From the NCBI GenBank assembly GCA_033220425.1, contig CM065650.1:4712001-4776000 (forward strand): a stretch of 64,000 nt of DNA, written 5' to 3'. This document shows positions 1-64,000 of this stretch, in pieces. The stretch's first letter is position 1. Every line of letters starts with the position of its first letter. The stretch comes from Lepraria neglecta (lineage: Eukaryota; Ascomycota; Lecanoromycetes; Lecanorales; Stereocaulaceae). Both the position numbers and the translations under genes were made by a program. Below the pieces are notes generated by a model. The model had not been told where the DNA came from, searched no databases, and saw only the letters and a program-made list of their open reading frames with translations.

Positions 1-122
1 TGATTGTCTATGTAGAGTCTCATCAAGGAACGGAAGGAAGGGCAAAGGATACCATGATTGCAAATATCGATTCGAATAAGTGCCTACAAACGCCACAACT
101 CCAGTTTCTTGCCCTCATTAAG

Positions 123-1031
123 TCATTTCTTCGCCAACCCAGTCCAAGCAACCATCTCAAAGCCCACCTTACCGCATTCTCCTCGTCTCATGTGCTCACT
201 TCCACCCTTCATAACCTCCAAAAAACCCTCCTCCATCTTCTCCTTCTCCCCTGCCGTCCAACCACTACCGACCATCAACCTCAGTGTCTCACATATCCTA
301 TTCGCTGCTTCCTCTATGGACGGCCACCAAGCATGACCTAGCACATCACTCTCGCTCACATCTCTGAACCCTCCATCTCTGAGCGTCTGCGCGAGCTTTC
401 CTGGTACTACCCATGCCTCCAGGGAAGGAAACTCAGTAGGCTCACTGTCTGGCCTGACGATCTTCTCGACCTCATGCAATAGCGGCACCGAGCCTACGGA
501 CTTCCATGTCGTTAATGCTGCTACGCCTCCTGGCTTAAGGGTGCGGTAAAGCTCAGAGGCGCCTTTCACTGGATCGGGGAAAGCAAAGATTCCGAGGGAG
601 GTAAATGAGGCGTCGAAGGTGTTGTCTTCGAATTTGAGTTCCATGCCGTTCATCACGTCCGTGTCGACGAGTTTACCATCAGTAGCCCAATCGGGATGCG
701 AGGAGATGAGAGCGCGGTTGGCTTCGATGAAATCTTTGCTGAGGTCTACCGCTGAGATATGCACTTCGCTGTGCTCCGTGATTGTCTTGTTACGCATGCA
801 TTGGATTGTTAAGACAGCTGGACCGCATGCATTGTCAAGAATACGCAAAGGTTGGCTCGAAGGTGGGAGATGTGGCGTCACGAGGGAGATTAGGTGGCCG
901 GCGAGGATGATGTTGCAGCCGCCTGTGCGGTCGTTGTATGTTTTGGCTAGGTCGCCTTCGAATATGGAGGCATGGTGGCTTTGCATGTGGGTTGTTTGGT
1001 GTTTGTGCATCGTGTCTGTGTGGGTTGACAT
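123..1031 (-). CDS. Class I SAM-dependent methyltransferase
   Basis: Single-exon gene of 302 residues. SAM-binding motif I is visible as ILDNACGPAV near residue 65. An acidic motif II (AVDLSKDF) follows, then a post-I region around FDASFTSLGIFAFPDP and motif III-like LKPGGVAALTTW near residue 168. This is the Methyltransf_11/25 fold used by many fungal secondary-metabolite O-, N- or C-methyltransferases; the acceptor cannot be told from sequence. The first ATG is at 1031 and the N-terminus is His/Thr-rich with no signal peptide, so a cytosolic enzyme is expected. It lies tandem with the aldo-keto reductase upstream, about 450 bp away. The reading frame is intact. Fold assignment is firm; membership of the cluster is inferred from position. 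Confidence 0.85.
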   Translation of the reverse strand: MSTHTDTMHKHQTTHMQSHHASIFEGDLAKTYNDRTGGCNIILAGHLISLVTPHLPPSSQPLRILDNACGPAVLTIQCMRNKTITEHSEVHISAVDLSKDFIEANRALISSHPDWATDGKLVDTDVMNGMELKFEDNTFDASFTSLGIFAFPDPVKGASELYRTLKPGGVAALTTWKSVGSVPLLHEVEKIVRPDSEPTEFPSLEAWVVPGKLAQTLRDGGFRDVSESDVLGHAWWPSIEEAANRICETLRLMVGSGWTAGEKEKMEEGFLEVMKGGSEHMRRGECGKVGFEMVAWTGLAKK

Positions 1032-1482
1032 GGTTGGTGGTAGGGGGTCGTGCGTATTTCTATGAAATATATGACGAAGATTGAGAGAGATTATACGGAT
1101 TGAAGGATTATATGTAGTTCTAAGTCAAATACTTGATTCTTTGAGGATTCAGTGGCTTGGAAAGACGGGATGTGAGGGATTCTTTATATTAATATTTTTG
1201 CGAAGGAGCGGAACCTTGTCGGAGACTTTGGAGCAATGTGTCCGAGCTGCTCGGGATTTGGTGACTAACATGTAAGCAGTACATCTCGGCCGCAACATAT
1301 AAGCACTAGAGCATCGAGATCGATCTCGCAAACAATTCGGATACATATGCCTGGTAGTTGGAAAGGGCACTCAAGCTCAGACTGGCTACGCCCACTTTGG
1401 CAACTTTGCGTAAACGAATCGCATGAGCTTCATTCATCGTGGTATCATACAGAAGGCCCCATCAGTCATGAATCATAGGCAC

Positions 1483-2545
1483 CTACTCATCATCCCCAAA
1501 GAAAACCTTGACGGGCAGCCAGCCGTCGCCACAAACCTTGAATCGATCCGTCAATCCATCCAACTTCTGCATCTCCTCCGTCGACAGACCCCAGCCATCC
1601 AGCTCGAAATTCTTCTCGATCCTCGCTTGAGTGACGCTCTTAGGTATGACAGACCAATCCTTCTGCAGCCCCCACATCAGTAACACCTGCTGGGGTGTCT
1701 TGCCTTTCGCTTCTGCCACCTTCAACAGTGTGGGGTCCTTGTATAGTGGCGAGTTTGTGGAGCCGAGGCAGGAGTAAGCGGTCGAATGTATACCTTTTTC
1801 TTTGTTGTATGCGACTAGCTTGGGTGAAGGGCTATTGGGATGGAGCTCGATTTGGTTGACGGCTGGGACTGTTTTGCAGGAAGGGTCGGCGAGGAGCTTT
1901 TCGAGGTTCTTGATTCCGAAGTTGGAGACGCCGATATTCTTGACTTTGCCGGTTGCGGGGAGCTTCTGCATCTCTTGCCTGTGGATTGGTAAGTACGGAC
2001 TGTAAAGGTAAAGTTGCATGTGCTATGTACCATGTTTTGATGAAGTCCCAATCTGGGAGGTGCTTCTTCGTGTCATTTGGGTCCGTCGAAGATGGCCAGT
2101 GCTGTATATCCGTTAGCCCACGACTACTTGAGACTCTGGGCGTCGGTGTTACCCACCATGAGGTACAGATCCACATAATCTGTGTCTAGATGCTTCAATG
2201 AAGTCTCAATTCCCTTGGGAACGATATGATGCCATGTATTATCCAGCTTGGTAGTCAACCATATCTCTTCTCTTGAAACACCAGAGTCTTTGATCCCTTG
2301 CCCCACCTCTTTCTCGTTGCCATATGCCAGTGCAGTGTCGATGTGGCGGTAGCCTTTCTGCAGCGCGACTTTGACCGCGTTGCGGACTTCGTTGGGTGCG
2401 CTCTGCCAGGTCCCGAGACCAATGGCTGGGATCTTGTCGCCAGTGTTGAGGGTGAAGGCCTTCCTGAAGGTCAGGAAGGTTAGTACGGTCAGAATTCATG
2501 AGAGAAGGGCACGAGCACGTACGAGGTCATTTTGATGCCTGCCAT
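1483..2545 (-). CDS. Aldo-keto reductase (AKR)
   Basis: NADPH-dependent carbonyl reductase of the AKR superfamily, TIM-barrel fold, about 300 residues from four exons. The start is MAGIKMTS at 2545. A first intron (GTACGT to TTCAG) leads to the [14 protein letters not shown]-terminal signature. A second splits YLM from HWPSSTDP, and a third splits the Trp codon before QEMQKLP. The catalytic tetrad is visible: Asp and Tyr in [10 protein letters not shown], Lys in WLTTKLD, His in [14 protein letters not shown] and [14 protein letters not shown] are the standard cofactor-binding segments. All splice joins keep the frame, so the gene appears intact. It resembles fungal glycerol or aldehyde reductases of the GCY1/AKR3 type. 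A role in the neighbouring pathway is possible but not shown. Confidence 0.87.
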
Positions 2546-3583
2546 GATCAAGGAAGGTTCTCTTCGTTCTGGCTTGTACAAGGGAGGACTTATGGAAAAT
2601 AGGAACTGATGTTGCGAGCACAAGATTAGGGAAGGAAGACCACGGGGAATAAGAAGCAATGAAGCTGTTGTTGAACAGAAACTGAACCTGCCGAGCCTGC
2701 CTCGATGTTAAAGTGACGTATCTTTTCAGGGTCTCATGTTTATTCTAGCCGAAAATTCCCCGACCCGGCTAAATTGGGATCGACGAGGACTTCCCTCATT
2801 TTCTCTTGCAGATCGCTACCTTACTTCTATTTTGATATATTCACTGTTGTAGGGAGAAAAAGCTAACCATACATTATCGCCAAAGACAAGCTTTTGAAGT
2901 CATTTCTTACTATGCGTGACGTGCTTTAAAGCTATGGCAAAGTCGCACTTCGCGGCCAAAAGATTTCATAGTATTTGACAGTATTTCACATCCCCAATGA
3001 CGAATACGGCTTACGAGCAGGCTTGGGGCTAGTACCGGAGCTAGTCCGTAACGCCTTGCTCTTGCTAATCCGCAAGGCCTTTCTATGGATGGCATGTCTG
3101 TTCAGCCTTGGATCTTCAGACCCATGCACAGTCGACGATTTATTCCGGGACTGAGGTCCTCGCATTATCTGTGCCGATACTCTAGTAACTGTGTTGCAGC
3201 GATGCCATGCCTCATAGCCTTTTACGCTGATAAATTGAAAATGATCGGGCGACGTTTCAGCCGTATGTTATACCTTGATCGGTCTCTCGCCACTCTCACG
3301 GAACATGGTTCGTCCTTCGATTGGGGTGGAAACAATCAGTACGGGTAGGGCGGATAACTGCTGCTACCAAAAAAACTGATTACTTGATCTTAGGTGGTGC
3401 GAACGGGCCGCCTTGGTCTCGTGTAAACGGTTCGCCTGTCGCACCTGCAAATAGACGTCCGTCGCTTGTCGCCTTCTCCTTGAAACCAATCCGAAAAGAA
3501 CACGTGATCCAATTGGATTCTTAGGTTGATTGTCCTCTTATAGGATAGCATGGGCGATAACACTGCTTCCAAATCTCTGCAAG
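2546..3583. other. Intergenic stretch, no gene recognised
   Basis: Holds the divergent 5' regions of the aldo-keto reductase and the secreted-protein gene. Short open frames occur on both strands, but none shows a family signature or plausible splice structure. Confidence 0.5.
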
Positions 3584-4225
3584 ATGCTATCCTTGCTTCG
3601 TCTGTTCACGGAAGTTGTTTTTGCGATGGTTGCTTTGATGGGATATGTCAACGCCTCAGCAATTCTGCAAGATTTTGGCATAGCCAACGCCACAGGCCCC
3701 TTTGTGGGCAATTACACAATTGCAGGGGGTAGATCCAAATATACAATCTCAGGGTAAGCGTCTCAATGAACCCACTGCTGCATTCCAATCATGCCAACAT
3801 CAACAAGTGGATCTACCGAATATACTTGCCAGAACCCCGGGACCAACATGAAGTTGCAATACGTCGTTCATGGAGATGCCTCCCGCACTGGCCTACGTGC
3901 TCTTCTTTATAGGGCGACCCGCAAAGCACAACTCGAGATCAATGACGGCCGTGGCAGCCAACGAGTCGTTTTTCCAGACACTGGCACGTTCCAGTTTACA
4001 TGGGCTGAGATACTTCTGTACATATCCGACTTCAGAGCCCAGCCACGCTACCTTACGTGGAGCTTTCTACTTGAAATGCTGGAGACCTCATGGTTTTGTT
4101 TCGTTGAAAAAGCGCTATATTATGAATTGCAGGCGGAAGTCTTTGTCAATGGGGTGTACTCCGGATTTATTGCTGTTTCGAACCAAGGACCTCACACCAT
4201 AAGCTCGATTACAAATGAAAGATGA
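3584..4225 (+). CDS. Small secreted protein, unknown function
   Basis: Proposed two-exon gene. The ATG at 3584 opens a hydrophobic N-terminus (MLSLLRLFTEVVFAMVALMG) ending in an Ala-rich cleavage-like site, so a signal peptide is likely. An intron at about 3754-3807 (GTAAGC to AACAAG, phase 2) joins KYTISG to GSTEYTCQNPG in frame. Mature length would be about 170 residues with N-glycosylation sequons (NATG, NYT). The stretch INDGRGSQRVVFPDTG loosely recalls CBM6/35-type carbohydrate-binding modules, but the similarity is too weak to call. After about 4010 the frame looks less protein-like, so the 3' end may be wrong or damaged. Treat it as an unrecognised secreted protein. Confidence 0.4.
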
Positions 4226-4821
4226 AGATATTATTAATGGGCGAGCGTAAATATTCTGCGTGCAGATCCAAAACAGCAGACAATCTCTATGTGTGGGCTC
4301 AATATGGATACCAGGACTTTTGGTCCAATGCTGGCTAATTGCAATGAGAACAACTCTCGGGACACTTCTGTTAGCATGGCGAGTACGATATTCGAATGCC
4401 TAGTGGATGACAAAGAAGCTGGTCCTGGCACGCTTGGTCCAAGGATGCTTCTGCGCATCTCCTGTCACTGTCATTGATTGTGCTGTTAACTGCCATACAA
4501 GCACGGTGTAGAGCCTGTGCAGAAGGCCAACTACCTGACAATATCATGTCGCGCTATGCTTGAACTTTTCGCAGCTCTTTTCTAGGGACTTTACGGTGAT
4601 TCTAAGTATCTCTGTTCTGTTGGAGGCACTCATCTGTACCCCGCCAAAGACCTCTTCTTACAGAATACAAGACGCCCACAGCACTTGACAGCACGATCCC
4701 AGATTATCGATCGCAGACACCCCAAATTTTACTCATGTGGCAATCAAGAAGTGACCCCTTCCAGAAGAAATTCACCCGCCTTCGACCCAGCCAGTGAGTC
4801 AAAATGTGCCCTATCTGATAT
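4226..4821. other. Intergenic stretch, nothing recognised
   Basis: Lies between the 3' ends of two convergent genes. Only short chance frames are seen. Confidence 0.5.
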
Positions 4822-6617
4822 CTACTTTCGCCTCCGCACCATGATAGTGGTAGTCTGGGATGGGATGAAGCTGTCCCCAAAGGCTCGATTGATAGGGCGC
4901 TTGGCTAGCGGCTTTATATCGTATGTCAAGGCTATGTATGCTAGCAGCAGTTTGAGTTGGTGAGCAGCAAACCATCTTCCGGGGCTGACGATCATTAGTG
5001 GACCCGTCGGAGGCGGTGAGGGCACTAGAAGGGTCGTTTTCTTTTACTTACCAAGAATGCCGCCCATATCCGAAAGCAAAATAGATATCGCTGGTTGTGG
5101 AAAGACCTTGCAACTTTTGATTCTTCGAAGGGTTTCCGGCTTGGGCGTCTCTGGTAGGGGAAGGCTCTTTCATGGCTCTGGCAAATCGAAGGGGTCATAT
5201 TCGTCGGGATTGGGATAAAATCGTTCATCATGATGCAAGCTGACTGCTGGAACTCCCAGCCAAGCTCCTTGGGGGACGTGATGTCCATCAGGCAAATGCA
5301 GACCCTCTTTTCGCACCACCTCTCGCAGTACCATTCTTGTGAGCGGTGGGCTCTTGCGCAAGGTCTCTCGTAGGGTACTGTCTGCGTACGACAGCTTGGC
5401 CAGGGAAGACAGCTCGACCCAATCTTGCTCTGTTTGGAAGACAGCTGCTGCCTCTTCCTGAAGACTTTTGTAATATCGATGGTCTGGGTCAGAGCTCAAG
5501 AGATCGTAGAAAGTGTTCGTTGCTGTCATGATTGTTGTATGAATGGCGCCTAGTGTCTTTTGGGGGTCATTAGTGAGTCATCGGAGACGACAGGAGTCTT
5601 TGACAAGGCTTCTTTGAGCAGATCGGTCCATTTGAATTCACAAAGAACAACATGCGCTCTGCAAGCGCCTCAGGTTTGCTGGCGCTGGTGCCAGGGTTAT
5701 CCAAAACTGCGTTCGTCATCCAGGTTATCATATCCTTCGGCTCGTCAAAGACGAAAGATGGGTCAGTCCTCTTCCGCCGAAGGTTTCCCATACGCTCCTT
5801 GAAAACGGGAACGAGATATCCGAAAGCGTTCTTCTTCTGGATGTAGATGGGAATCGCCGCGAGATAGCCAAAGAACGGCTTCAGGATCGACGGCATGAAT
5901 TGGCCAACTAAGATTGCACTGGCTCCCAGCCAGTTAGCAAAGGATGCGGATGACCGGAGGTAACTTTCATCTCGACAAAGCGGGGATCCAACAAATATCC
6001 GATTGGTCGATTTGAAGACGATTTTCTGCATTGTCTCAAAGAGGCATATCTCGTGCCAGCTGTCGTTATCCAGGCCCATGAGTTCGTCAATACTCTCACG
6101 CAAGTCGTTGAACACGTCACCTTGCAATCTACCAAGGTTCCGCGTGAGATCCTTGCGGACGACGTCTATCATGAACAGATCGTGATTAAAGTCCAGGCCT
6201 GGCAATAGATAGTCGACTGCAAATCTGCCAATCTGTGGAAGCCGCACGGACAAGGCACTCTCTGGCTGCTCTACCATCCAGCTTATATGCTCCTGAGGAA
6301 TCATAACTTGGGGGCGGAAACTGGGATCTTGGACCACAAATGGTTGTCCTTTTTTGTTGTACTGCAAGAAAATATTGTCAGAATTGGCCAGGACAAGGGG
6401 AAAACTAAAGACTTACTTGGTCGTAGCCCACTGTCAGGCTTCGTAGGCCAGCAAAAACCTCTCGGAAACATGCCCTGGCATTTGGAAAGACTTCCTCGCG
6501 GCTCCCAGCCCATTGCATTGAGAGGGGCACATTGTTCATGGTCCTCCAAGATCGCCAGAGATGCGTTATGGTGCTTACAGTGAAGCCGAAGATCACTAAA
6601 ATGGGGAGATAGTCCAT
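4822..6617 (-). pseudogene. Cytochrome P450 (ent-kaurene-oxidase-like), frameshifted
   Basis: Heme-thiolate monooxygenase. Four exons are readable: the N-terminal membrane anchor MDYLPILVIFGFTVS; an intron at 6362-6416; a large exon with EHISWMVEQPES and FDEPKDMITWM; an intron near 5545-5630 leading to the I-helix AIHTTIMTATN; then the ExxR helix ETLRKSPP. The heme loop FAFGYGRHSCPGRWFA is complete across the last intron. Between YPNPDEYDPF and that loop the frame slips: about 5187 reads DPF then a wrong frame that stops, whereas adding one base restores RFARAMKEPS into the heme exon. As written, the protein ends before its heme cysteine. This is either a true one-base deletion or a sequencing error. 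The family resembles fungal terpenoid P450s (CYP68/CYP503-like), subfamily not determined. The first ATG is at 6617; the frame is open a little upstream. Confidence 0.85.
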
Positions 6618-6641
6618 CTTGTTGCTAGAGATAAGTCGCAA

Positions 6642-7674
6642 CCCTTTGTGCTTTCAATTGTGGATAAGTAAGCAAAGACTGCTTTGGAAAGACTGATGAG
6701 ACTTCTTATTCGATTGTAAAGGAATCTGTAGGCAATTTGAGTGAGCTCGTTTGCAAAGAGACTTTCTTCGAAGATTGCGATGTGCGGCTTTCAAGGATAT
6801 GCCCGGCCCTGGATACTGCAGGTGCCATTGGCCGTCGCGTACCAAGTTCTGCTGGGCTGCTGACTGGTGGGTCATTACATCCTACCCTGGGACCATCCAG
6901 ATAGCGCACCTTGAGACCCTTATGGGGCTGGGTGTGACTTCACACCTGGCACCGGGCTCGGCGAACAAAGAAGGCTGTCTGAGCTTGTAAGTGGATGGTC
7001 GTGAATGTGCAACATGAAACCTCTGCACGCTACCATAGTTTTGCGGTCAATGCGCCGAGAGCCTTACAACTCAGCATCTCTGCTCTGGGGTCCTAGACAT
7101 AAACCCTGAAAGGACTGAGCATTGTAGGGTGATTCCGAGCGAGCATTTCTAATGCTACCATCGATCATGGTGGATCATGGTGACAATAGTGGATTGGGAG
7201 CAGAGCCCGATAAAGTTTTCATGTGTTTGGGATCAGCTCATCACCTATGAGAACCGAGCAAGACCTTGCGGCGTCATCCAAAGATAGCGGTTGTATGTAG
7301 ACTGAGGATCGGAGCTTTAACCTTCGTTGTGTGGGCATATCGTATCACTTCATTACAATCGCCGATACTGTCAACCTTTGGTCCACGAAGTGGAGGTGAA
7401 GAGGCAGTTTGACGCCTCAACCACAAACTTCGTGCTCGAAGTCTCTGCTTGCTAGCGAAGCAAGGCTCGAGAGACCTCGTGAAGACGACGTCAGACTAAA
7501 GGGTGATTTCATCGAGTCTACCACTATGAAGTACACATTGACGTCCGCTCTCCATTGTGCACTCGATCTTTATTCGTCGTAATAGCTCTGGGGAGATTCT
7601 TGCAGAGCTATTAAAGGATACCCTATGGGAACACTAAAAACCTACTTGAATTCTGGGACGGCTATCTAGTTGGA
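6642..7674. other. Intergenic, no gene recognised
   Basis: Non-coding by inspection; stop codons are frequent in all frames and no motif was recognised. Confidence 0.45.
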
Positions 7675-8130
7675 GAATCTGATTTTTAATCCTATTTGCG
7701 ATGGCTGTCTAGCGCTGTACTATATATACAAAGTTGATAGCCTAATAGAGCTGGACGAGCCCGTTAATTCCCCGTTTACTAGCCCCCCCGGAGCAGCGTT
7801 GGTCGTCGCTGTACAGCTGGTTTTTATAAAATCCAGCGAATTTGCTCGGATTTTAGGGCGAATTCGTAAAAATTTCGAAGACCGGGAGCCCAAGGAATGA
7901 CCCTGCTTTGCGAGAGCCCCCTAACGCTGTGATATATATACAAAGCTTATGGCCTTAAGGAGCTAGATAGGTGCTTTAATTCCCCGTTTACTAGGCCCCC
8001 AGAGCAGCGTTGGTTGTTACTGTATAGCTGGTTTTCCAAAATTTTGGCCCATTTCGCTCGCCTTCCTACCGGAGCGCCTCCCAAAGTTCTGATTTCCTCG
8101 CGCCAATGGTTCTGCAATCGATGGTAACGT
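7675..8130 (+). repeat. Relic of the 58 kb foldback element (two partial units)
   Basis: Two degenerate units in tandem. The first (about 7675-7850) matches the inner arm of the palindrome near 57882-58020, with shared landmarks TTTGCGATGGCTGTC and AATAGAGCTGGACGAGC. The second (about 7920-8130) matches the outer arm near 58348-58556 and ends in CGCCAATGGTTCTGCAATCG. Many transitions separate the copies. No coding capacity is seen. Confidence 0.75.
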
Positions 8131-9776
8131 AGTCCCCGGGCAGTGCCACAAGGTGCCGATAACTTCTGCCAACGTATTCAACCTTGATCAGTAATTTTAG
8201 GGGTGTTTACAAGACCTGCGGTGTTGGAGCTAGAGGTTTCCTTTGGGGGGTTGGGAGACTTCGGGAGAAGCGTGTTAGATAACTGCCCCTAAGGAGGATG
8301 TCATATCTTTTATTTCTATACTTATAGCATCAGCCTCAGAGAGAAATCGTAGTTGCTATTATAACTCCTTTAACATATACGGCGATAAAATAAATATACA
8401 GAGCGAGGCTTACTGCTTCAAGGACACGCATATGCATTTTTGCACTTATTGCAGCTTATCTTAACTTATCAGAGATCCCCTCAAAGTAGCCTCGCCATTT
8501 GCGCCTACGGGTCCGCGGCAAGGTGGGTATCAAAATCCGTTTGTCAAAGCTCAAGCTCGAGGGTATGTACCTGACAACCCACGTCGATCGTACTTCTTGA
8601 CCACATCATGTATCATGCTCTAAAGTGCTTATGATTGCTACGTTCTCAGTGGATGATCAAGGACGGTTAAGCTACCTCAGAGTGATGACGATTTCAACAA
8701 ACCCCAAGCCATCGCTTTGCAGGAGACTCCTTCCGAAGAAACCAGGCTAGTCCAGCCCATCAAGAGGCCTGTCAAAAGAGCCTCCTCGAGGTCAGCGACG
8801 TTGGCAAGTTTCGGCTGAGGACTGCCGGTGTTGAACACTTGATGGTTTCCAGAAGTCTTCTTTGCGTGCGTTTCGTTAGCAGCACACGCGCATGGCTCTC
8901 CATCCTTGAGCTCGAATATCCACCCAGTTTGCCGAGAAGCAAGCAGCCATGGACAGCTGCCTTATCCAGCATTATCGTCCCTTGATTTAGAATAAGTTCG
9001 AACATACTCTCAGGCACGCCTTCAAGACGGACCTGAAGTCCAAGAAGAGATGACAAATTATTCCTGACCAAGTACAAGACAAATTCAGTCAAGAAGGCCA
9101 TTAATGGCGGACAGGTCGGGCATTGGGCTATCCTGATACTCATATGCGACGAACCCACCTGCCGAGCGGAGGGCAAATATGTGTCCATGGATATTGAGGA
9201 GATCGATCGTGTCGGTTGCCGCAGCTTTGGTCTAACGCCCTTAAGGATCTTCGATGTTAGTCCCTAGCATAACTGTGTTGGGAGGAGTCTTGAAGTGCCC
9301 ATGGATAAGATGAAGCCTAAGCTTTGTGTGAGCATTGCGACGGACGAAGAGCTCGGCAAGACTCTGAGTATATATCCGAGCTACTTCTGGCTGTTAGGAA
9401 TCATCTAGGAGTTCATTGTACCTATAGAATTGTGACGTGTGTACTCGGGTCGGTATGTTGGGCGATGTTCTTGAAGTAGTTGATGGTGATAGATGGACGG
9501 GTTATTGTAGAGGAGATGGAGGAGGAGAGGGAGAGAAGCAGTTTAGAGGAGGTATTGGTGTCGAATCTTCGAATCCTTCGCGGGTATATAAGTCGATATC
9601 TATGCCCCTACTCTATCGAAGACTGAAGTAGTAGAGATACTCCTAAACGGGGCGAACATGCCGGCTGGTGGGGTGAACCATACCTGGTGGGGTGGACCAT
9701 TTTGGGTGTACCCTATGGCTTGTAGTGTAGGCCTGACCCGCAGTGGCAAACAGCTTTCCAGGCTACTCGATACCAT
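8131..9776. other. Gene-poor stretch with one unrecognised ORF
   Basis: Mostly non-coding. A 138-codon open frame lies on the minus strand at 8772-9188 (MDTYLPSARQ start), with no recognisable domain and no clear splice partners. The plus strand over the same span is also partly open but broken by stops. I cannot decide whether either is a gene remnant. Confidence 0.3.
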
Positions 9777-10371
9777 ATGGCGAACGATGGATCAAAGATA
9801 GCATCTGGCACCTATGCTCGCTGTCAGAGACCAACAATGAACAGATGCACCGGATGTCTAGAAGCCCCAGTTTACGACGAATGCTTCTCTGAGCCTACAT
9901 TCTACTGCAGTCCAGTATGCCAGAAAGCTGATTGGGGCCAACAAAAGTCAAAGTCCAGAAAGCTGCAAGCTCGCAAGACTCTCGGTAGAGGCGCTCTGCT
10001 TCTCCAAGCCATCATCTACCGGATCCGACTGCATGCCTCGCCATTATAGTTCAAGTCGGTGCGCCTTGAGGGTTCGATCATATCTCTAGGCGGATTTCAA
10101 CGCGTTGTGGCCTTGTTCAGAGGCCTAAACCCGAATCTTCGAAGGAGAGCAAGGAACAGAATGAAGCGCCGAAGTACTTGCCAATATCAGGAATACCCTG
10201 GGCTTCGACGGAGAGGGTAGAACAGATCCTGAGAATCACCATCATGCATGCAATCTCAATAAGGCACGGAGGATACAAATGCTCAAGGAAGTAAAGGCGG
10301 AGGAGCAGGAGCGGTGTTGGCAGATATGGCCATTCATGGACAACAACGAGGACCCAATGCGCCATTGGTAG
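9777..10371 (+). pseudogene. MYND zinc-finger protein, truncated
   Basis: The ATG at 9777 opens a 90-residue frame with a MYND-type finger: a Cys pair in MNRCTGCLEAP, then FYCSPVCQKADW, the usual YCSxxCQxxDW core. The His/Cys positions after the core are replaced by QQKSKSRK, so the last zinc ligands are missing. The frame stops at a TAG (10047-10049). The same frame continues as FKSVRLEGS and VVALFRGLNPNLRR, which looks like protein, so a CAG-to-TAG change is likely. Further downstream the coding pattern moves between frames to about 10371. MYND fingers bind proline-rich partners; many fungal MYND proteins are uncharacterised. Called a pseudogene because both the finger and the frame are damaged. 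Confidence 0.6.
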
Positions 10372-10381
10372 CTTTGAATAA

Positions 10382-10987
10382 TTAATTACTTCTATCTGAT
10401 TCATTCCCTGTACCTATTTCGAAACTACGTAAGACCGGAAGAGCGAACGATTTGCTTTCATCACGTCCTCGAAGGTTGCTAGAATGTAGCGAATTGAAAA
10501 AGACGTATAAACCAGCTTCCAGGATTATCGCCATCACCTTGTATGCTAAGATGCCCTTTGCAAGGATGAAGATAGTGATGTCTTTAGGTCTGGTAAGCTT
10601 GAGGTTTCCGTACAATTTTGATGAACATTTCTTCGGTCTTCTCGTGGGTTTTCGAAGTCTGGCATGGCTGGCCCATCTGATCGCGAAATTAATGGAGGTC
10701 TGACCTACGAACAAGTTCTGCCTCCCTTTCTTGTTAATATTTATCATATGGTACGCGTACACCTCGGTAGCTGAGCCTAAGGTGATCTGCGTTACCTCCC
10801 CCATATTTCTCACAGCCTTCCACGATGATGGCAGATGTCCAAAGGCTTCTTTGACAGAGAATTGGATACTCTTCAGAGTGGCTTGGACGAAAGCACAGCT
10901 GTTTGCGGGCGAACAGGCGATAGCTGCGCAAGTGGAGGCCAGCGCATCATCCATGATTCGGCCTCCGTCCTGATTTCGTAGCTCCAT
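10382..10987 (-). CDS. Hypothetical protein, possible GIY-YIG-like domain
   Basis: Uninterrupted frame of about 200 residues from the ATG at 10987. The central part resembles the GIY-YIG nuclease layout: a VYAY strand, then NLFVGQTSINFAIRWASHARL (glycine, then the Arg of an RW turn and a His), SSKLYGNLKL, and a later Glu in AIILEAGLYVFFNSLHSS. The catalytic Arg and Glu positions would be kept, while the first Tyr motif is weak. There is no signal peptide or membrane segment. It is tail-to-tail with the MYND relic. The domain call is tentative; the alternative is an unrelated uncharacterised protein. Confidence 0.4.
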   Translation of the reverse strand: MELRNQDGGRIMDDALASTCAAIACSPANSCAFVQATLKSIQFSVKEAFGHLPSSWKAVRNMGEVTQITLGSATEVYAYHMININKKGRQNLFVGQTSINFAIRWASHARLRKPTRRPKKCSSKLYGNLKLTRPKDITIFILAKGILAYKVMAIILEAGLYVFFNSLHSSNLRGRDESKSFALPVLRSFEIGTGNESDRSN

Positions 10988-10990
10988 CAA

Positions 10991-12236
10991 GAAATTTTTA
11001 AAGAATGGCCGAAAACTAGTAGTCGAAATGAGCTATGCGCGATCAGGCTGTCACGGTTACAGCCCAGGGTTCCTAATCGGGTTTAGTGTGCCTTGGCAAC
11101 ACACAACTTCTTGTACGTAGCGGGTTGACACCCTTTCTACCCCAATAGCTATTATTCCGTTCATACTAGGAATACCAGGCCAGCAATGAGATCAAACTGT
11201 ACGTGGTACTGGCTACGAACCTTCCATTCTATGGTAGAGCCAGTAGATCTCAACGACAATTCGACACATCTACGACTACGATTGCGACGATTTTGGTGTC
11301 CACCGCAACCCGACGAGTGAGCAGCACTGCGCTTTACTGGCCCCGCCGTCTTTTCGAAAAAATCTATTGTCCTAAGTGCGTTCGGACTGCGCCTTTCATT
11401 CAATATCAACAAATCTACGATTCCCGCTGTCGACTCCTACGGACGGATAGAAAGAGCTCGGATACTTGAGGCATAATGTGGGCCATTATGCTGGGGTTCT
11501 CAGAGAGATATTTGAGGGTCAAAACCATTCTCCATAACTCTACGAACAACGGAATAGGTCCGCAAGTATTTGGGAGCTGGGGTGCTCAGGAGGAGCGGTT
11601 TTCTGTTCAACATACTGTGTCGTAATGGAGAAAGGGCTACGACGTGGCTAAGCCAAATCGTGTGGCTACCCATTACGCCTCTATGCTCAGGGTGTTCTAC
11701 AATTCGAAAGGTTTTGGACTATTTTGCCTCCCTACCAGAGGGGGTTTTGGGGTTGCCTTTCGGCGGTCCTATACCAGGGTCAGCGTTTTTCAGGGGTTGG
11801 ACGTATGATACAGGCTGAACGAATGTAATTGTCGGGGGTTTTCACCTAAGGACAGCACATACGGTCTCTGGCAAGAGGGCGACGTTGAATAGAATTGCTC
11901 GGATAATGTGATAAAAGGACACATATCCAGACCAGTCTCTTCGTAATTAGCGCACGACTAGCATAAAACAAAAGAGTCATCATCACTAGGAATATCATTA
12001 GTCCGACCAATTTCCAGTCCCTGACAGAGGCGTAGCGGAAGCAGATGATGTAGTAGTCAATGACGAATTGCCCATACATCTCCACAAGGACTGTCTTATG
12101 TCTAGATACTAATACTTGACTTAGTCTGTTATAAGAGTTGTTTCTATCCGCCTAAAGAAGTATCGAGAAGAGAATATTCGAGTCAATCGCTATCAACGGA
12201 CTGGGTAGCCTTCCTTCACCTCCCTCCCTGCAACTC
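10991..12236. other. Intergenic, no gene recognised
   Basis: Several 80-codon frames are present on both strands, including a hydrophobic one at 11846-12085 on the minus strand. None has a family signature, splice support or a plausible extension. Confidence 0.4.
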
Positions 12237-14013
12237 TTACGCACCGACACCCTTGATCAAGTCTGCCGCTCTCTCAGCGACGGCATACACCGTGCTCATT
12301 GGGTTCGCCTGCGGGATCACTGGAAATATGCTCGCATCGACAACCCGCAAATTCCTCGTGCCATACACAACCAAATCTTGATCCACAACGCCACCTTTCT
12401 CCCTCGGCAACATAGCTGCGGTGCCGCATGAGTGATACGTCGTCACAGCGTTCTCACGCAGATATTTCCGTGCCGATTCGAGATCCGTAACAGCGGTGTT
12501 TGGAGGGATGCATTGGCCGTCCTTCTTGAAAAAGGCGCTTAGAGGGCCCGTCGAGGGAAGTTTCTCGAGAGTAAGTAGATGATAAGCCATGATCTCCAGG
12601 TCTAGAGGGTTGGAAAAGAAACGAGGATCGATGCGAGGCTTGTCATCTGGGTTTGATGATACGATATGAGAACTCCCACGCGAAAAAGGCATACTCTGCA
12701 TGACACCGAGACTAGCAAAGTTAGGTAGGCCGATGAAAGTCATAAACATGCTGCAAGAAGCTTCATCAGGGCTGTCGAAAATGGCGCGCACGACATCGTA
12801 GAAGTCCTTCTCGTTGCGCGTTACAGGCGGTGCGTTATCGAACGTCTCTTTTTGCTGTGCGCGATCCTGAAGAGGCAGACAGGCCAATGATTGAATGCCG
12901 TCCCCAACTTTGACACCCTGGTCGAGCTCGAATGTGCGCATACACATGACATGGTTTTGCAGGTTTTCACCCACATTGGCATTCTCGATAACAAGAGGAA
13001 TATCGAGATTTCTGAGTCGGTTCGGCTCACCCACACCGGACAGTTCAAGCACTTTTGCACTGTGGAAGGCGCCAGCTGATAAGATGACTTCTTTGTTCGC
13101 CGTAATCGAATAGGTCTCGCCATCAATGGACACCTCAACACCCTTCGCAACGGTCTTTGCTGGTGAAGAGCCCGAGAACAAGATTTTGAGAACTGTTGCC
13201 TCTGTGATAATGGTCAGGTTAGGGCGTTTGGAGGCGGGCTCGCCATATTGTGAGTCTGCAGACATTCGTTTCTTTGTCTGTGGGTTAATAGCAGCTGTGT
13301 AGCATCGATTGCCTGCACTCTGCGTGGGGAAGAGGTCAGCTGTTGTTTTGTAACCCATGTCTCTGAAAACTTCATTCCAAGCTTTGGCCATGGGGTTTTT
13401 TTGGGCAAGGCTGGGAAAGGACACTTGAATTGGACCATCAGGAGAAGCCGGTTTGTCGGTGTCGCTGACATGGTCAATGCCCATAGCCTTGCAAATACTT
13501 GCATCAGGAGGCTGGATTGAGTATGCTTTCTTGTAGTATGGAAGAAGGGCGTCGTAAGTCCATTTTGAGTTTCCCAATTTCGCCCAAGCGTCAATACCGG
13601 TCTGGGAGGGTGCAATAAAGGCGGAACCGTTGATCGTGGACGAGCCTCCCAAGGCTTTGCCTTGAAATTGCTTTTCTCCGCGATCATTCAATCCGGACTG
13701 TGGAATTTTCCGATCTGATTAGCTTCCTGAGAATGTAGGTGTGATATGCTGTCGGACTTTCAGTCGAAGGTTTTCCATAATCACGTACTTGCGATACGGT
13801 CTCAAGCTGCCATGCAGTCTCCGGACCGAGTAAGCTCGTCCAAGCACTAGGATCTTGGACCGTGGGATCTTGGGTGATGCTCTTTCCGCTTTCCAGAACT
13901 AGTATCTGTGTATCTGGATCTTCTGAGAGCCTGTTTGCAAGTACCAAGCCAGCTGTACCGCCGCCAACAATGACGTAGTCGGCGGCTTTGGGAACTGGTC
14001 GAGTAGTAGCCAT
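12237..14013 (-). CDS. GMC-family FAD oxidoreductase
   Basis: Glucose-methanol-choline oxidoreductase of about 570 residues, two exons. The start [20 protein letters not shown] at 14013 gives the N-terminal FAD dinucleotide fold (GGGTAG, then LVLESG). An intron (GTACGT to CCACAG) near 13700-13790 joins ETVSQ to [20 protein letters not shown], the first GMC signature. The second signature lies near [17 protein letters not shown]. The C-terminal active site reads YHSCGTAAM (catalytic His), with Asn in [10 protein letters not shown] as the second position. No secretion signal is seen, unlike secreted aryl-alcohol oxidases, so intracellular action is likely. The frame is intact. It is next to the EthD and UbiA relics, which fits oxidative tailoring of a cluster product; the substrate is unknown. 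Confidence 0.9.
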
Positions 14014-14295
14014 ACTTGTGCAGTGTACGTTAGTTGGAAGCAGTGAGGTAAGGTTCTGCCGGATAAAGGCGGAAGGCGAGGCAGCTACTCTGTATCTTAC
14101 TTTAGGGTCGGGAGTTATTTGCATTTGCTTGCAGGAGCGGGGAAACCTAATCGGCCATCCCAAGGTCACGCTATGGTAGCCAGGTACCTTATTGGCCAAA
14201 CATTGTGTTATGGATTATATGTAATACCTTACACTACCTACCTAACCAGACACGCTCAGTGGTAAAGTAGGTTCATGCTACGGATAGGAAAAGGA

Positions 14296-14320
14296 TACGG
14301 TACGGTACGGTACGGTACGG
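14296..14320 (+). repeat. (TACGG)5 microsatellite
   Basis: Five perfect tandem TACGG units in the interval between the GMC gene and the EthD gene, about 70 bp before the EthD start codon. Confidence 0.9.
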
Positions 14321-14392
14321 TATCAACTGATTTTCACCTATTCACTCATTCATTCAATTTTCCTCCTTTCAAACCTCTTTCCCAAAGACTCC

Positions 14393-14780
14393 ATGTCGTA
14401 CTCAATCGTCGCCTTTCTCTGGCGCAAACCCGGCCTCACCCCCCGATGAATTCCGTCACTACTACGAAACAACTCACATCCCCCTCCTCCTCACTCTACT
14501 GGGCCCCGCATTCCCAAAATCCCACACCCGCTTCTATCTCCCCCGCCAGCTCTCCACCACCTACTCGGCAGATACATCCAATGCGAATTACGCGCCCACC
14601 ATCTTCTTAGGCAACACGGATGATTTCGATTACGACGCCTTTGCTTCCATCGTCTTTGCGGATAAAGCTGCCTTCGATGTGTTCTATACGCGCTTAAGAG
14701 ATCCTGATACTGCCAAGGTGCTGGGGGAAGATGAGGATAAGTTTTTGTGGAGGCAGAAATTGCACTCCGAAGCAGCATAA
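14393..14780 (+). pseudogene. EthD-domain protein, frameshifted
   Basis: A single exon of about 128 codons starts MSYSIVAFLWRKPGLTP at 14393. After a run of six C (14439-14444) the frame hits a TGA. With five C it would continue DEFRHYYETTHIPLLLTLLG, the classic EthD ferredoxin-like dimer motif, through FLGNTDDFDYDAFASIVF and end LHSEAA at 14780. Family members act as small dimeric lyases, dehydratases or decarboxylases in fungal aromatic pathways (mdpH and tpcL type) or are of unknown function. The break could be a real insertion or a homopolymer read error. The gene is divergent from GMC and convergent with UbiA. Confidence 0.8.
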
Positions 14781-14955
14781 TCGGTCTGTTCGCCAGCGCT
14801 TACTGCACCTTTTCGTTGTTTCAGCTCTCGTGGATAGATCGGTCAGGTAAGCTCAGAATCGATTTGCGGATAGAACTGGGGGGTCATTGATGTGGTGGAC
14901 GTGGACGCCGGGTGTAATGGATCAGTATATGTAGATGAGGTTTCATCGTCTTTGT

Positions 14956-16457
14956 CTAATGACAGAGACTGAGGTTCGATTTCAAATAGAACATGTCCCA
15001 AATTTTCAAACCTGCCTCTCCTAGAATACCTGTAAGGATGATGAAGAGAGAGGATACGAGATACTGGACGCCAGGGGAAGCAGGTAAAGCATTGCAGTCC
15101 ACAAACACCATAGCTTCCACGATCGACGGTCCTCCTCTTTCCCCCGCTCCCACAGAACTCGGTAAGTAACAGAAAAGCCAACCGCAATTGGCAAGATCCA
15201 AAGACCCCAAAACAGTGTACAAGCAAAAGACCAGGAGAGAACAGGTACGACTATTGTCCATCGGGCCATTGACTCTCCCAAGGCTAAAGGAGCCGTCTGT
15301 CTTCCACGTGTACGGTCACCCTCTTGGTCCTTAAGATCCCGAACTTGCATCGTGGTGAGAATGACGGCGCTGATCACTGCAGTCCAGCCGTACGCTCCAC
15401 TGCTCAGAACATCCTCAGCATGGCCAGAGGCTCCGCTCGCGACTTTCAGAGAGCCTAGGTTGTAGAGAAAGAATGCGAAAGCTATAATGAGGTTTCTGAC
15501 CAGCCAGTTGTCGTCGCCGCCTCTCAGATCGTTATAGATCCAGGTCAAATTAAATAGTAAAGCCGTCTCCTTCCACACGCTCAGCACGCAATTCAAGAGG
15601 AGGACCAGCGGCATAGCAATCAGCATCAGATACCGCGTCTGCCGCTGGCTTATCCTACCGGTGGGGAATGGTCTTCATGGCTTGTTGATCATGTCATCTT
15701 TTGATTGAATCGAACAATCTTTGGTTTGCGAGGCCAAAGATTAGGAGATTGGACCAGTTGAAGACGAGAACGAGGGGTAGACGCTGAAGAACGGCGTAGA
15801 CGTGCAGATATTGTGGATGGCCTGCGAGAAGACGTTTCGAGAGTGCAGCGGAGATCCCAAAAATTGTGTTTGGAAGAACGAATGTGTCGAGATCATCTTT
15901 TGTGAAAAGCCAGAGGGTGTGCAGGAAGCCAACGAAGGTGGTGAGGTATGTGCCTGCACTCGAGGTGCCAAGGACCACTTTTTCTTCAACTTCCGCTGGT
16001 TTGTTAGTGTTCTCACTCCTGAAGCTATACACACCGGCACAAGTGGATATGTAAATAGATGCTTGGGCGGTCTAACGCCAGGGCTAGCAGGCCTAGAAAG
16101 GCTACAACAGGTGCCCCAGCGCTAGAAAACTCCCATGCCTAGGCGGCATAGACCTGGAGTGTACATAGGCTATATATAGGCTATGTATAAGGTGCGGGTG
16201 GGCGGGAAAGAACTGCTATGGCTCTGAAAGAGATGAACTCGACTGAAGAGCCAACTGCTGGTGGGATGCTCATACAAATAGTGCTCTCAGGAAGCACGGA
16301 TCTCTCGCTATGGCCCATGGTCATGGCGCATGGCTGAAACCGCATCTGATCATGAGACACACTAACCCACAGTCCCACTGTAGCGAATAGTAATGGAGTC
16401 TTGTGCCCCATTTTCTGTTTCAGACACTGACTCTTGTCCATGGTCTCGGACACTCAT
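14956..16457 (-). pseudogene. UbiA-superfamily membrane protein (Fma-TC type), broken
   Basis: Integral membrane prenyltransferase or terpene cyclase. Hydrophobic helices are evident, together with LTWIYNDLRGGDDNW and the second aspartate motif DLKDQEGDRTRGRQTAP. The region from FLHTLWLFTKDDLDTFVLPN to NQRLFDSI is typical of the fungal subgroup that includes the fumagillin cyclase Fma-TC. Three lesions are seen. A 383 bp repeat (16004-16386) separates the first exon part (ATG 16457, MSVRDHGQESVSE) from TNKPAEVEEK. An A-run (15699-15702) is one base long and shifts the frame after FDSIK. The conserved Trp of the NKPWRP motif is TGA (15675-15677). A short intron near 15020-15055 gives the C-terminus SILGEAGLKIW. 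Cyclase versus transferase activity cannot be decided. Confidence 0.8.
16004..16386 (+). repeat. 383 bp dispersed repeat, copy 1
   Basis: Almost identical to 58667-59049, with only a few differences, for example TGTACATAGG against TGTAGATAGG. It starts TTAGTGTTCTCACTCC and ends CACTGTAGCGA. No coding capacity, clear terminal inverted repeat or certain target duplication is seen. It sits inside the 5' coding part of the UbiA gene. Confidence 0.9.
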
Positions 16458-16480
16458 CTCAACGAGTGATCATTCAGTTG

Positions 16481-16619
16481 TTGCAATATGGCAATAGGCT
16501 GGGAAGGATGTCTAGCTAATGGGGCCCCCCAGGGCCCCATATATGGCCAAAACAGATAAAGAACGGCTAGCAGCAGGCTTCTGGAATCGCATAGAAAGCA
16601 ATCAAGTAAGGGATTGCAA
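16481..16619 (+). mobile_element. 139 bp MITE, copy 1
   Basis: Begins TTGCAATATGGCAATAGG and ends GGGATTGCAA, with 7 bp terminal inverted repeats TTGCAAT/ATTGCAA. The centre is GC-rich (GGGGCCCCCCAGGGCCCC). It is about 95% alike to copies at 19383-19521 (opposite strand) and 42040-42177. Flanks share only a loose duplication here. Non-coding. Confidence 0.85.
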
Positions 16620-17180
16620 CATCAGTGATCCTGCTACAAAGCTAGAGCCAAGTCTAAGGTCCAGTAGAAGAAAAGGCCGGCACAGGAAGCTGCCGTGTTA
16701 CGACTAAGCACTGTAACTTATACTAGAGTAGTTCCTGTAGTGCATTACCACCACTCATTCTGTATACCGCTGCGGGATTCGAAGTCTCCCATGGAAAATA
16801 TAAGATTCACGATGCAATTGGCGAGGCTCTAGGTAAATCAATTGGCCCATTTCAACGATTGGACTTGCAATACATAGCTTGTTGGTACTTTAACAAGCTT
16901 TCAGTACTAAGCAAGACGAGTTGCGTGCTTACCTTAGTTTTTGGCTCCCAAAGCTTGGTGTCCAGTGCCTAGTGTCTAGCTTAGAAGTTGCTTCTAGGAA
17001 GCATCCCGATCCTTTAGTTCTAGCGGTGCTCTGGGTCGAAGCGCCCTAAACGCTCCCCCCTAAACATTCGAGATAAATACGCTGGTCGCCGAATTGTGGA
17101 GTACTTATCAATAATCAAACCCTTTGCTTCTCTCAACCATCCACCACCCACCTTTACGCTTCCACAAACATATAACAACT
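16620..17180. other. Upstream region of the SDR gene
   Basis: Non-coding by inspection. It contains the SDR 5' leader (CT-rich around 17120-17165) and nothing else recognisable. Confidence 0.5.
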
Positions 17181-18364
17181 ATGCAACCACCATTCCCCTC
17201 CCCAGTGCTGACCTGGCATAACGACACTTACGCCGCTATCTCGCCCCTGCGCGCTGAGCTCAGCAGCGCCGGGAAGACCGTCATTATCACTGGTGCTGTG
17301 AGTCTTACTCCCGCACCGCGCTCATCTCAAGCAGAAACTGACAGATCATCTATAAAGGGAAGTGGTATTGGCCGCGAGACAGCTACAGCTTTCGCTGCTG
17401 CTGGTGCTAAACGCCTCGTCCTGATTGGCCGCACCAATTCCACCCTCGCTCAGGCAAAAGACTCTCTACAAGCGAGCAGCAAAAGCAATACCTGCTTGAC
17501 CTTCCGCGCCGATATCACCGACGACAAGGCAATGCATCAGATCGCCGCTGAAGTAGGCACCTGGGACATATTCATCCTGAACGCCGGCCACCTACCCAAC
17601 CCCACCTCAATTGCATCCGCCAATCTCTCAGACTATTGGACAACCTACGAGGTCCAATCCCCCACCGTCCCCTCCTCTCTTCCCTCCGTACTTCCAAACC
17701 AACCCCTTACATAACTAACAATACCCTTACCCAGACGAACGTAAAATCTGTCATCATAGCCGCCACCAGTTTCCTCCCCACGGCCAACAAAACGCACGCA
17801 ACAATGCTCGGTGTCACAGCCGGCGCCCTCGTCTTTCCCCCCGCCGGTACGCCTGGTCTTTCGGCTTATCTGACTTCGAAGATCGCGATGGTGAAGACGC
17901 TAGAATTCTTAGCTATGGAGAACCCAAGTGTTTTCGTGGCCAGTGTGCATCCGGGGATGGTCGATACGGGGTTGTTTCGGAAGTCGGGGGCGAAGCCGGA
18001 GACGATGCCTATGGATTCTGGTGAGTTCGTCTATATATTATTGTTGAATTGCATGGAATGCTTAGATTGTATTCTTTTTCCTGTTCTTGGACTTTGTGAC
18101 TAAAGGACCAGAAATCTCCCCTTTTTTCCTCCCCTTTTTTCCACGCGGAATCTATGATGCTGATTTTACGTATCGGTTCTTCCAGCAACATTGTCCGCAC
18201 ATTTCATGCTGTGGCTTTCTAGTCCCGAAGCGGCTTTCTTACGTGGAAAATTGGTGTGGGCGAATTGGGATGTGGAGGAGTTGAAAGCTGTTGGGTCGAA
18301 GATACGAGAAGGCTCCCAAATGACCATCGGTGTTGAAGGGTGGCCATTTGTAAACATGACATGA
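17181..18364 (+). CDS. Short-chain dehydrogenase/reductase (SDR A)
   Basis: NAD(P)-dependent oxidoreductase, four exons, intact. The start MQPPFPSPVLTW is at 17181. The nucleotide motif TGAGSGIGRE is assembled across intron 1 (GTGAGT to ATAAAG). Later come RTNS for cofactor choice, FILNAGHLP (the NAG motif), and the YxxxK pair in LSAYLTSKIAMVK, followed by VASVHPGMVDTGLF. Intron 2 (GTCCAA to ACCCAG) joins TTYE to TNVKSVII. Intron 3 (about 18020-18185) joins MDS to ATLSAHFMLWLSSPEAAFL. Stop at 18362-18364. Length is about 305 residues, cytosolic. This is the classical SDR type common in fungal clusters; substrate unknown. Confidence 0.88.
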
Positions 18365-18719
18365 ACAATATGATAAGGAGAATCAATTCATATACATCTT
18401 GCATTGACGTGGTCCACCTGTTTTCAGCTATGTAGTGAAATGTTTTTCTACTAACAGAATATTCGGACATTCGAACCCTGTCGATCGTTCATTCTACCCA
18501 TTCTAGAGGATATGCCTGAGCTTGGCCTGTCAAGCCTGGCCACCACCTGAATTTGGTATGTATAAGGCTTAAGCAGCCGGAAGACTTCTCTAAGAGATAT
18601 AAATTTGGATTTAAATAGGCATTACTTGTTTATTGTATATACATCGCGGAGTATACTTTCTCCCCGGTCCCAATATGGCAGGCAAGATGTGGCCTAATCA
18701 TACAGAATCGTCACACCTG

Positions 18720-20220
18720 CTAGCGTGGCTCGGCAGAGACATCGTACTCACGTCTGACAGTAATCGCATCTGGCCTATCGCTCCTTTTATCCCCATGAAT
18801 ACCGGTAACGAAATCTTCTTCCTTCCTCGTGCCCTCAGCTTTCCCCCCATGTTGAACGTCGCCGAACCCTACGAGGCTCTCCCCATCAAGCCGACTGAAT
18901 CCCATTCTCTGCAACGGCACATCGCCACCGCTGCCGCCAATCGTCTGAATGGCGTTCTCACGACTACCACTCGGCGCGGCAAGTTTTCGACGTGAGGAGA
19001 GGAGCCTGGAGAATGCGGGTACGACCAGTTTAGAGGCTATTGGCGCGAGCGTCGGTAGGCTTGCGCCTATAATGCCCAGCCATATCTCCAGGTGGCTTTG
19101 TAGTGTGATGAAGTAGAGATGGTACAAGGCGTCCGAGCTTTTTGTTGCTTGGACTGTACTCTGGATCCTCCAGGCCATAATACCTATGGTCCTGGTTTAG
19201 ATGTTAGCCGTTTGGTTTGCCGGATGCATGCATACGGGGTGGATCTAGCCTAGTGCGATGAAAAACTTACAGAAGACCAAGGCTGAACAAGAAGCTCACG
19301 CCTATTTTCCTTCTCAAAGGCATCTGCAGGGTCCAGATCGTCGGTAATGGAAGCGTGATAATCACCAAGTTGAGAGCCATTGTTGCAATCCGTTGCTTGA
19401 TTGCTTTCTATGCGATTCTAGAAGCCTGTTGCTGGCCGTTCTTTGTCTGTTTTGGGCATATATGGGGCCCTGGGGGCCCCCATTAGCTAGATATCCTTCC
19501 CAGCCTATTGCCACATTGCAACAGCCATGCTAATACTGACGGAGGCATACTCCCCGTATTGAATCGGCTTGCAATGTCCGAGCGTGGGGTTCCATGATGC
19601 CGCGAGCGGTTTGCACTGTGTCATGAAAATAGAAATGAAGACGATAGCGTAGGAGAGGCATGCGCCCATCAATGTGTACGAGATCAATCTGAATCGTCTC
19701 CTGGTGAAGATTATATTGTAGAAGGCTAGCAAGGCCATTTTGCAAAAGACTGGTGATTTTCGAGCTCCATGTGGCGGAGAGAACCAGCTGTGATTAATGT
19801 GAGCTGTGGGAGTCTTCAAACAACGGGTTTTGGAATAGGAGCCTAATCTTGGCTTGAACGATCTTTTGATGTGTGTCCAGCTGGTACCCATGCGCACCCA
19901 ATCCATTGGCGATAGCTGGTGGAGTTGAGTGAAGGATATGAAATCGCAAAAACTGCTTCTGACTTATCCCAAACTGTCGCGCCTTCCAACGCGAGGAGAG
20001 AACTATGGCACAGGTGAGCGAGATTGCGCCCAGCAAAGCGCTACCAATTTCACGGTGAACGCACATATACCACTATTATGAAGCTATCATCAAGCCGGAA
20101 AGATCTCTGCTGGAGGCGCGCGGCATAGAATCGGAGCGCGAGTATGGTTATTAGGAGGATGTTGAATGCGATGAGCCAGGCGGTCATAGACCAACCGCGA
20201 GGAGAGACAAAGGCACCCAT
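18720..20220 (-). pseudogene. Fungal rhodopsin-domain membrane protein 1, MITE-disrupted
   Basis: PTH11/SAT4-like integral membrane protein (Rhodopsin_fungi family, seven helices). The N-terminal helix starts MGAFVSPRGWSMTAWLIAF at 20220, with FRLDDSFIIVVY after it. ANGLGAHG, FCKMALLAFYNIIFTRRRF and FMTQCKPLAASW are the usual conserved blocks. The helix VSISMA is then cut by a 139 bp MITE (19383-19521), and the gene resumes LNLVIITLPLPTIWTLQMP. The last exon carries LYHLYFITLQSHLEIWLGI and a long polar tail ending at 18720. The 5' exons also do not join cleanly around 20030-20070. Such proteins are frequent in fungal clusters, but their biochemical role is mostly unknown. Confidence 0.75.
19383..19521 (-). 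mobile_element. 139 bp MITE, copy 2 (inside rhodopsin gene 1)
   Basis: Inverted relative to copy 1, with the same TTGCAAT/ATTGCAA ends. The disrupted codons read ...ATGGCT before and ATGGCT after the element on the gene strand. This direct repeat of at least 6 bp fits a target-site duplication. Removing the element plus one repeat gives continuous SISMALNLVIITLP. Confidence 0.85.
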
Positions 20221-21474
20221 TGTCTACGAGTCCTTTCGGAATATACGGAAAAGATAAGTTGGGCAGAAGAATGAATTCTGAGGCAGAATACAAGACCGAG
20301 GTACTTGCTAAAAGGTTATAGTAGGCTTGTTCTAGAGAATGTTGTAGAGTACAGCACCTTCCAGAGCGTGGAGAGTGGAGACATCTCACCCGCATGCTCA
20401 CTTGCTAATCTTGTCTTATTTGTTCCAAATCCTGCAGTGAGTAAAAGAATGACAGACGGGAGTGATGATACAGCCTGCATTACCTTAGTCTCACCACGCC
20501 CATGCAGGCAGTACCTCACGGGCTTCCATCGGACCTAATACTGGATGTGCTATAGGTATAGAGAGAAGATAATCTGCCGTTTATGCGTATTCTAGCTCTA
20601 TGCTGCTTCCCAGAGCGAGTTGTGACTAGAACTAGCGTAGCCACCAACGTAGTGCCAGTGACGTAGCACGAGAACTCCTTGCAAGTTCTATTGGTCCAGT
20701 ATTTATAAGTTTGATTCTCCGGCCACGAGTGCGCAAATATGCGCGCAGACAGTTGCCGCACTTCAACCTGACTCGCGTCAGACGTATTTTACCAAGCATC
20801 TCCTGATTGGAGTCGTCATTTTCACAGTCATAAAGGTGTGTCTTTTGATTCACTCGCGGCCAGTAATTGAGTACAAGCTCGATCGTTATGTGCCATCTAA
20901 TGATCTACTGTCAAGGGGCGGAAATCTACCGGTCAGTCGGGCACAGGGTCTGTGCACTTCGAGCGGGTCCCTGCTCACAGCCAAAGCACACTCACAGATC
21001 GACCGCGAAGCGCGTTGAGTAAGCCTGTCTGTTCAATCAAGACTTTTGATTCGTCCCACGAATCATTGGCAAGGAAGGGGCTGGGTAGCCCGATGTGCCG
21101 AGAGCTATGTAATGCAACACGAATATGTGTACTCGGCCCGCACCTAAGTCGGATATGCATGTAAGAATATGTTGCATATCAATGTACTGAGGTACCAGCT
21201 GATCAATACATTAGGGTTGCCTCATAGTCACCTCAGTGGGAACTAGGCATGCAGGTAAGATTATAATTTCTCCGTTCTCGTGAGGCTCCTTGGAGGAACG
21301 TAAACCCTGTCAACGTACCATCATTCTTACCACAATACCAGGCATCATCAACGGATTGCCAATCGCTCCGCCAGCTTAGGTCGTCGAGCAGCCTTTCCAC
21401 ATAATGGAATAATGCCTCATGAAAGAGGCAGATGATCTGGTGCCTTCGAGAATTCTCGGCCATACTCATTCACA
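20221..21474. other. Intergenic, no gene recognised
   Basis: Spacer between divergently transcribed genes. Only short chance frames are seen. Confidence 0.45.
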
Positions 21475-22783
21475 ATGCCTTTGAATACATTCAACGACTA
21501 TGAATTCCTTGTCCCTTCTGAAAATACATTCTACGCATATTATGATACTCTATCGTCGCTCTTTCAACCCTTTTCCTCTCGTTCGATGGATCGAGTGCTT
21601 GCAGGACTCGCCATGTTACCAACATTCACTGACTATTTACGGCCAGCACTCGTGTCGATTTTCGCCCTCTCCATACCTTTCATCTTCAACTACGTCGCCA
21701 CATGGCTGTTCTTCCAAATAAGGCACTGGAGCAAGGAGGCCGCGAAAATTCCCCCCACAATTCCCCACTTGATTCCTTTCATTGGAAGCAGTCTTGATCT
21801 TGGTTTCAACGCTCTCAACTTTGTCAAGTCGTCCACGTACGTCCATATCACTCTATTAAAGTCTCAACGTGCTGCGTGCATCCATGAACTGATCTCTTAC
21901 CAGAGAGCGACGCGGAAAGCAGACACCGTTCCGCGTTGCTCTGCTGAATCTCAACGTTTACTTCGTGCAAGGCTCCGAAAACATCGTGTCGCTATGGAAG
22001 AAATCTGGAAGAAATCTGGAACAATGACGGGAACGCCCCTGCATCTATTCTGCCTCAAATATCTCTTTGGCATGCCACTAGAGGCTCTCAAAATGTATGA
22101 GTCCGACGACTCAGGCCTCGGTGCTCAGCCTGTTCCCAGTAGTCACGTTGCACCGCACAACCGAATAGACTACAGGACCCATGCCGGTTTGCTAAAATTC
22201 GCCAACGGGACAGGTCTTGAAGGCTTCTATGAGCGGTGGGCTACCGGATATAGAAAGCGCCTTGGGTCCCTTGATATTAGAGATGAGTGGGTAGAAATGC
22301 CAGATTTCATGGTCTTTTTCAGCGACAACTTTGGGTCTGCTCTTATCGAGTCTAATTGCGGTCCAGCTCTGCTTCGACTGAACCCCGATTTCGCCCGGAC
22401 TTCTGCAGGTATGACCTGGCAATGCCGGGTCTCCTCAAAGGTCTACCAAAATGGATGATTCCGCAGGCCTATCGAGCCAGGGACAAACTCCTCTCCTCCA
22501 TCAAGCAACGGCACAGTTCTGCGAGGGGGCAATTTGAAGTGGCTTTGATCGATCAAGATGGAGATACCGATCCTTATTGGGGCAGTGCTTTCATCAGGGA
22601 AAGGCAGGGCCCAGATGGCATCTTTACGACTGTAGACAACTTCGACCAAGATGCACGCGCAGCTTCAGACCTAGGGTTTATATGGGCGTAAGACATGAAC
22701 AGTCAATTACCAAGGGGAACACTTGCTGACACTCTTGAACAGGGCAAATACAAACCTCGTCCCCTCAGCTATGTGGTCTACCC

Positions 22784-24534
22784 CAATGCTCTTGAGAGCG
22801 CAAATAGTGCAGTTTGAAACGCAAACTGCACTAACTGTTAAATTTAGACGGTTCACAGTGCAGTTTGAAAGTCAAACAGTTTAAGGGCGGAGACATTTAA
22901 AAGGAGCCGCATCCTACCTGATTTTGGTGGGGTTCCCACCAAAATCAGGTGGGAAGTTGCTCGAGCTCAGTCCAAATTTCCTTAAGGATTTTAAGTAGAA
23001 TTCAAGTCACAAATGCGGTATATCGTCCAACACCGCCGATGAAGTATACGACGACGATATCATAAAACAAAGTATATAGCAACACCCTCCGGGGTTGATA
23101 AACGTCCTAAACAACACCCCCAGGTATTAGGCTTGTAGATAGATCAATACAAAATAGTATGTCGTCGCCCTGAGCAAAATATCAAAACAGCCTTTTTAGG
23201 CTTCTTGGCACAGACCGAGCTCGACCCCAAAGCTTCCAAATATGTGATTGCGACACTTTTCAGAGTTGATACATGTCTGCCAGGCTAACCAACGAGGGCT
23301 TAACGCCAGTTTTAGACATCCTCGCTGCCCCTAAGCCTGAGATGTAGTCCATCTCTTTATGAGTCCTTAGAGCTCACCCGCACCGCGGTCAACGCTGTTA
23401 ATGGTTTGAATGAGCTGGTTTTAGACGCAAACCGGTCCAACTACGAGGTTTTAGTGGTTAGGTGAGCTGGTTTAAAAGTCAAACCACCTAAACCATTAAA
23501 ACCAGTAGTCCCTAATGGTTTTTAATGGTCCAAGGGGCGGAGGAGCGGAAAGGAGAAAATGCGGTATATTTGCTAATACCGCCGACGGGGTATGTGACGA
23601 CGACACCACAAAACAAGTATATAGAAATAACCTTCGGGGCTCATAACCATCCTAAATAATACCGATGTCTTCTCTCGAGTCCTTTTCCTTTTAGTCTGAG
23701 AGTTCTTAGACTCTGAGAGACACTTGATCCAGGCCCTGGTGTATATGGAGGCAAATCTAAAAATATTTCCTCCGGCTTCTCCTCCTCTTTATCTACTAAT
23801 ACCGCGTTTTCCAGCTGTCTTTTAATGCCTGTAGGGATATTCTCGAGTGGTCTATAATCGTCTGAGTCTCTTTGGGTAGGCCGAGAGAAGGGTAATTGGG
23901 ATTAAGTCGAATTTTTTGCAGGGACAACACCTTTTCGCAGGGGTCGATAGCGAGTATAATTAGCAGGGATAGAGGGGGCTGCGGAGCTTGTTGCTTGGCT
24001 TGATGGTTGGGAAGCGATAGTATAAGCTTCTGAGAGTGCTGATTCGGTATCAGAGTGGTCTATTATTAATGAGGAATAAAATAAGTCAGAAGTTGAAGAA
24101 ATTGAGTGTTTTAGAAAATCTCGGATGAGGCTTGCATTTCTGCGGGTAAACCCCGGGTATAGGGCTAGGGCTACTAATGCTATTGGGTAGTACGCTAACC
24201 TGATATAGAAAGAAAATCTACTCCTCTATGTCTTGGCGGTTTTGGTGGTTCTAATCACCTGGTTTATAAGTTAAACGGACTAAACCAGGACCATTAAGAC
24301 CTCAAACCGGTCCAACTACGAGGGTCAAAAAGGTAAACCAACCACCTAAACCGCTAAGAAGTTAATTAGTTGGGTAACCTTTAACAGCGTTGACCGCGGT
24401 TTAAACAGTTTAAACCGCTCTACTATATAAAACAAACGGTTTAAACTGCACCAACTATTAAGCAAAAAAAGCTTAACTAGTTGGTTCAAACTGCCAAGCC
24501 CTTAAATAGTTGGTGCACCATCAAGAGGGTAGAC
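22784..24534. mobile_element. hAT-like non-autonomous element in P450 gene 2 (1.75 kb)
   Basis: Interrupts the P450 between GTGGTCTACCC and CTCTACCCTCGAAATC, so TCTACCC is duplicated (22777-22783 and 24535-24541). The left end CAATGCTCTTGA is related to the CAACGCTCTTGATGG end of the 57 kb element. Subterminal regions hold repeated GGTTTAAACC-like and CAAACCGGTCCAACTACGAGG-like blocks. A subterminal hairpin is formed by 22805-22816 and 22822-22833, and a 16 bp perfect stem by 22916-22931 and 22935-22950. No transposase frame is seen. A second element of the same family is nested inside. Confidence 0.8.
23390..24392. mobile_element. Nested hAT-like element with exact 8 bp duplication
   Basis: Ends CAACGCTGTTAATGG and CCTTTAACAGCGTTG form near-perfect inverted termini. 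They are flanked on both sides by ACCGCGGT (23382-23389 and 24393-24400), an exact 8 bp target duplication as made by hAT elements. Length is 1003 bp. It carries the same subterminal blocks as its host element and no visible transposase. Confidence 0.88.
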
Positions 24535-25429
24535 TCTACCCTCGAAATCTTCAAGGACCCTTCCCTCCTCTCCCGCACCCGCGCCGAGCTCAAAACATCC
24601 GGCTCCCCCACCGCCCTATCCGACGCCCACTTCTCCAGCCAAACCATCGTAGCGCTCCCCTTATTCCAATCCATCTACGCCGAAACGCTCCGCCTCCGTG
24701 TCCGTGCATACGCCGCCCGCTACAAAGACCGATCGGAACTCCAACTCAACGAATGGGCCTTCCCAAAAAAGAGCATCATCCTAGTATCAATAATACTAGC
24801 CCACATGGATTCAACCTTCTGGAACACGAAAAACGGTGACTATCCCGTCGATGCCTTCTGGGCTGACAGATTCTTGATATACCCCAACGACCCTTTAAGC
24901 GGTCCTCTCAAAAACAAAGCCACGAAAGAAATCCCGCCGCCGTCTTCATTCCCATCCATCCAACGCCATCACCGCGCCCAAGTTTTCCCTGTCGTGTACG
25001 AATGGTGTCTGACTGCCCTACGGCGGTGGGCCTCGCGTGTGCATCGGTCGGGCGTTTTCGAAACGCGCAATCATTGCCACGAGTGCGATAATGGTTACGC
25101 TGTTTGATGTGGAGATTTTGGCGTATGAGAAGGCGTTAAGGATGGATCCGAAGTTTTACGGGTTAGGTGGCTAGCAGCCCATAGGGAGGGTGCCGTTTAG
25201 AATTAGGAAGAGGAAGGTAATAATCTGATGGCGAGGAGGCTGTAATGGGATTGGTTTCTCGAAGGCGAGGATCCGTTGTTGGCGGATTTAGTATTGTACT
25301 TATCTTGGCTTAGATTGAGTCCGACCAGACCTGATATTTGTTCTTTTTGCTTGAATACCGAAGATGCTGGTCTTACGATTTGGCTTGACAGATATCTTTC
25401 TTAATCGCATTTCTTGCCTCCTCGTATCT

Positions 25430-28400
25430 TTATCTCCTTCTCCACTTCTTACTCCTTGCAAGCCAATAGGCTAAGCATGCCCCTACCACGTTGAAAGTTA
25501 CATACACAAGCATGAGACCAAAGTCCTGCCACCGCTGCGTATATGAGAACCCCAGCGCTGCCAGCACATCATTAGTCTTCGTCACCGGACAGAATTGACA
25601 GGCCCCTGTCACCTCGGGATTCAAGACCCGTCCTCCCACGCTTTGGATGTATGGCCGGAGGAATTGACCGCAAGTCTGCCCCGAAGGCGCTTTGATACTC
25701 AGCAGCTCGAGAGGCGCGCAAGTAACTGAGGTATCAGCGAGGCCAACGACGGCCATGTGTTGGAAATTCGCTTAGTCAGCCGTCTCAGGCATAAAACCCC
25801 CGCATGCACTGAGCTTCTTAAATAGTTAGTCAACTCAATAAGTCTCACAAAACATCCAAATTTCATCACCATGCCACCGATGAGATAGGTGAGAGGGGAG
25901 ATACGGTTCATAAAGGACCAGAAAGTAGGGAGGTTATCGGGCCGGACAAGAACACTAGAGAGCGAAGCATGTTAGCAGAAATATTAGAACCAGGAAGTAA
26001 AGGGAAAAACATACCTGCAGAAGATGAGAGATAACATATAAAGCAGCTGAGCGAGATTGGCCGCCGTCCCAGCCTGCTCCATCCCAGCCACCATCATATG
26101 GGAGAAAGTCGAAGTGAACAGACAGAAGCTCCAAATCAACAGAAACATTAAAGCGCCCCGTTCGCTCGTGTGCGACCCCGCAGTACGGAACATACCGATC
26201 GGGTTGTACCAGCAGAGGAAGACCAGCACTACGATTACAGTTTGCGAAGGGAGTTCGGCGGTAATAGTAGAGAAGAGGAAAACTTGCCAGGAGTAGATTT
26301 TGGATAGTCGCTCGCGAGCCTCGAACAGAGCGCGGTTATATACAAATTTCTCTATAATCAGCTGCGTAAGGTTACTGAAGATAATCATAAGGAGGAAGAT
26401 TGAGAAGATTTGGTCCTGCAGGCCTTGGTTACTTATAGGCGACATCCAGAAGGAGAAGCCAATAAAGGAAGCCTAGTAAGGAATTAACATCAGCGCGGTC
26501 AATAAACCTTGTGGAAGAGACTTACAGTGCCCGTACTAATTATGATTTTCGAGTAGAGGTAAGATGGGACTCGCCAGTCCTGTTCGAAGTTTCTACCAGT
26601 AACAGCCCATAGTTGAGTAACAAAAGAAACGGCATACTCTTCACCAGCTATTCTATTCTGCTCAGGTTGCAAGGCTAACTACTTGTCTTTAATGTCTGAT
26701 AACCGGTTCTTGACCTCGTCTTTCTCTCTAGAATTGCTCCATATTGCAGGCCAATCGGTGGTGGAGTTGGAACCCATGGCGGCTCCAGCGATATCTAAAA
26801 GCCACTCGGCAGGATTTTCCCCCTTCCGGCATTGTCTGGCTCCGTGTCTTTCAAAATAGTCCTTCATGATAGTAGCGTCTAAGCCTATGTCACCGAAGTA
26901 CAGTGGCTTACCACCATACCCAAGTAATAGGAGCTGGTCAAATATCTGGAAAAGCGATGCAGAGGGCTGGTGGATGGTACACAGGATGGCCTATCCATTA
27001 TTTGCAAGCCTTCTCAGAAGCTTACAGGTTGACCACGCGGTCTGGCTGTCCAAGCCAGAGGTAGGTTCGTCTGTATGAAAACGTAAGGGACGCCTTTTCA
27101 AAGGATTTGGGGTAAGTCTCACCTAAGAACAAAAGCAGTACGGGCTTGGCGGCCACGATTGAAAGTCATTTGCGCTATTCGAAATTGAGGCCTTCGATTG
27201 TCAGCACGGACTTAAAAGTTGAACGGGTTACCAGCAGTTTCGCAGACTGCGTTTCACTACACTGACCGTCACCTCAAGTTCCTATAACCGCGTCTGCATA
27301 TGAATCCATCTCTAAAGCACCAAGTACGTGATCCATGTAGCTCAATCTTTCCCGCAGTGGCGTCGCTTTCGGCTGTCGGAGCGTCGCGCTGAAATTCAGT
27401 GCCTCTCGAACGGTTAAGATGGGGATATGTATATCCGCTTGCTAGACATAACCAGTTTCCCGCTGGAAGCTCCCAATGAGGGGATGGCCGTTGACCAAGG
27501 TCTCTCCAGTCACAGTCCCGACCGACACTCGATCAGCCAAGACATCCAAAAGGGTTGTCTTTCCCGCTCCAGTTGCTCCCTAGATGGTAGAGGCGTTAGC
27601 AAGACGCATGTCAAATAGGATGTACAGGTATGTCGATGAGCTTCCAACATACCATCAGTGCTGTCAAGGTGCCTGGTTTTACCCAGCCATCTACTTCGTC
27701 TAACAGTCTTCTGACTTTACCGTCAACGGCAATGTCGTATTTCAATCCATTCCAGGTAAGGATAGAATTTTGCTTTTCGATGCCTACTGGTACGTCGGAG
27801 CTAGGCTCCTTAATCCTACCATTTGGGAGATCTCTCAGAGTAACTGATTCCATGTTAGGTGGTGCCTTTTCAATATCTGCCGTGGAAACCTTTTCCGATC
27901 TGCGAGTACGCCGAAACAATAACACATCTCCTTTTGGACGCTGCGCCGAGACGAACTCTGCAGCCAATATCTGGGTCAATAGAAAGAGCACCATGAATGC
28001 CAGGAGAATTCCTATATTCCTATCAGGGTCAGATATATTACATCTAGTACCAGAGGAGACTTACCTCCAAAGATACGAAGCGTAGTATCCAAAAGTACTT
28101 AGTAGATACGCGTCACCGTCGACATAGGGCTGTCCGGGTACTGCACCAGCTGTTGCACAGACGGACTCGCTATTGCTGAGATTCGCGTAGAGTAGTCCCG
28201 TCGGGATAAGGGGTGAACATGGAAATTGACGATTGTGGAACTGTTCAGTAATCCTCAGCAGATTCTATGGACGCAGCATATCAAGGCACTGCTTACTTCG
28301 TTGATCATCAAGCTCTCAAAGGTGTAGGCCATGGGATTTATGAAACAAATCCATCGCAGCCACGGTTTCATTTCGCGAGTTGGAAGTACGAAGCCGATCG

Positions 28401-30546
28401 ATATAATTAGGTTCAGAATCCATATGGTAACAGGAGCCATTGCCTGCGCGTGTGTCCTTGACAGTAGGCCGACCATACGAAAGAACATAGACATTGTCAG
28501 GAGGCAAGCCAAGCTGAATAGATAGAATGTGAAGAAGGCGCTGGGGTCTCGACGCAGGTCAGCCATAAAGTACAGGATTAGGTTGAAACATAAGGACAGG
28601 AGTAGCTTGTTGGGTAGATCGCATATCATGGATGCCACTGCTTCTGCGGATGGGTGATAGTATGCGTAACGAGTGTGCTTTTCCACAATTGGTCTTTGTG
28701 CCCACATCGTCAGAACCTAAATCAGAGATACATTAGTAAAGCTTGAGAAATGGTATGATGGGACAGACCTTAAAGGCATTAGTCGTTACGTTGATCATGG
28801 TTGCGAAAAAGATCAAAGCCCCATGACTATAGAAGCTGCTAGTGTCAACTCGTAGGTTGTAGAAGACACTGCCGGTGATCGCTCCCATGATAGCGGTCCC
28901 AACAATTCCTGAGATGGGGACAACCAAATTCTGACGCAGTCTTTGAAAGCCCCGAATAATGCATATCGTAACTTGCCACAAAAAAGAGACTGTGTAAGGG
29001 GAGTGCCTGTGTTATGCATCATGTGAGTATGCCCATATAGGTGGAGAATTTGGTCGGCTGCACACCGCCGAGTCATCTTCTCCGCCTCCCCCGCTTGCTG
29101 CAGCTTCCGTAACCCCTCCGCTTCGCTGGAAAACTTCTGCTGAGTGTCTTTAATCTCTTGCACCAGTCGCGTGCGATCAGCACTAGCCCTCTATACATGC
29201 TTAAAATCTTCTGGCGTTCGGGGTACTCGAAGTTTATAACCCTCTCTGACATTGCGTTCCGCAGGGTTAGTCAAGGATATCAAAAAATCTGCGGTCGTAG
29301 CTAGGTCAGCACAGATGAAACCGAGATCAACGAAGAATTGTTTGGCAGCATTGATAGGGCCGAAGTAGATTTGACGGCCCTCGTATAGCAGTGTGACTTT
29401 GTCAAACGACTAAGCAGATGTCAGCATACAAGCAAGGGGGAATGTGATTTTCAATGCACTCGTACGTCATAAAGGGTCTGAGAAGCCTGGTAGACAGTCA
29501 CAATAGCCGTTATATCCGCTGTACGAGCTGCAAGTCGTAGAAGTTGAGTGAAACTCAATGCAGTTGAGCTGTCGAGCCCGCGGGTACTATTATCCCAGCA
29601 TTGAAGAGGACTCCCGCCGATAAAGGCCTCAGCGATACTGACTCTTTTACGTTCTCCGCCGCTGATTCCTCGGATCAAGTCGTCGCCAACCTTTGATTCG
29701 GCAACGTGCGAAAGGTTTAAGATTGCTAGTAGAGCCTTAGTCATATAATCCACCCATCGACTTTGGGTCACCCCTGGCAATAGGATCCGAGATACTCTGG
29801 CTTTCGCAGCAAAAGCCAGAGTTTGGCGCACGGTCAATTCAGGGAAATGGATATCCAGCTCCGCCTCATAGATACACTCTCTTCGAAAATCCCGATGCAA
29901 GCTTTCTAGGAAGACTCCTGATCGGCAAATCAGTTAAGACGCTATAATCTTGGTCCCATCTTGTTGCACTTACCGTTGTAAGAAATTTCTGAATTGTCCC
30001 CAATATACAGACTATGAATTTCGCCTGCTATTGTCTTCAGCAACGTCGAACACCCACTACCAGGGCGCCCTAGCACAAGAAGCATCTCTCCTTGGTGGAC
30101 TAAACCATCGAAGCTATTCAGGATGTTTACTCGTTCCTTGCCGTGACCGAAAGCCTTACTAAACAGTGTCGCTGGATAGTTGCCGAAAGTATGCTGGTAG
30201 TCCGTTAAGGTCTTGTACCCGTAGACACTTAGATTTTGAAATGCCACTCCGAATACTTTTGGTGGATGTCTGTTAGACTCTTGGCGACGGAATTCAGCAA
30301 GAGACTCGAACAACAGCGCCGGGTTAAAAACATCGGAATCTGGATCAAGTAAGCGACGGTCAGATGCGAGGAACGGATTGAGAGGCTGAGAGTTCGTAAT
30401 GACGGACGTGTCGCTGAGGTCGTATCCTCTTAGTTTAGGCGTATCTTTGCCCTATGATTTACGTTAGAAGAGCTGAAGTTGCGAGACTCGTAGTCTAGAA
30501 CCACCTCTTTGGGGTAAGCTCCCATATTAGACCTGTCAACTTTCAT
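25430..30546 (-). pseudogene. PDR-type (ABCG) ABC transporter, decayed
   Basis: Full-size pleiotropic-drug-resistance exporter layout. The N-terminal half starts at 30546 (MKVDRSNMGAYPKEV). NBD1 has Walker A GRPGSGCST and signature ISGGERKRVSIAEAF. TMD1 has WRQ-like exit helices and SISGFVLPTREMKPWLRW-type segments. NBD2 has [17 protein letters not shown] and LDEPTSGLDSQTAW. TMD2 carries FSIFLLMIIFSNLTQ and ends with WLARSKKWRRR at 25430. Many introns are needed. In-frame stops include TAG in EDFKHV-RASADRT (TGG-like site), TAG in ETGYV-QADIHIP (a conserved Gln), TGA after DAVIGT and TAG after SDIKDK. These abolish the product. It would have served as plasma-membrane efflux pump for the cluster metabolite or as general drug exporter. 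Confidence 0.88.
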
Positions 30547-31455
30547 TCTAAAATGTGGGCTGCCTGATATATTCGAGTATCAGAGGTTGAGAGAGCAAAA
30601 TTGAGCTCTCAGATCTCCTACTCTGGACTACGATCAAGGCCCTCACCAAATAGTAAATCGCAAGGTCGACAAAGGAAAGCACGTTGTTGACTTTCCCTTA
30701 TGTTTTAGTCGGCCCACACAGAGGCGGCACAAGATTCGCGTGCTATTAGTATGTATCTATCAGATTGATCGCCGTAATAGAAAAGATGGCTAGGAAGGTT
30801 TTAATCTGCTCAGCAGCACAAAGCACAGAGTCTAGAAAGAGCTGCCTGGTCACGGAAGCTGATTTATCCGAACCTTGCTGATCATAAAGGAAATTTAGCT
30901 GGTGGACCTAAACTGCTAGGATTACTGCGAACGAGTCATAGAAGGATTCACCCCGTTTGAGGCTTCCACAGGCCGCGTTCTCTAGCCTGTCCTAGCTCAG
31001 CTTAGCGTATACTGCAGTCAGCCGACACCAACACCTCCTTCGCCCGCACCACTGCCCTGCATCTCTCCATACACCAGTGGGCTTTATGCGCACCGCCAGC
31101 CTTCGTTGAAGAAGACATCCGCGTGCTATCTAACAGATCACTTCCTCAGAGCACCTCGAGCGTCTCATGCAACCATGTCGAGCTTGTTTCAAGTTCCAGG
31201 ATCAGGCTGTGGGCTGGGAGTCGACTTGCTTACCACAGCTGAGCGTGATACCTCGGTCTTGCCAGTGTGTCATTACCGTCTCCCAATAGGCCTTCTTCTC
31301 TTGTTTAAGTATTCCATCTGGCCGAATCTTTGAGTTGGCTCCCTACATCGTTATTCCTAGGACAGCGGCGAAGGATCCGTCTCACACTCCCTCTGACTGC
31401 TGCAAGGGACGCTACTTCTTTCCCACATCATCGTGTGTGCACTTGAGCTTTCACC
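30547..31455. other. Shared upstream region, ABC and rhodopsin genes
   Basis: Divergent promoter region between the ABC transporter relic and the intact rhodopsin-domain gene. No coding signal or clear repeat is seen. Confidence 0.5.
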
Positions 31456-32789
31456 ATGTCGTCGCCAAACTATCAAGCAGGCCGAATCCATAAGCAAGCG
31501 TTCATGGTAAATAGTCTCTTATCGCTTGGGCAGATCCCATACTGACCTGTGCAGGTGTCGACCGCTGTTTTGCTTGGGCTTTGCTTATTGAGTGCGGCCT
31601 CACGTTTCTATATTCGTCTACGCGTCCAAAAACAACTCTCGATCGACGATGGCTTCTTGGTTGTTGCCCTCTGCTGCTTGATATGCGCACTAGCCATAAT
31701 GTACTCCGTTACCATCGACAAGATGTATCTAGTGCAAGCCTTATCCATCGGCCTTCCGGGCGCAGACATATCTCCAGACTTCCTTCAGCAGTCATACGAA
31801 TTTCACAAGTGGATCACCGTCACTCTCATGCTTGCCTGGTGTGCCATTATGGCCGTCAAGTTCAGCTTTCTATTCCTTTTTCGGAAGTTGATAGATCGTA
31901 TTCAGCCCTTGGTCATCTATTGGTGGGTCGTTACAGCCTTTAATGTCGTTGTCTTGGGATATGGGGTGTCGGTTTACTATGTGGCTTGTCCTTACTATGA
32001 CGACCCGAGAGTTTGTACGTCAAACAAACATCCACAGCCGCAAATTGCTAATGCCGTGGCTAGTTCAATGTTCTTCAGCGCCTGGCACAGCAAGGACTAT
32101 GCGCCATTCAGTAGCACAAACGACATTGGACCTTCTCGGTGACTTATTGAGTGAGTAAACCCGATCCAAAGACGAAGGAGTGGGGGCTAACTCAGATTCG
32201 AGTTTTGTACATCCCAGTCAAGCTCATTTGGAAAATCCAGATCAAGTGGACTCAAAAGGCCATCCTCGCTCTTTCTCTCTGTCTTACAGTAGTCATGATC
32301 TTGGTCACGATTACTCGGATTTCAGGCATCAAGATTGACGGTAAAGTCGACCAGGTATGGGAATCATACTTCATTATCCTAGCCGCGGAGATCGGCATCA
32401 TCTTGACCGCCGTCACTGCCTTCCGCGCCTTCTTCGTCTCTCGCCACAAAAGAGATAACAACGGAGCGAAACAATCCCCTGGAGACCGAACGCACTGGTA
32501 CTCCCAGAACAGATACCTTTTGAAACGAGTATTCACCCCCAGCCTATGGCGATCCAAGCCCAGGGGCCAGTCGACGTCCGGAGGATATGAAGCAGATGAA
32601 GACGGTCATTTCCCCATGAGAAATCTGCCACACATTCCACGCGCCCACATGACCGGAGTTCGAACGTTTATCGATGGTCATGGAAAAGGGACGAATGCTT
32701 CTCGCATCATGGAGAGCCAAGCGATCCAGGAGGACGAAGACACATGGCCTCTCCACGACAAATACCAAACTCCCGAAAGCCAGGTCTAG
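31456..32789 (+). CDS. Fungal rhodopsin-domain membrane protein 2 (intact)
   Basis: Four-exon gene, about 375 residues. Exon 1 is MSSPNYQAGRIHKQAFM; intron 1 is at about 31507-31555. Helices follow: STAVLLGLCLLSAASRFYI, the DDGF turn, KMYLVQALSIGLPG, FHKWITVTLMLAWC with KFSFLFLFRKL, then a TM pair near WWVVTAFNVVVLGY. Intron 2 (GTACGT to GGCTAG) and intron 3 (GTGAGT to TTCGAG) rebuild LLGDLLILYIPVKLIWKI and QIKWTQKAILALSLCLTVVM. After the last helix (EIGIILTAVTAFRAFFVSR) comes a long hydrophilic cytosolic tail to 32789. All splice joins keep the frame. It belongs to the PTH11/SAT4-like family; no ligand or signalling role can be stated. Confidence 0.82.
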
Positions 32790-33115
32790 CTGGACATTTC
32801 GGCGCAATCGCAGAGCATACATTACGTCCAATGTTGCGTCTTCAGGCGGTGCAAGGTCAAGAGCACGTTCAGGGACCTCGAAAGTTTTATTGGGATGACA
32901 GAGTCAGGGATAAATGTGTACAGTAATATAAGGCTTTGGACTTGAAAGAGGGAAACAAAAGTTCTACGACTGGAAATGGTGTGTGTCGTCATCGTCGTAG
33001 ATTTTAGCAAGGGCTACTGACTGCAAGGTTATTCTCATCAAGTTACAAATTTGCTGCAGCAGCTTAACTCAATCTTCGAGCTCCTCCTCCCCATTCCTAG
33101 AACCGGCATCCCTAT
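32790..33115. other. 3' spacer between convergent genes
   Basis: Nothing recognised between the stops of the rhodopsin-domain gene and SDR B. Confidence 0.5.
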
Positions 33116-34161
33116 CTACAACAAGTTTGGTCCTCCTACCCCAAGCATTAACGCGGTATCCCCCTCCAACAACCCCACCAACTTCAAGCTCCCCTCCCAA
33201 AGCTCCTCCTGCTTCACCTCATCCCTCGACTCCTCACTACTAACCTTCCTGACATCGCCATTAAGATATAACCCTCTCGGCCACCTCCCCACCACCGTCC
33301 CATCAACCTCAAAGCAGGCATTCAGAATATCCCTTGCGGCTTTCCCAGCCGTCCTCAAAGCCCCATTAGGTGCCACCCACTGCACACACGGCGTCATGAC
33401 CCTCAGTAACCCCCGCAACGGCTGTCTCCATATCCACGCCTGCTCGCGCATGATATCCGTGCTGAAAACGCCCCCCGGATCTACCGCCAGCGCGCAAATA
33501 TGGCGTAACGCCGGCATGGCATTAACACGGCTCTGCAGCTTCTGCATGAACATCATGCCCCAAAGCTTCGACTCGGCATACCGACGTAACCCCAATGTGG
33601 TCATGCCGAGCTTCTTGTCTGGGCAGCTCGGCGCCGCGAGGTCAGGGAATGGACGCCACATTTCGCTTTGAAGGGGGAGGGCACGACTGTGCGGATCGGA
33701 GGGGTCGTGGGTCCAGCTTGTGATGTAGATGACGCGGGCGTGGAGGGGTTGCATGCTTTGGAGGAGGAGCAGGACGAGGAGGAAGTTGGAGAGGTAGTTT
33801 ACTTGGAAGGTGGTTTCGTAGCCGTCTTCTGTGAGGCATTGGCTGCGTTTCGACATGTAGCCTGCGTTTAGGACGAGGGCGGTGATGGGGGGAGAGAGCC
33901 GGTGGAGACGCGGGTGTTGATTTCTGTGGCGAAGGAGCGTATGTTGGAAAGGCTTGTTAACTCGAGGGGGAAGATGGTGGATGGGTTTTTGGCTTTGAGG
34001 AGTATTTTGCGGAGAAGTTGGGTGTTGGGGTTGCTGGTGTTGCGGACGGCGAAGACGCCTGTGTATGTGTCGGAGTAGTCTACTGTGAAACGTTCTGCTA
34101 TTGCGCGCCCGATGCCTCCTGCTGCTCCGGTTACTATCAATGTACCTTGAGATTTTTCCAT
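33116..34161 (-). pseudogene. Short-chain dehydrogenase (SDR B), one-base frameshift
   Basis: Proposed start MEKSQGTLIVTGAAGGIGRA at 34161 (an upstream in-frame ATG at 34269 is possible). The nucleotide motif TGAAGGIG, the segment VFAVRNTSNPN and the frame to TRVSTGSLPP are clear. In the C-run at 33887-33892 (six bases on the gene strand) the frame slips; seven would continue ITALVLNAGYMSKRSQ. The rest is normal: YETTFQVNYLSNFLLVLLLL, YITSW, the YxxxK pair in YAESKLWGMM, and AVDPGGVFSTDI. The C-terminal tail ends at 33116. It resembles the WW-oxidoreductase/retinol-dehydrogenase-like fungal SDR group and its neighbour SDR C. If the indel is a read error the gene is functional. Confidence 0.8.
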
Positions 34162-34269
34162 TGTTTGGTTTTCGACAATGGTATTGTTCGAAGGGCAGAA
34201 TCTGAGGGGCTCTGGAAGCTCCCTGACGGCGTCAAACAACAGCTGAAAGTGCGCCAAATCTATGGCCAA

Positions 34270-35377
34270 TCAACGCGTCAAAGCTGTGGACTGAGATACA
34301 AATGTTCGTCATACCAGCTAGATAATGACATGCAGATACGAGCCACACCAGATATGCATCCGAGGCCTAGCCAGACCCTCGAAGCGCAATCTACATGCAG
34401 CAAGCGCAGGGCGTTGCAATTTCGTGCAGAATGTAGCTTACCTGCCGTTTCTTCCCTGCAGCTTGAAGGTAACATCTGAGCCTCTGCGATGCAGCTTACA
34501 TGCAGACTGTGCCAAGCGGCTTACTCGTGTTTCTATCTCAATCCACACGCACATGAACAACCCCCAAGCGGTGAGTGAGTAGACCTAGGCAGCAGTACCC
34601 TGCATATCGGAACATCGCCTCCTAGAGTGGCCCGGGTAAAAGCAATAGATACCTACGTAGAGAGCCGAGGTCAGGCAACAGTACCACACCCGAGAACAGC
34701 ATGACTGCATATCGAAACACTCACTTCCAAAAGCGCCAAGTACCTCCGAAGCAACAAGATCACCAGTGGTGAAAACGTGCATCATGTAACCCCCTATGCC
34801 GAGTTTTGCCTACCGCTGCGCCCAGCTGTGGGCACTCAAGGAGGTTGACGGTCAGAGGCAGGGAGATCGGCGGTATGAAATGAAGAATCTGAGTTTAGGG
34901 TGGGCGGTGTACTTTTCACTGTTTGCATACTTAATGGGAAATAAATAACGGCTTGATTTTGAAAGAATGAAATAAATGATAGAGTATTAGGCGAGGGAAA
35001 TACCAGTCGGATAGAGGGGGTTTGTTTGATTGGAGACCGCTACTTTGTAAGGAGTTGTTTTTACCGTGTCTGTCTTTGTTTTAGAACGAGGTAGACTTCG
35101 ATACCTTGTCCCAGCTCGAAGTACTGGTGTCTCCGACGGATGTCAAGGTGTGAAGGCTTTTCGAAAAGGCAGCTTCTTATTGGGCTGCATTAGCAGATTA
35201 GAAAGCACGAGAGCCACGAAGTAACAAGATATGTTGTAGTCTGGATGTAGCCGAAGAGCCTTCACAATGTACCACATGCAGCCTCGACCTTGTCATGCCG
35301 GTGCTAAGACCTATTGAATGGATGCAATCGCCGTGCGGCCTCCTTGACATAAGCTAACATCGTTTCAAGCTACTATC
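34270..35377. other. Intergenic, no gene recognised
   Basis: Upstream side of SDR B and downstream side of P450 gene 3. No family signature in any frame. Confidence 0.5.
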
Positions 35378-37136
35378 CTACCCAGCATTCTTCTCCTTCC
35401 CCGCATGCGCAAAGGTCACCTTGCACGGGTAATGATCCGCCGGATGCCCCCCGCCCCTTCGCATCATATAAGCCCTCTGACCATTCACATTCCAACCCTT
35501 CGGATTCTTCTTCAACGCATCAAATTCCTCATAGTCATCTTTGAAATCGAATTCTCGGATCGTCAGCGCCAACATGAGTTTGATTTCCGTCAGCGCCAGC
35601 TCTTGACCAATGCAATTGCGTGGGCCCCGCTCGAAGGGGCGCCATGCGTTCTTTGGCGGGTACAGCTCATCTCCTTCGGGCACAAGGAAGCGCTCCGGCA
35701 GAAATTCTGCGGGTCGTGCCCAGTAGCGCGGATTATGGTGCGTGCCGTAGTGGTCGCCCCATACCACACAGTGATTCGTTGGCAAGCTTTGCCCGCTTTC
35801 ACTAGATATGAAGAAGTGGGGCTGGCCGTCACGCAACGCGGCGACAGTTGGGTAGATGCGGAGGCTTTCTTTGATGACGGCGAGAGTGTATGGGAGTTGA
35901 TTGAGGAGTGGAGGCTTTGAGGAGAGAAGAGATGCGGCGGCACCGACGTTGGGGCCGAATACACTATCGTGCTCGGCACGGACTTTGGCGAGGATCTCGG
36001 GATGCTGGGTGAGGAGATGGTAGGTGAAGATGGCACCGGCAGAAGTAGTGTCGTGGCCGGCGAAGATGAAGAGCTTGATCTGAGCCATTGCGAAGTCTTT
36101 GAAATCGGCGTTGATGCCTGTAGCTGACGGGTTCTCCTCGAGATAGGATTTCAAGGCGAGATCAACCACGGATTTGTTTCTGTTATCTGCGTCTTCTTGA
36201 ATGGCGCTGTAACGGTGATCGAGCTCGCGGGTGAGATAGCGATTCATCCTGCGTGTGTTGTATGCGTGAACGAATGGACGGAAGATGTTAACATACTCCA
36301 ATGGATTGATATTCATGCCTGTGGTGCACCACTCGAGTTGTTTGCGTAGTGCCGTCGTCAAATCGTTGTGTCTAGTCTGGCTAGCAAATTTGTGGTCCCT
36401 AGAAGTAAACATTAGTAAGCCTGCTCTGCGCACTGGTCTTTCAAAACTACCCACATGACTACTCTGCCAATGATATCAATGGTAAGGCTCAAGCTAGCTT
36501 CCTCGAGGTAGAACATATCGCCATTCCTCGCGTGCTTTTCAAGGAGGCTCTTGAAGATCTCCACTTCTTCAACCATTCCTGGTATCAATGTCGAGATGTG
36601 GTTTGCACTGAAACCAGGATTGAAAATTCCCCTCCAGCATTTCCATGCGGCACCCTCCAATGTCACCAAATCCTCCTTGCCTGTTAGTGGCTGGAGAAAG
36701 TGGCGCAGACCCTTGTCCTTAGGGATCTGATTTGCTTGAGTCAATTGATACATCATGTTTGGGCTCAAAAGCACCAGAATGAGGGGCCCGAAAGGCCAAG
36801 TATCTAGGTAGAACGCGCCATCGAGATGGGGATACCGTTGCCGAATCTGATCGCCAATATAGACGCCATGGGCAAATGGAGGCAGGCTTCCAAGGATATT
36901 GGCGCTGAGAGCTATATGGCCAAATAGCCAATGGTGCGGAGGCATAGGCTTTGAAATATATCAGCTTAGCGATAGTTCAAGACAGAGTTGGCGGGCTTTT
37001 CACTTACAAAACCCTGTTTCTGAAGCTGTCGAACGAAGCTACGTGCTTTGTAGAGATTGGTGAGGAAGATGGAAAGCAGGACAATTGTCACCGCAAGAAT
37101 GAGCTGTAGAATGAGACTCATTTTGGGACCGGCCAT
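35378..37136 (-). CDS. Cytochrome P450 (CYP59/StcS-like), intact
   Basis: Three exons, about 540 residues. The N-terminal anchor MAGPKMSLILQLILAVTIVL starts at 37136. Intron 1 (GTAAGT to TTCAAAG) joins QKQGF to PMPPHHWLFGHI. Intron 2 (about 36408-36457) joins GRVVMW to DHKFASQT. Motifs: WKCWRGIFNPGFS (C-helix), AGHDTTSAGAIF (I-helix oxygen groove), ESLRIYPT (ExxR), PERF, and the heme loop FERGPRNCIGQELALTEIK. All are intact. The pattern resembles CYP59-type enzymes such as StcS/VerA of the sterigmatocystin pathway and relatives, so an epoxidase or oxidase role on a polycyclic substrate is possible. It is the only P450 in the window with a complete reading frame. It acts at the ER membrane. 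Confidence 0.9.
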
Positions 37137-38161
37137 GACGATAACAACAGCCAGGAGCGGCTCTGTGGCTTGTCAATGAAAGATGACAGGCAATAGCATG
37201 AGTTGGTTCTGTAAGGGGAGAGGAGAGGAGAGGAGGAGAGGAGGAGAGTGAAGGTTGTGGGTGGAGTGTGGAAGCAGTTGTTCCTTACGGTTTCAGTCAT
37301 CTCCAGCTAATTACTTAGATTAAACAGGACCAATGGTAATGCCCGCATAGAGTCAAGGGTCCAAACTTTATGAGGCAGCAGCTGCTTCTTGATATTACAG
37401 GCGTACCTCGTATCCCGCTTGCGTACATGTCATACTAGCATTGGCGCCCGCCTACTTACATAGGCTTCCGCCTACCTAGATAGCTTTCCTCCTCAGCTTT
37501 ATCCAGTCATGCCTCCTATCCTACCGCCAATGGTTCTGAAATCTACGGTATAGAAGTAACTGTGACGCTTTGAAAGCCGAGCGGGAAACGAAGAAACCGT
37601 GAGTAACGTTATGTACGTGTTAAAGAATACGCGCTAACGAGTACCTGGATTACAGTGTAACCTTTGTCTTCTACGAGCACAATTGCATTTTGTTCTGCGC
37701 TGCTGGTAGCAGCTCTGAGATACTCTACTCACACTGCGGGGGTCTAGCGGGACCTCTTAGAGGCCGCGCGCAACAAATTTAGGTCGCCAACACGCTAAAA
37801 CCTAGGATTCTGGTATGCACATTTCGCATTTTAGCCCATATCCCTTACGCATGAGGTCAGATCAAGATGATTTTGGCATCATTAAATTCCTTGTCAAGAC
37901 ACGCAGAATTTTTTACTCTTACGTTTTCTATCAAAAGTGGAATAATTGAAATGCCCTGATTGCGAAGAGATTTCATAGATTTGGTAGTTGAGTCACGCGA
38001 GATAATCTCTTGGCAGTAGAGTTTCTACCAATCAGATTATCAAGTTCCAATAACTTGTAGACACAAGTTATATATATCCTCTATCTTCGGCATCCATCTA
38101 TTCTCTTTACATCTTACGATATCCCTGCTTTTTATCACAAGTCCTTGGAGACCCTTACATA
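37137..38161. other. Divergent upstream region of P450 3 and cupin
   Basis: A GA-rich tract (about 37216-37251, repeated GAGAGGAG) lies close to the P450 start. A short match to the foldback-element end (CGCCAATGGTTCTGAAATCT) is at about 37525. No gene is recognised. Confidence 0.45.
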
Positions 38162-39067
38162 ATGACCACAATCGCCCCAACCCCGCCCGCACGGGATTCC
38201 TCCTATCCCACAATCGCGTACGTCCCGTCGCCCTCCCCTCCTATCTGCCCCTCTTCGCCTCAGTGTCCCGCACTTCTCCTCACCTTTACCACCCCCACCC
38301 GCGCATCCCGTTCACCCTAATAACCGTCCTCCAGCTTCGACGGCGCAATAACAACGCGCCTAATCCCCCACCCGCACCGCGCCTTCGCCTTCGAAGTGAC
38401 CTTCCAGCTCCAGCACCCGCAACTCATCTCCCTCTCCACCCACAAAACCCCCATGCATTTTCACCCCTACCAGGAGGAGTACATACAGGTGCTAGAGGGC
38501 CGACTGTGCCTCGAGGTCGAGGGCCGGGAGCGCGTGCTAGAGCTCGAGGATGGGGAGGTCAGGGCCGAGCCGTGGGCGAATCATCGGTTGTATCCGCCGG
38601 CGAGGGGGAAGGGAGACGGGGAAGCTGTGACGAGGTTCTTGCTGAGTGGAGGGGAGACGAAGGAGGTGTACAGGCTCGATACGCTGTTCTTTCAGAACTG
38701 GTATGGGTATCAGGATGAGGTTGTGATGAGAGGTGCGAAGGTGGATCTGATTCAGGTCTTGTGTGTGAGTGGTATTACTACAACCACCCTTTCTCTAGAC
38801 CCTTCCCTCTTCTCCCCGATGCGGCAGGGCATGCAGACTCAGACGTCTCACAGATGTTCGACGCTGGGGCGTCATACCTGTCGGTCCCTTGGTGGGTACC
38901 GTTTGGCCGTAGCTTGTCAAGGGCAGTTGGAATTGTTGTCGGGAGATGGTTGGGGGGCATGCTGGGGTATCAACAGGTAGTGGACTACCGACTGGGGGTT
39001 GGCGTGCGAGAAAATGGAAACGTCGTATTTCCAGACGAGGTTTGCGGATCGTGCGAAGACGGAATGA
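38162..39067 (+). pseudogene. Cupin-domain protein, frameshifted near the 3' end
   Basis: The start MTTIAPTPPARDSSYPTIA is at 38162. Intron 1 (GTACGT to CTCCAG) joins to FDGAITTRLIPHP. The cupin barrel follows with the metal-binding pattern HFHPYQEEYIQVLEG and a second motif WANHRLYPP. Intron 2 (about 38768-38852, GTGAGT to TCACAG) joins DLIQVLC to MFDAGASYLSVPWWVPFG. Then WLGGMLGYQQ is followed by an extra T near 38978. Without it the frame reads EWTTDWGLACEK to a stop at 39067; with it a different tail runs to 39120. Because only the last 30 residues change, partial function may remain. Fungal cupins of this type are often cluster neighbours with unproven roles. Confidence 0.75.
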
Positions 39068-39250
39068 ATACTCAGAGGTCAGACAGTCTCAAAGCACAGA
39101 TTGAATCATATCAGACGTAATCACGCAAGGTATTACTATTGTTTAAGATCGAATTGTTACGTCAAGCACGCATTCATTGACCTCAGGAATTGATATTCCG
39201 TCCATCCATAAAACCGAGCCTTCGGTCTTCCTCGACCCCTTTCCCAATTA

Positions 39251-40314
39251 CTACAACGCAACTGTGAGCGCTGTGTTCTCTCGAGTAATCCTAGCCCACT
39301 CCATGCTCTTCACCCACAGCGTCTGCTGGGTTTTCTCGTCCATACTGTCCGGCGCACTGACGTCCTTTTCAAGCAGAGTGAAGTAGCCACGTTCACCAGG
39401 ATAGGCTTTATTCGTCGCGAGGTCAGCAACATCGATACCAGCTTGGGCCGCAATGCGCATCGTGGGATCCATGAAGCGGAGAAGAAACCGTAACGGCTGA
39501 ATGATGAATTTGGACATGTAGAACAGCATCGGAGGGGTATTGATTCGCAGGGCGCGCGAGTCGCTCAAGTTGCCTGGGTTGATCGCAACGGCTGTGATGT
39601 TGCTCAGCTTCGGATCCTTTCACTTGTTCAGCTATGGTCCCAGTAGACCTCCATCAGCGACCGGCGGTAGATATATACCTTCTCCAAGTAACGGTTCAGC
39701 GCATACATCCACATAACCACGGCCAACTTCGATACCGCATATCTCTGGAACCCACGTCCGAAGTTGTCGGAAGGTTTGTCTGCAGCTGGCTTCACCAGCA
39801 TTGTCAAGTCATCTGGGATAGCAGGCGGGTACTTCTCGAGCGAATTCTTTCCCGGCCAGTGTGCGTCAGTGGAGAATAGCACCACGCGGCCGCCGTTCGA
39901 TCCAAAGCTGCCGAGGAGTCGGAGGACCAGAGCTGCGTGAGCGAGATGGGTCACCTGGAAGGTCTTTTCGTAGCCGTCTACGGTGGTCTCTGCGTCGCCA
40001 ACTAGATTCCAGTAGTAGGCATTGCACACGATGCTGGTGAGAGGCGGGAGACTACCATCTGCGACCTCAGCGGCGATGGTACTTGCAAAGTCGTGCACGG
40101 CTGAGAGATTGGCAAGGTCGAGCTTGCGGATCGAGGTGTCAGCTTTAGAATACTTCGTGAGTGTCTCACGCAGCTTCTTCGTGTTGACGTCGTCGTCTAG
40201 GATGTTGCGGACTGTCAACACGGTGGTATAATCAGGGTACTTGGTTAGAAGATGCTGGACAGCAGGGATGGCAAGAGAGCCGTTGGCTCCAGTGATGATG
40301 ATAGTGCCCGCCAT
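39251..40314 (-). CDS. Short-chain dehydrogenase/reductase (SDR C), intact
   Basis: Two exons. The start MAGTIIITGANGSLAIPAVQ at 40314 has the TGANGS nucleotide motif. TVRNILDDDVN and LDLANLSAVHDFA contain the dinucleotide strand and the conserved Asp-Leu. SIVCNAYYWN replaces the usual NAG. The catalytic YxxxK is in QRYAVSKLAVVMWM. An intron at about 39623-39685 (GTATAT to GAAAG) contains stops and joins RYLEK to DPKLSNITAVAINPGN. The C-terminus LTVAL ends at 39251. Length about 335 residues, no membrane helix. It is similar in layout to SDR B 5 kb away, and the two may be paralogues. Substrate unknown. Confidence 0.85.
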
Positions 40315-40686
40315 GATCTGGCTTGACGTACGAGACGTGATCTAATGTGGATGGATTGAGAGGATGGGAGTGTAAGCTACTTGATAAGTAATTGCATTAT
40401 TTGGAATATGACTAAGGTAAGGCGCTAATTGCACTGCCCCGGGCTCTAGGAAATGACTTTACGTCGGCCCGAGGCCGTTTATTAACGGCACCAATAGCAT
40501 TATGGAAAGTGACGTATTAAAGGTGGCTGGTTTATAGAAAGGTATTACGTACTACAAAGTGGTTGGAAACAGCCTAAAAGTGTACCTTCAACGTATGAAA
40601 ATGCTTTATAATATCCGAGATGCTGCGGTAGGAAGTAGAAAGGAATCCGCGCCGTATGCGGAGTACATGTCGCCGCCCTCTCGAGG

Positions 40687-42511
40687 ATGATTGTCTTCAC
40701 CGCTGCAGAGGTTTCGAGTGCAGTGGCATGTCGTGAGCTCCATACAAGGCTTGGAAATGTTACCATCTTGCCTTGGCAGAGTCAATATCTACCGCTGAGT
40801 ACGGAGAATTGGTACGTCTCATCTTGCATAGGCCGTTCTTCAACCAGATACTGAATATTTCAGGTCGGGAACCGCGTGGGCGACGCCGTCTTGTCTTGTA
40901 CAGCCAGTGGATATACCAAAACTTCAGCAAGCTGTTCGGATCCTGACCAGCCATAACGTCTCTTTCGCAATTCGTTCAGGAGGCCATATGCCCTCGCCAC
41001 TCGCGGCAAATATTAACAATGGAGTCTTGATTGATATGTCCATGTTTAAAGGCGTAACTTACAATGCCGCAAACAGCGTAGCAACTGTTGGTGCAGGGCA
41101 GAGATGGGGAGATGTATACAATCAGCTTGATCCGCATAATGTCACTGTTGCAGGTGGAAGGGTACTGGATGTCGGTGTGGGAGGTCTTTTCCTTGGATGT
41201 GAGTCTGTTGATATCATCTCACTATTTAAGTGTTTGCTGATCTTACAGGCGGACTGTCATATCTCTCCGATCTTTATGGTCTGGTCTGCGACAATGTCGT
41301 CAATTTCGAGGTATTCTCCCAAGCCCAGACTAAAGCATACATCGCTAATACAGTACCAGATTGTTCTTGCCAATGGATCGCTCGTGAACGCCAATGCACA
41401 GTCAAACCCAGACCTTTGGTGGGCACTCAAGGGTGGGAGCAACAATTTTGGTAAGCAGGATATCGTTCAGAAACCTCAAAACACTCAAAAAATTCGTCTA
41501 GGCATCGTCACCGCGTTCACCCTCTCCACCTATCCCATACACGAAGTGTGGGGTGGGATCAAGAGTTACACGCTCGACCAGCTGCCTGCGCTCTTCCACG
41601 CCGCGATCGAGTATCAGTCGAAACCTAACAAGGACCCATACGCAAATTTCATGATGCAGGCATTTACAACCAACGCCAGCGTCGGCGCGGTCCTGAACAT
41701 GGTGTATCTCAAGCCCGAGGCATCGCCTCCGGCCTTCAGCCCTTTCTACTCAATCCCCACGACTGGTGACACCACCAAGATCTAGGCTCTCACCTAGATG
41801 ATGAATGGACAGATTGTCCCACCAATACCTCGGTATGTCGAAGACCTATACATGAAAGCGGAGCGTTGAACTGACATCTAACAGATGGGACTAGCTCGCC
41901 ACGAGCTTCAAGCCTAATGCCTTATCTTACGAACAGATCGAATCGATCATGACCACTGCGCCAGAGCTGAAGGAGATAGAGTCGCTGATTTCCGGATCCC
42001 TGGCCCTGGGTTTGCAACCAATTTCCGCCAGCGCTGTTCTTGCAATGTGGCAATAGGCTGGGAAGGATATCTAGCTAATGGGGCCCCCAGGGCCTCATAT
42101 ATGGCCAAAACAGACAAAGAACGGCTAGCAACAGGCTTCTGGAATCGCATAGAAAGCAATCAAGCAACGGATTGCAACACTGTTCTTGCTGGCAAAGCTC
42201 GCGGCAGCAATGCTTTGGGTCTGGAGAGTGTCAACCAGACCTGGTTCGTGCTTGATACAGGCCATTGGTTCGCTAGCGTTGACGAGGAGGCGCACAATGC
42301 CACGCGCGGAATCCATGCGAGAATCGAAAACGTCACAAACACCGAAGGGAACTATCTGCCGTACCAGTTCATAAATGATGCCAGTTATGATGAGGAGGTT
42401 ATTGGATATTACGGCGCAGCGAATGTACAGAAGCTGAAGGACGTTCAGAAGAAATACGATCCGGAGCTTGTTTTTCAGAAGCTGGTGTCTGGGGGCTTTA
42501 AACTTCCTTGA
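40687..42511 (+). pseudogene. BBE-type FAD-linked oxidase 1, broken by MITE and stops
   Basis: Berberine-bridge-enzyme-like flavoprotein. The FAD-binding part reads SYL..ENWSGTAWATPSC, FAIRSGGHMPSPLA (flavin His), VATVGAGQRWGDVY and GGLSYLSDLYGL across several introns. Later blocks are IVLANGSLVNANAQSNPDLW, WALKGGSNNFG, IVTAFTLSTYPI, and the C-terminal YFINDASYDEE-like segment ending YDPELVFQKL at 42511. Lesions: three in-frame TAG codons (41783-41785, 41795-41797, 41892-41894), the first two at Gln-like and the last at a Trp-like position, and a 138 bp MITE (42040-42177) between SASAVL and AGKARGSNAL. The 5' end is uncertain; 40687 is the first usable ATG. It was probably secreted or vacuolar; its intact relative lies at 47-49 kb. 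Confidence 0.85.
42040..42177 (+). mobile_element. 138 bp MITE, copy 3 (inside BBE gene 1)
   Basis: Same TTGCAAT/ATTGCAA termini and GGGGCCCCCAGGG core as the other two copies. Flanked by CGCTGTTC and CACTGTTC, an 8 bp duplication with one change. The longer shared string CTGTTCTTGC also brackets the insertion. Removing the insert plus one repeat restores the oxidase frame. Confidence 0.88.
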
Positions 42512-42993
42512 ACCAAGTCGTCTGATGCATGTATAAGTAACATTTGCCTGTGCAACTCTTTTTCAAACGTGACTCGTTACTTCCTTGAGTCTACCTGGTT
42601 TCTCAAGCAGAATAGCAGATTCGTACGCGGGTGCATTGAGATGTGAAGCGTTGATTCTACCACTATTATAACATGTTCTTATCTTATGTGTACTCCAATC
42701 GTGCCTCATTGCTAACAGAGTGCGATTCACTAATCAAGGTCATTTGCTCTCCAAGTCCTTCCCCTAAGTACGCCTATCTACTCCCCATCGTCAGTCAATA
42801 TCCCAGGCCCAAAAGGCCAAATTGCATTCCCTCATATGGCGAAAAATTTCCAAGACGTACAAACGCATCGCCCACACCGTCTCCCGCCAAAGCCTACCTC
42901 ATATCACGTCATCGCTCCACCCTTCCATTCATTATGCTCCGTATGCAGCGCAACATCAGAGTCATTGCTCCCTCTTATCACCTTTAACTCCGA

Positions 42994-44138
42994 TTATTTC
43001 AGCGGCCTTGAGCGCTGGGAAGTCCACCGGACAGCGCCGCCACCGACGCCGCTGCCTTGCTTGGTGTGCGACCCCGAGGTGGACGAGATTTGGCTCCAGA
43101 CCTTGGACATGCTCCGCGCGATAGAGGTCAGGCTCTGGCGGAGCGCAGGCAGCGACGTCCCGATGAGTGCGACGGTGGGCTCGACTTCCGAGGGGATCCA
43201 GAAGGTCCTGCCGTAGGTATCAAATTGCGGGGGAATGAGGGTACTCATTTCGTATTGGAGCCCTGTACGTACGCGTAAGTGTTTTTGCGGAGCGTAAGGG
43301 TCAATGATGGGTAAAGGGGGATTTTGATAGTACTTACATTTTGGGTTGATGTCGGTGTAGCGCGCCATTTCGATAACAAAGATTGCTAGCTTGTACGCGG
43401 CGACAATACTCGCGCTGCACATAACTCAGTATTCGGACAATCTGTGTAAAGGATGCAAAGGAACCCACGCTACTCCGAGTATAAAAATGAGGCTGACACT
43501 TGCGCGGCTCTTGAGAGGCATTTGAAGCTACCAGACCGGGTGGATCGGGAGAAACAGCAAGGTCATGTCGAAGGTCATACTGATGCTGTACAGTGCCACC
43601 TATATGTGATAGTAGTACCAGTCGTTAAAGTACAGCTGCCGTTCTAGCAGGTACCAGGCCATGTACAGCGGGCGGCAGATCCGATAATACCCTAGGAACT
43701 CGGTGAGTATGGCTGAGCTCATGGCTTTTCTCCCTTTAGAACCAAGCTTTTGGAAATCATCGCTCGCTCCCAAATCTTGAACATACCTTAAACCAGACTG
43801 AATACTCCTCAACAGTGATTTCTCAGAGCGGCTTGCCGACACCCGCGTGAACATTCACGTACGCAGCCATGGAGGTCCAGCCGATATACAACAGCTTGAT
43901 CAAAAAGGTCAATTATGGGACCTCTTTAATCGAGGTACCGACTACTTACTAGAGCCGGAACCATAGCCCAGTCATCGGCGCCAAATGCGCGAGAATACAA
44001 TCTCACCCCGAGTCGGTAGAGGACAGTGAGTCTCGCGATAACACCGAGCACGATGCACGCAACAGCAATTGAGTACACCTTGTGGGTATTATCGATCGCC
44101 GTCGGCGGCAGTAACAAATCTTGTTGTGATGAAGCCAT
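42994..44138 (-). pseudogene. Fungal rhodopsin-domain membrane protein 3, decayed
   Basis: Starts MASSQQDLLLPPTAIDNTHK at 44138 with helix VYSIAVACIVLGVIARL and the turn AFGADDWAMV. Middle exons show YIGWTSMAAYVNVHAG and, in another frame, SMTFDMTLLFLPIHPVW. A TAG (43528-43530) follows this and precedes LQMPLKSRASVSLIFILG. SIVAAYKLAIFVIEMARYTD and VEPTVALIGTSLPALRQ are the last conserved blocks before a polar tail to 42994. Frames do not join cleanly between 43600 and 43850. It is the third member of this family in 25 kb. Confidence 0.7.
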
Positions 44139-44684
44139 AGCCTTAGAACCCGACGACGAAGAAGTAAGAATGGCCCGTGGAAGTTTTGGTATAAGTAGGG
44201 CAGTCTTGGCGCAATCCGGAGAAATACTAAGTGGTCATGAAAGGGTTTGCTTCATTCTGCGAATCGTAAAGGGTGGCTTATTTCATCGGAAAACAACCCA
44301 TCACTCACACTTGACGCCCCCGGCATCCAGCTGATTTCGGAGGAAGACCGCGCCCCATGTCTCCGTGCTGACCACCATTGTTTCTTGCAGCTAAGACTGG
44401 GAGGATGGTGCATAATTGATGATTGGATAGGATTTGGGCGGTTTCACTCTGGACGCAGGGAAGGCGTGTTTGCTCTATGCGGTGCCGAGAACAATGAGAT
44501 GCAGCAGGAAGGTGGTGGTGAAGGATTGATCAACAGGGTAAGCAATATGCAGGTGAGGTGAAAGTGCATGTGGTATATCATGATATTTGCGTCAGCGCTA
44601 GGTTCTGTTAATCCCGGAAGCTAAAATGGGAGGTGCCTTACTTTTACCTTAGATACCTGACGTTGGTCCCTAGACCGTAAAGTA
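44139..44684. other. Spacer left of the Fot1/pogo element
   Basis: Upstream region of the rhodopsin 3 relic; no gene recognised. Confidence 0.45.
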
Positions 44685-46849
44685 AGAGATATCCCGGCTT
44701 AACGCCGACACCGGCCCAACGCCGAATTTTTCTCAAACTCGTTCTTCTTCTTAACTATGGCCTGCTCTACCTACAACGCTTGTATAGAGCTCGCTCTGGA
44801 CGATCTGCATCGTCAAGAGAAGCCCAATGTCATAGGTACCGCCAAGAAGTATGGTCTGGTCGAATCGACGCTCCGCAGGCGATATCAGGGTAAACATCTT
44901 TCCAAGGCAGTAGCAGCTTTAGAATACCGCTAAAACCTCACTTTCATCCAAGAAGAGACCCTGATCAGTCATATTAACCGACTTACTGATCGTGGACTGC
45001 CTCTAACTAGCAGAATGGTCTAGAACTTCGCGGAAGAGATGATAGGGAGGCCTGTAGACAAAAATTGGACTGGGGATTTTATTAAGCGCTATTAAGGAAG
45101 GCTTATAAGTATCTACCTTCGTAATATCGATAATTAACGAATAAAAGCGGAATACCCCCCTCTATTTAAGCAGTTTTACGACCTGGTAACTCACTTTTTT
45201 AATTTACTATTAATATTAAGGCATTACTAATAAAGAATTTCTTAGCTTATTACTAGTATCGAAAAATATAGTATTACTGCCGAAAATATCTATAACTGGG
45301 ACGAAAAAGGCTTCGTGATCGGTTAGGCTAGTGCTACTAAGTGTATTATATCTTATAAGGCTCTCGAAACGGGTCGAATTCTATATACAAGTCAGGATAG
45401 GAATAGAGAATTTATTAGCCTACTCGCTTATATTAGTACTACTAGAGTCGCTTTACCTCTAGTACTTATTTATAAAGGTGACTCGGGCACTCTACAGAAT
45501 ACCTAGGTAGAGGATTTAGTACCTGAGGCTACTACTTACTTCGCAGTCTCTTCGAACGGGTGGAGCTGTAATACTCTTAGTCTATATTGGTTAGAGGCTG
45601 TTTTTCAGCGCCATATAAGCCAGGTAGCTAGAAGAGTATATCGTTTACTGATCATCGACGGCTATTCCAGTCATATCAACTTACGATTCATCGATTTATA
45701 CGACAGTATACGAATCCTCTTATTAATTTTACCTTCTTATTCGACTTATCGTCTATAGCCTTTAGATATTTTACTTTTTATACCGCTAGCCAGGTATTAT
45801 ACTAATAGCCTCAACACGTTAATAACAAGTAGCCTAGGTATGGTTTCGATGTCTAAAAGGGCCTTCTAGAGCGTCTTTTGGCCTGTATAGCAAGAAGCTT
45901 TCTTAGAAAAAAATATTACTTCTAGCTTTAGAAAAACAGGTATCTGGCCTTATAATCCCGACTTGATCTTATTGAAAATCACGAAACCTATACCTGACAA
46001 AGTCATCAACAGCTCTAAAGGCCCCTAGACACTAATGATATACCGTACAGGTCGTCGTATATAACGACAGTATCGCGTTACTCTAAACTCTATACTACTA
46101 AGCAAAGTTTTTCAAGCGAATAAGCGGCTCGTATCCTAGTACTCTGTAGATAATTATATAGTAAAAGGCTTAGCTAAAGTATTAAAGAATGAAAAGAAGA
46201 AAAGGTAACGTAGTTAGCGTCTTAATTTACTCGGCGAAGATAACTCTAGGCCTTAATTCTTTAGTCCTGGGCGAGTCTAATGTATACAGGATTACTAAGA
46301 CTAAAAGGAGATTAATAAGGTATAATAACAGTAAGAGATCGCTGATAAGAAGGCCGCAGTAGCTATTAAGAAGGTATAGAAAGAGGCGGACAAGATATAG
46401 AGGGTATTTCTTACTCTATAACGATAATAAGCTACTGTAGAAGCAAAGGTAAAAAAGGCTTTAGATAGGCAAGCCCGGGCCAAGCCAAAAAAGGTGGTAA
46501 TTACACCAGGGAAAGGGCAGTCTAACCAGAAAGGGGTATCTAAATACCCTCACAAGGCTCCCGGAAACCTCAGGAAACAGCTAGACAGGTCTGATAATGC
46601 TGTCGCCCTAGTATATGCTAAGGAAGTTATTTCAGCTACATGTCGTAGAAGAAAAATCTGCCGCCCGCAGCGCTTTGATATTTGAGGTTCTTAGGGTTAG
46701 ATATTATATATATACCTTCTATCTACCATAGATTTAATTCGTAGCTTATCAATTGATGTGGTTGTTGCTTAATGTGCAAAAAGGTATTGTTGATAATATT
46801 GACAAAATTCGGCGTTGGGCCGGTGTCGGCGTTAAGCCGGGATATCTCT
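44685..46849 (+). mobile_element. Fot1/pogo-type DNA transposon
   Basis: 2165 bp element with perfect 46 bp terminal inverted repeats (44685-44730 and 46804-46849, beginning AGAGATATCCCGGC) and TA on both outer sides (44683-44684, 46850-46851), the Tc1/mariner-pogo target duplication. It carries one transposase gene on the plus strand. The middle (about 45060-46460) is AT-rich and full of stops, while about 380 bp at each end keep normal composition. It lies between the third rhodopsin relic and the intact BBE gene. Confidence 0.93.
44757..46685 (+). pseudogene. Fot1/pogo transposase, RIP-degraded
   Basis: The ATG at 44757 starts MACSTYNACIELALDDLHRQ and continues through a CENP-B/HTH-like DNA-binding part (IGTAKKYGLVESTLRRRYQG) until the first stop at about 44930. 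Translation in the same frame still shows LISHINRLTDRGLPLTSRMV, NWTGDFIKRY and RIKAEYPPLFKQFYDL. This is the typical spacing of pogo transposases before the DDE domain. Numerous TAG/TAA codons follow. The last conserved piece, CRRRKICRPQRFDI, ends at 46685. No functional protein is possible; the element could only move if a related transposase acts in trans on its intact ends. Confidence 0.88.
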
Positions 46850-47244
46850 TACCTAGTGTAGAAGGCGGCGTGCGGGTTCTCTTGGCCCTCTTAGGCTCCG
46901 TCCTTGACTGTTGCACTTTGATTAAATTCCTCGCGGCGTGATCGACCTGATCCCGCAGACCTAATTGGGTGCCTGAGTAATCTGCAAGTAGTGTATGGGT
47001 CTAGCGCTGAGTTACATCGAGCTTGAAAACCACCGAAGGGGTAGTTGCAGCTCCAGCTGCAAGTGCAAAAATGGGGGTTTCCCACTAGCGTAACGTCACG
47101 CATGATTCAATAGGTAGAGCTCTCATTGTGGGGCTTTGTCCGAGTGTTGTGGAGTTCACACCGCTCGGAATCCCAAGTCCCAACACTGCAGCCCGTGCGG
47201 CCTCCCCGAGGCGCGTCTCGCTTGTCCTTTCCTGCGTTGCCGCA
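46850..47244. other. Upstream region of BBE gene 2
   Basis: Non-coding by inspection. The frame that opens the BBE protein is free of stops from 47128, but its first ATG is at 47245. Confidence 0.5.
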
Positions 47245-49172
47245 ATGTTGGGATCCATTTTAATCTTCTATCTACTACGTGTTGGCATCACCTTCGCTGC
47301 AGCACCTCTAGAGGAGCAAGCCACCATGCAAGACAAAGTCCATTCATTCGTCCAGTCCCTCCAGCTAGTGCCATCCCAAAATCAATCTCTGATAAGCCAG
47401 CTCGAGAGTGCCCAAAACGGCAACGGCCGCACAACAGCCAGTGAGATTGATCTCGCATGCCAGGTAGCGCAAGCATGTCTTGGGCCTGGTTCCGTGGAAA
47501 CAAAACCTGTGAATCAGACCGAGGTCGACGCTAACTGGTCGGTCATCCCTCAGTACTCCAAATTGCCGAATGCTAATCATAGTGATGAAGGTCTGAAGCA
47601 TGTTGGGCAACGCCATCGTGCGTATTACTTCCACGATCGACGGCAGAGACATCCAAGGCCCTCAAAATCGTCAGCTATTTTAAAACGAACTTCTCTGTCC
47701 GTAGCGGCGGCCACTCCCCGAATCCCGGCTGGTCCAGTATCAACGACACAGGTATCCTTATTGATTTGCAGAGGATGAACCAGTTCACTGTTAGCTCCGA
47801 CAATTCGATTGTAAGCTTGGGACCGGGTCTTCGATGGGGTGACGTCTACAATGCCTTGGACCCATATGGCCTGAGCGTTATAGGGGGTCGAATTCCTCAT
47901 GTGGGCGTCGCTGGACTGATTCTCGGAGGTTTGAGCTCCCTCGAAAAATTCGTTCTAAATAGAGCTAATTATGATCTTTTCAGGTGGATTCTTCCATTTT
48001 TCTGGGGAGTACGGTCTCGCTGCGGATAATGCTCAGAATTTTGAGGTAACATTATCGCAACAGTCGAAATTGCCATATACTGACTCTTATGACAGATTGT
48101 CCTGGCAGATGGCACCATTACGGATGCAAACGCAGAGCAGAACAGTGACCTCTTCTGGGCTTTGAAGGGCGGAGGACCAAACTTTGGTGACCCTCCATTG
48201 CTTTTAGCTATCACAGGTCTGCGATTCTGACTTATTACAGGAATTGTTACTCGATTCGACCTTTACACCATTCCAGTGAAGAGTGTCTGGTACCAGGTAG
48301 CGGTATATACAACCCATCAAGTTCCTGCTATTCTGGATGCCTTTACCCAATGGCAAAACAATGGTGCTTCGGACGTCAAGTCAACCGTGGCTCTCATCAT
48401 TGGACTTGAGAGTACCACGCTAGGACTGATCTATTCTGCCGCTGCCGAGAAGCCGACAGCCTTTGCTCCATTCTACGATCTTACTCCCACAGCGGTCGCT
48501 GTTCCCCCAACCAATGGCACAGTGAAGAGCCTGACTGACATTTTGGGGACCACATTCTCGAACCTTCCTGCGCGGTAAGCTATTATCAAACCTATACCTG
48601 GTTTGCCCTTTGTTTTCCGCGGCTTACATTTTTGAAGTCACGACTATAGGGGCACTGCCACTAAGATCGATGCAACGCTATACAAAGACGTTTACGCATT
48701 CTGGAGAGAGCAGGCGGTTTCGGCGCAAGCCGCCACTGGAGCTAACATGACCTTTACACTTCAGCCGGTCCCCGCTAGTCTTGCCGAAGCAGGTATTGCG
48801 AGGGGTGGAAATCCGATGGGGATTCCCCAGATTAATCACCAATGTGAGTTTGCTTTTTGTTTGGTGCATCCTGGTTGATAGCAGCTAACATCTACAGGGT
48901 GGACAACTCTTGTAGATTGGCAAGGTGAAAATAACGATGATACAGTGAGGGCAGCTCCCATCGCCACTACCGAGAAGTGGAAGGAGTTAGGAGAGGAACG
49001 TGGCTTATATCTCCCATTCTTGTACATGGGCGACTCATCGAGAGATCAGAACCCGATCGCTGGATACGGCGTGACCAATGTGGATAAACTGAAGGCCGTG
49101 TCTCAAAAATACGACCCGACTCAGATCTTCCAGACCCTGCAGAACAACGGGTTCCTGCTTTCGAAGGTGTAG
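47245..49172 (+). CDS. BBE-type FAD-linked oxidase 2, intact
   Basis: Berberine-bridge-like flavoenzyme, about 560 residues and six introns. [20 protein letters not shown] at 47245 is a signal peptide or anchor. Intron 1 contains a perfect TGCTAAT branch site and joins DANW to [10 protein letters not shown]. The FAD domain has [14 protein letters not shown] (covalent flavin His), [20 protein letters not shown] and LILGG joined across an intron to [15 protein letters not shown]. Then come [15 protein letters not shown] and [12 protein letters not shown]. The C-terminal BBE segment reads [20 protein letters not shown] and [16 protein letters not shown]. All joins keep frame; stop at 49172. Such enzymes oxidise alcohols or close rings in secreted compartments. 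It is tandem with the dead paralogue at 40.7-42.5 kb, so it may cover a similar step; the substrate is unknown. Confidence 0.9.
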
Positions 49173-49774
49173 ATACGTCTTGGTAGGCAGGTGGTAGGCA
49201 GGTGGTAGATTAGCTGTCATGTTGATGATCAACTTTTGCGACCAATATGATTCCTAAAGTGCTTTCTAGAAGAATTTCTTGTGTGAATCTGCCCGGAACG
49301 ACCTCTAAAAACCCCACCACTCAAACTTCATGCCTCTAGAGATGGTCGTTCTGCTAGTTGTTTACATCAAAAGAGGGATCAAGATCTACATCAACACCAC
49401 TCAGGCACGACGGTTCCTGGAGGTCTAGGTTGAGTTCAATGAGTTGAATATTGCCAGATACAATGAGGCTCAATAATTGAAAATGACGATGATTCTAAGC
49501 CAGAAACATATCCTTCGCGACCGTCCTGGCACTCACCAATGGATCAGAGTAGGGATTTATTTGGGTCTGTTACCCAAACTTTGAGGCATCAAAACGATCC
49601 AGCATATCCATCTTCACATCTTGGCAGATACCCAATGTCGTTTCTTTATAGCGCCTGTCTTAATGATGGCCAAGCTTGTCGGGGTATACTTCTTCCATAC
49701 CCCAAGGCCAAGTCCAAGACCGTCTTCCTGCATCGTACCCGATTTAAATACCGCAGACGGAACTAAATGCTGAC
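49173..49774. other. Spacer between BBE gene 2 and the O-methyltransferase
   Basis: A short tandem array GTGGTAGGCAG occurs two and a half times at about 49180-49207 just after the BBE stop. No other feature is recognised; the true 5' exon of the methyltransferase may lie here. Confidence 0.45.
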
Positions 49775-51350
49775 ATGCACGATGACATCATAGTTTTTAA
49801 ACAGGATCGGAACGTCTTGACTGAGAAATCTTCCGGCTCTCTTTTGGACAGTTCATTCGCGTTGCTGACTGCTTGTGGGTTCTATAAAAATTTCCCCCTC
49901 GACGCTTCTGAAGATCATGGACGCTATATCGCATCTCTGTTGAAAGACATTAGTACTTTAGAAACCCAGACGAAAAATGTTTATGCCCATGAAGCCGTTC
50001 GTGCCAAGATGTTACAAGCCACGAAGAGCCTGGTCAGCGCTCTCGAAAAGCCCGGGGATGCTGTATTCCACAATGCTTTCTTGGTAATTAATTCCCTATC
50101 GTTTCAGAGGATCGAGTTGGCCTGCTAATAATTTTCTCTTCTAGCTAGTCCAAAGTACGTGTGTGAGAGTGGCCGTCGACCTCGGTCTCTTCGAGTTGAT
50201 AGCGCAAGAGAAGCAGGACAAGAGGCCAGTGACCGCCAAGGAACTGGCGGCTCAGACCTAGGCAGAGCATTTACTAATCGGTATTAATGGTTTTCTGACA
50301 TCAGGAAACAACATCTAAAGTTCTGAGTTAGTCCGTATCTTGCGAGTCCTTGTCGGTGTAGGATTTGTCGCCGAAGTCGAGAAGGAAGTATACACTGCCA
50401 CTCCTCTGACGATACAAATGACCCGTCCAGCATATCAAGCATGCATTAGACATCAGTAAGTCTCTATCAACACGAAGTTCGCCCCAATTTGTGCGAGTGC
50501 AGTGGACCGCTAACCTCTCCTCACAGCTTTGACTTTGGAACCCGTACCCTCGCGCAATTACCCGTCTGGTTCAAAAGCAACGGATGTCGATCGCCCACCA
50601 GCGTGACTTCTGGACCCCTCTAGCACATCTTCACCACCGATCTCCCAAGATTTGAATACTGGGCGGCCCTTCCGGGCGATGTATTGCAGAACTTCAATAC
50701 TTACATGACAGGCAACAGAAGCAGCCGACCAAGCTGGATTGAGTGGTTCCCTGTAGAGCACAACGTGCTGCGAGGTGCCAAAGAAGATGATGGTGCTGTG
50801 CTGATCTTTGACGTAGCTGGCGGTCGCGGACATTACCTCGAGACTTTCAGACAAAGATTTCCTGACGCCAAGGGGCGGATGATATTGCAAGGCCTACCAC
50901 ACGTAATCAGTGACGTTCAGGACCTTGACCCTCGGATTGAAAGTATGGCGCACGATATGTTCTAGCTGCAGCCTATCGAAGGTATCTAGTTCCCCCACGT
51001 CCTCCTCACAAATCAATCATCATCTCAAACTGTGTTAGGAGCCCGCGTCTAATTCCTCTATTTCGTCCTGCATGACTGGTCTGATGCCCTCGCCGCCTAG
51101 ATACTCACACACATCGCCGCGGCAATGGCACCCGGCTACTCAAAGCTCATTCTCGGCGAATTCATTCTGCCGGATACGGGCGCACCGTTTTTAGCCTCTG
51201 GATTCGATTGGCAGATGATGGTGCTGCATTCGGGCATGGAGCGGTCGGAAGGGCAATGGAGAGAGCTGATTAAGGGTGTAGGGCTGGAGACTGTTGGCTT
51301 CTGGCAGGGAAAGGAAGGGGGAGGGCATCATTGAGGTGGTCAAAAGAGGT
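49775..51350 (+). pseudogene. O-methyltransferase (COMT type), multiple stops
   Basis: Plant-type/fungal SAM O-methyltransferase. The N-terminal dimerisation part is visible (DISTLETQTKNVYAHEAV, ALEKPGDAVFHNAFL, VRVAVDLGLFELIAQEK). The winged helix reads LVRILRVLVGVGFVAEVE. SAM motif I is VLIFDVAGGRGHYLETF, later PRIESMAHDMF, then the catalytic His in YFVLHDWSD and LILGEFILPDTGAPF. In-frame stops: TAG at 50259-50261, 50621-50623 (Gln-like), 50963-50965 and 51098-51100 (Gln-like), and TAA at 51050-51052. The C-terminal end runs close to 51350. Substrates in this family are usually phenolic hydroxyls of polyketides or aromatics. With five stops there is no active product. Confidence 0.85.
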
Positions 51351-53831
51351 TGACCAACAAGAATTACAGATTACATCATGAAAGAATATGTTTGACAACG
51401 TGACTACATGACTATGTTGAATACGTCGATCTAACTTTGTGCTTCACGAGAGATGTATTGAAGGGTGACGCTTAAGCGCAAGGGGAAGAAGATAGTTCTA
51501 AAGAAAGTTGGACGTTCAAATAGAAACGTCCCTAGCTAATAAGATGGGTTGAAAGGAAAATGTGAGATTCAACAGCGACGACGAGGTGCCGAAATTTCAA
51601 GCAACCTCGAATAAGCTAGCGTTATCGGTTGGCCTTGGCAGGGCACAGAAATAGTGGTATCCAGTCCTCAAAACTCCAAAAAAATCAACATCAACGAGGA
51701 ACATTCCTTCTGAACCAGATTGATCTTCAACAAACAATATTCAAGTTGAAGTTTCAGCTCCTCAAAATGCCACACTTTTTTAAACAGCTTGCATAATGGC
51801 CTGCGGACTATGTATGGTTCACAACCACCAACATGATTTCTTATTTTCACAATAAGCAAGACGGTTCTCTTAGCATTCTGTGTCAATGTCGAGATGCTAG
51901 TAATTCTATGCCGTTATGTAATTACTTGCAAGATGTATATGCGGCCGTTTGAGGCGGCTACTCTTATAGCAACGAGTAGCTATGCCATAGAAAGTCCGCT
52001 ACATGCTTCTTGACCTGTCCAATACCCAATCAATCGGGTGCAAGCCACCTAACTCTGCATATTGGAGCCTTCTGACATACATCTAAAGATTCTCATCAAG
52101 AGAAGAGAGGGCAGACTCTTAACAATGCTTCGCAACTCCTGTACCTGCTTTGATGCTATGCGTCTGCTGTTGCTAGCTATACAATCAATGAAACGCTTGT
52201 TCCGAGCTCATGTGCCTCGAGAGCTCGCAGCTTTCCATGAGATGACTCTGGATTTCATGAAGGACACAATTGCTCCCACGAAAAGAATCATTTCGGCCAT
52301 TTCTTCCGACCACGGCCGTGCCCCCTCTGTAGAGGTCATCAGCGCCGTCCCGCAGCACTGTAGCTTGAAATGAATGCTGACCCGGTTCCACTGCTGCACC
52401 AACTTCGATATCCCCAACATAGCCTGCCTCCTTTTCTCCAACATTCCCTTCATCGTCCTCTCCCACAGCTCTCCTTCCACCTTCTACCCAACTCCTGTCC
52501 TTTTCACCTTTAATCCATGCACCACCCTCCTCTGTATTCTTTCTTCTGTATCCTTGGTTGTCTAAGGTAATCGCTCCTCGACTCCATTGGCCGTCGCCAT
52601 CCTCACTAGATCGGCTTGTCGCCGCAACGAGGAGACTGGGTTGTGCCATTTGCCGGTAGCTGGGTGCGCACAAATAGCCAAAATTCCTCAAACGTGCTCC
52701 CTCCCGATCTTTTCACCATAAGTGGTATACTGAATGCAACGGAATCCGTCCGCTTCTCCGACTACGGCCTGCCATTTCAAGCCTGCCTGACATGTACTCT
52801 TGGATCTCATCGGCCGCTATCGACGCCGACAGGCCTCCTAATGTTCGCATCGGACGGACTGAGCTACGTTATAATCATGAGGATGTGGATCTGGTCCTCC
52901 TGTTGAGCCGGGGCAGTCAGATGACATGGGGAGATTGGACGGTTAGGATATATGGGATTGTATATTTCATTTTCGAATATGCGAGTGTCCCAACATATTT
53001 CGAAATCTTCAAAGATGATGTTCAATGAGGCGTAGGATTGTTTGCGTAGGATATCTTTGTTGAGGTAGACTAGCTCTGAAATTTAGGAGGAACTTATTGA
53101 AAGTTGAGATGCAATGTCGAAATCATTGACGAGGCTTGACCCTTATATAAAGTACAATTACTGGTGCTTGAGTAGGTATGGGTAGTAGCCCTAGCCGTGG
53201 GCCAGCTTGCCCAGCACTGCCACAGAGCAGGGTACAGTCATGAAGGTTATGTGCCACCAAATTTACCCCATTACATTGCAGCCCATTCTCTATCTGCAGT
53301 CGTTACATTGCGCTTTTCGCAATGGATCGGTTGCACTTGCTCTGTGGACGTCGCTGTTGACACAGCGCTTCAGACGCAAATAGAGTGAACGCCGAGAAGC
53401 CCGAGCTTGGCGTTTCTAAGAATAGATTTCCCCCACCAACGAAGCTAAAAATAAGCTTGAATAGGGTTATTTTGGATACGCCATTTATTCTGCATCAGCC
53501 TTGTGGCTGCTTACAATATGCCCGAATCTGATGCAGGTGTTCTCGATTTGTTTCAGATCTTAGTCTGCTACCATGCACGATGTACATTATTAAACATTGG
53601 TACTTGATACTTACGATTCTCAATAGATGTATATAACAAGTGATTATCTGCCACAATGTCTTCAGAATACAGAGCACCCACAAAACGAACTCACAAACCA
53701 GCATTGTTCATACTACCTTCTGAGAACACTAGAAACCTTCCTGTCTTAAGAAAAGGTTTAAATCTTCCGCTCATCTCCATCTCGCTTCTACCAATCAAAA
53801 TTCACATCAGTCCGTAAAGCACTCAGACATA
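51351..53831. other. Gene-poor stretch with unrecognised ORFs
   Basis: Mostly non-coding. Two stretches look weakly coding on the plus strand: 52062-52373 (FHEMTLDFMKDTIAPTKRII) and 52600-53028 (GRTELRYNHEDVDLVLLLS). The second is Pro/aromatic-rich with an N-terminal part in another frame. Neither matches a family I know and no convincing splice model joins them. A minus-strand frame at 52185-52691 is Gly/Glu-rich and likely a shadow. Confidence 0.35.
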
Positions 53832-54609
53832 ATGGCAGATCCCATCACTATCGCCATCCTCCCAATTATACTTGCCGGTATTCAAAGCGGCCTCCAACTC
53901 GCCCTTGATGCAATGCCAGAAATTCACGATGCAAGGAACAAATACGCTGTCAAGAAGCTCAATGCGTTATTTTTCAAGGCGAGAATGGGCGAGCTGACTG
54001 AGAAAGGTAAGAATGTTCCTAGCTTGTGGATACTTTTTAAATTAGTATTAAGTCCTAACATATGATTCGGTAGATTTTGAACAAGCGAAACACTATTACT
54101 TCAAAATCCAAGCTGTTGCTCTCTTCTCCAAAAACCAAACCCTGTTGGAACACCTTGAGAAGGGTTTGCATCTTATGGAAGAGACCCTCGTTGTGAAGAA
54201 CCTCATGAATAAGAAGACGGAAATCCAATCTTCGGATATAGACATCTTGAATTCTAAAGTACAGGTATTCAGGGCGTTGAACATGGGAGATGCGATAGTG
54301 GAGACCTGCAAGAAGCATGATTTGCCGGACTACGAAAGCACCATGAATACGTCGGCTCCTCTTGAAGGGCAAACATCCCGCACGACGGAGAACAATCTGG
54401 TCAAATCCAAGGCGTGGGAGAAGCCCGCTATGTGGTGTACGGTTTCTGTCATGCTCTTCGTCCCTAAAATCAGACATAAGTGCTAGAAGTCAACTCGAAT
54501 TGGACATGTTTACTGGCTTGGTGGAGTTGCATCGGGACTTTGAATTGAGCGAGGTGATTGGCGTCAAAAAAGTTCCGCCGAGAACACTTCGCATGTGGTC
54601 AAAATAGTC
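53832..54609 (+). CDS. Hypothetical helical protein
   Basis: The ATG at 53832 starts MADPITIAILPIILAGIQSG, an N-terminal hydrophobic helix of the kind seen at the front of some fungal HeLo/NLR-associated proteins. An intron at about 54008-54073 (GTAAGA to CGGTAG) joins GELTEK to DFEQAKHYYFKIQ. A Lys/Glu-rich helical part follows (NQTLLEHLEKGLHLMEETL). The first frame stops at 54484-54486. A protein-like continuation in another frame (LELDMFTGLVELHRDFEL) ends at 54607, so a second intron or a frameshift near 54440-54490 is possible. No domain can be named; membership of the cluster is doubtful. Confidence 0.5.
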
Positions 54610-55267
54610 ATTTTAGTAGATATAATAGTTCATTACAATCATCGATAGCATTTTCACTCTGAGTTAGTGAGATCTGGGGTACTGATAATTCGTTCCAAGG
54701 GGAAACCGCGCAAGAGGATTGCCCTAATATTTGTCAGGGAGATAAAGCAAAAGAGCTCTATGCTGTTGTTTGAATATAATATTGAATATGTAAAATGATC
54801 AGTCTTCTATCGAGGAGGAACTGTATATGAGCATGCGCTAAGCCACTAGTAGCCCTCGCCCTATGTGGTAAAGGCTGAGGTATGCGCGCATGTATATATG
54901 CATGCAACCGTAACAATATTCCTCAAGGAATCGTGAAATTCAGCGTCGCAAAACATCTTGCGTCACCTCCCGCAGTCATGGAAATGAATATCAAGAAAGC
55001 GCTGACTATTTCTGTGGTAATCACCAATACTTATGGTACTTGAGATGGCTTCCACAGTGTCGGCAAGCACTCCGCCACCTCGGCTTCACGTGACCGTCCA
55101 TCTACCTTCTGTTATCTCGTTTTCTAGTATTGAAAAGCTACAGCTCGAGGTGCATATGACTATTGAATACCCTCAGCCAATAACCATCGCACTGAAACGC
55201 AGCCGCTAATGGCCGCTTTATCTTCGAACCGCTCTAACCCTAGTGCCTAGTTGGCGTAAGTCTGCGT
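54610..55267. other. Intergenic, nothing recognised
   Basis: AT-rich downstream region of the hypothetical gene and of the NRPS-like relic. Confidence 0.45.
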
Positions 55268-57586
55268 CTACGCGGACGGAAAGCTCTTCGCTATAATCAG
55301 CTCGAGAAAATAGGCCACATTGAGCAGGACGTCATTCCAACTGAGGTGCTCGATCAGGCATTTCATGTGAGGTGGTGAGTCTAACATGCCAAGAAATACC
55401 ACTTTGTAGCCAAGTTTCTCAAGTCTTTTAGCAATCTCGCAGGCAACTGTCGATCCTAGCGAGTACCCAGCAATGGCATATGGCCCGTGAAGCTGATGCC
55501 GCGTTATGTTATCAACGTAACAATTGGCGATGTCTGCGATGGAGGTGAAGTAGTCGCTATAGTTGATGTCTGTGTTGAGCCCTCGGGTCCGTAATCCGTA
55601 CACTGTACGATCGGAGAGATATTTAGCCAGCACGACGAAGACTAGCACGTCGCCGGAGCCAGGATGGACGAACTACAACGGCGATTTACCACTAGTTGGG
55701 TTGGAATGAAGGGGTACGACTGGATCGTATTGTGCGCTACGTTCTTGATTAAGCCTTTTCACTTCGCCGGCAATTCCGCGTATCGTTGGTGTGGTCAACA
55801 ACAGGCCGACTGGCATAGTGTGGATGAGTGCAAGACATTTCTCCAAGAGTCTTTTGAGACTAAAGAGATCCGTCGATGTAATGCCAAGGTCGAATATGCT
55901 GTTGTTGACACCGAGTTCCTCTTCTGGGACATCTACAACATCCTGTACCGCATTCAGTATTGTATTCTCGACGGCGGTCGCTGGGTCTTCGCGGCGTGCG
56001 ACCTTGAACTTTTTGACATGGATGTCTTTGGCATCCTCGTACTGGTCAAATAAGTTGTCCTCAAACGAAGCTCTGATTTTCGCCCGTGATATTTTACCCA
56101 AGGCAGACTTCTGGAGGAAGATTTTGGCAAAGGTATGGTGTGTCTGGGCCGACAAGTCATACACATGCCGACCATAAGAGCGATTCTACTAGCGGTTTCA
56201 ACCCTTCTCGCAATATCTTTGGGATCGAACGTTGGGTGATAAACGACACAAAGTTCTTCGCCCTGCGATCTGGGTGGCCTGTAGGAGAATACCACCGTGT
56301 AAGACGGCGTGAGTCCTGCAATGTTGGCGCTTTCCAATGCTGTCTCGATTTCGTTGGGAAAATATTTAACACCATTCAAATTTATGGACTCTTTTTCCCT
56401 TCCCGCAATGTTCAGGTTGCCCTTTTCGTCAATGTAGGCCCTGTCACCTGTGGTGAACCAGCCGTCATCCGTGAACGATGCTGCCGTTTCTTTGGAATTG
56501 TTAAAGTATTCCCGGAACACAAGACTGCCAGTGATTTGCAGATCGCCAATATTGCCGCACGTAGCCTCGCATACTATGGCATCTGCAATCCGCATATGAA
56601 TGCCAGGAACCGGCTCCCCCAGAGAAGCAAAGGAGTTGCCTCTCTTCAAATCGTATGTTGGGCAGCTTTTGCTATAGATGCACTCAGCGCAAGTTTCAGT
56701 CATTCCAAATCCAGGCCGAATGAACTCGACGCGGAGCCCCTGCTCTTGAAGAACCCTAGTAAGAGCAACAGCAGTCTCGACCACGTTCGACTCGCCTCCT
56801 GAGATGAGATGCCTCAAGCATGATAAGTTGAACTTAATTTGCGAATCAACCGAAGTGCCTATGCTTTGCAGTAGACGAGCAAGGAAGAAATGCGGAGCAA
56901 ACGTATATGTCACCCGGTGCAACTCTACGAGTCGCAAGAACTCGAGAGGATTTGCAATGACAGTGGAAGCAGGGACATGGACAAGCTCTGCTCCCAGGTA
57001 CATGGCATGCATATGAGTCTCGATCATGCTTGCGACGTGATCGAAGCCAATCCAGTTCAGAAAGACGTCTGTCGCCGTCGTTGCGAAGAACGTACTCTTT
57101 GCTTCGATGGATGCAACGATCTGCTCGTGACGTAGGACAACAGCCTTCGCGTCGGAGCTCCCGGATGTAAGCATCAGTGTTGCTGGGTCCAGCGGAGATT
57201 TATCTCTGCCAGCAGGCTCACAATCTTCGTCGTTCTGGGCAGGCTGGAAATGATCTACAGTATGTAAGTCCACATTCCGAACACCTCGAAAGTCCTCGGC
57301 TAGGTCGTCTGAGGTGAGTATGCTGGGTTGCTGAAGCATATCACGGACAACGCTCTTGATGGTCTCGGTGGTCTGGTTTCAAACGCAAACCGGACCAACT
57401 ACGAGGTTTAATTGGTAGGTGGTCTGGTTTAAAAGTCAAACCGTCTAAACCATTAAAACCAGTAGTCACTAATGGTTTAAATGGTTTAAGGGCGGGGACA
57501 TTAGAAAGGAGCCGCATCTCACCAAGTTCTGGTGTAAATTGCACCAAAATCGGGTGGGAAGTCGCTCAAGCTCGGATCGAGTTCCC

Positions 57587-58556
57587 TTACAGTCGATTGC
57601 AGAACCATTGGCGCGAGAAAATCAGAATTTTGGGGGGCGCTCCGGGGGTAGGGAAGGCGGGCGAAATGGGCCAAAATTTTGGAAAACCAGCTATACAGTA
57701 ACAACCAACGCTGATCCGGGGGCCTAGTAAACGGGGAATTCAAGCGCCTATCCAGCTTTATTAGGCCATAAACTTTGTATATCTAATGCAGCGTTAGACA
57801 GCCATCGTAAAGGCGATTCTATGATTTTTTTATTTTTTTTGTTGATTCGCGCTAGTATAGGGCTGAAAAGTAAACAAAAAAAATCAGATTTTTAACCCTA
57901 TTTGCGATGGCTGTCCAGCGCTATACTATATATATAAAGCTGATAGCCTAATAGAGCTGGACGAGCCTATTAATCACCCGTTTACTGTAATTTCTACGCA
58001 GCGTTGGTTGTCGCTGTACAGCTACTTTTCTAAAAATTTGGCCCATTGCGCGCGCCTTCCCTACCCCCAGAATCCCCTCAAATTCTGATTTTCTAACTGC
58101 TCGGCGCCAACAGCTTTGAAATCTACAGCATATCAACAACCAACGCTGCTCCGGGGGCCTAGTAAACAGGCAATTAGCGGGCTCGTCCAGCTCTATTAGG
58201 CTATCAGCTTTATATATATAGTACAGCGCTGGACAGCCATCGCAAATAGGGTTAAAAATCTGATTTTTTTTGTTTACTTTTCAGCCCTACACTAGCGCGA
58301 ATCAATAAAAAAAAAAAATCATAGAATCGCCTTTACGATGGCTGTCTAACGCTGTATTAGATATACAAAGTTTATAGCCTAATAAAGCTAGATAGGCGCT
58401 TGAATTCCCCGTTTACTAGGCCCCCGGAGCAGCGTTGGTTGTTACTGTATAGCTGGTTTTCCAAAATTTTGGCCCATTTCGCCCGCCTTCCCTACCCCCG
58501 GAGCGCCCCCCAAAATTCTGATTTTCTCGCGCCAATGGTTCTACAATCGACTGTAA
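57587..58556. repeat. 970 bp foldback (near-palindromic) element
   Basis: Outer arms TTACAGTCGATTGCAG (57587) and CTACAATCGACTGTAA (58541-58556) are inverted complements. Inner arms match too: 57883-58022 pairs with about 58130-58266. The loop region is about 58022-58130. Runs of T at 57827-57840 and of A at 58305-58318 face each other. The relic at 7675-8130 belongs to the same family. Non-coding. Confidence 0.85.
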
Positions 58557-58666
58557 TGATTTTAAGTCACAATTCGGCTGTATTTGCCAATACCGCCGAC
58601 GAGGTATGCGATAGCGATACCACGAAATAAAGTATACAGAAACACCCCTCGGGGTTTATAGACATC

Positions 58667-59049
58667 TTAGTGTTCTCACTCCTGAAGCTATACACACCGG
58701 CACAAGTGGATATGTAAATAGATGCTTGGGCGGTCTAACGCCAGGGCTAGCAGGCCTAGAAAGGCTACAACAGGTGCCCCAGCGCTAGAAAACTCCCATG
58801 CCTAGGCGGCATAGACCTGGAGTGTAGATAGGCTATATATAGGCTATGTATAAGGTGCGGGTAGGCGGGAAAGAACTGCTATGGCTCTGAAAGAGATGAA
58901 CTCGACTGAAGAGCCAACTGCTGGTGGGATGCTCATACAAATAGTGCTCTCAGGAAGCACGGATCTCTCGCTATGGCCCATGGTCATGGCGCATGGCTGA
59001 AACCGCATCTAATCATGAGACACACTAACCCACAGTCCCACTGTAGCGA
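58667..59049 (+). repeat. 383 bp dispersed repeat, copy 2
   Basis: Matches 16004-16386 with very few differences. It interrupts a sequence whose uninterrupted form (ACGTCCTAAACAACACC) is seen in the related element near 23110. This shows that it is a later insertion, with at most a 2-3 bp duplication at the join. Confidence 0.9.
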
Positions 59050-59149
59050 CTAAACAACACCGGCGTGTATCTGGCTTGTAGATAGATAAATACACAATAG
59101 CATGTCGTCGCCCTGAGCAAAGTTGATTGATTAATTGATTGATTTATTC

Positions 59150-61060
59150 ATAAGACCCCGGTTCACCCTCCTAGGGGCGAACTATGCGCTCATTATGTAA
59201 TCTATCTAACTACGACTCGGCCAATCAGACCTCGCCGCCGTCTCAATCATCGTGTTGCTTCCCTGTAGCCCAGTAGTATAGCTTGTTCTACGCTCTAGTC
59301 CCTTTTTGGTGCTCGTATCGTTCTTATTAACATCTGCCCCCGCGATCCAGTCGTTTTAATCCTCGTCTAGGGTCTTATACTGCCCTAAAAGCCCTGTTTA
59401 CCTTATGAAAATAGCTGCTTTTACTATATAGTCGGTTAGTAAGACCTTATAGCTGAGGTATACTTTCTGTAGCTCCTCCCGCTCCTTTTTCCAGAACTTC
59501 CTCCTCTTACTATTATATAGTCTATACGTAGTAAGTATATAATTAGCTGTCTGGAGTCCGTTTTTGTAATCGTATTACTCCTCCCCTACCCCCGGTACCT
59601 ATCTACTATATAGAAATCTTCTAAGCCCTATCTTTTCTGTTCTTATTTAAATAATCAATAAGCTTATTAACTTTTTAAGGCCTTTATATATCCTAATAAT
59701 CCTAGGGGTCAATACTAGTTAGATAATCCTAAGTAACCCTCCTTTAGTCTCCTTGGCCTAGTCTATTACCTATTTATTTTATATATCTTTTTTAATTTCT
59801 TTCTTTATAGCTACTATTAATCTCTTAGAATAAATTAATAGCTTTACTATATAGTCTATATCTTCTTTAATAATCCTTGCTCGGTATTTATATTATCTTT
59901 ATCCTATAGTATACTTTATAGCTTTATCAGCTACTTCATTCCCTATAAGACCCTAATATACTAGTATCTAGTATATTACTAGCTCGTATCCTTCCGCTCG
60001 GACGTGGTTAATAAGTTTTACTATATCTCTGATTATTATTTGGCCTGACGTATATCCTAGTTTCTAGATTATAGTAATCGTAGCCTGGTTATCGACGAAG
60101 ATATATACTTCCTAGCTCGCTATTCTTTTAAGTACTATTATCGATAGGGCGAGAAAAATTCCGTATAGCTCTACTAAATAGACCGTATACTAGCTATCTT
60201 TCCCTATATACGCCTCAGCTCTACCCAGCTACGGTAAGACCGTAGCCGAGCCTATTTTCTTATTAATCCTACTCCCGTCTATAAATATGGTTATATATCC
60301 CTTTTTCTCTATATTTCGTACCTGATTTATAGCTTCGTCCCTTAAGAGTATACTAGTTCTAGGGGGTTCCTAATCTGGTAGTACGCTATAAAGGTAGATA
60401 GTCTCTATTTCTTTTACCAGTCTATACCTAGATTCGAATATTCGAGTTAGTATTTCTAAAGGGCTGATTTTCCTTGTTTTAGAGATTCTTTTCCTCTTAC
60501 TAAGTATCTATCTCAGGTAGATTATATCTTCGTATACCGGGCCTATAGCTATCCTTAGGGTTAATTCTATTACTAGTTTCTCTAGGGTAAACTTTATAGG
60601 TAGTAGGTACGCTTTAATATTTAATACTGCCTATAACGTAGCTCTAAAGGCCCCTGTAATATATCGTACCGCTCTTATTTATATATTTTCTAGTGTACTT
60701 AGTATACTTCTATTATAGCCTTTATATTCTTCTAGAGTATACTATACTAATAATCTATATATAATTTGTAGAAGTACTATTACCTTATAGATTTTTCTTA
60801 AACTAATATAATTACCCCCTAGATCGAGCCTGAAATCCTTGCTAAAGCCCCTATACTCTTTACTACTCTAGCTTTAAGGCCTTCTACTTGTTCCTTCTAG
60901 CAGAGCTTTTCGTCTATTATAAGACCTAGATATTTAGCTATTGATTTAGGACTGATTATCTGGCCTGGCAGATATATCTATTATATCTTATCGAATTTGT
61001 TCTTCCTTGTAAGATGAATAAGCTGATATTTGGCCGGGGCCCTAAGCAAAGTTGTAGCAC
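59150..61060 (-). mobile_element. Truncated LINE (RT/RNase H part), RIP-degraded
   Basis: Minus-strand translation gives the C-terminal part of a Tad/I-type LINE ORF2. A reverse-transcriptase thumb-like segment reads IAKYLGLIIDEKLC, then GLKARVVKSIGALARISGS and LENIQIRAVRYITGAF. The RNase H domain follows with YIFVDNQATITII and NEVADKAIKYT. TAG and TAA codons occur at Trp- and Gln-like positions throughout, and AT content is very high. The 5' RT core is missing. It sits inside the composite hAT-like element. Confidence 0.85.
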
Positions 61061-61640
61061 ACTCTTTTAATTCTGCGGGTGAACCCCGGGTATAGGGCTA
61101 GGGCTACTAACCTTTTTAGGCAACTCGCTAACCCGATATAGCTGAAAATCTACTCCTCCAGGCCTTGGCGGTTTAGGTGGTTTCAACCACCAACTATATA
61201 AGTCAGACCGTCTAAACCGGACCATTTAAATCCCAAACCGGACCAACTACGAGGGTTAAAAAGGCAAACCAACCACCTAAACCGCCAAGAAGTTAATTAG
61301 TTGGTTAACCATCAAGAGCGTTGATCACGGACATGTTCTAGATGGCTCAGACATCGATTCTGGTCTACAGGAAGCGGTGTCGACACCGCTGGCACAAGAC
61401 CAGCAAGCACCACGGCCCAGAACCACTGGACACTCTCTTGGAAGGATCCGAAATGCAAGAAGACCACGCTCCCACGCTGAGTGTTTCGTATGGATTGAAT
61501 TTGTCTCGCTTTGATCAACGTAACCTTGAGTAGCTCTTGGTATGTTATATGCTTGTAGGATTTACCTTCCCGATCATTGTACAGAACGATCCTGGATGAT
61601 GACCCAGCTGCTTAATAGAGCCAAATTAGTCACTTTTGAG

Positions 61641-62451
61641 GTAGGACTTGCTGGCGAGAGCATGGTCCCAGGCATTCTCGTTTGTATAGATGTGACTCGA
61701 CCGTTTTAGAAACAGGATCTGACTGCTAAGATTCAATAGTGGACCTACAGCTCTTTAAAAGTCTCCGAGTTGACTAGGGATGAACTAAGGAATGTGCACA
61801 TCCCGTGCGTAGATTACGTCTCAGATTGATGAGAGTAGGAGAGACACCCATCATCTAGGAATAACGGCCAGTGATTGGCATCGAAGTGTATGAATGGCTA
61901 TTCAATTAGATACTAGCGCTCTAGGGCACCTTGATACGCACCACGCGTGCAGCTAGAGTATTACTGCTACAGATCAGCGACATAAGTAGCTGTTGTTACA
62001 GGTGCTAAAGAGTCTCTCATGTTACCGGGACTGACGGCATGAGCTTTATTGGGTAATATGCTTCTAGGGTTTATTACGGTTCGGTAAAGGGTGTGTAGAT
62101 TGCCGGCTAAACTTGCTGCTTAAATAGCCTTTCTAGCATACGTACATACAGTATGACCTATTCACACGGCGAGGAGCTTGATAGGCAACTACTCATGTAA
62201 TTGATCAGCATTAATGACGTATAATCTAGCTATCAACTACGTATTAGGTAGCACAGCCCCCGTAGGATGTTTCTTACCGCTTCTTCAGGGCCACATTAGG
62301 GAACAGCAGTGCCGATCGTTCGGGATCTTCAGTATATCCATTTAATCTCGCATAGGGCTGCCACTCCCTCACTACGACCTTCTAAACTCAGCTCAACTAC
62401 TTGAACTATTGCCACTGCCCGAGTGTCCATATAATAGCCACTATCATATCT
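61641..62451. other. Divergent region, NRPS-like and methyltransferase relics
   Basis: Upstream of both genes; no further coding sequence recognised. The exact starts of both neighbours are lost or unclear in this stretch. Confidence 0.45.
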
Positions 62452-63404
62452 ACGGAAAGAGGGGGTTATTATGGGCCCAGTACTTTTGAAGGAAAGTCAC
62501 AAGTTGATCCCAACACGCGTCCAGCCTGGTTCACCGAAGTTATTGATTCTATTCCTGACATGGGAAGGCGATTACTCAAAGACTATAGCGGTATAGCGCC
62601 AGAGCAAGTATTGCCGCACGTCATTCACGTTGTAAGCACTCTACTGCCCCATCTTGACAATGATTTCATATGTTCTAATCTAGAGCTTAGCGAGACAAAG
62701 CGTTCGATATCTGGTCATACGGATGCATCGGCCAAGTCAGGTTCCTTGACTTCACTCTACCAAAACTTCCATACTGGTCCCAAGTTCTTATACGACTCCG
62801 CGCAGGTACGACCTTTATCGATACTAGCTGTTGCTTTGGCCAGGAGATCCGTTTCTTAGTGTTCAATAAGAAGGTGCCCGCTATACAGCTTTACGGGTTC
62901 GACTTGGAACCCGCGTTCATAGATATGGGCTACAAGCTATTCCAGGATCGGGATAAGCTTCATACGAACATGCTTTCCGGAGACGTACTAGCAGACCCAA
63001 ACTCGCCAAGGAGCGAAGATCTTACAGCTCTAGAAGGATTAATAGATATTGTTCACGCTGCCTCGCTCTTGCATTGTTAGGGCTGGGATGACATGATCAC
63101 GGCAACAAAGCGGCTCATAACGCTCACTCGCAAACAGCCAGGGTCTATGGTTATTGGCAATCAAATGGGCAGTCTTGACACTAGCCAATATGCTATGCCG
63201 ACTGGCAAGGGTTTCAACTATCGTCACAATATTAACAGTATGGAGCATTTCTAGAATCAGGTAGGGGAAGAGATAGGCTCGAGCTAGAAAGTGGAATCAG
63301 ATATGTTTTTGCCCTTAGTGGTCAAGGAAAATTTAGAGCAGTCGTAGGCTAAGTCGGACCCAAATCTTCGGATGATATGGTTCTGCGCAAGGCGCACATC
63401 TTAG
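62452..63404 (+). pseudogene. AusD-like SAM methyltransferase, RIP-type decay
   Basis: Matches the fungal methyltransferase family that includes AusD of the austinol pathway. The N-terminal block is GGYYGPSTFEGKSQVDPN, then GRRLLKDYSGIAPEQVLPHV. The core is damaged from about 62640 to 62860, where SAM motif I is lost. It resumes QLYGFDLEPAFIDMGYKLFQ, LHTNMLSGDVLADPN and IDIVHAASLLHC, with GWDDMITATKRL, GSMVIGNQMGS and LRMIWFCARR ending at 63404. Four TAG codons stand where the family has Trp or similar (63078-63080, 63252-63254, 63285-63287, 63345-63347). No credible ATG remains. Related enzymes methylate polyketide or terpenoid carboxyls; here no product is possible. Confidence 0.8.
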
Positions 63405-64000
63405 ATCAGGCTACTAGTGTTTGACTCAAGATCAAGTGCGACATCATTTGAATCATTCCTTTCGTGACGTTAAGCATCTGAGCGCGTGGTATTACATATA
63501 CCCTTGCTAGACCAAGGCTTTTGATGGTATACGCACTATTTACGCACTACTGATAAATTATCAGTAGTACGCCCTTTTTTCCTAGGTAGTTAGTATAATA
63601 AGAGGTCTATTATTTATCACTGATAATGATATATACCTCGCACCATACCTTTTAACTACTGATATAAATGATAATATTAGTAGTAGCACTACGGGCAAGG
63701 CGGAGCTAGGGCCGACTACCTATTCAGGTAAGCGCTCACCTGAATAGGCATAGTACTAGGGTTTTCTCGCCCTGAAAATCTTTTCCTCCCATTCGGAAGC
63801 CTTAATAAACATCAACTTTTCTATATATACCTCTACTATAGCCCCCAGTAGTGATAAGTCAGTCTTATCTAAAGTGTCTACTACTATTTCAAACCCATTT
63901 ACTATCGCAGCAAGATCTACAGCCTTATCTTTCGCCCCTTACAAGAATATACGCCACAGAGAAGATCGCCTGCCAGCTGTTCCAAAGAAATCATCTCAAC
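63405..64000. other. AT-rich tail with two hairpins
   Basis: Perfect stems at 63546-63568 (ACTACTGATAA and its complement, one-base loop) and at 63719-63748 (CCTATTCAGGT with ACCTGAATAGG, 8-base loop). The sequence between them is AT-rich with scattered GATAA motifs. It may be the edge of another transposable element cut by the window end. Confidence 0.4.

What the first reader, a model, noticed from the sequence alone, without database searches (positions are those of the whole stretch)
4822..63404. A very large secondary-metabolite cluster caught in the act of dying
At least 19 metabolic or membrane genes sit together. About 12 are broken by independent events, while GMC oxidase, SDR A, rhodopsin 2, P450 3, SDR C and BBE 2 keep clean multi-intron frames. 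If the pathway were simply lost, the intact genes should decay too, so either loss is recent or the survivors have another use. The tailoring set is rich and unlike any cluster I can name.
Basis: partly seen in the sequence, partly recalled or inferred. Interest (0 to 1): 0.75.

Follow-up and report, generated by a model that had tools for sequence, protein, structure and literature searches.

The report
Dying fungal metabolite gene cluster
Near the end of a fungal chromosome lies a large set of genes that probably once built a small molecule; most are now broken by mobile DNA and small mutations, and the few intact ones are roughly what chance could leave, so it is a good example of a known kind of gene loss.

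Summary
The window lies in a 42.0 Mb genome (8 large contigs, 3 small), 157-221 kb from the end of contig C5. Between 4.8 and 57.4 kb I find 18 metabolic or membrane genes; 12 are broken. I read at least 32 lesions: 19 in-frame stops, 9 frame changes, 3 repeat insertions, one gene end cut off by a repeat. The only core synthetase found, an adenylation-thiolation-thioesterase enzyme, lacks the front third of its A domain and has two more lesions, so the pathway should not run from this locus. Counting genes with a single small frame change as sequencing errors strengthens the excess (P = 0.011 to 0.002). Chance survival is plausible, not proven. Partly decayed fungal clusters are already described. 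dN/dS, synteny and expression could not be tested: no fungal relatives are held.

The parts
4822..6617 (-). P450-1, broken: a single small frame change near 5.19 kb; rest reads cleanly with three introns
   Evidence: Read; one of 69 pieces in 3.7-12 kb matches p450 at 3.7e-19, by its ExxR motif probably the piece 5173-5577, which was not scanned singly
12237..14013 (-). GMC oxidase, intact, 561 aa, one intron
   Evidence: GMC_oxred_N 23-217 of 218 and GMC_oxred_C 1-139 of 139; spliced frame without stop; nearest solved relatives glucose oxidase-type GMC enzymes
14393..14780 (+). EthD-domain gene, broken: a single small frame change near 14.44 kb in a homopolymer run
   Evidence: EthD 4.7e-16; frame change read
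15021..16071 (-). UbiA-family gene, broken: one frame change and one in-frame stop near 15.7 kb
   Evidence: UbiA 1.6e-16; whole-genome profile search passes one TGA here; read
17181..18364 (+). SDR A, intact, 291 aa, three introns (one non-consensus donor)
   Evidence: adh_short 1-192 of 195 at 1.1e-28
18723..20220 (-). Rhodopsin-like membrane gene 1, broken by a solo LTR at about 19378-19523; possibly a further frame problem near 19.8 kb
   Evidence: Fung_rhodopsin 2.7e-11; repeat family; insertion site read
21436..25171 (+). P450-2, broken: short tandem duplication, further frame changes, two in-frame stops and a repeat of about 1.7 kb at 22.7-24.4 kb
   Evidence: p450 positions 288-378 (just above the cut-off)
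25450..30546 (-). PDR-type ABC transporter, broken: six in-frame stops between 26.68 and 29.19 kb; both ends clean
   Evidence: ABC_tran, ABC2_membrane, PDR_CDR, ABC_trans_N pieces
31456..32789 (+). Rhodopsin-like membrane gene 2, intact, 394 aa, three introns
   Evidence: Fung_rhodopsin 2-235 of 237 at 1.2e-16
33116..34161 (-). SDR B, broken: a single small frame change near 33.88 kb in a homopolymer run
   Evidence: paralogue SDR C matches it in two frames that meet at its residue 90-92
35378..37136 (-). P450-3, intact, 547 aa, two introns
   Evidence: p450 46-436 of 462 at 2.3e-51
38162..39065 (+). Cupin-domain gene, broken (two adjacent stops near 38.32 kb unless spliced out; frame change and stop near 38.97 kb)
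   Evidence: Cupin_2 2.9e-6; the least certain of the twelve
39251..40314 (-). SDR C, intact, 333 aa, one intron
   Evidence: adh_short 2-136 of 195, below the cut-off
40832..42511 (+). BBE-like FAD oxidase 1, broken: three in-frame stops at 41.78-41.90 kb and a solo LTR at about 42036-42182
   Evidence: FAD_binding_4 1.7e-17 and BBE 1.1e-4
42997..44138 (-). Rhodopsin-like membrane gene 3, broken: at least two in-frame stops; assigned by reading only
   Evidence: no rhodopsin match of its pieces
47245..49172 (+). BBE-like FAD oxidase 2, intact, 528 aa, six introns
   Evidence: FAD_binding_4 1-138 of 139 at 9.4e-26
49775..51333 (+). O-methyltransferase, broken: at least three in-frame stops
   Evidence: Methyltransf_2 (best 4.2e-4) and Dimerisation (0.033) pieces, below the cut-off
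55271..57343 (-). Core synthetase A-T-TE (NRPS-like), broken: front third of the A domain cut off by a repeat, one frame change near 56.1 kb, one in-frame stop near 55.67 kb
   Evidence: AMP-binding from profile position 137 of 384, PP-binding and Thioesterase; repeat at 57344 onwards
16477..16621 (+). Solo LTR (third copy), between UbiA and SDR A, 5-bp target duplication
22700..24440 (+). Dispersed repeat inserted in P450-2, RIP-like base composition
   Evidence: (83 matched stretches, of which one is the query and one lies inside it)
44682..46852 (+). Pogo/Fot-like DNA transposon between rhodopsin 3 and BBE 2
   Evidence: 49-bp perfect inverted repeats at the ends, DDE_1 piece 2e-6; family name recalled
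57344..64000 (.). Repeat and AT-rich block that ends the cluster on the right

Best explanation
It is a secondary-metabolite gene cluster near a chromosome end that has lost its function and is decaying neutrally. Shown: 18 co-located genes, 12 of them broken by at least 32 lesions of several kinds, including the only core synthetase found and the UbiA gene. Inferred: in life, the A-T-TE enzyme would have joined two aromatic alpha-keto acids, and the UbiA enzyme, P450s, GMC and BBE oxidases, SDRs and O-methyltransferase would have prenylated or cyclised, oxidised, reduced and methylated the product, with the ABC transporter exporting it. After selection stopped, transposable elements, point mutations and small indels struck the genes more or less at random. 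The six intact genes are mainly those not yet hit; they need no new function, though one or more may have kept one.
For: Gene set and domains. Lesions. Random placement of 32 lesions by gene length leaves 3.9 untouched genes on average, 6 seen, P = 0.13. Lesions are of mixed types, and RIP-like balance is found mainly in inserted repeats and the right end (TpA/ApT 1.07-1.28 there; 0.63-0.88 in most other segments, exceptions 0.93, 0.97, 1.03 and 1.10). Repeats inside genes are members of dispersed families, the short one with LTR-type ends and target duplications. Own-genome searches with pieces of the A domain, GMC, UbiA, P450-3 and with SDR C listed no other match above 55% identity, so no close twin of these five was seen. 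Left flank: 8 gene models, 10.6 kb coding, no break found (whose finder is insensitive).
Against: The summed length of untouched genes is higher than a uniform rate predicts (P = 0.015). If EthD and SDR B, each with one small frame change only, are sequencing errors, 8 of 18 are intact and P is 0.011; with P450-1 as well, 9 of 18 and P = 0.002. No pathway regulator and no intact relative was found to prove the genes ever formed one pathway. Shared 7- and 8-mers upstream are no better than shuffles; CGG-N7-CCG is in 5 of 17 upstream regions, N1 and N12 spacings in 4 each, against shuffle maxima of 3, over 13 spacings tested.
Confidence: 0.72

Rival explanations
1. The pathway is dead but the six intact genes, or some of them, are still under selection for another task, for example as a small oxidation and reduction kit acting on foreign or other host compounds.
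For: Their summed length free of lesions is more than a uniform rate predicts (P = 0.015); splice sites and several catalytic motifs are kept; for the three searched, no close copy was listed that could replace them (best over a long stretch 46% for P450-3 and 50% for GMC, with 49% and 55% over short ones; 33-41% for SDR C). SDR A, rhodopsin 2 and BBE 2 were not searched.
Against: The number of intact genes alone is unremarkable (P = 0.13); motifs are kept in broken genes too (P450-2 haem stretch, thioesterase motif); SDR A has a non-consensus donor.
Confidence: 0.2
2. Much of the breakage is error in the assembly or reads.
For: Three genes have a single small frame change each, two of them in 6-base C runs.
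Against: 19 in-frame stops and 4 repeat events are not homopolymer errors; 9 C/G runs and 5 A/T runs of six or more bases sit in open frames of 21 control gene models, although those models were chosen by being open; eight neighbouring gene models on the left show no break.
Confidence: 0.05
3. The locus was never one pathway: it is a mixture of two or more clusters or a graveyard of unrelated genes collected at a chromosome end.
For: No regulator found, no firm shared promoter motif, stretches without a recognised gene at 6.65-12.2 kb and 51.4-55.2 kb, repeated gene types (3 rhodopsin-like, 3 P450, 3 SDR, 2 BBE); UbiA and A-T-TE were not seen together in the listings of my paper searches.
Against: Gene types are those of biosynthetic clusters, and they lie close together over 12-51 kb with no other recognised gene than a transposon between them.
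Confidence: 0.2
4. Repeat-induced point mutation leaking from neighbouring repeats killed the genes.
For: Strong RIP-like balance right of the window and inside the inserted repeats; two 1-kb segments in the ABC region reach TpA/ApT 1.03 and 1.10; 13 of the 19 counted stops are TAG, 4 TGA, 2 TAA.
Against: Most gene segments do not show the RIP signature; a 1.15-kb stretch of the ABC gene has no close duplicate in the genome (one 73% match of 149 bases); stops that I read at Trp positions are split evenly between the RIP and the non-RIP form (3 and 3; by reading).
Confidence: 0.07

Closest known systems
Bikaverin cluster in Botrytis species
   Same: A fungal cluster found in various stages of decay, some species with only a few pseudogenes left (review PMC4347624, passages read)
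   Different: There a functional cluster is known in a rare isolate; bikaverin being a polyketide is recalled; here no relative could be compared
Fusarielin-like cluster 4 of Aspergillus fumigatus strains
   Same: Several genes of one cluster carry distinct frame changes and stops (PMC5711037, passages read)
   Different: That is polymorphism among strains of one species with functional alleles; here one genome, and transposon insertions as well
Non-reducing NRPS-like (A-T-TE) enzymes such as AcyN (ascocorynin) and TdiA (terrequinone)
   Same: A-T-TE domain order without a condensation domain (PMC9047271, passages read)
   Different: 'UbiA' does not occur in that paper; the acyN cluster described there is small; this locus has a far larger tailoring set and a dead core enzyme
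Two relatives of the A domain in the same genome (C8:3059506 and C1:1693876)
   Same: 47% identical over the A-domain piece, in open frames of 788 and 958 aa
   Different: Elsewhere in the genome and apparently intact; their other domains and neighbours were not read

Membership tests
Degenerate secondary-metabolite gene cluster | Several biosynthetic genes side by side | tested here: met
   18 genes in 4.8-57.4 kb (rhodopsin 3 by reading)
Degenerate secondary-metabolite gene cluster | Independent disabling lesions in several genes, core gene included | tested here: met
   12 of 18 genes, at least 32 lesions
Degenerate secondary-metabolite gene cluster | Descent from a cluster that is intact in relatives | not testable with these tools
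   The search tool holds no relatives of this genome
Degenerate secondary-metabolite gene cluster | Relaxed selection (dN/dS near 1) | not testable with these tools
   Needs relatives or other strains
Non-reducing NRPS-like synthetase (A-T-TE) | A, T and TE domains in that order, no C domain | tested here: met
   AMP-binding from position 137 only, PP-binding, Thioesterase; no condensation domain among the families listed for 59 pieces
Non-reducing NRPS-like synthetase (A-T-TE) | Activation of aromatic alpha-keto acids | tested here: inconclusive
   Closest solved A domains are McyG (4r0m) and 6ulx/6ulw; that these activate phenylpropanoid or keto acids is recalled
UbiA-family prenyltransferase or terpene cyclase | UbiA domain | tested here: met
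   1.6e-16; which of the two activities is not testable here
LTR retrotransposon solo LTR (inserts in rhodopsin 1 and BBE 1) | TG..CA ends, 4-6 bp target duplication, paired copies elsewhere | tested here: met
   TG..CA ends and 5-bp duplications for two of three window copies; the BBE 1 copy has a changed first end and a 4-bp duplication; six same-strand pairs 0.6-2.1 kb apart among 40 listed matches

The most novel reading that the evidence does not exclude
Decay is selective: the core and its transporter died, but a six-gene oxidoreductase and membrane-protein remnant is held by selection as a stand-alone detoxification or conversion module, a step from biosynthetic cluster to catabolic kit.
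Probability: 0.12. Interest if true: 0.6.

Novelty: new member of a known kind. Interest (0 to 1): 0.3.

Why it matters
Clusters in mid-decay show in what order and by which agents a fungal pathway is lost. This one has about 32 countable lesions over 18 genes, enough to ask whether loss is gene-blind, and it joins a UbiA gene to an A-T-TE synthetase, a pairing I did not find in the listings.

Tried and rejected
My own gene finder, trained on 5 core stretches, the 8 P450 loci and the left flank, was too weak for these genes and jumped over stops with false introns; a variant that may pass a stop or frame change at a cost found 1 break in the window and 0 in the controls, so it is insensitive. 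I therefore read translations by eye. I first took EthD and the cupin gene for intact and corrected this after a closer look. The idea that the short element in rhodopsin 1 is a spliceable intron-like element was dropped: it has LTR ends, a target duplication and no acceptor at its end. RIP as main cause was dropped. A monooxygenase suggested by NAD_binding_8 is, by reading, the front end of GMC. Own-genome searches saw no twin of five genes. Family searches of the genome score only the best candidates: one search listed P450-3 but not P450-1 or P450-2, and (AMP-binding, 15 matches) did not list the window's A domain. Promoter motifs gave nothing firm; 3 of the 17 start positions fed in were not ATG and the A-T-TE gene was left out. 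Paper searches were seen as listings only and not followed; one listed paper on fumonisin and AAL toxin clusters (PMC12821873) may bear on cluster decay.

Counting caveat: coding lengths and lesion numbers fed to one search are my estimates; the two adjacent stops of the cupin gene were counted as one; possible extra lesions in rhodopsin 1, the cupin gene and the O-methyltransferase were left out. With 24 or 20 lesions the P for six or more untouched genes is 0.51 and 0.78.


Full report
Setting. The window is C5:4712001-4776000 of a 42.02 Mb genome in 11 contigs. Eight contigs are 4.49-6.29 Mb, which suggests eight chromosomes; that this is a filamentous ascomycete, perhaps an Aspergillus, is my inference. 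The window ends 157 kb from the right end of its contig. G+C is near 0.48 up to about 58 kb and 0.40-0.44 beyond; the right flank has blocks down to 0.30 and a mostly RIP-like dinucleotide balance. The left flank holds eight gene models without a detected break.

Gene set. I cut the window into stop-free pieces and scanned them apart with Pfam: 10 single pieces in each, and 69, 62, 52, 54, 64 and 59 pieces (some pieces are in both kinds). In order: P450-1, GMC oxidase, EthD, UbiA, SDR A, rhodopsin-like 1, P450-2, PDR-type ABC transporter, rhodopsin-like 2, SDR B, P450-3, cupin, SDR C, BBE-like 1, rhodopsin-like 3 (by reading only), BBE-like 2, O-methyltransferase and, last, an enzyme with AMP-binding, PP-binding and thioesterase domains. 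No polyketide synthase, condensation, terpene synthase or fungal transcription-factor domain is in the lists returned; the pieces were pre-filtered by length and coding score, so small or poor pieces were missed. A methyltransferase and an aldo-keto reductase at 0.1-2.5 kb look intact in my gene models and may or may not belong.

State of the genes. Reading translations, I find 12 genes broken and 6 intact. Minimal lesions per gene: P450-1 1, EthD 1, UbiA 2, rhodopsin 1 1, P450-2 6, ABC 6, SDR B 1, cupin 2, BBE 1 4, rhodopsin 3 2, O-methyltransferase 3, A-T-TE 3; total 32, namely 19 in-frame stops, 9 frame changes, 3 repeat insertions and 1 gene end cut off by a repeat. The intact genes splice to open frames with GT..AG introns. 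Domain cover: SDR A 1-192 of 195, rhodopsin 2 2-235 of 237, P450-3 46-436 of 462, BBE 2 1-138 of 139 of the FAD domain, GMC both domains nearly whole; SDR C matches only 2-136 of 195 and below the family's cut-off (22.8 against 26.6 bits), as do the pieces of SDR B (22.2 and 20.5 bits).

Support for lesions beyond my reading. Pieces on either side of one ABC stop match the solved transporter CDR1 at residues 895-940 and 942-995, so the stop takes the place of one residue. The UbiA profile runs through one TGA at this locus. SDR C, used as a probe, finds SDR B in two frames that meet at its residue 90-92. The short insert of rhodopsin 1 and BBE 1 belongs to a family of which 40 matches, the query included, were listed at 94-100% identity (199 candidates, 40 scored); two of three window copies have TG..CA ends with 5-bp target duplications, the BBE 1 copy a changed first end and a 4-bp one. 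The 1.7-kb insert of P450-2 belongs to a dispersed family: 83 matched stretches, one the query itself and one inside it. The remaining lesions rest on my reading and recalled family patterns.

Why six survive. I spread the lesions at random over the genes in proportion to length. With 32 lesions the mean number of untouched genes is 3.9; six or more occur in 12.7% of trials; an untouched length as great as the 7.9 kb seen occurs in 1.5%; a chi-square test against one rate gives p = 0.083. With 24 lesions the two figures are 51% and 16%. If EthD and SDR B are treated as intact, 8 untouched genes have P = 0.011; with P450-1 as well, 9 have P = 0.002. In 21 control gene models 14 homopolymer runs of six or more bases sit in open frames, which speaks against frequent run-length errors; the models were, however, chosen for being open.

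How it died. The lesions mix repeat insertions, in-frame stops and small indels. RIP-like balance is found mainly in the inserted repeats (23-25, 44-48, beyond 56 kb) and the right flank; two 1-kb segments in the ABC region reach TpA/ApT 1.03 and 1.10, so a weak effect there is not excluded, but a 1.15-kb stretch of the ABC gene has no close duplicate in the genome. The most likely course is loss of selection followed by ordinary mutation and transposition next to a repeat-rich chromosome end. The order of events is unknown.

What it made. The A domain is closest among solved proteins to McyG and to 6ulx/6ulw. A-T-TE enzymes characterised so far join two aromatic alpha-keto acids (PMC9047271, passages read). 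Two relatives at 47% identity lie in long open frames elsewhere in the genome, so this chemistry may not be lost to the organism. The UbiA relative could be a prenyltransferase or a membrane terpene cyclase; the latter idea is recalled. The product is unknown.

Known or new. Decaying fungal clusters are described: bikaverin in Botrytis (PMC4347624, passages read) and pseudogenised clusters in A. fumigatus strains (PMC5711037, passages read). I file this as a new member of that kind. I did not find a published cluster with this gene combination (listings only); most subscription papers are not held.

Noticed in passing
window 44682-46852: DNA transposon with 49-bp perfect inverted repeats at its ends and a DDE_1 transposase piece, degraded and AT-rich, between rhodopsin 3 and BBE 2.
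   Followed up: partly
window 16477-16621, 19378-19523, 42036-42182: A short LTR family (about 150 bp) with 40 listed matches in the genome at 94-100% identity; six same-strand pairs 0.6-2.1 kb apart suggest very short LTR elements (TRIM-like, name recalled).
   Followed up: partly
window 16004-16303 and 58667-58966: A 300-bp stretch that overlaps the front end of the UbiA gene and its upstream DNA is repeated at 99% identity in the right-hand repeat block.
   Followed up: no
window 57587-58556 and 7676-8127: Nested inverted and direct repeats (up to 253-nt arms, 97% complementary) at 58 kb, with related copies at 7.7-8.1 kb.
   Followed up: no
G000:C8:3059506-3060792 and C1:1693876-1695117: Two relatives of the dead A domain, 47% identical, in long open frames; other domains not looked at.
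   Followed up: no
G000, whole genome: The genome is rich in UbiA-family genes: 16 matched stretches, 14 of them above the Pfam cut-off, the window's one included.
   Followed up: no
window 3770-12151: One of 69 pieces matches a MYND zinc finger (1.1e-4) and one KIN17 (0.011); their places were not found.
   Followed up: partly
upstream regions of 17 cluster genes: CGG-N7-CCG occurs in 5 of 17 regions of 600 bp, N1 and N12 spacings in 4 each, against shuffle maxima of 3, over 13 spacings tested; a possible trace of a shared regulator.
   Followed up: no
L027 (G000:C1:3000001-3010000): G+C 0.394 and strong RIP-like balance (TpA/ApT 1.37) in mid chromosome, perhaps a centromere or repeat block.
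   Followed up: no
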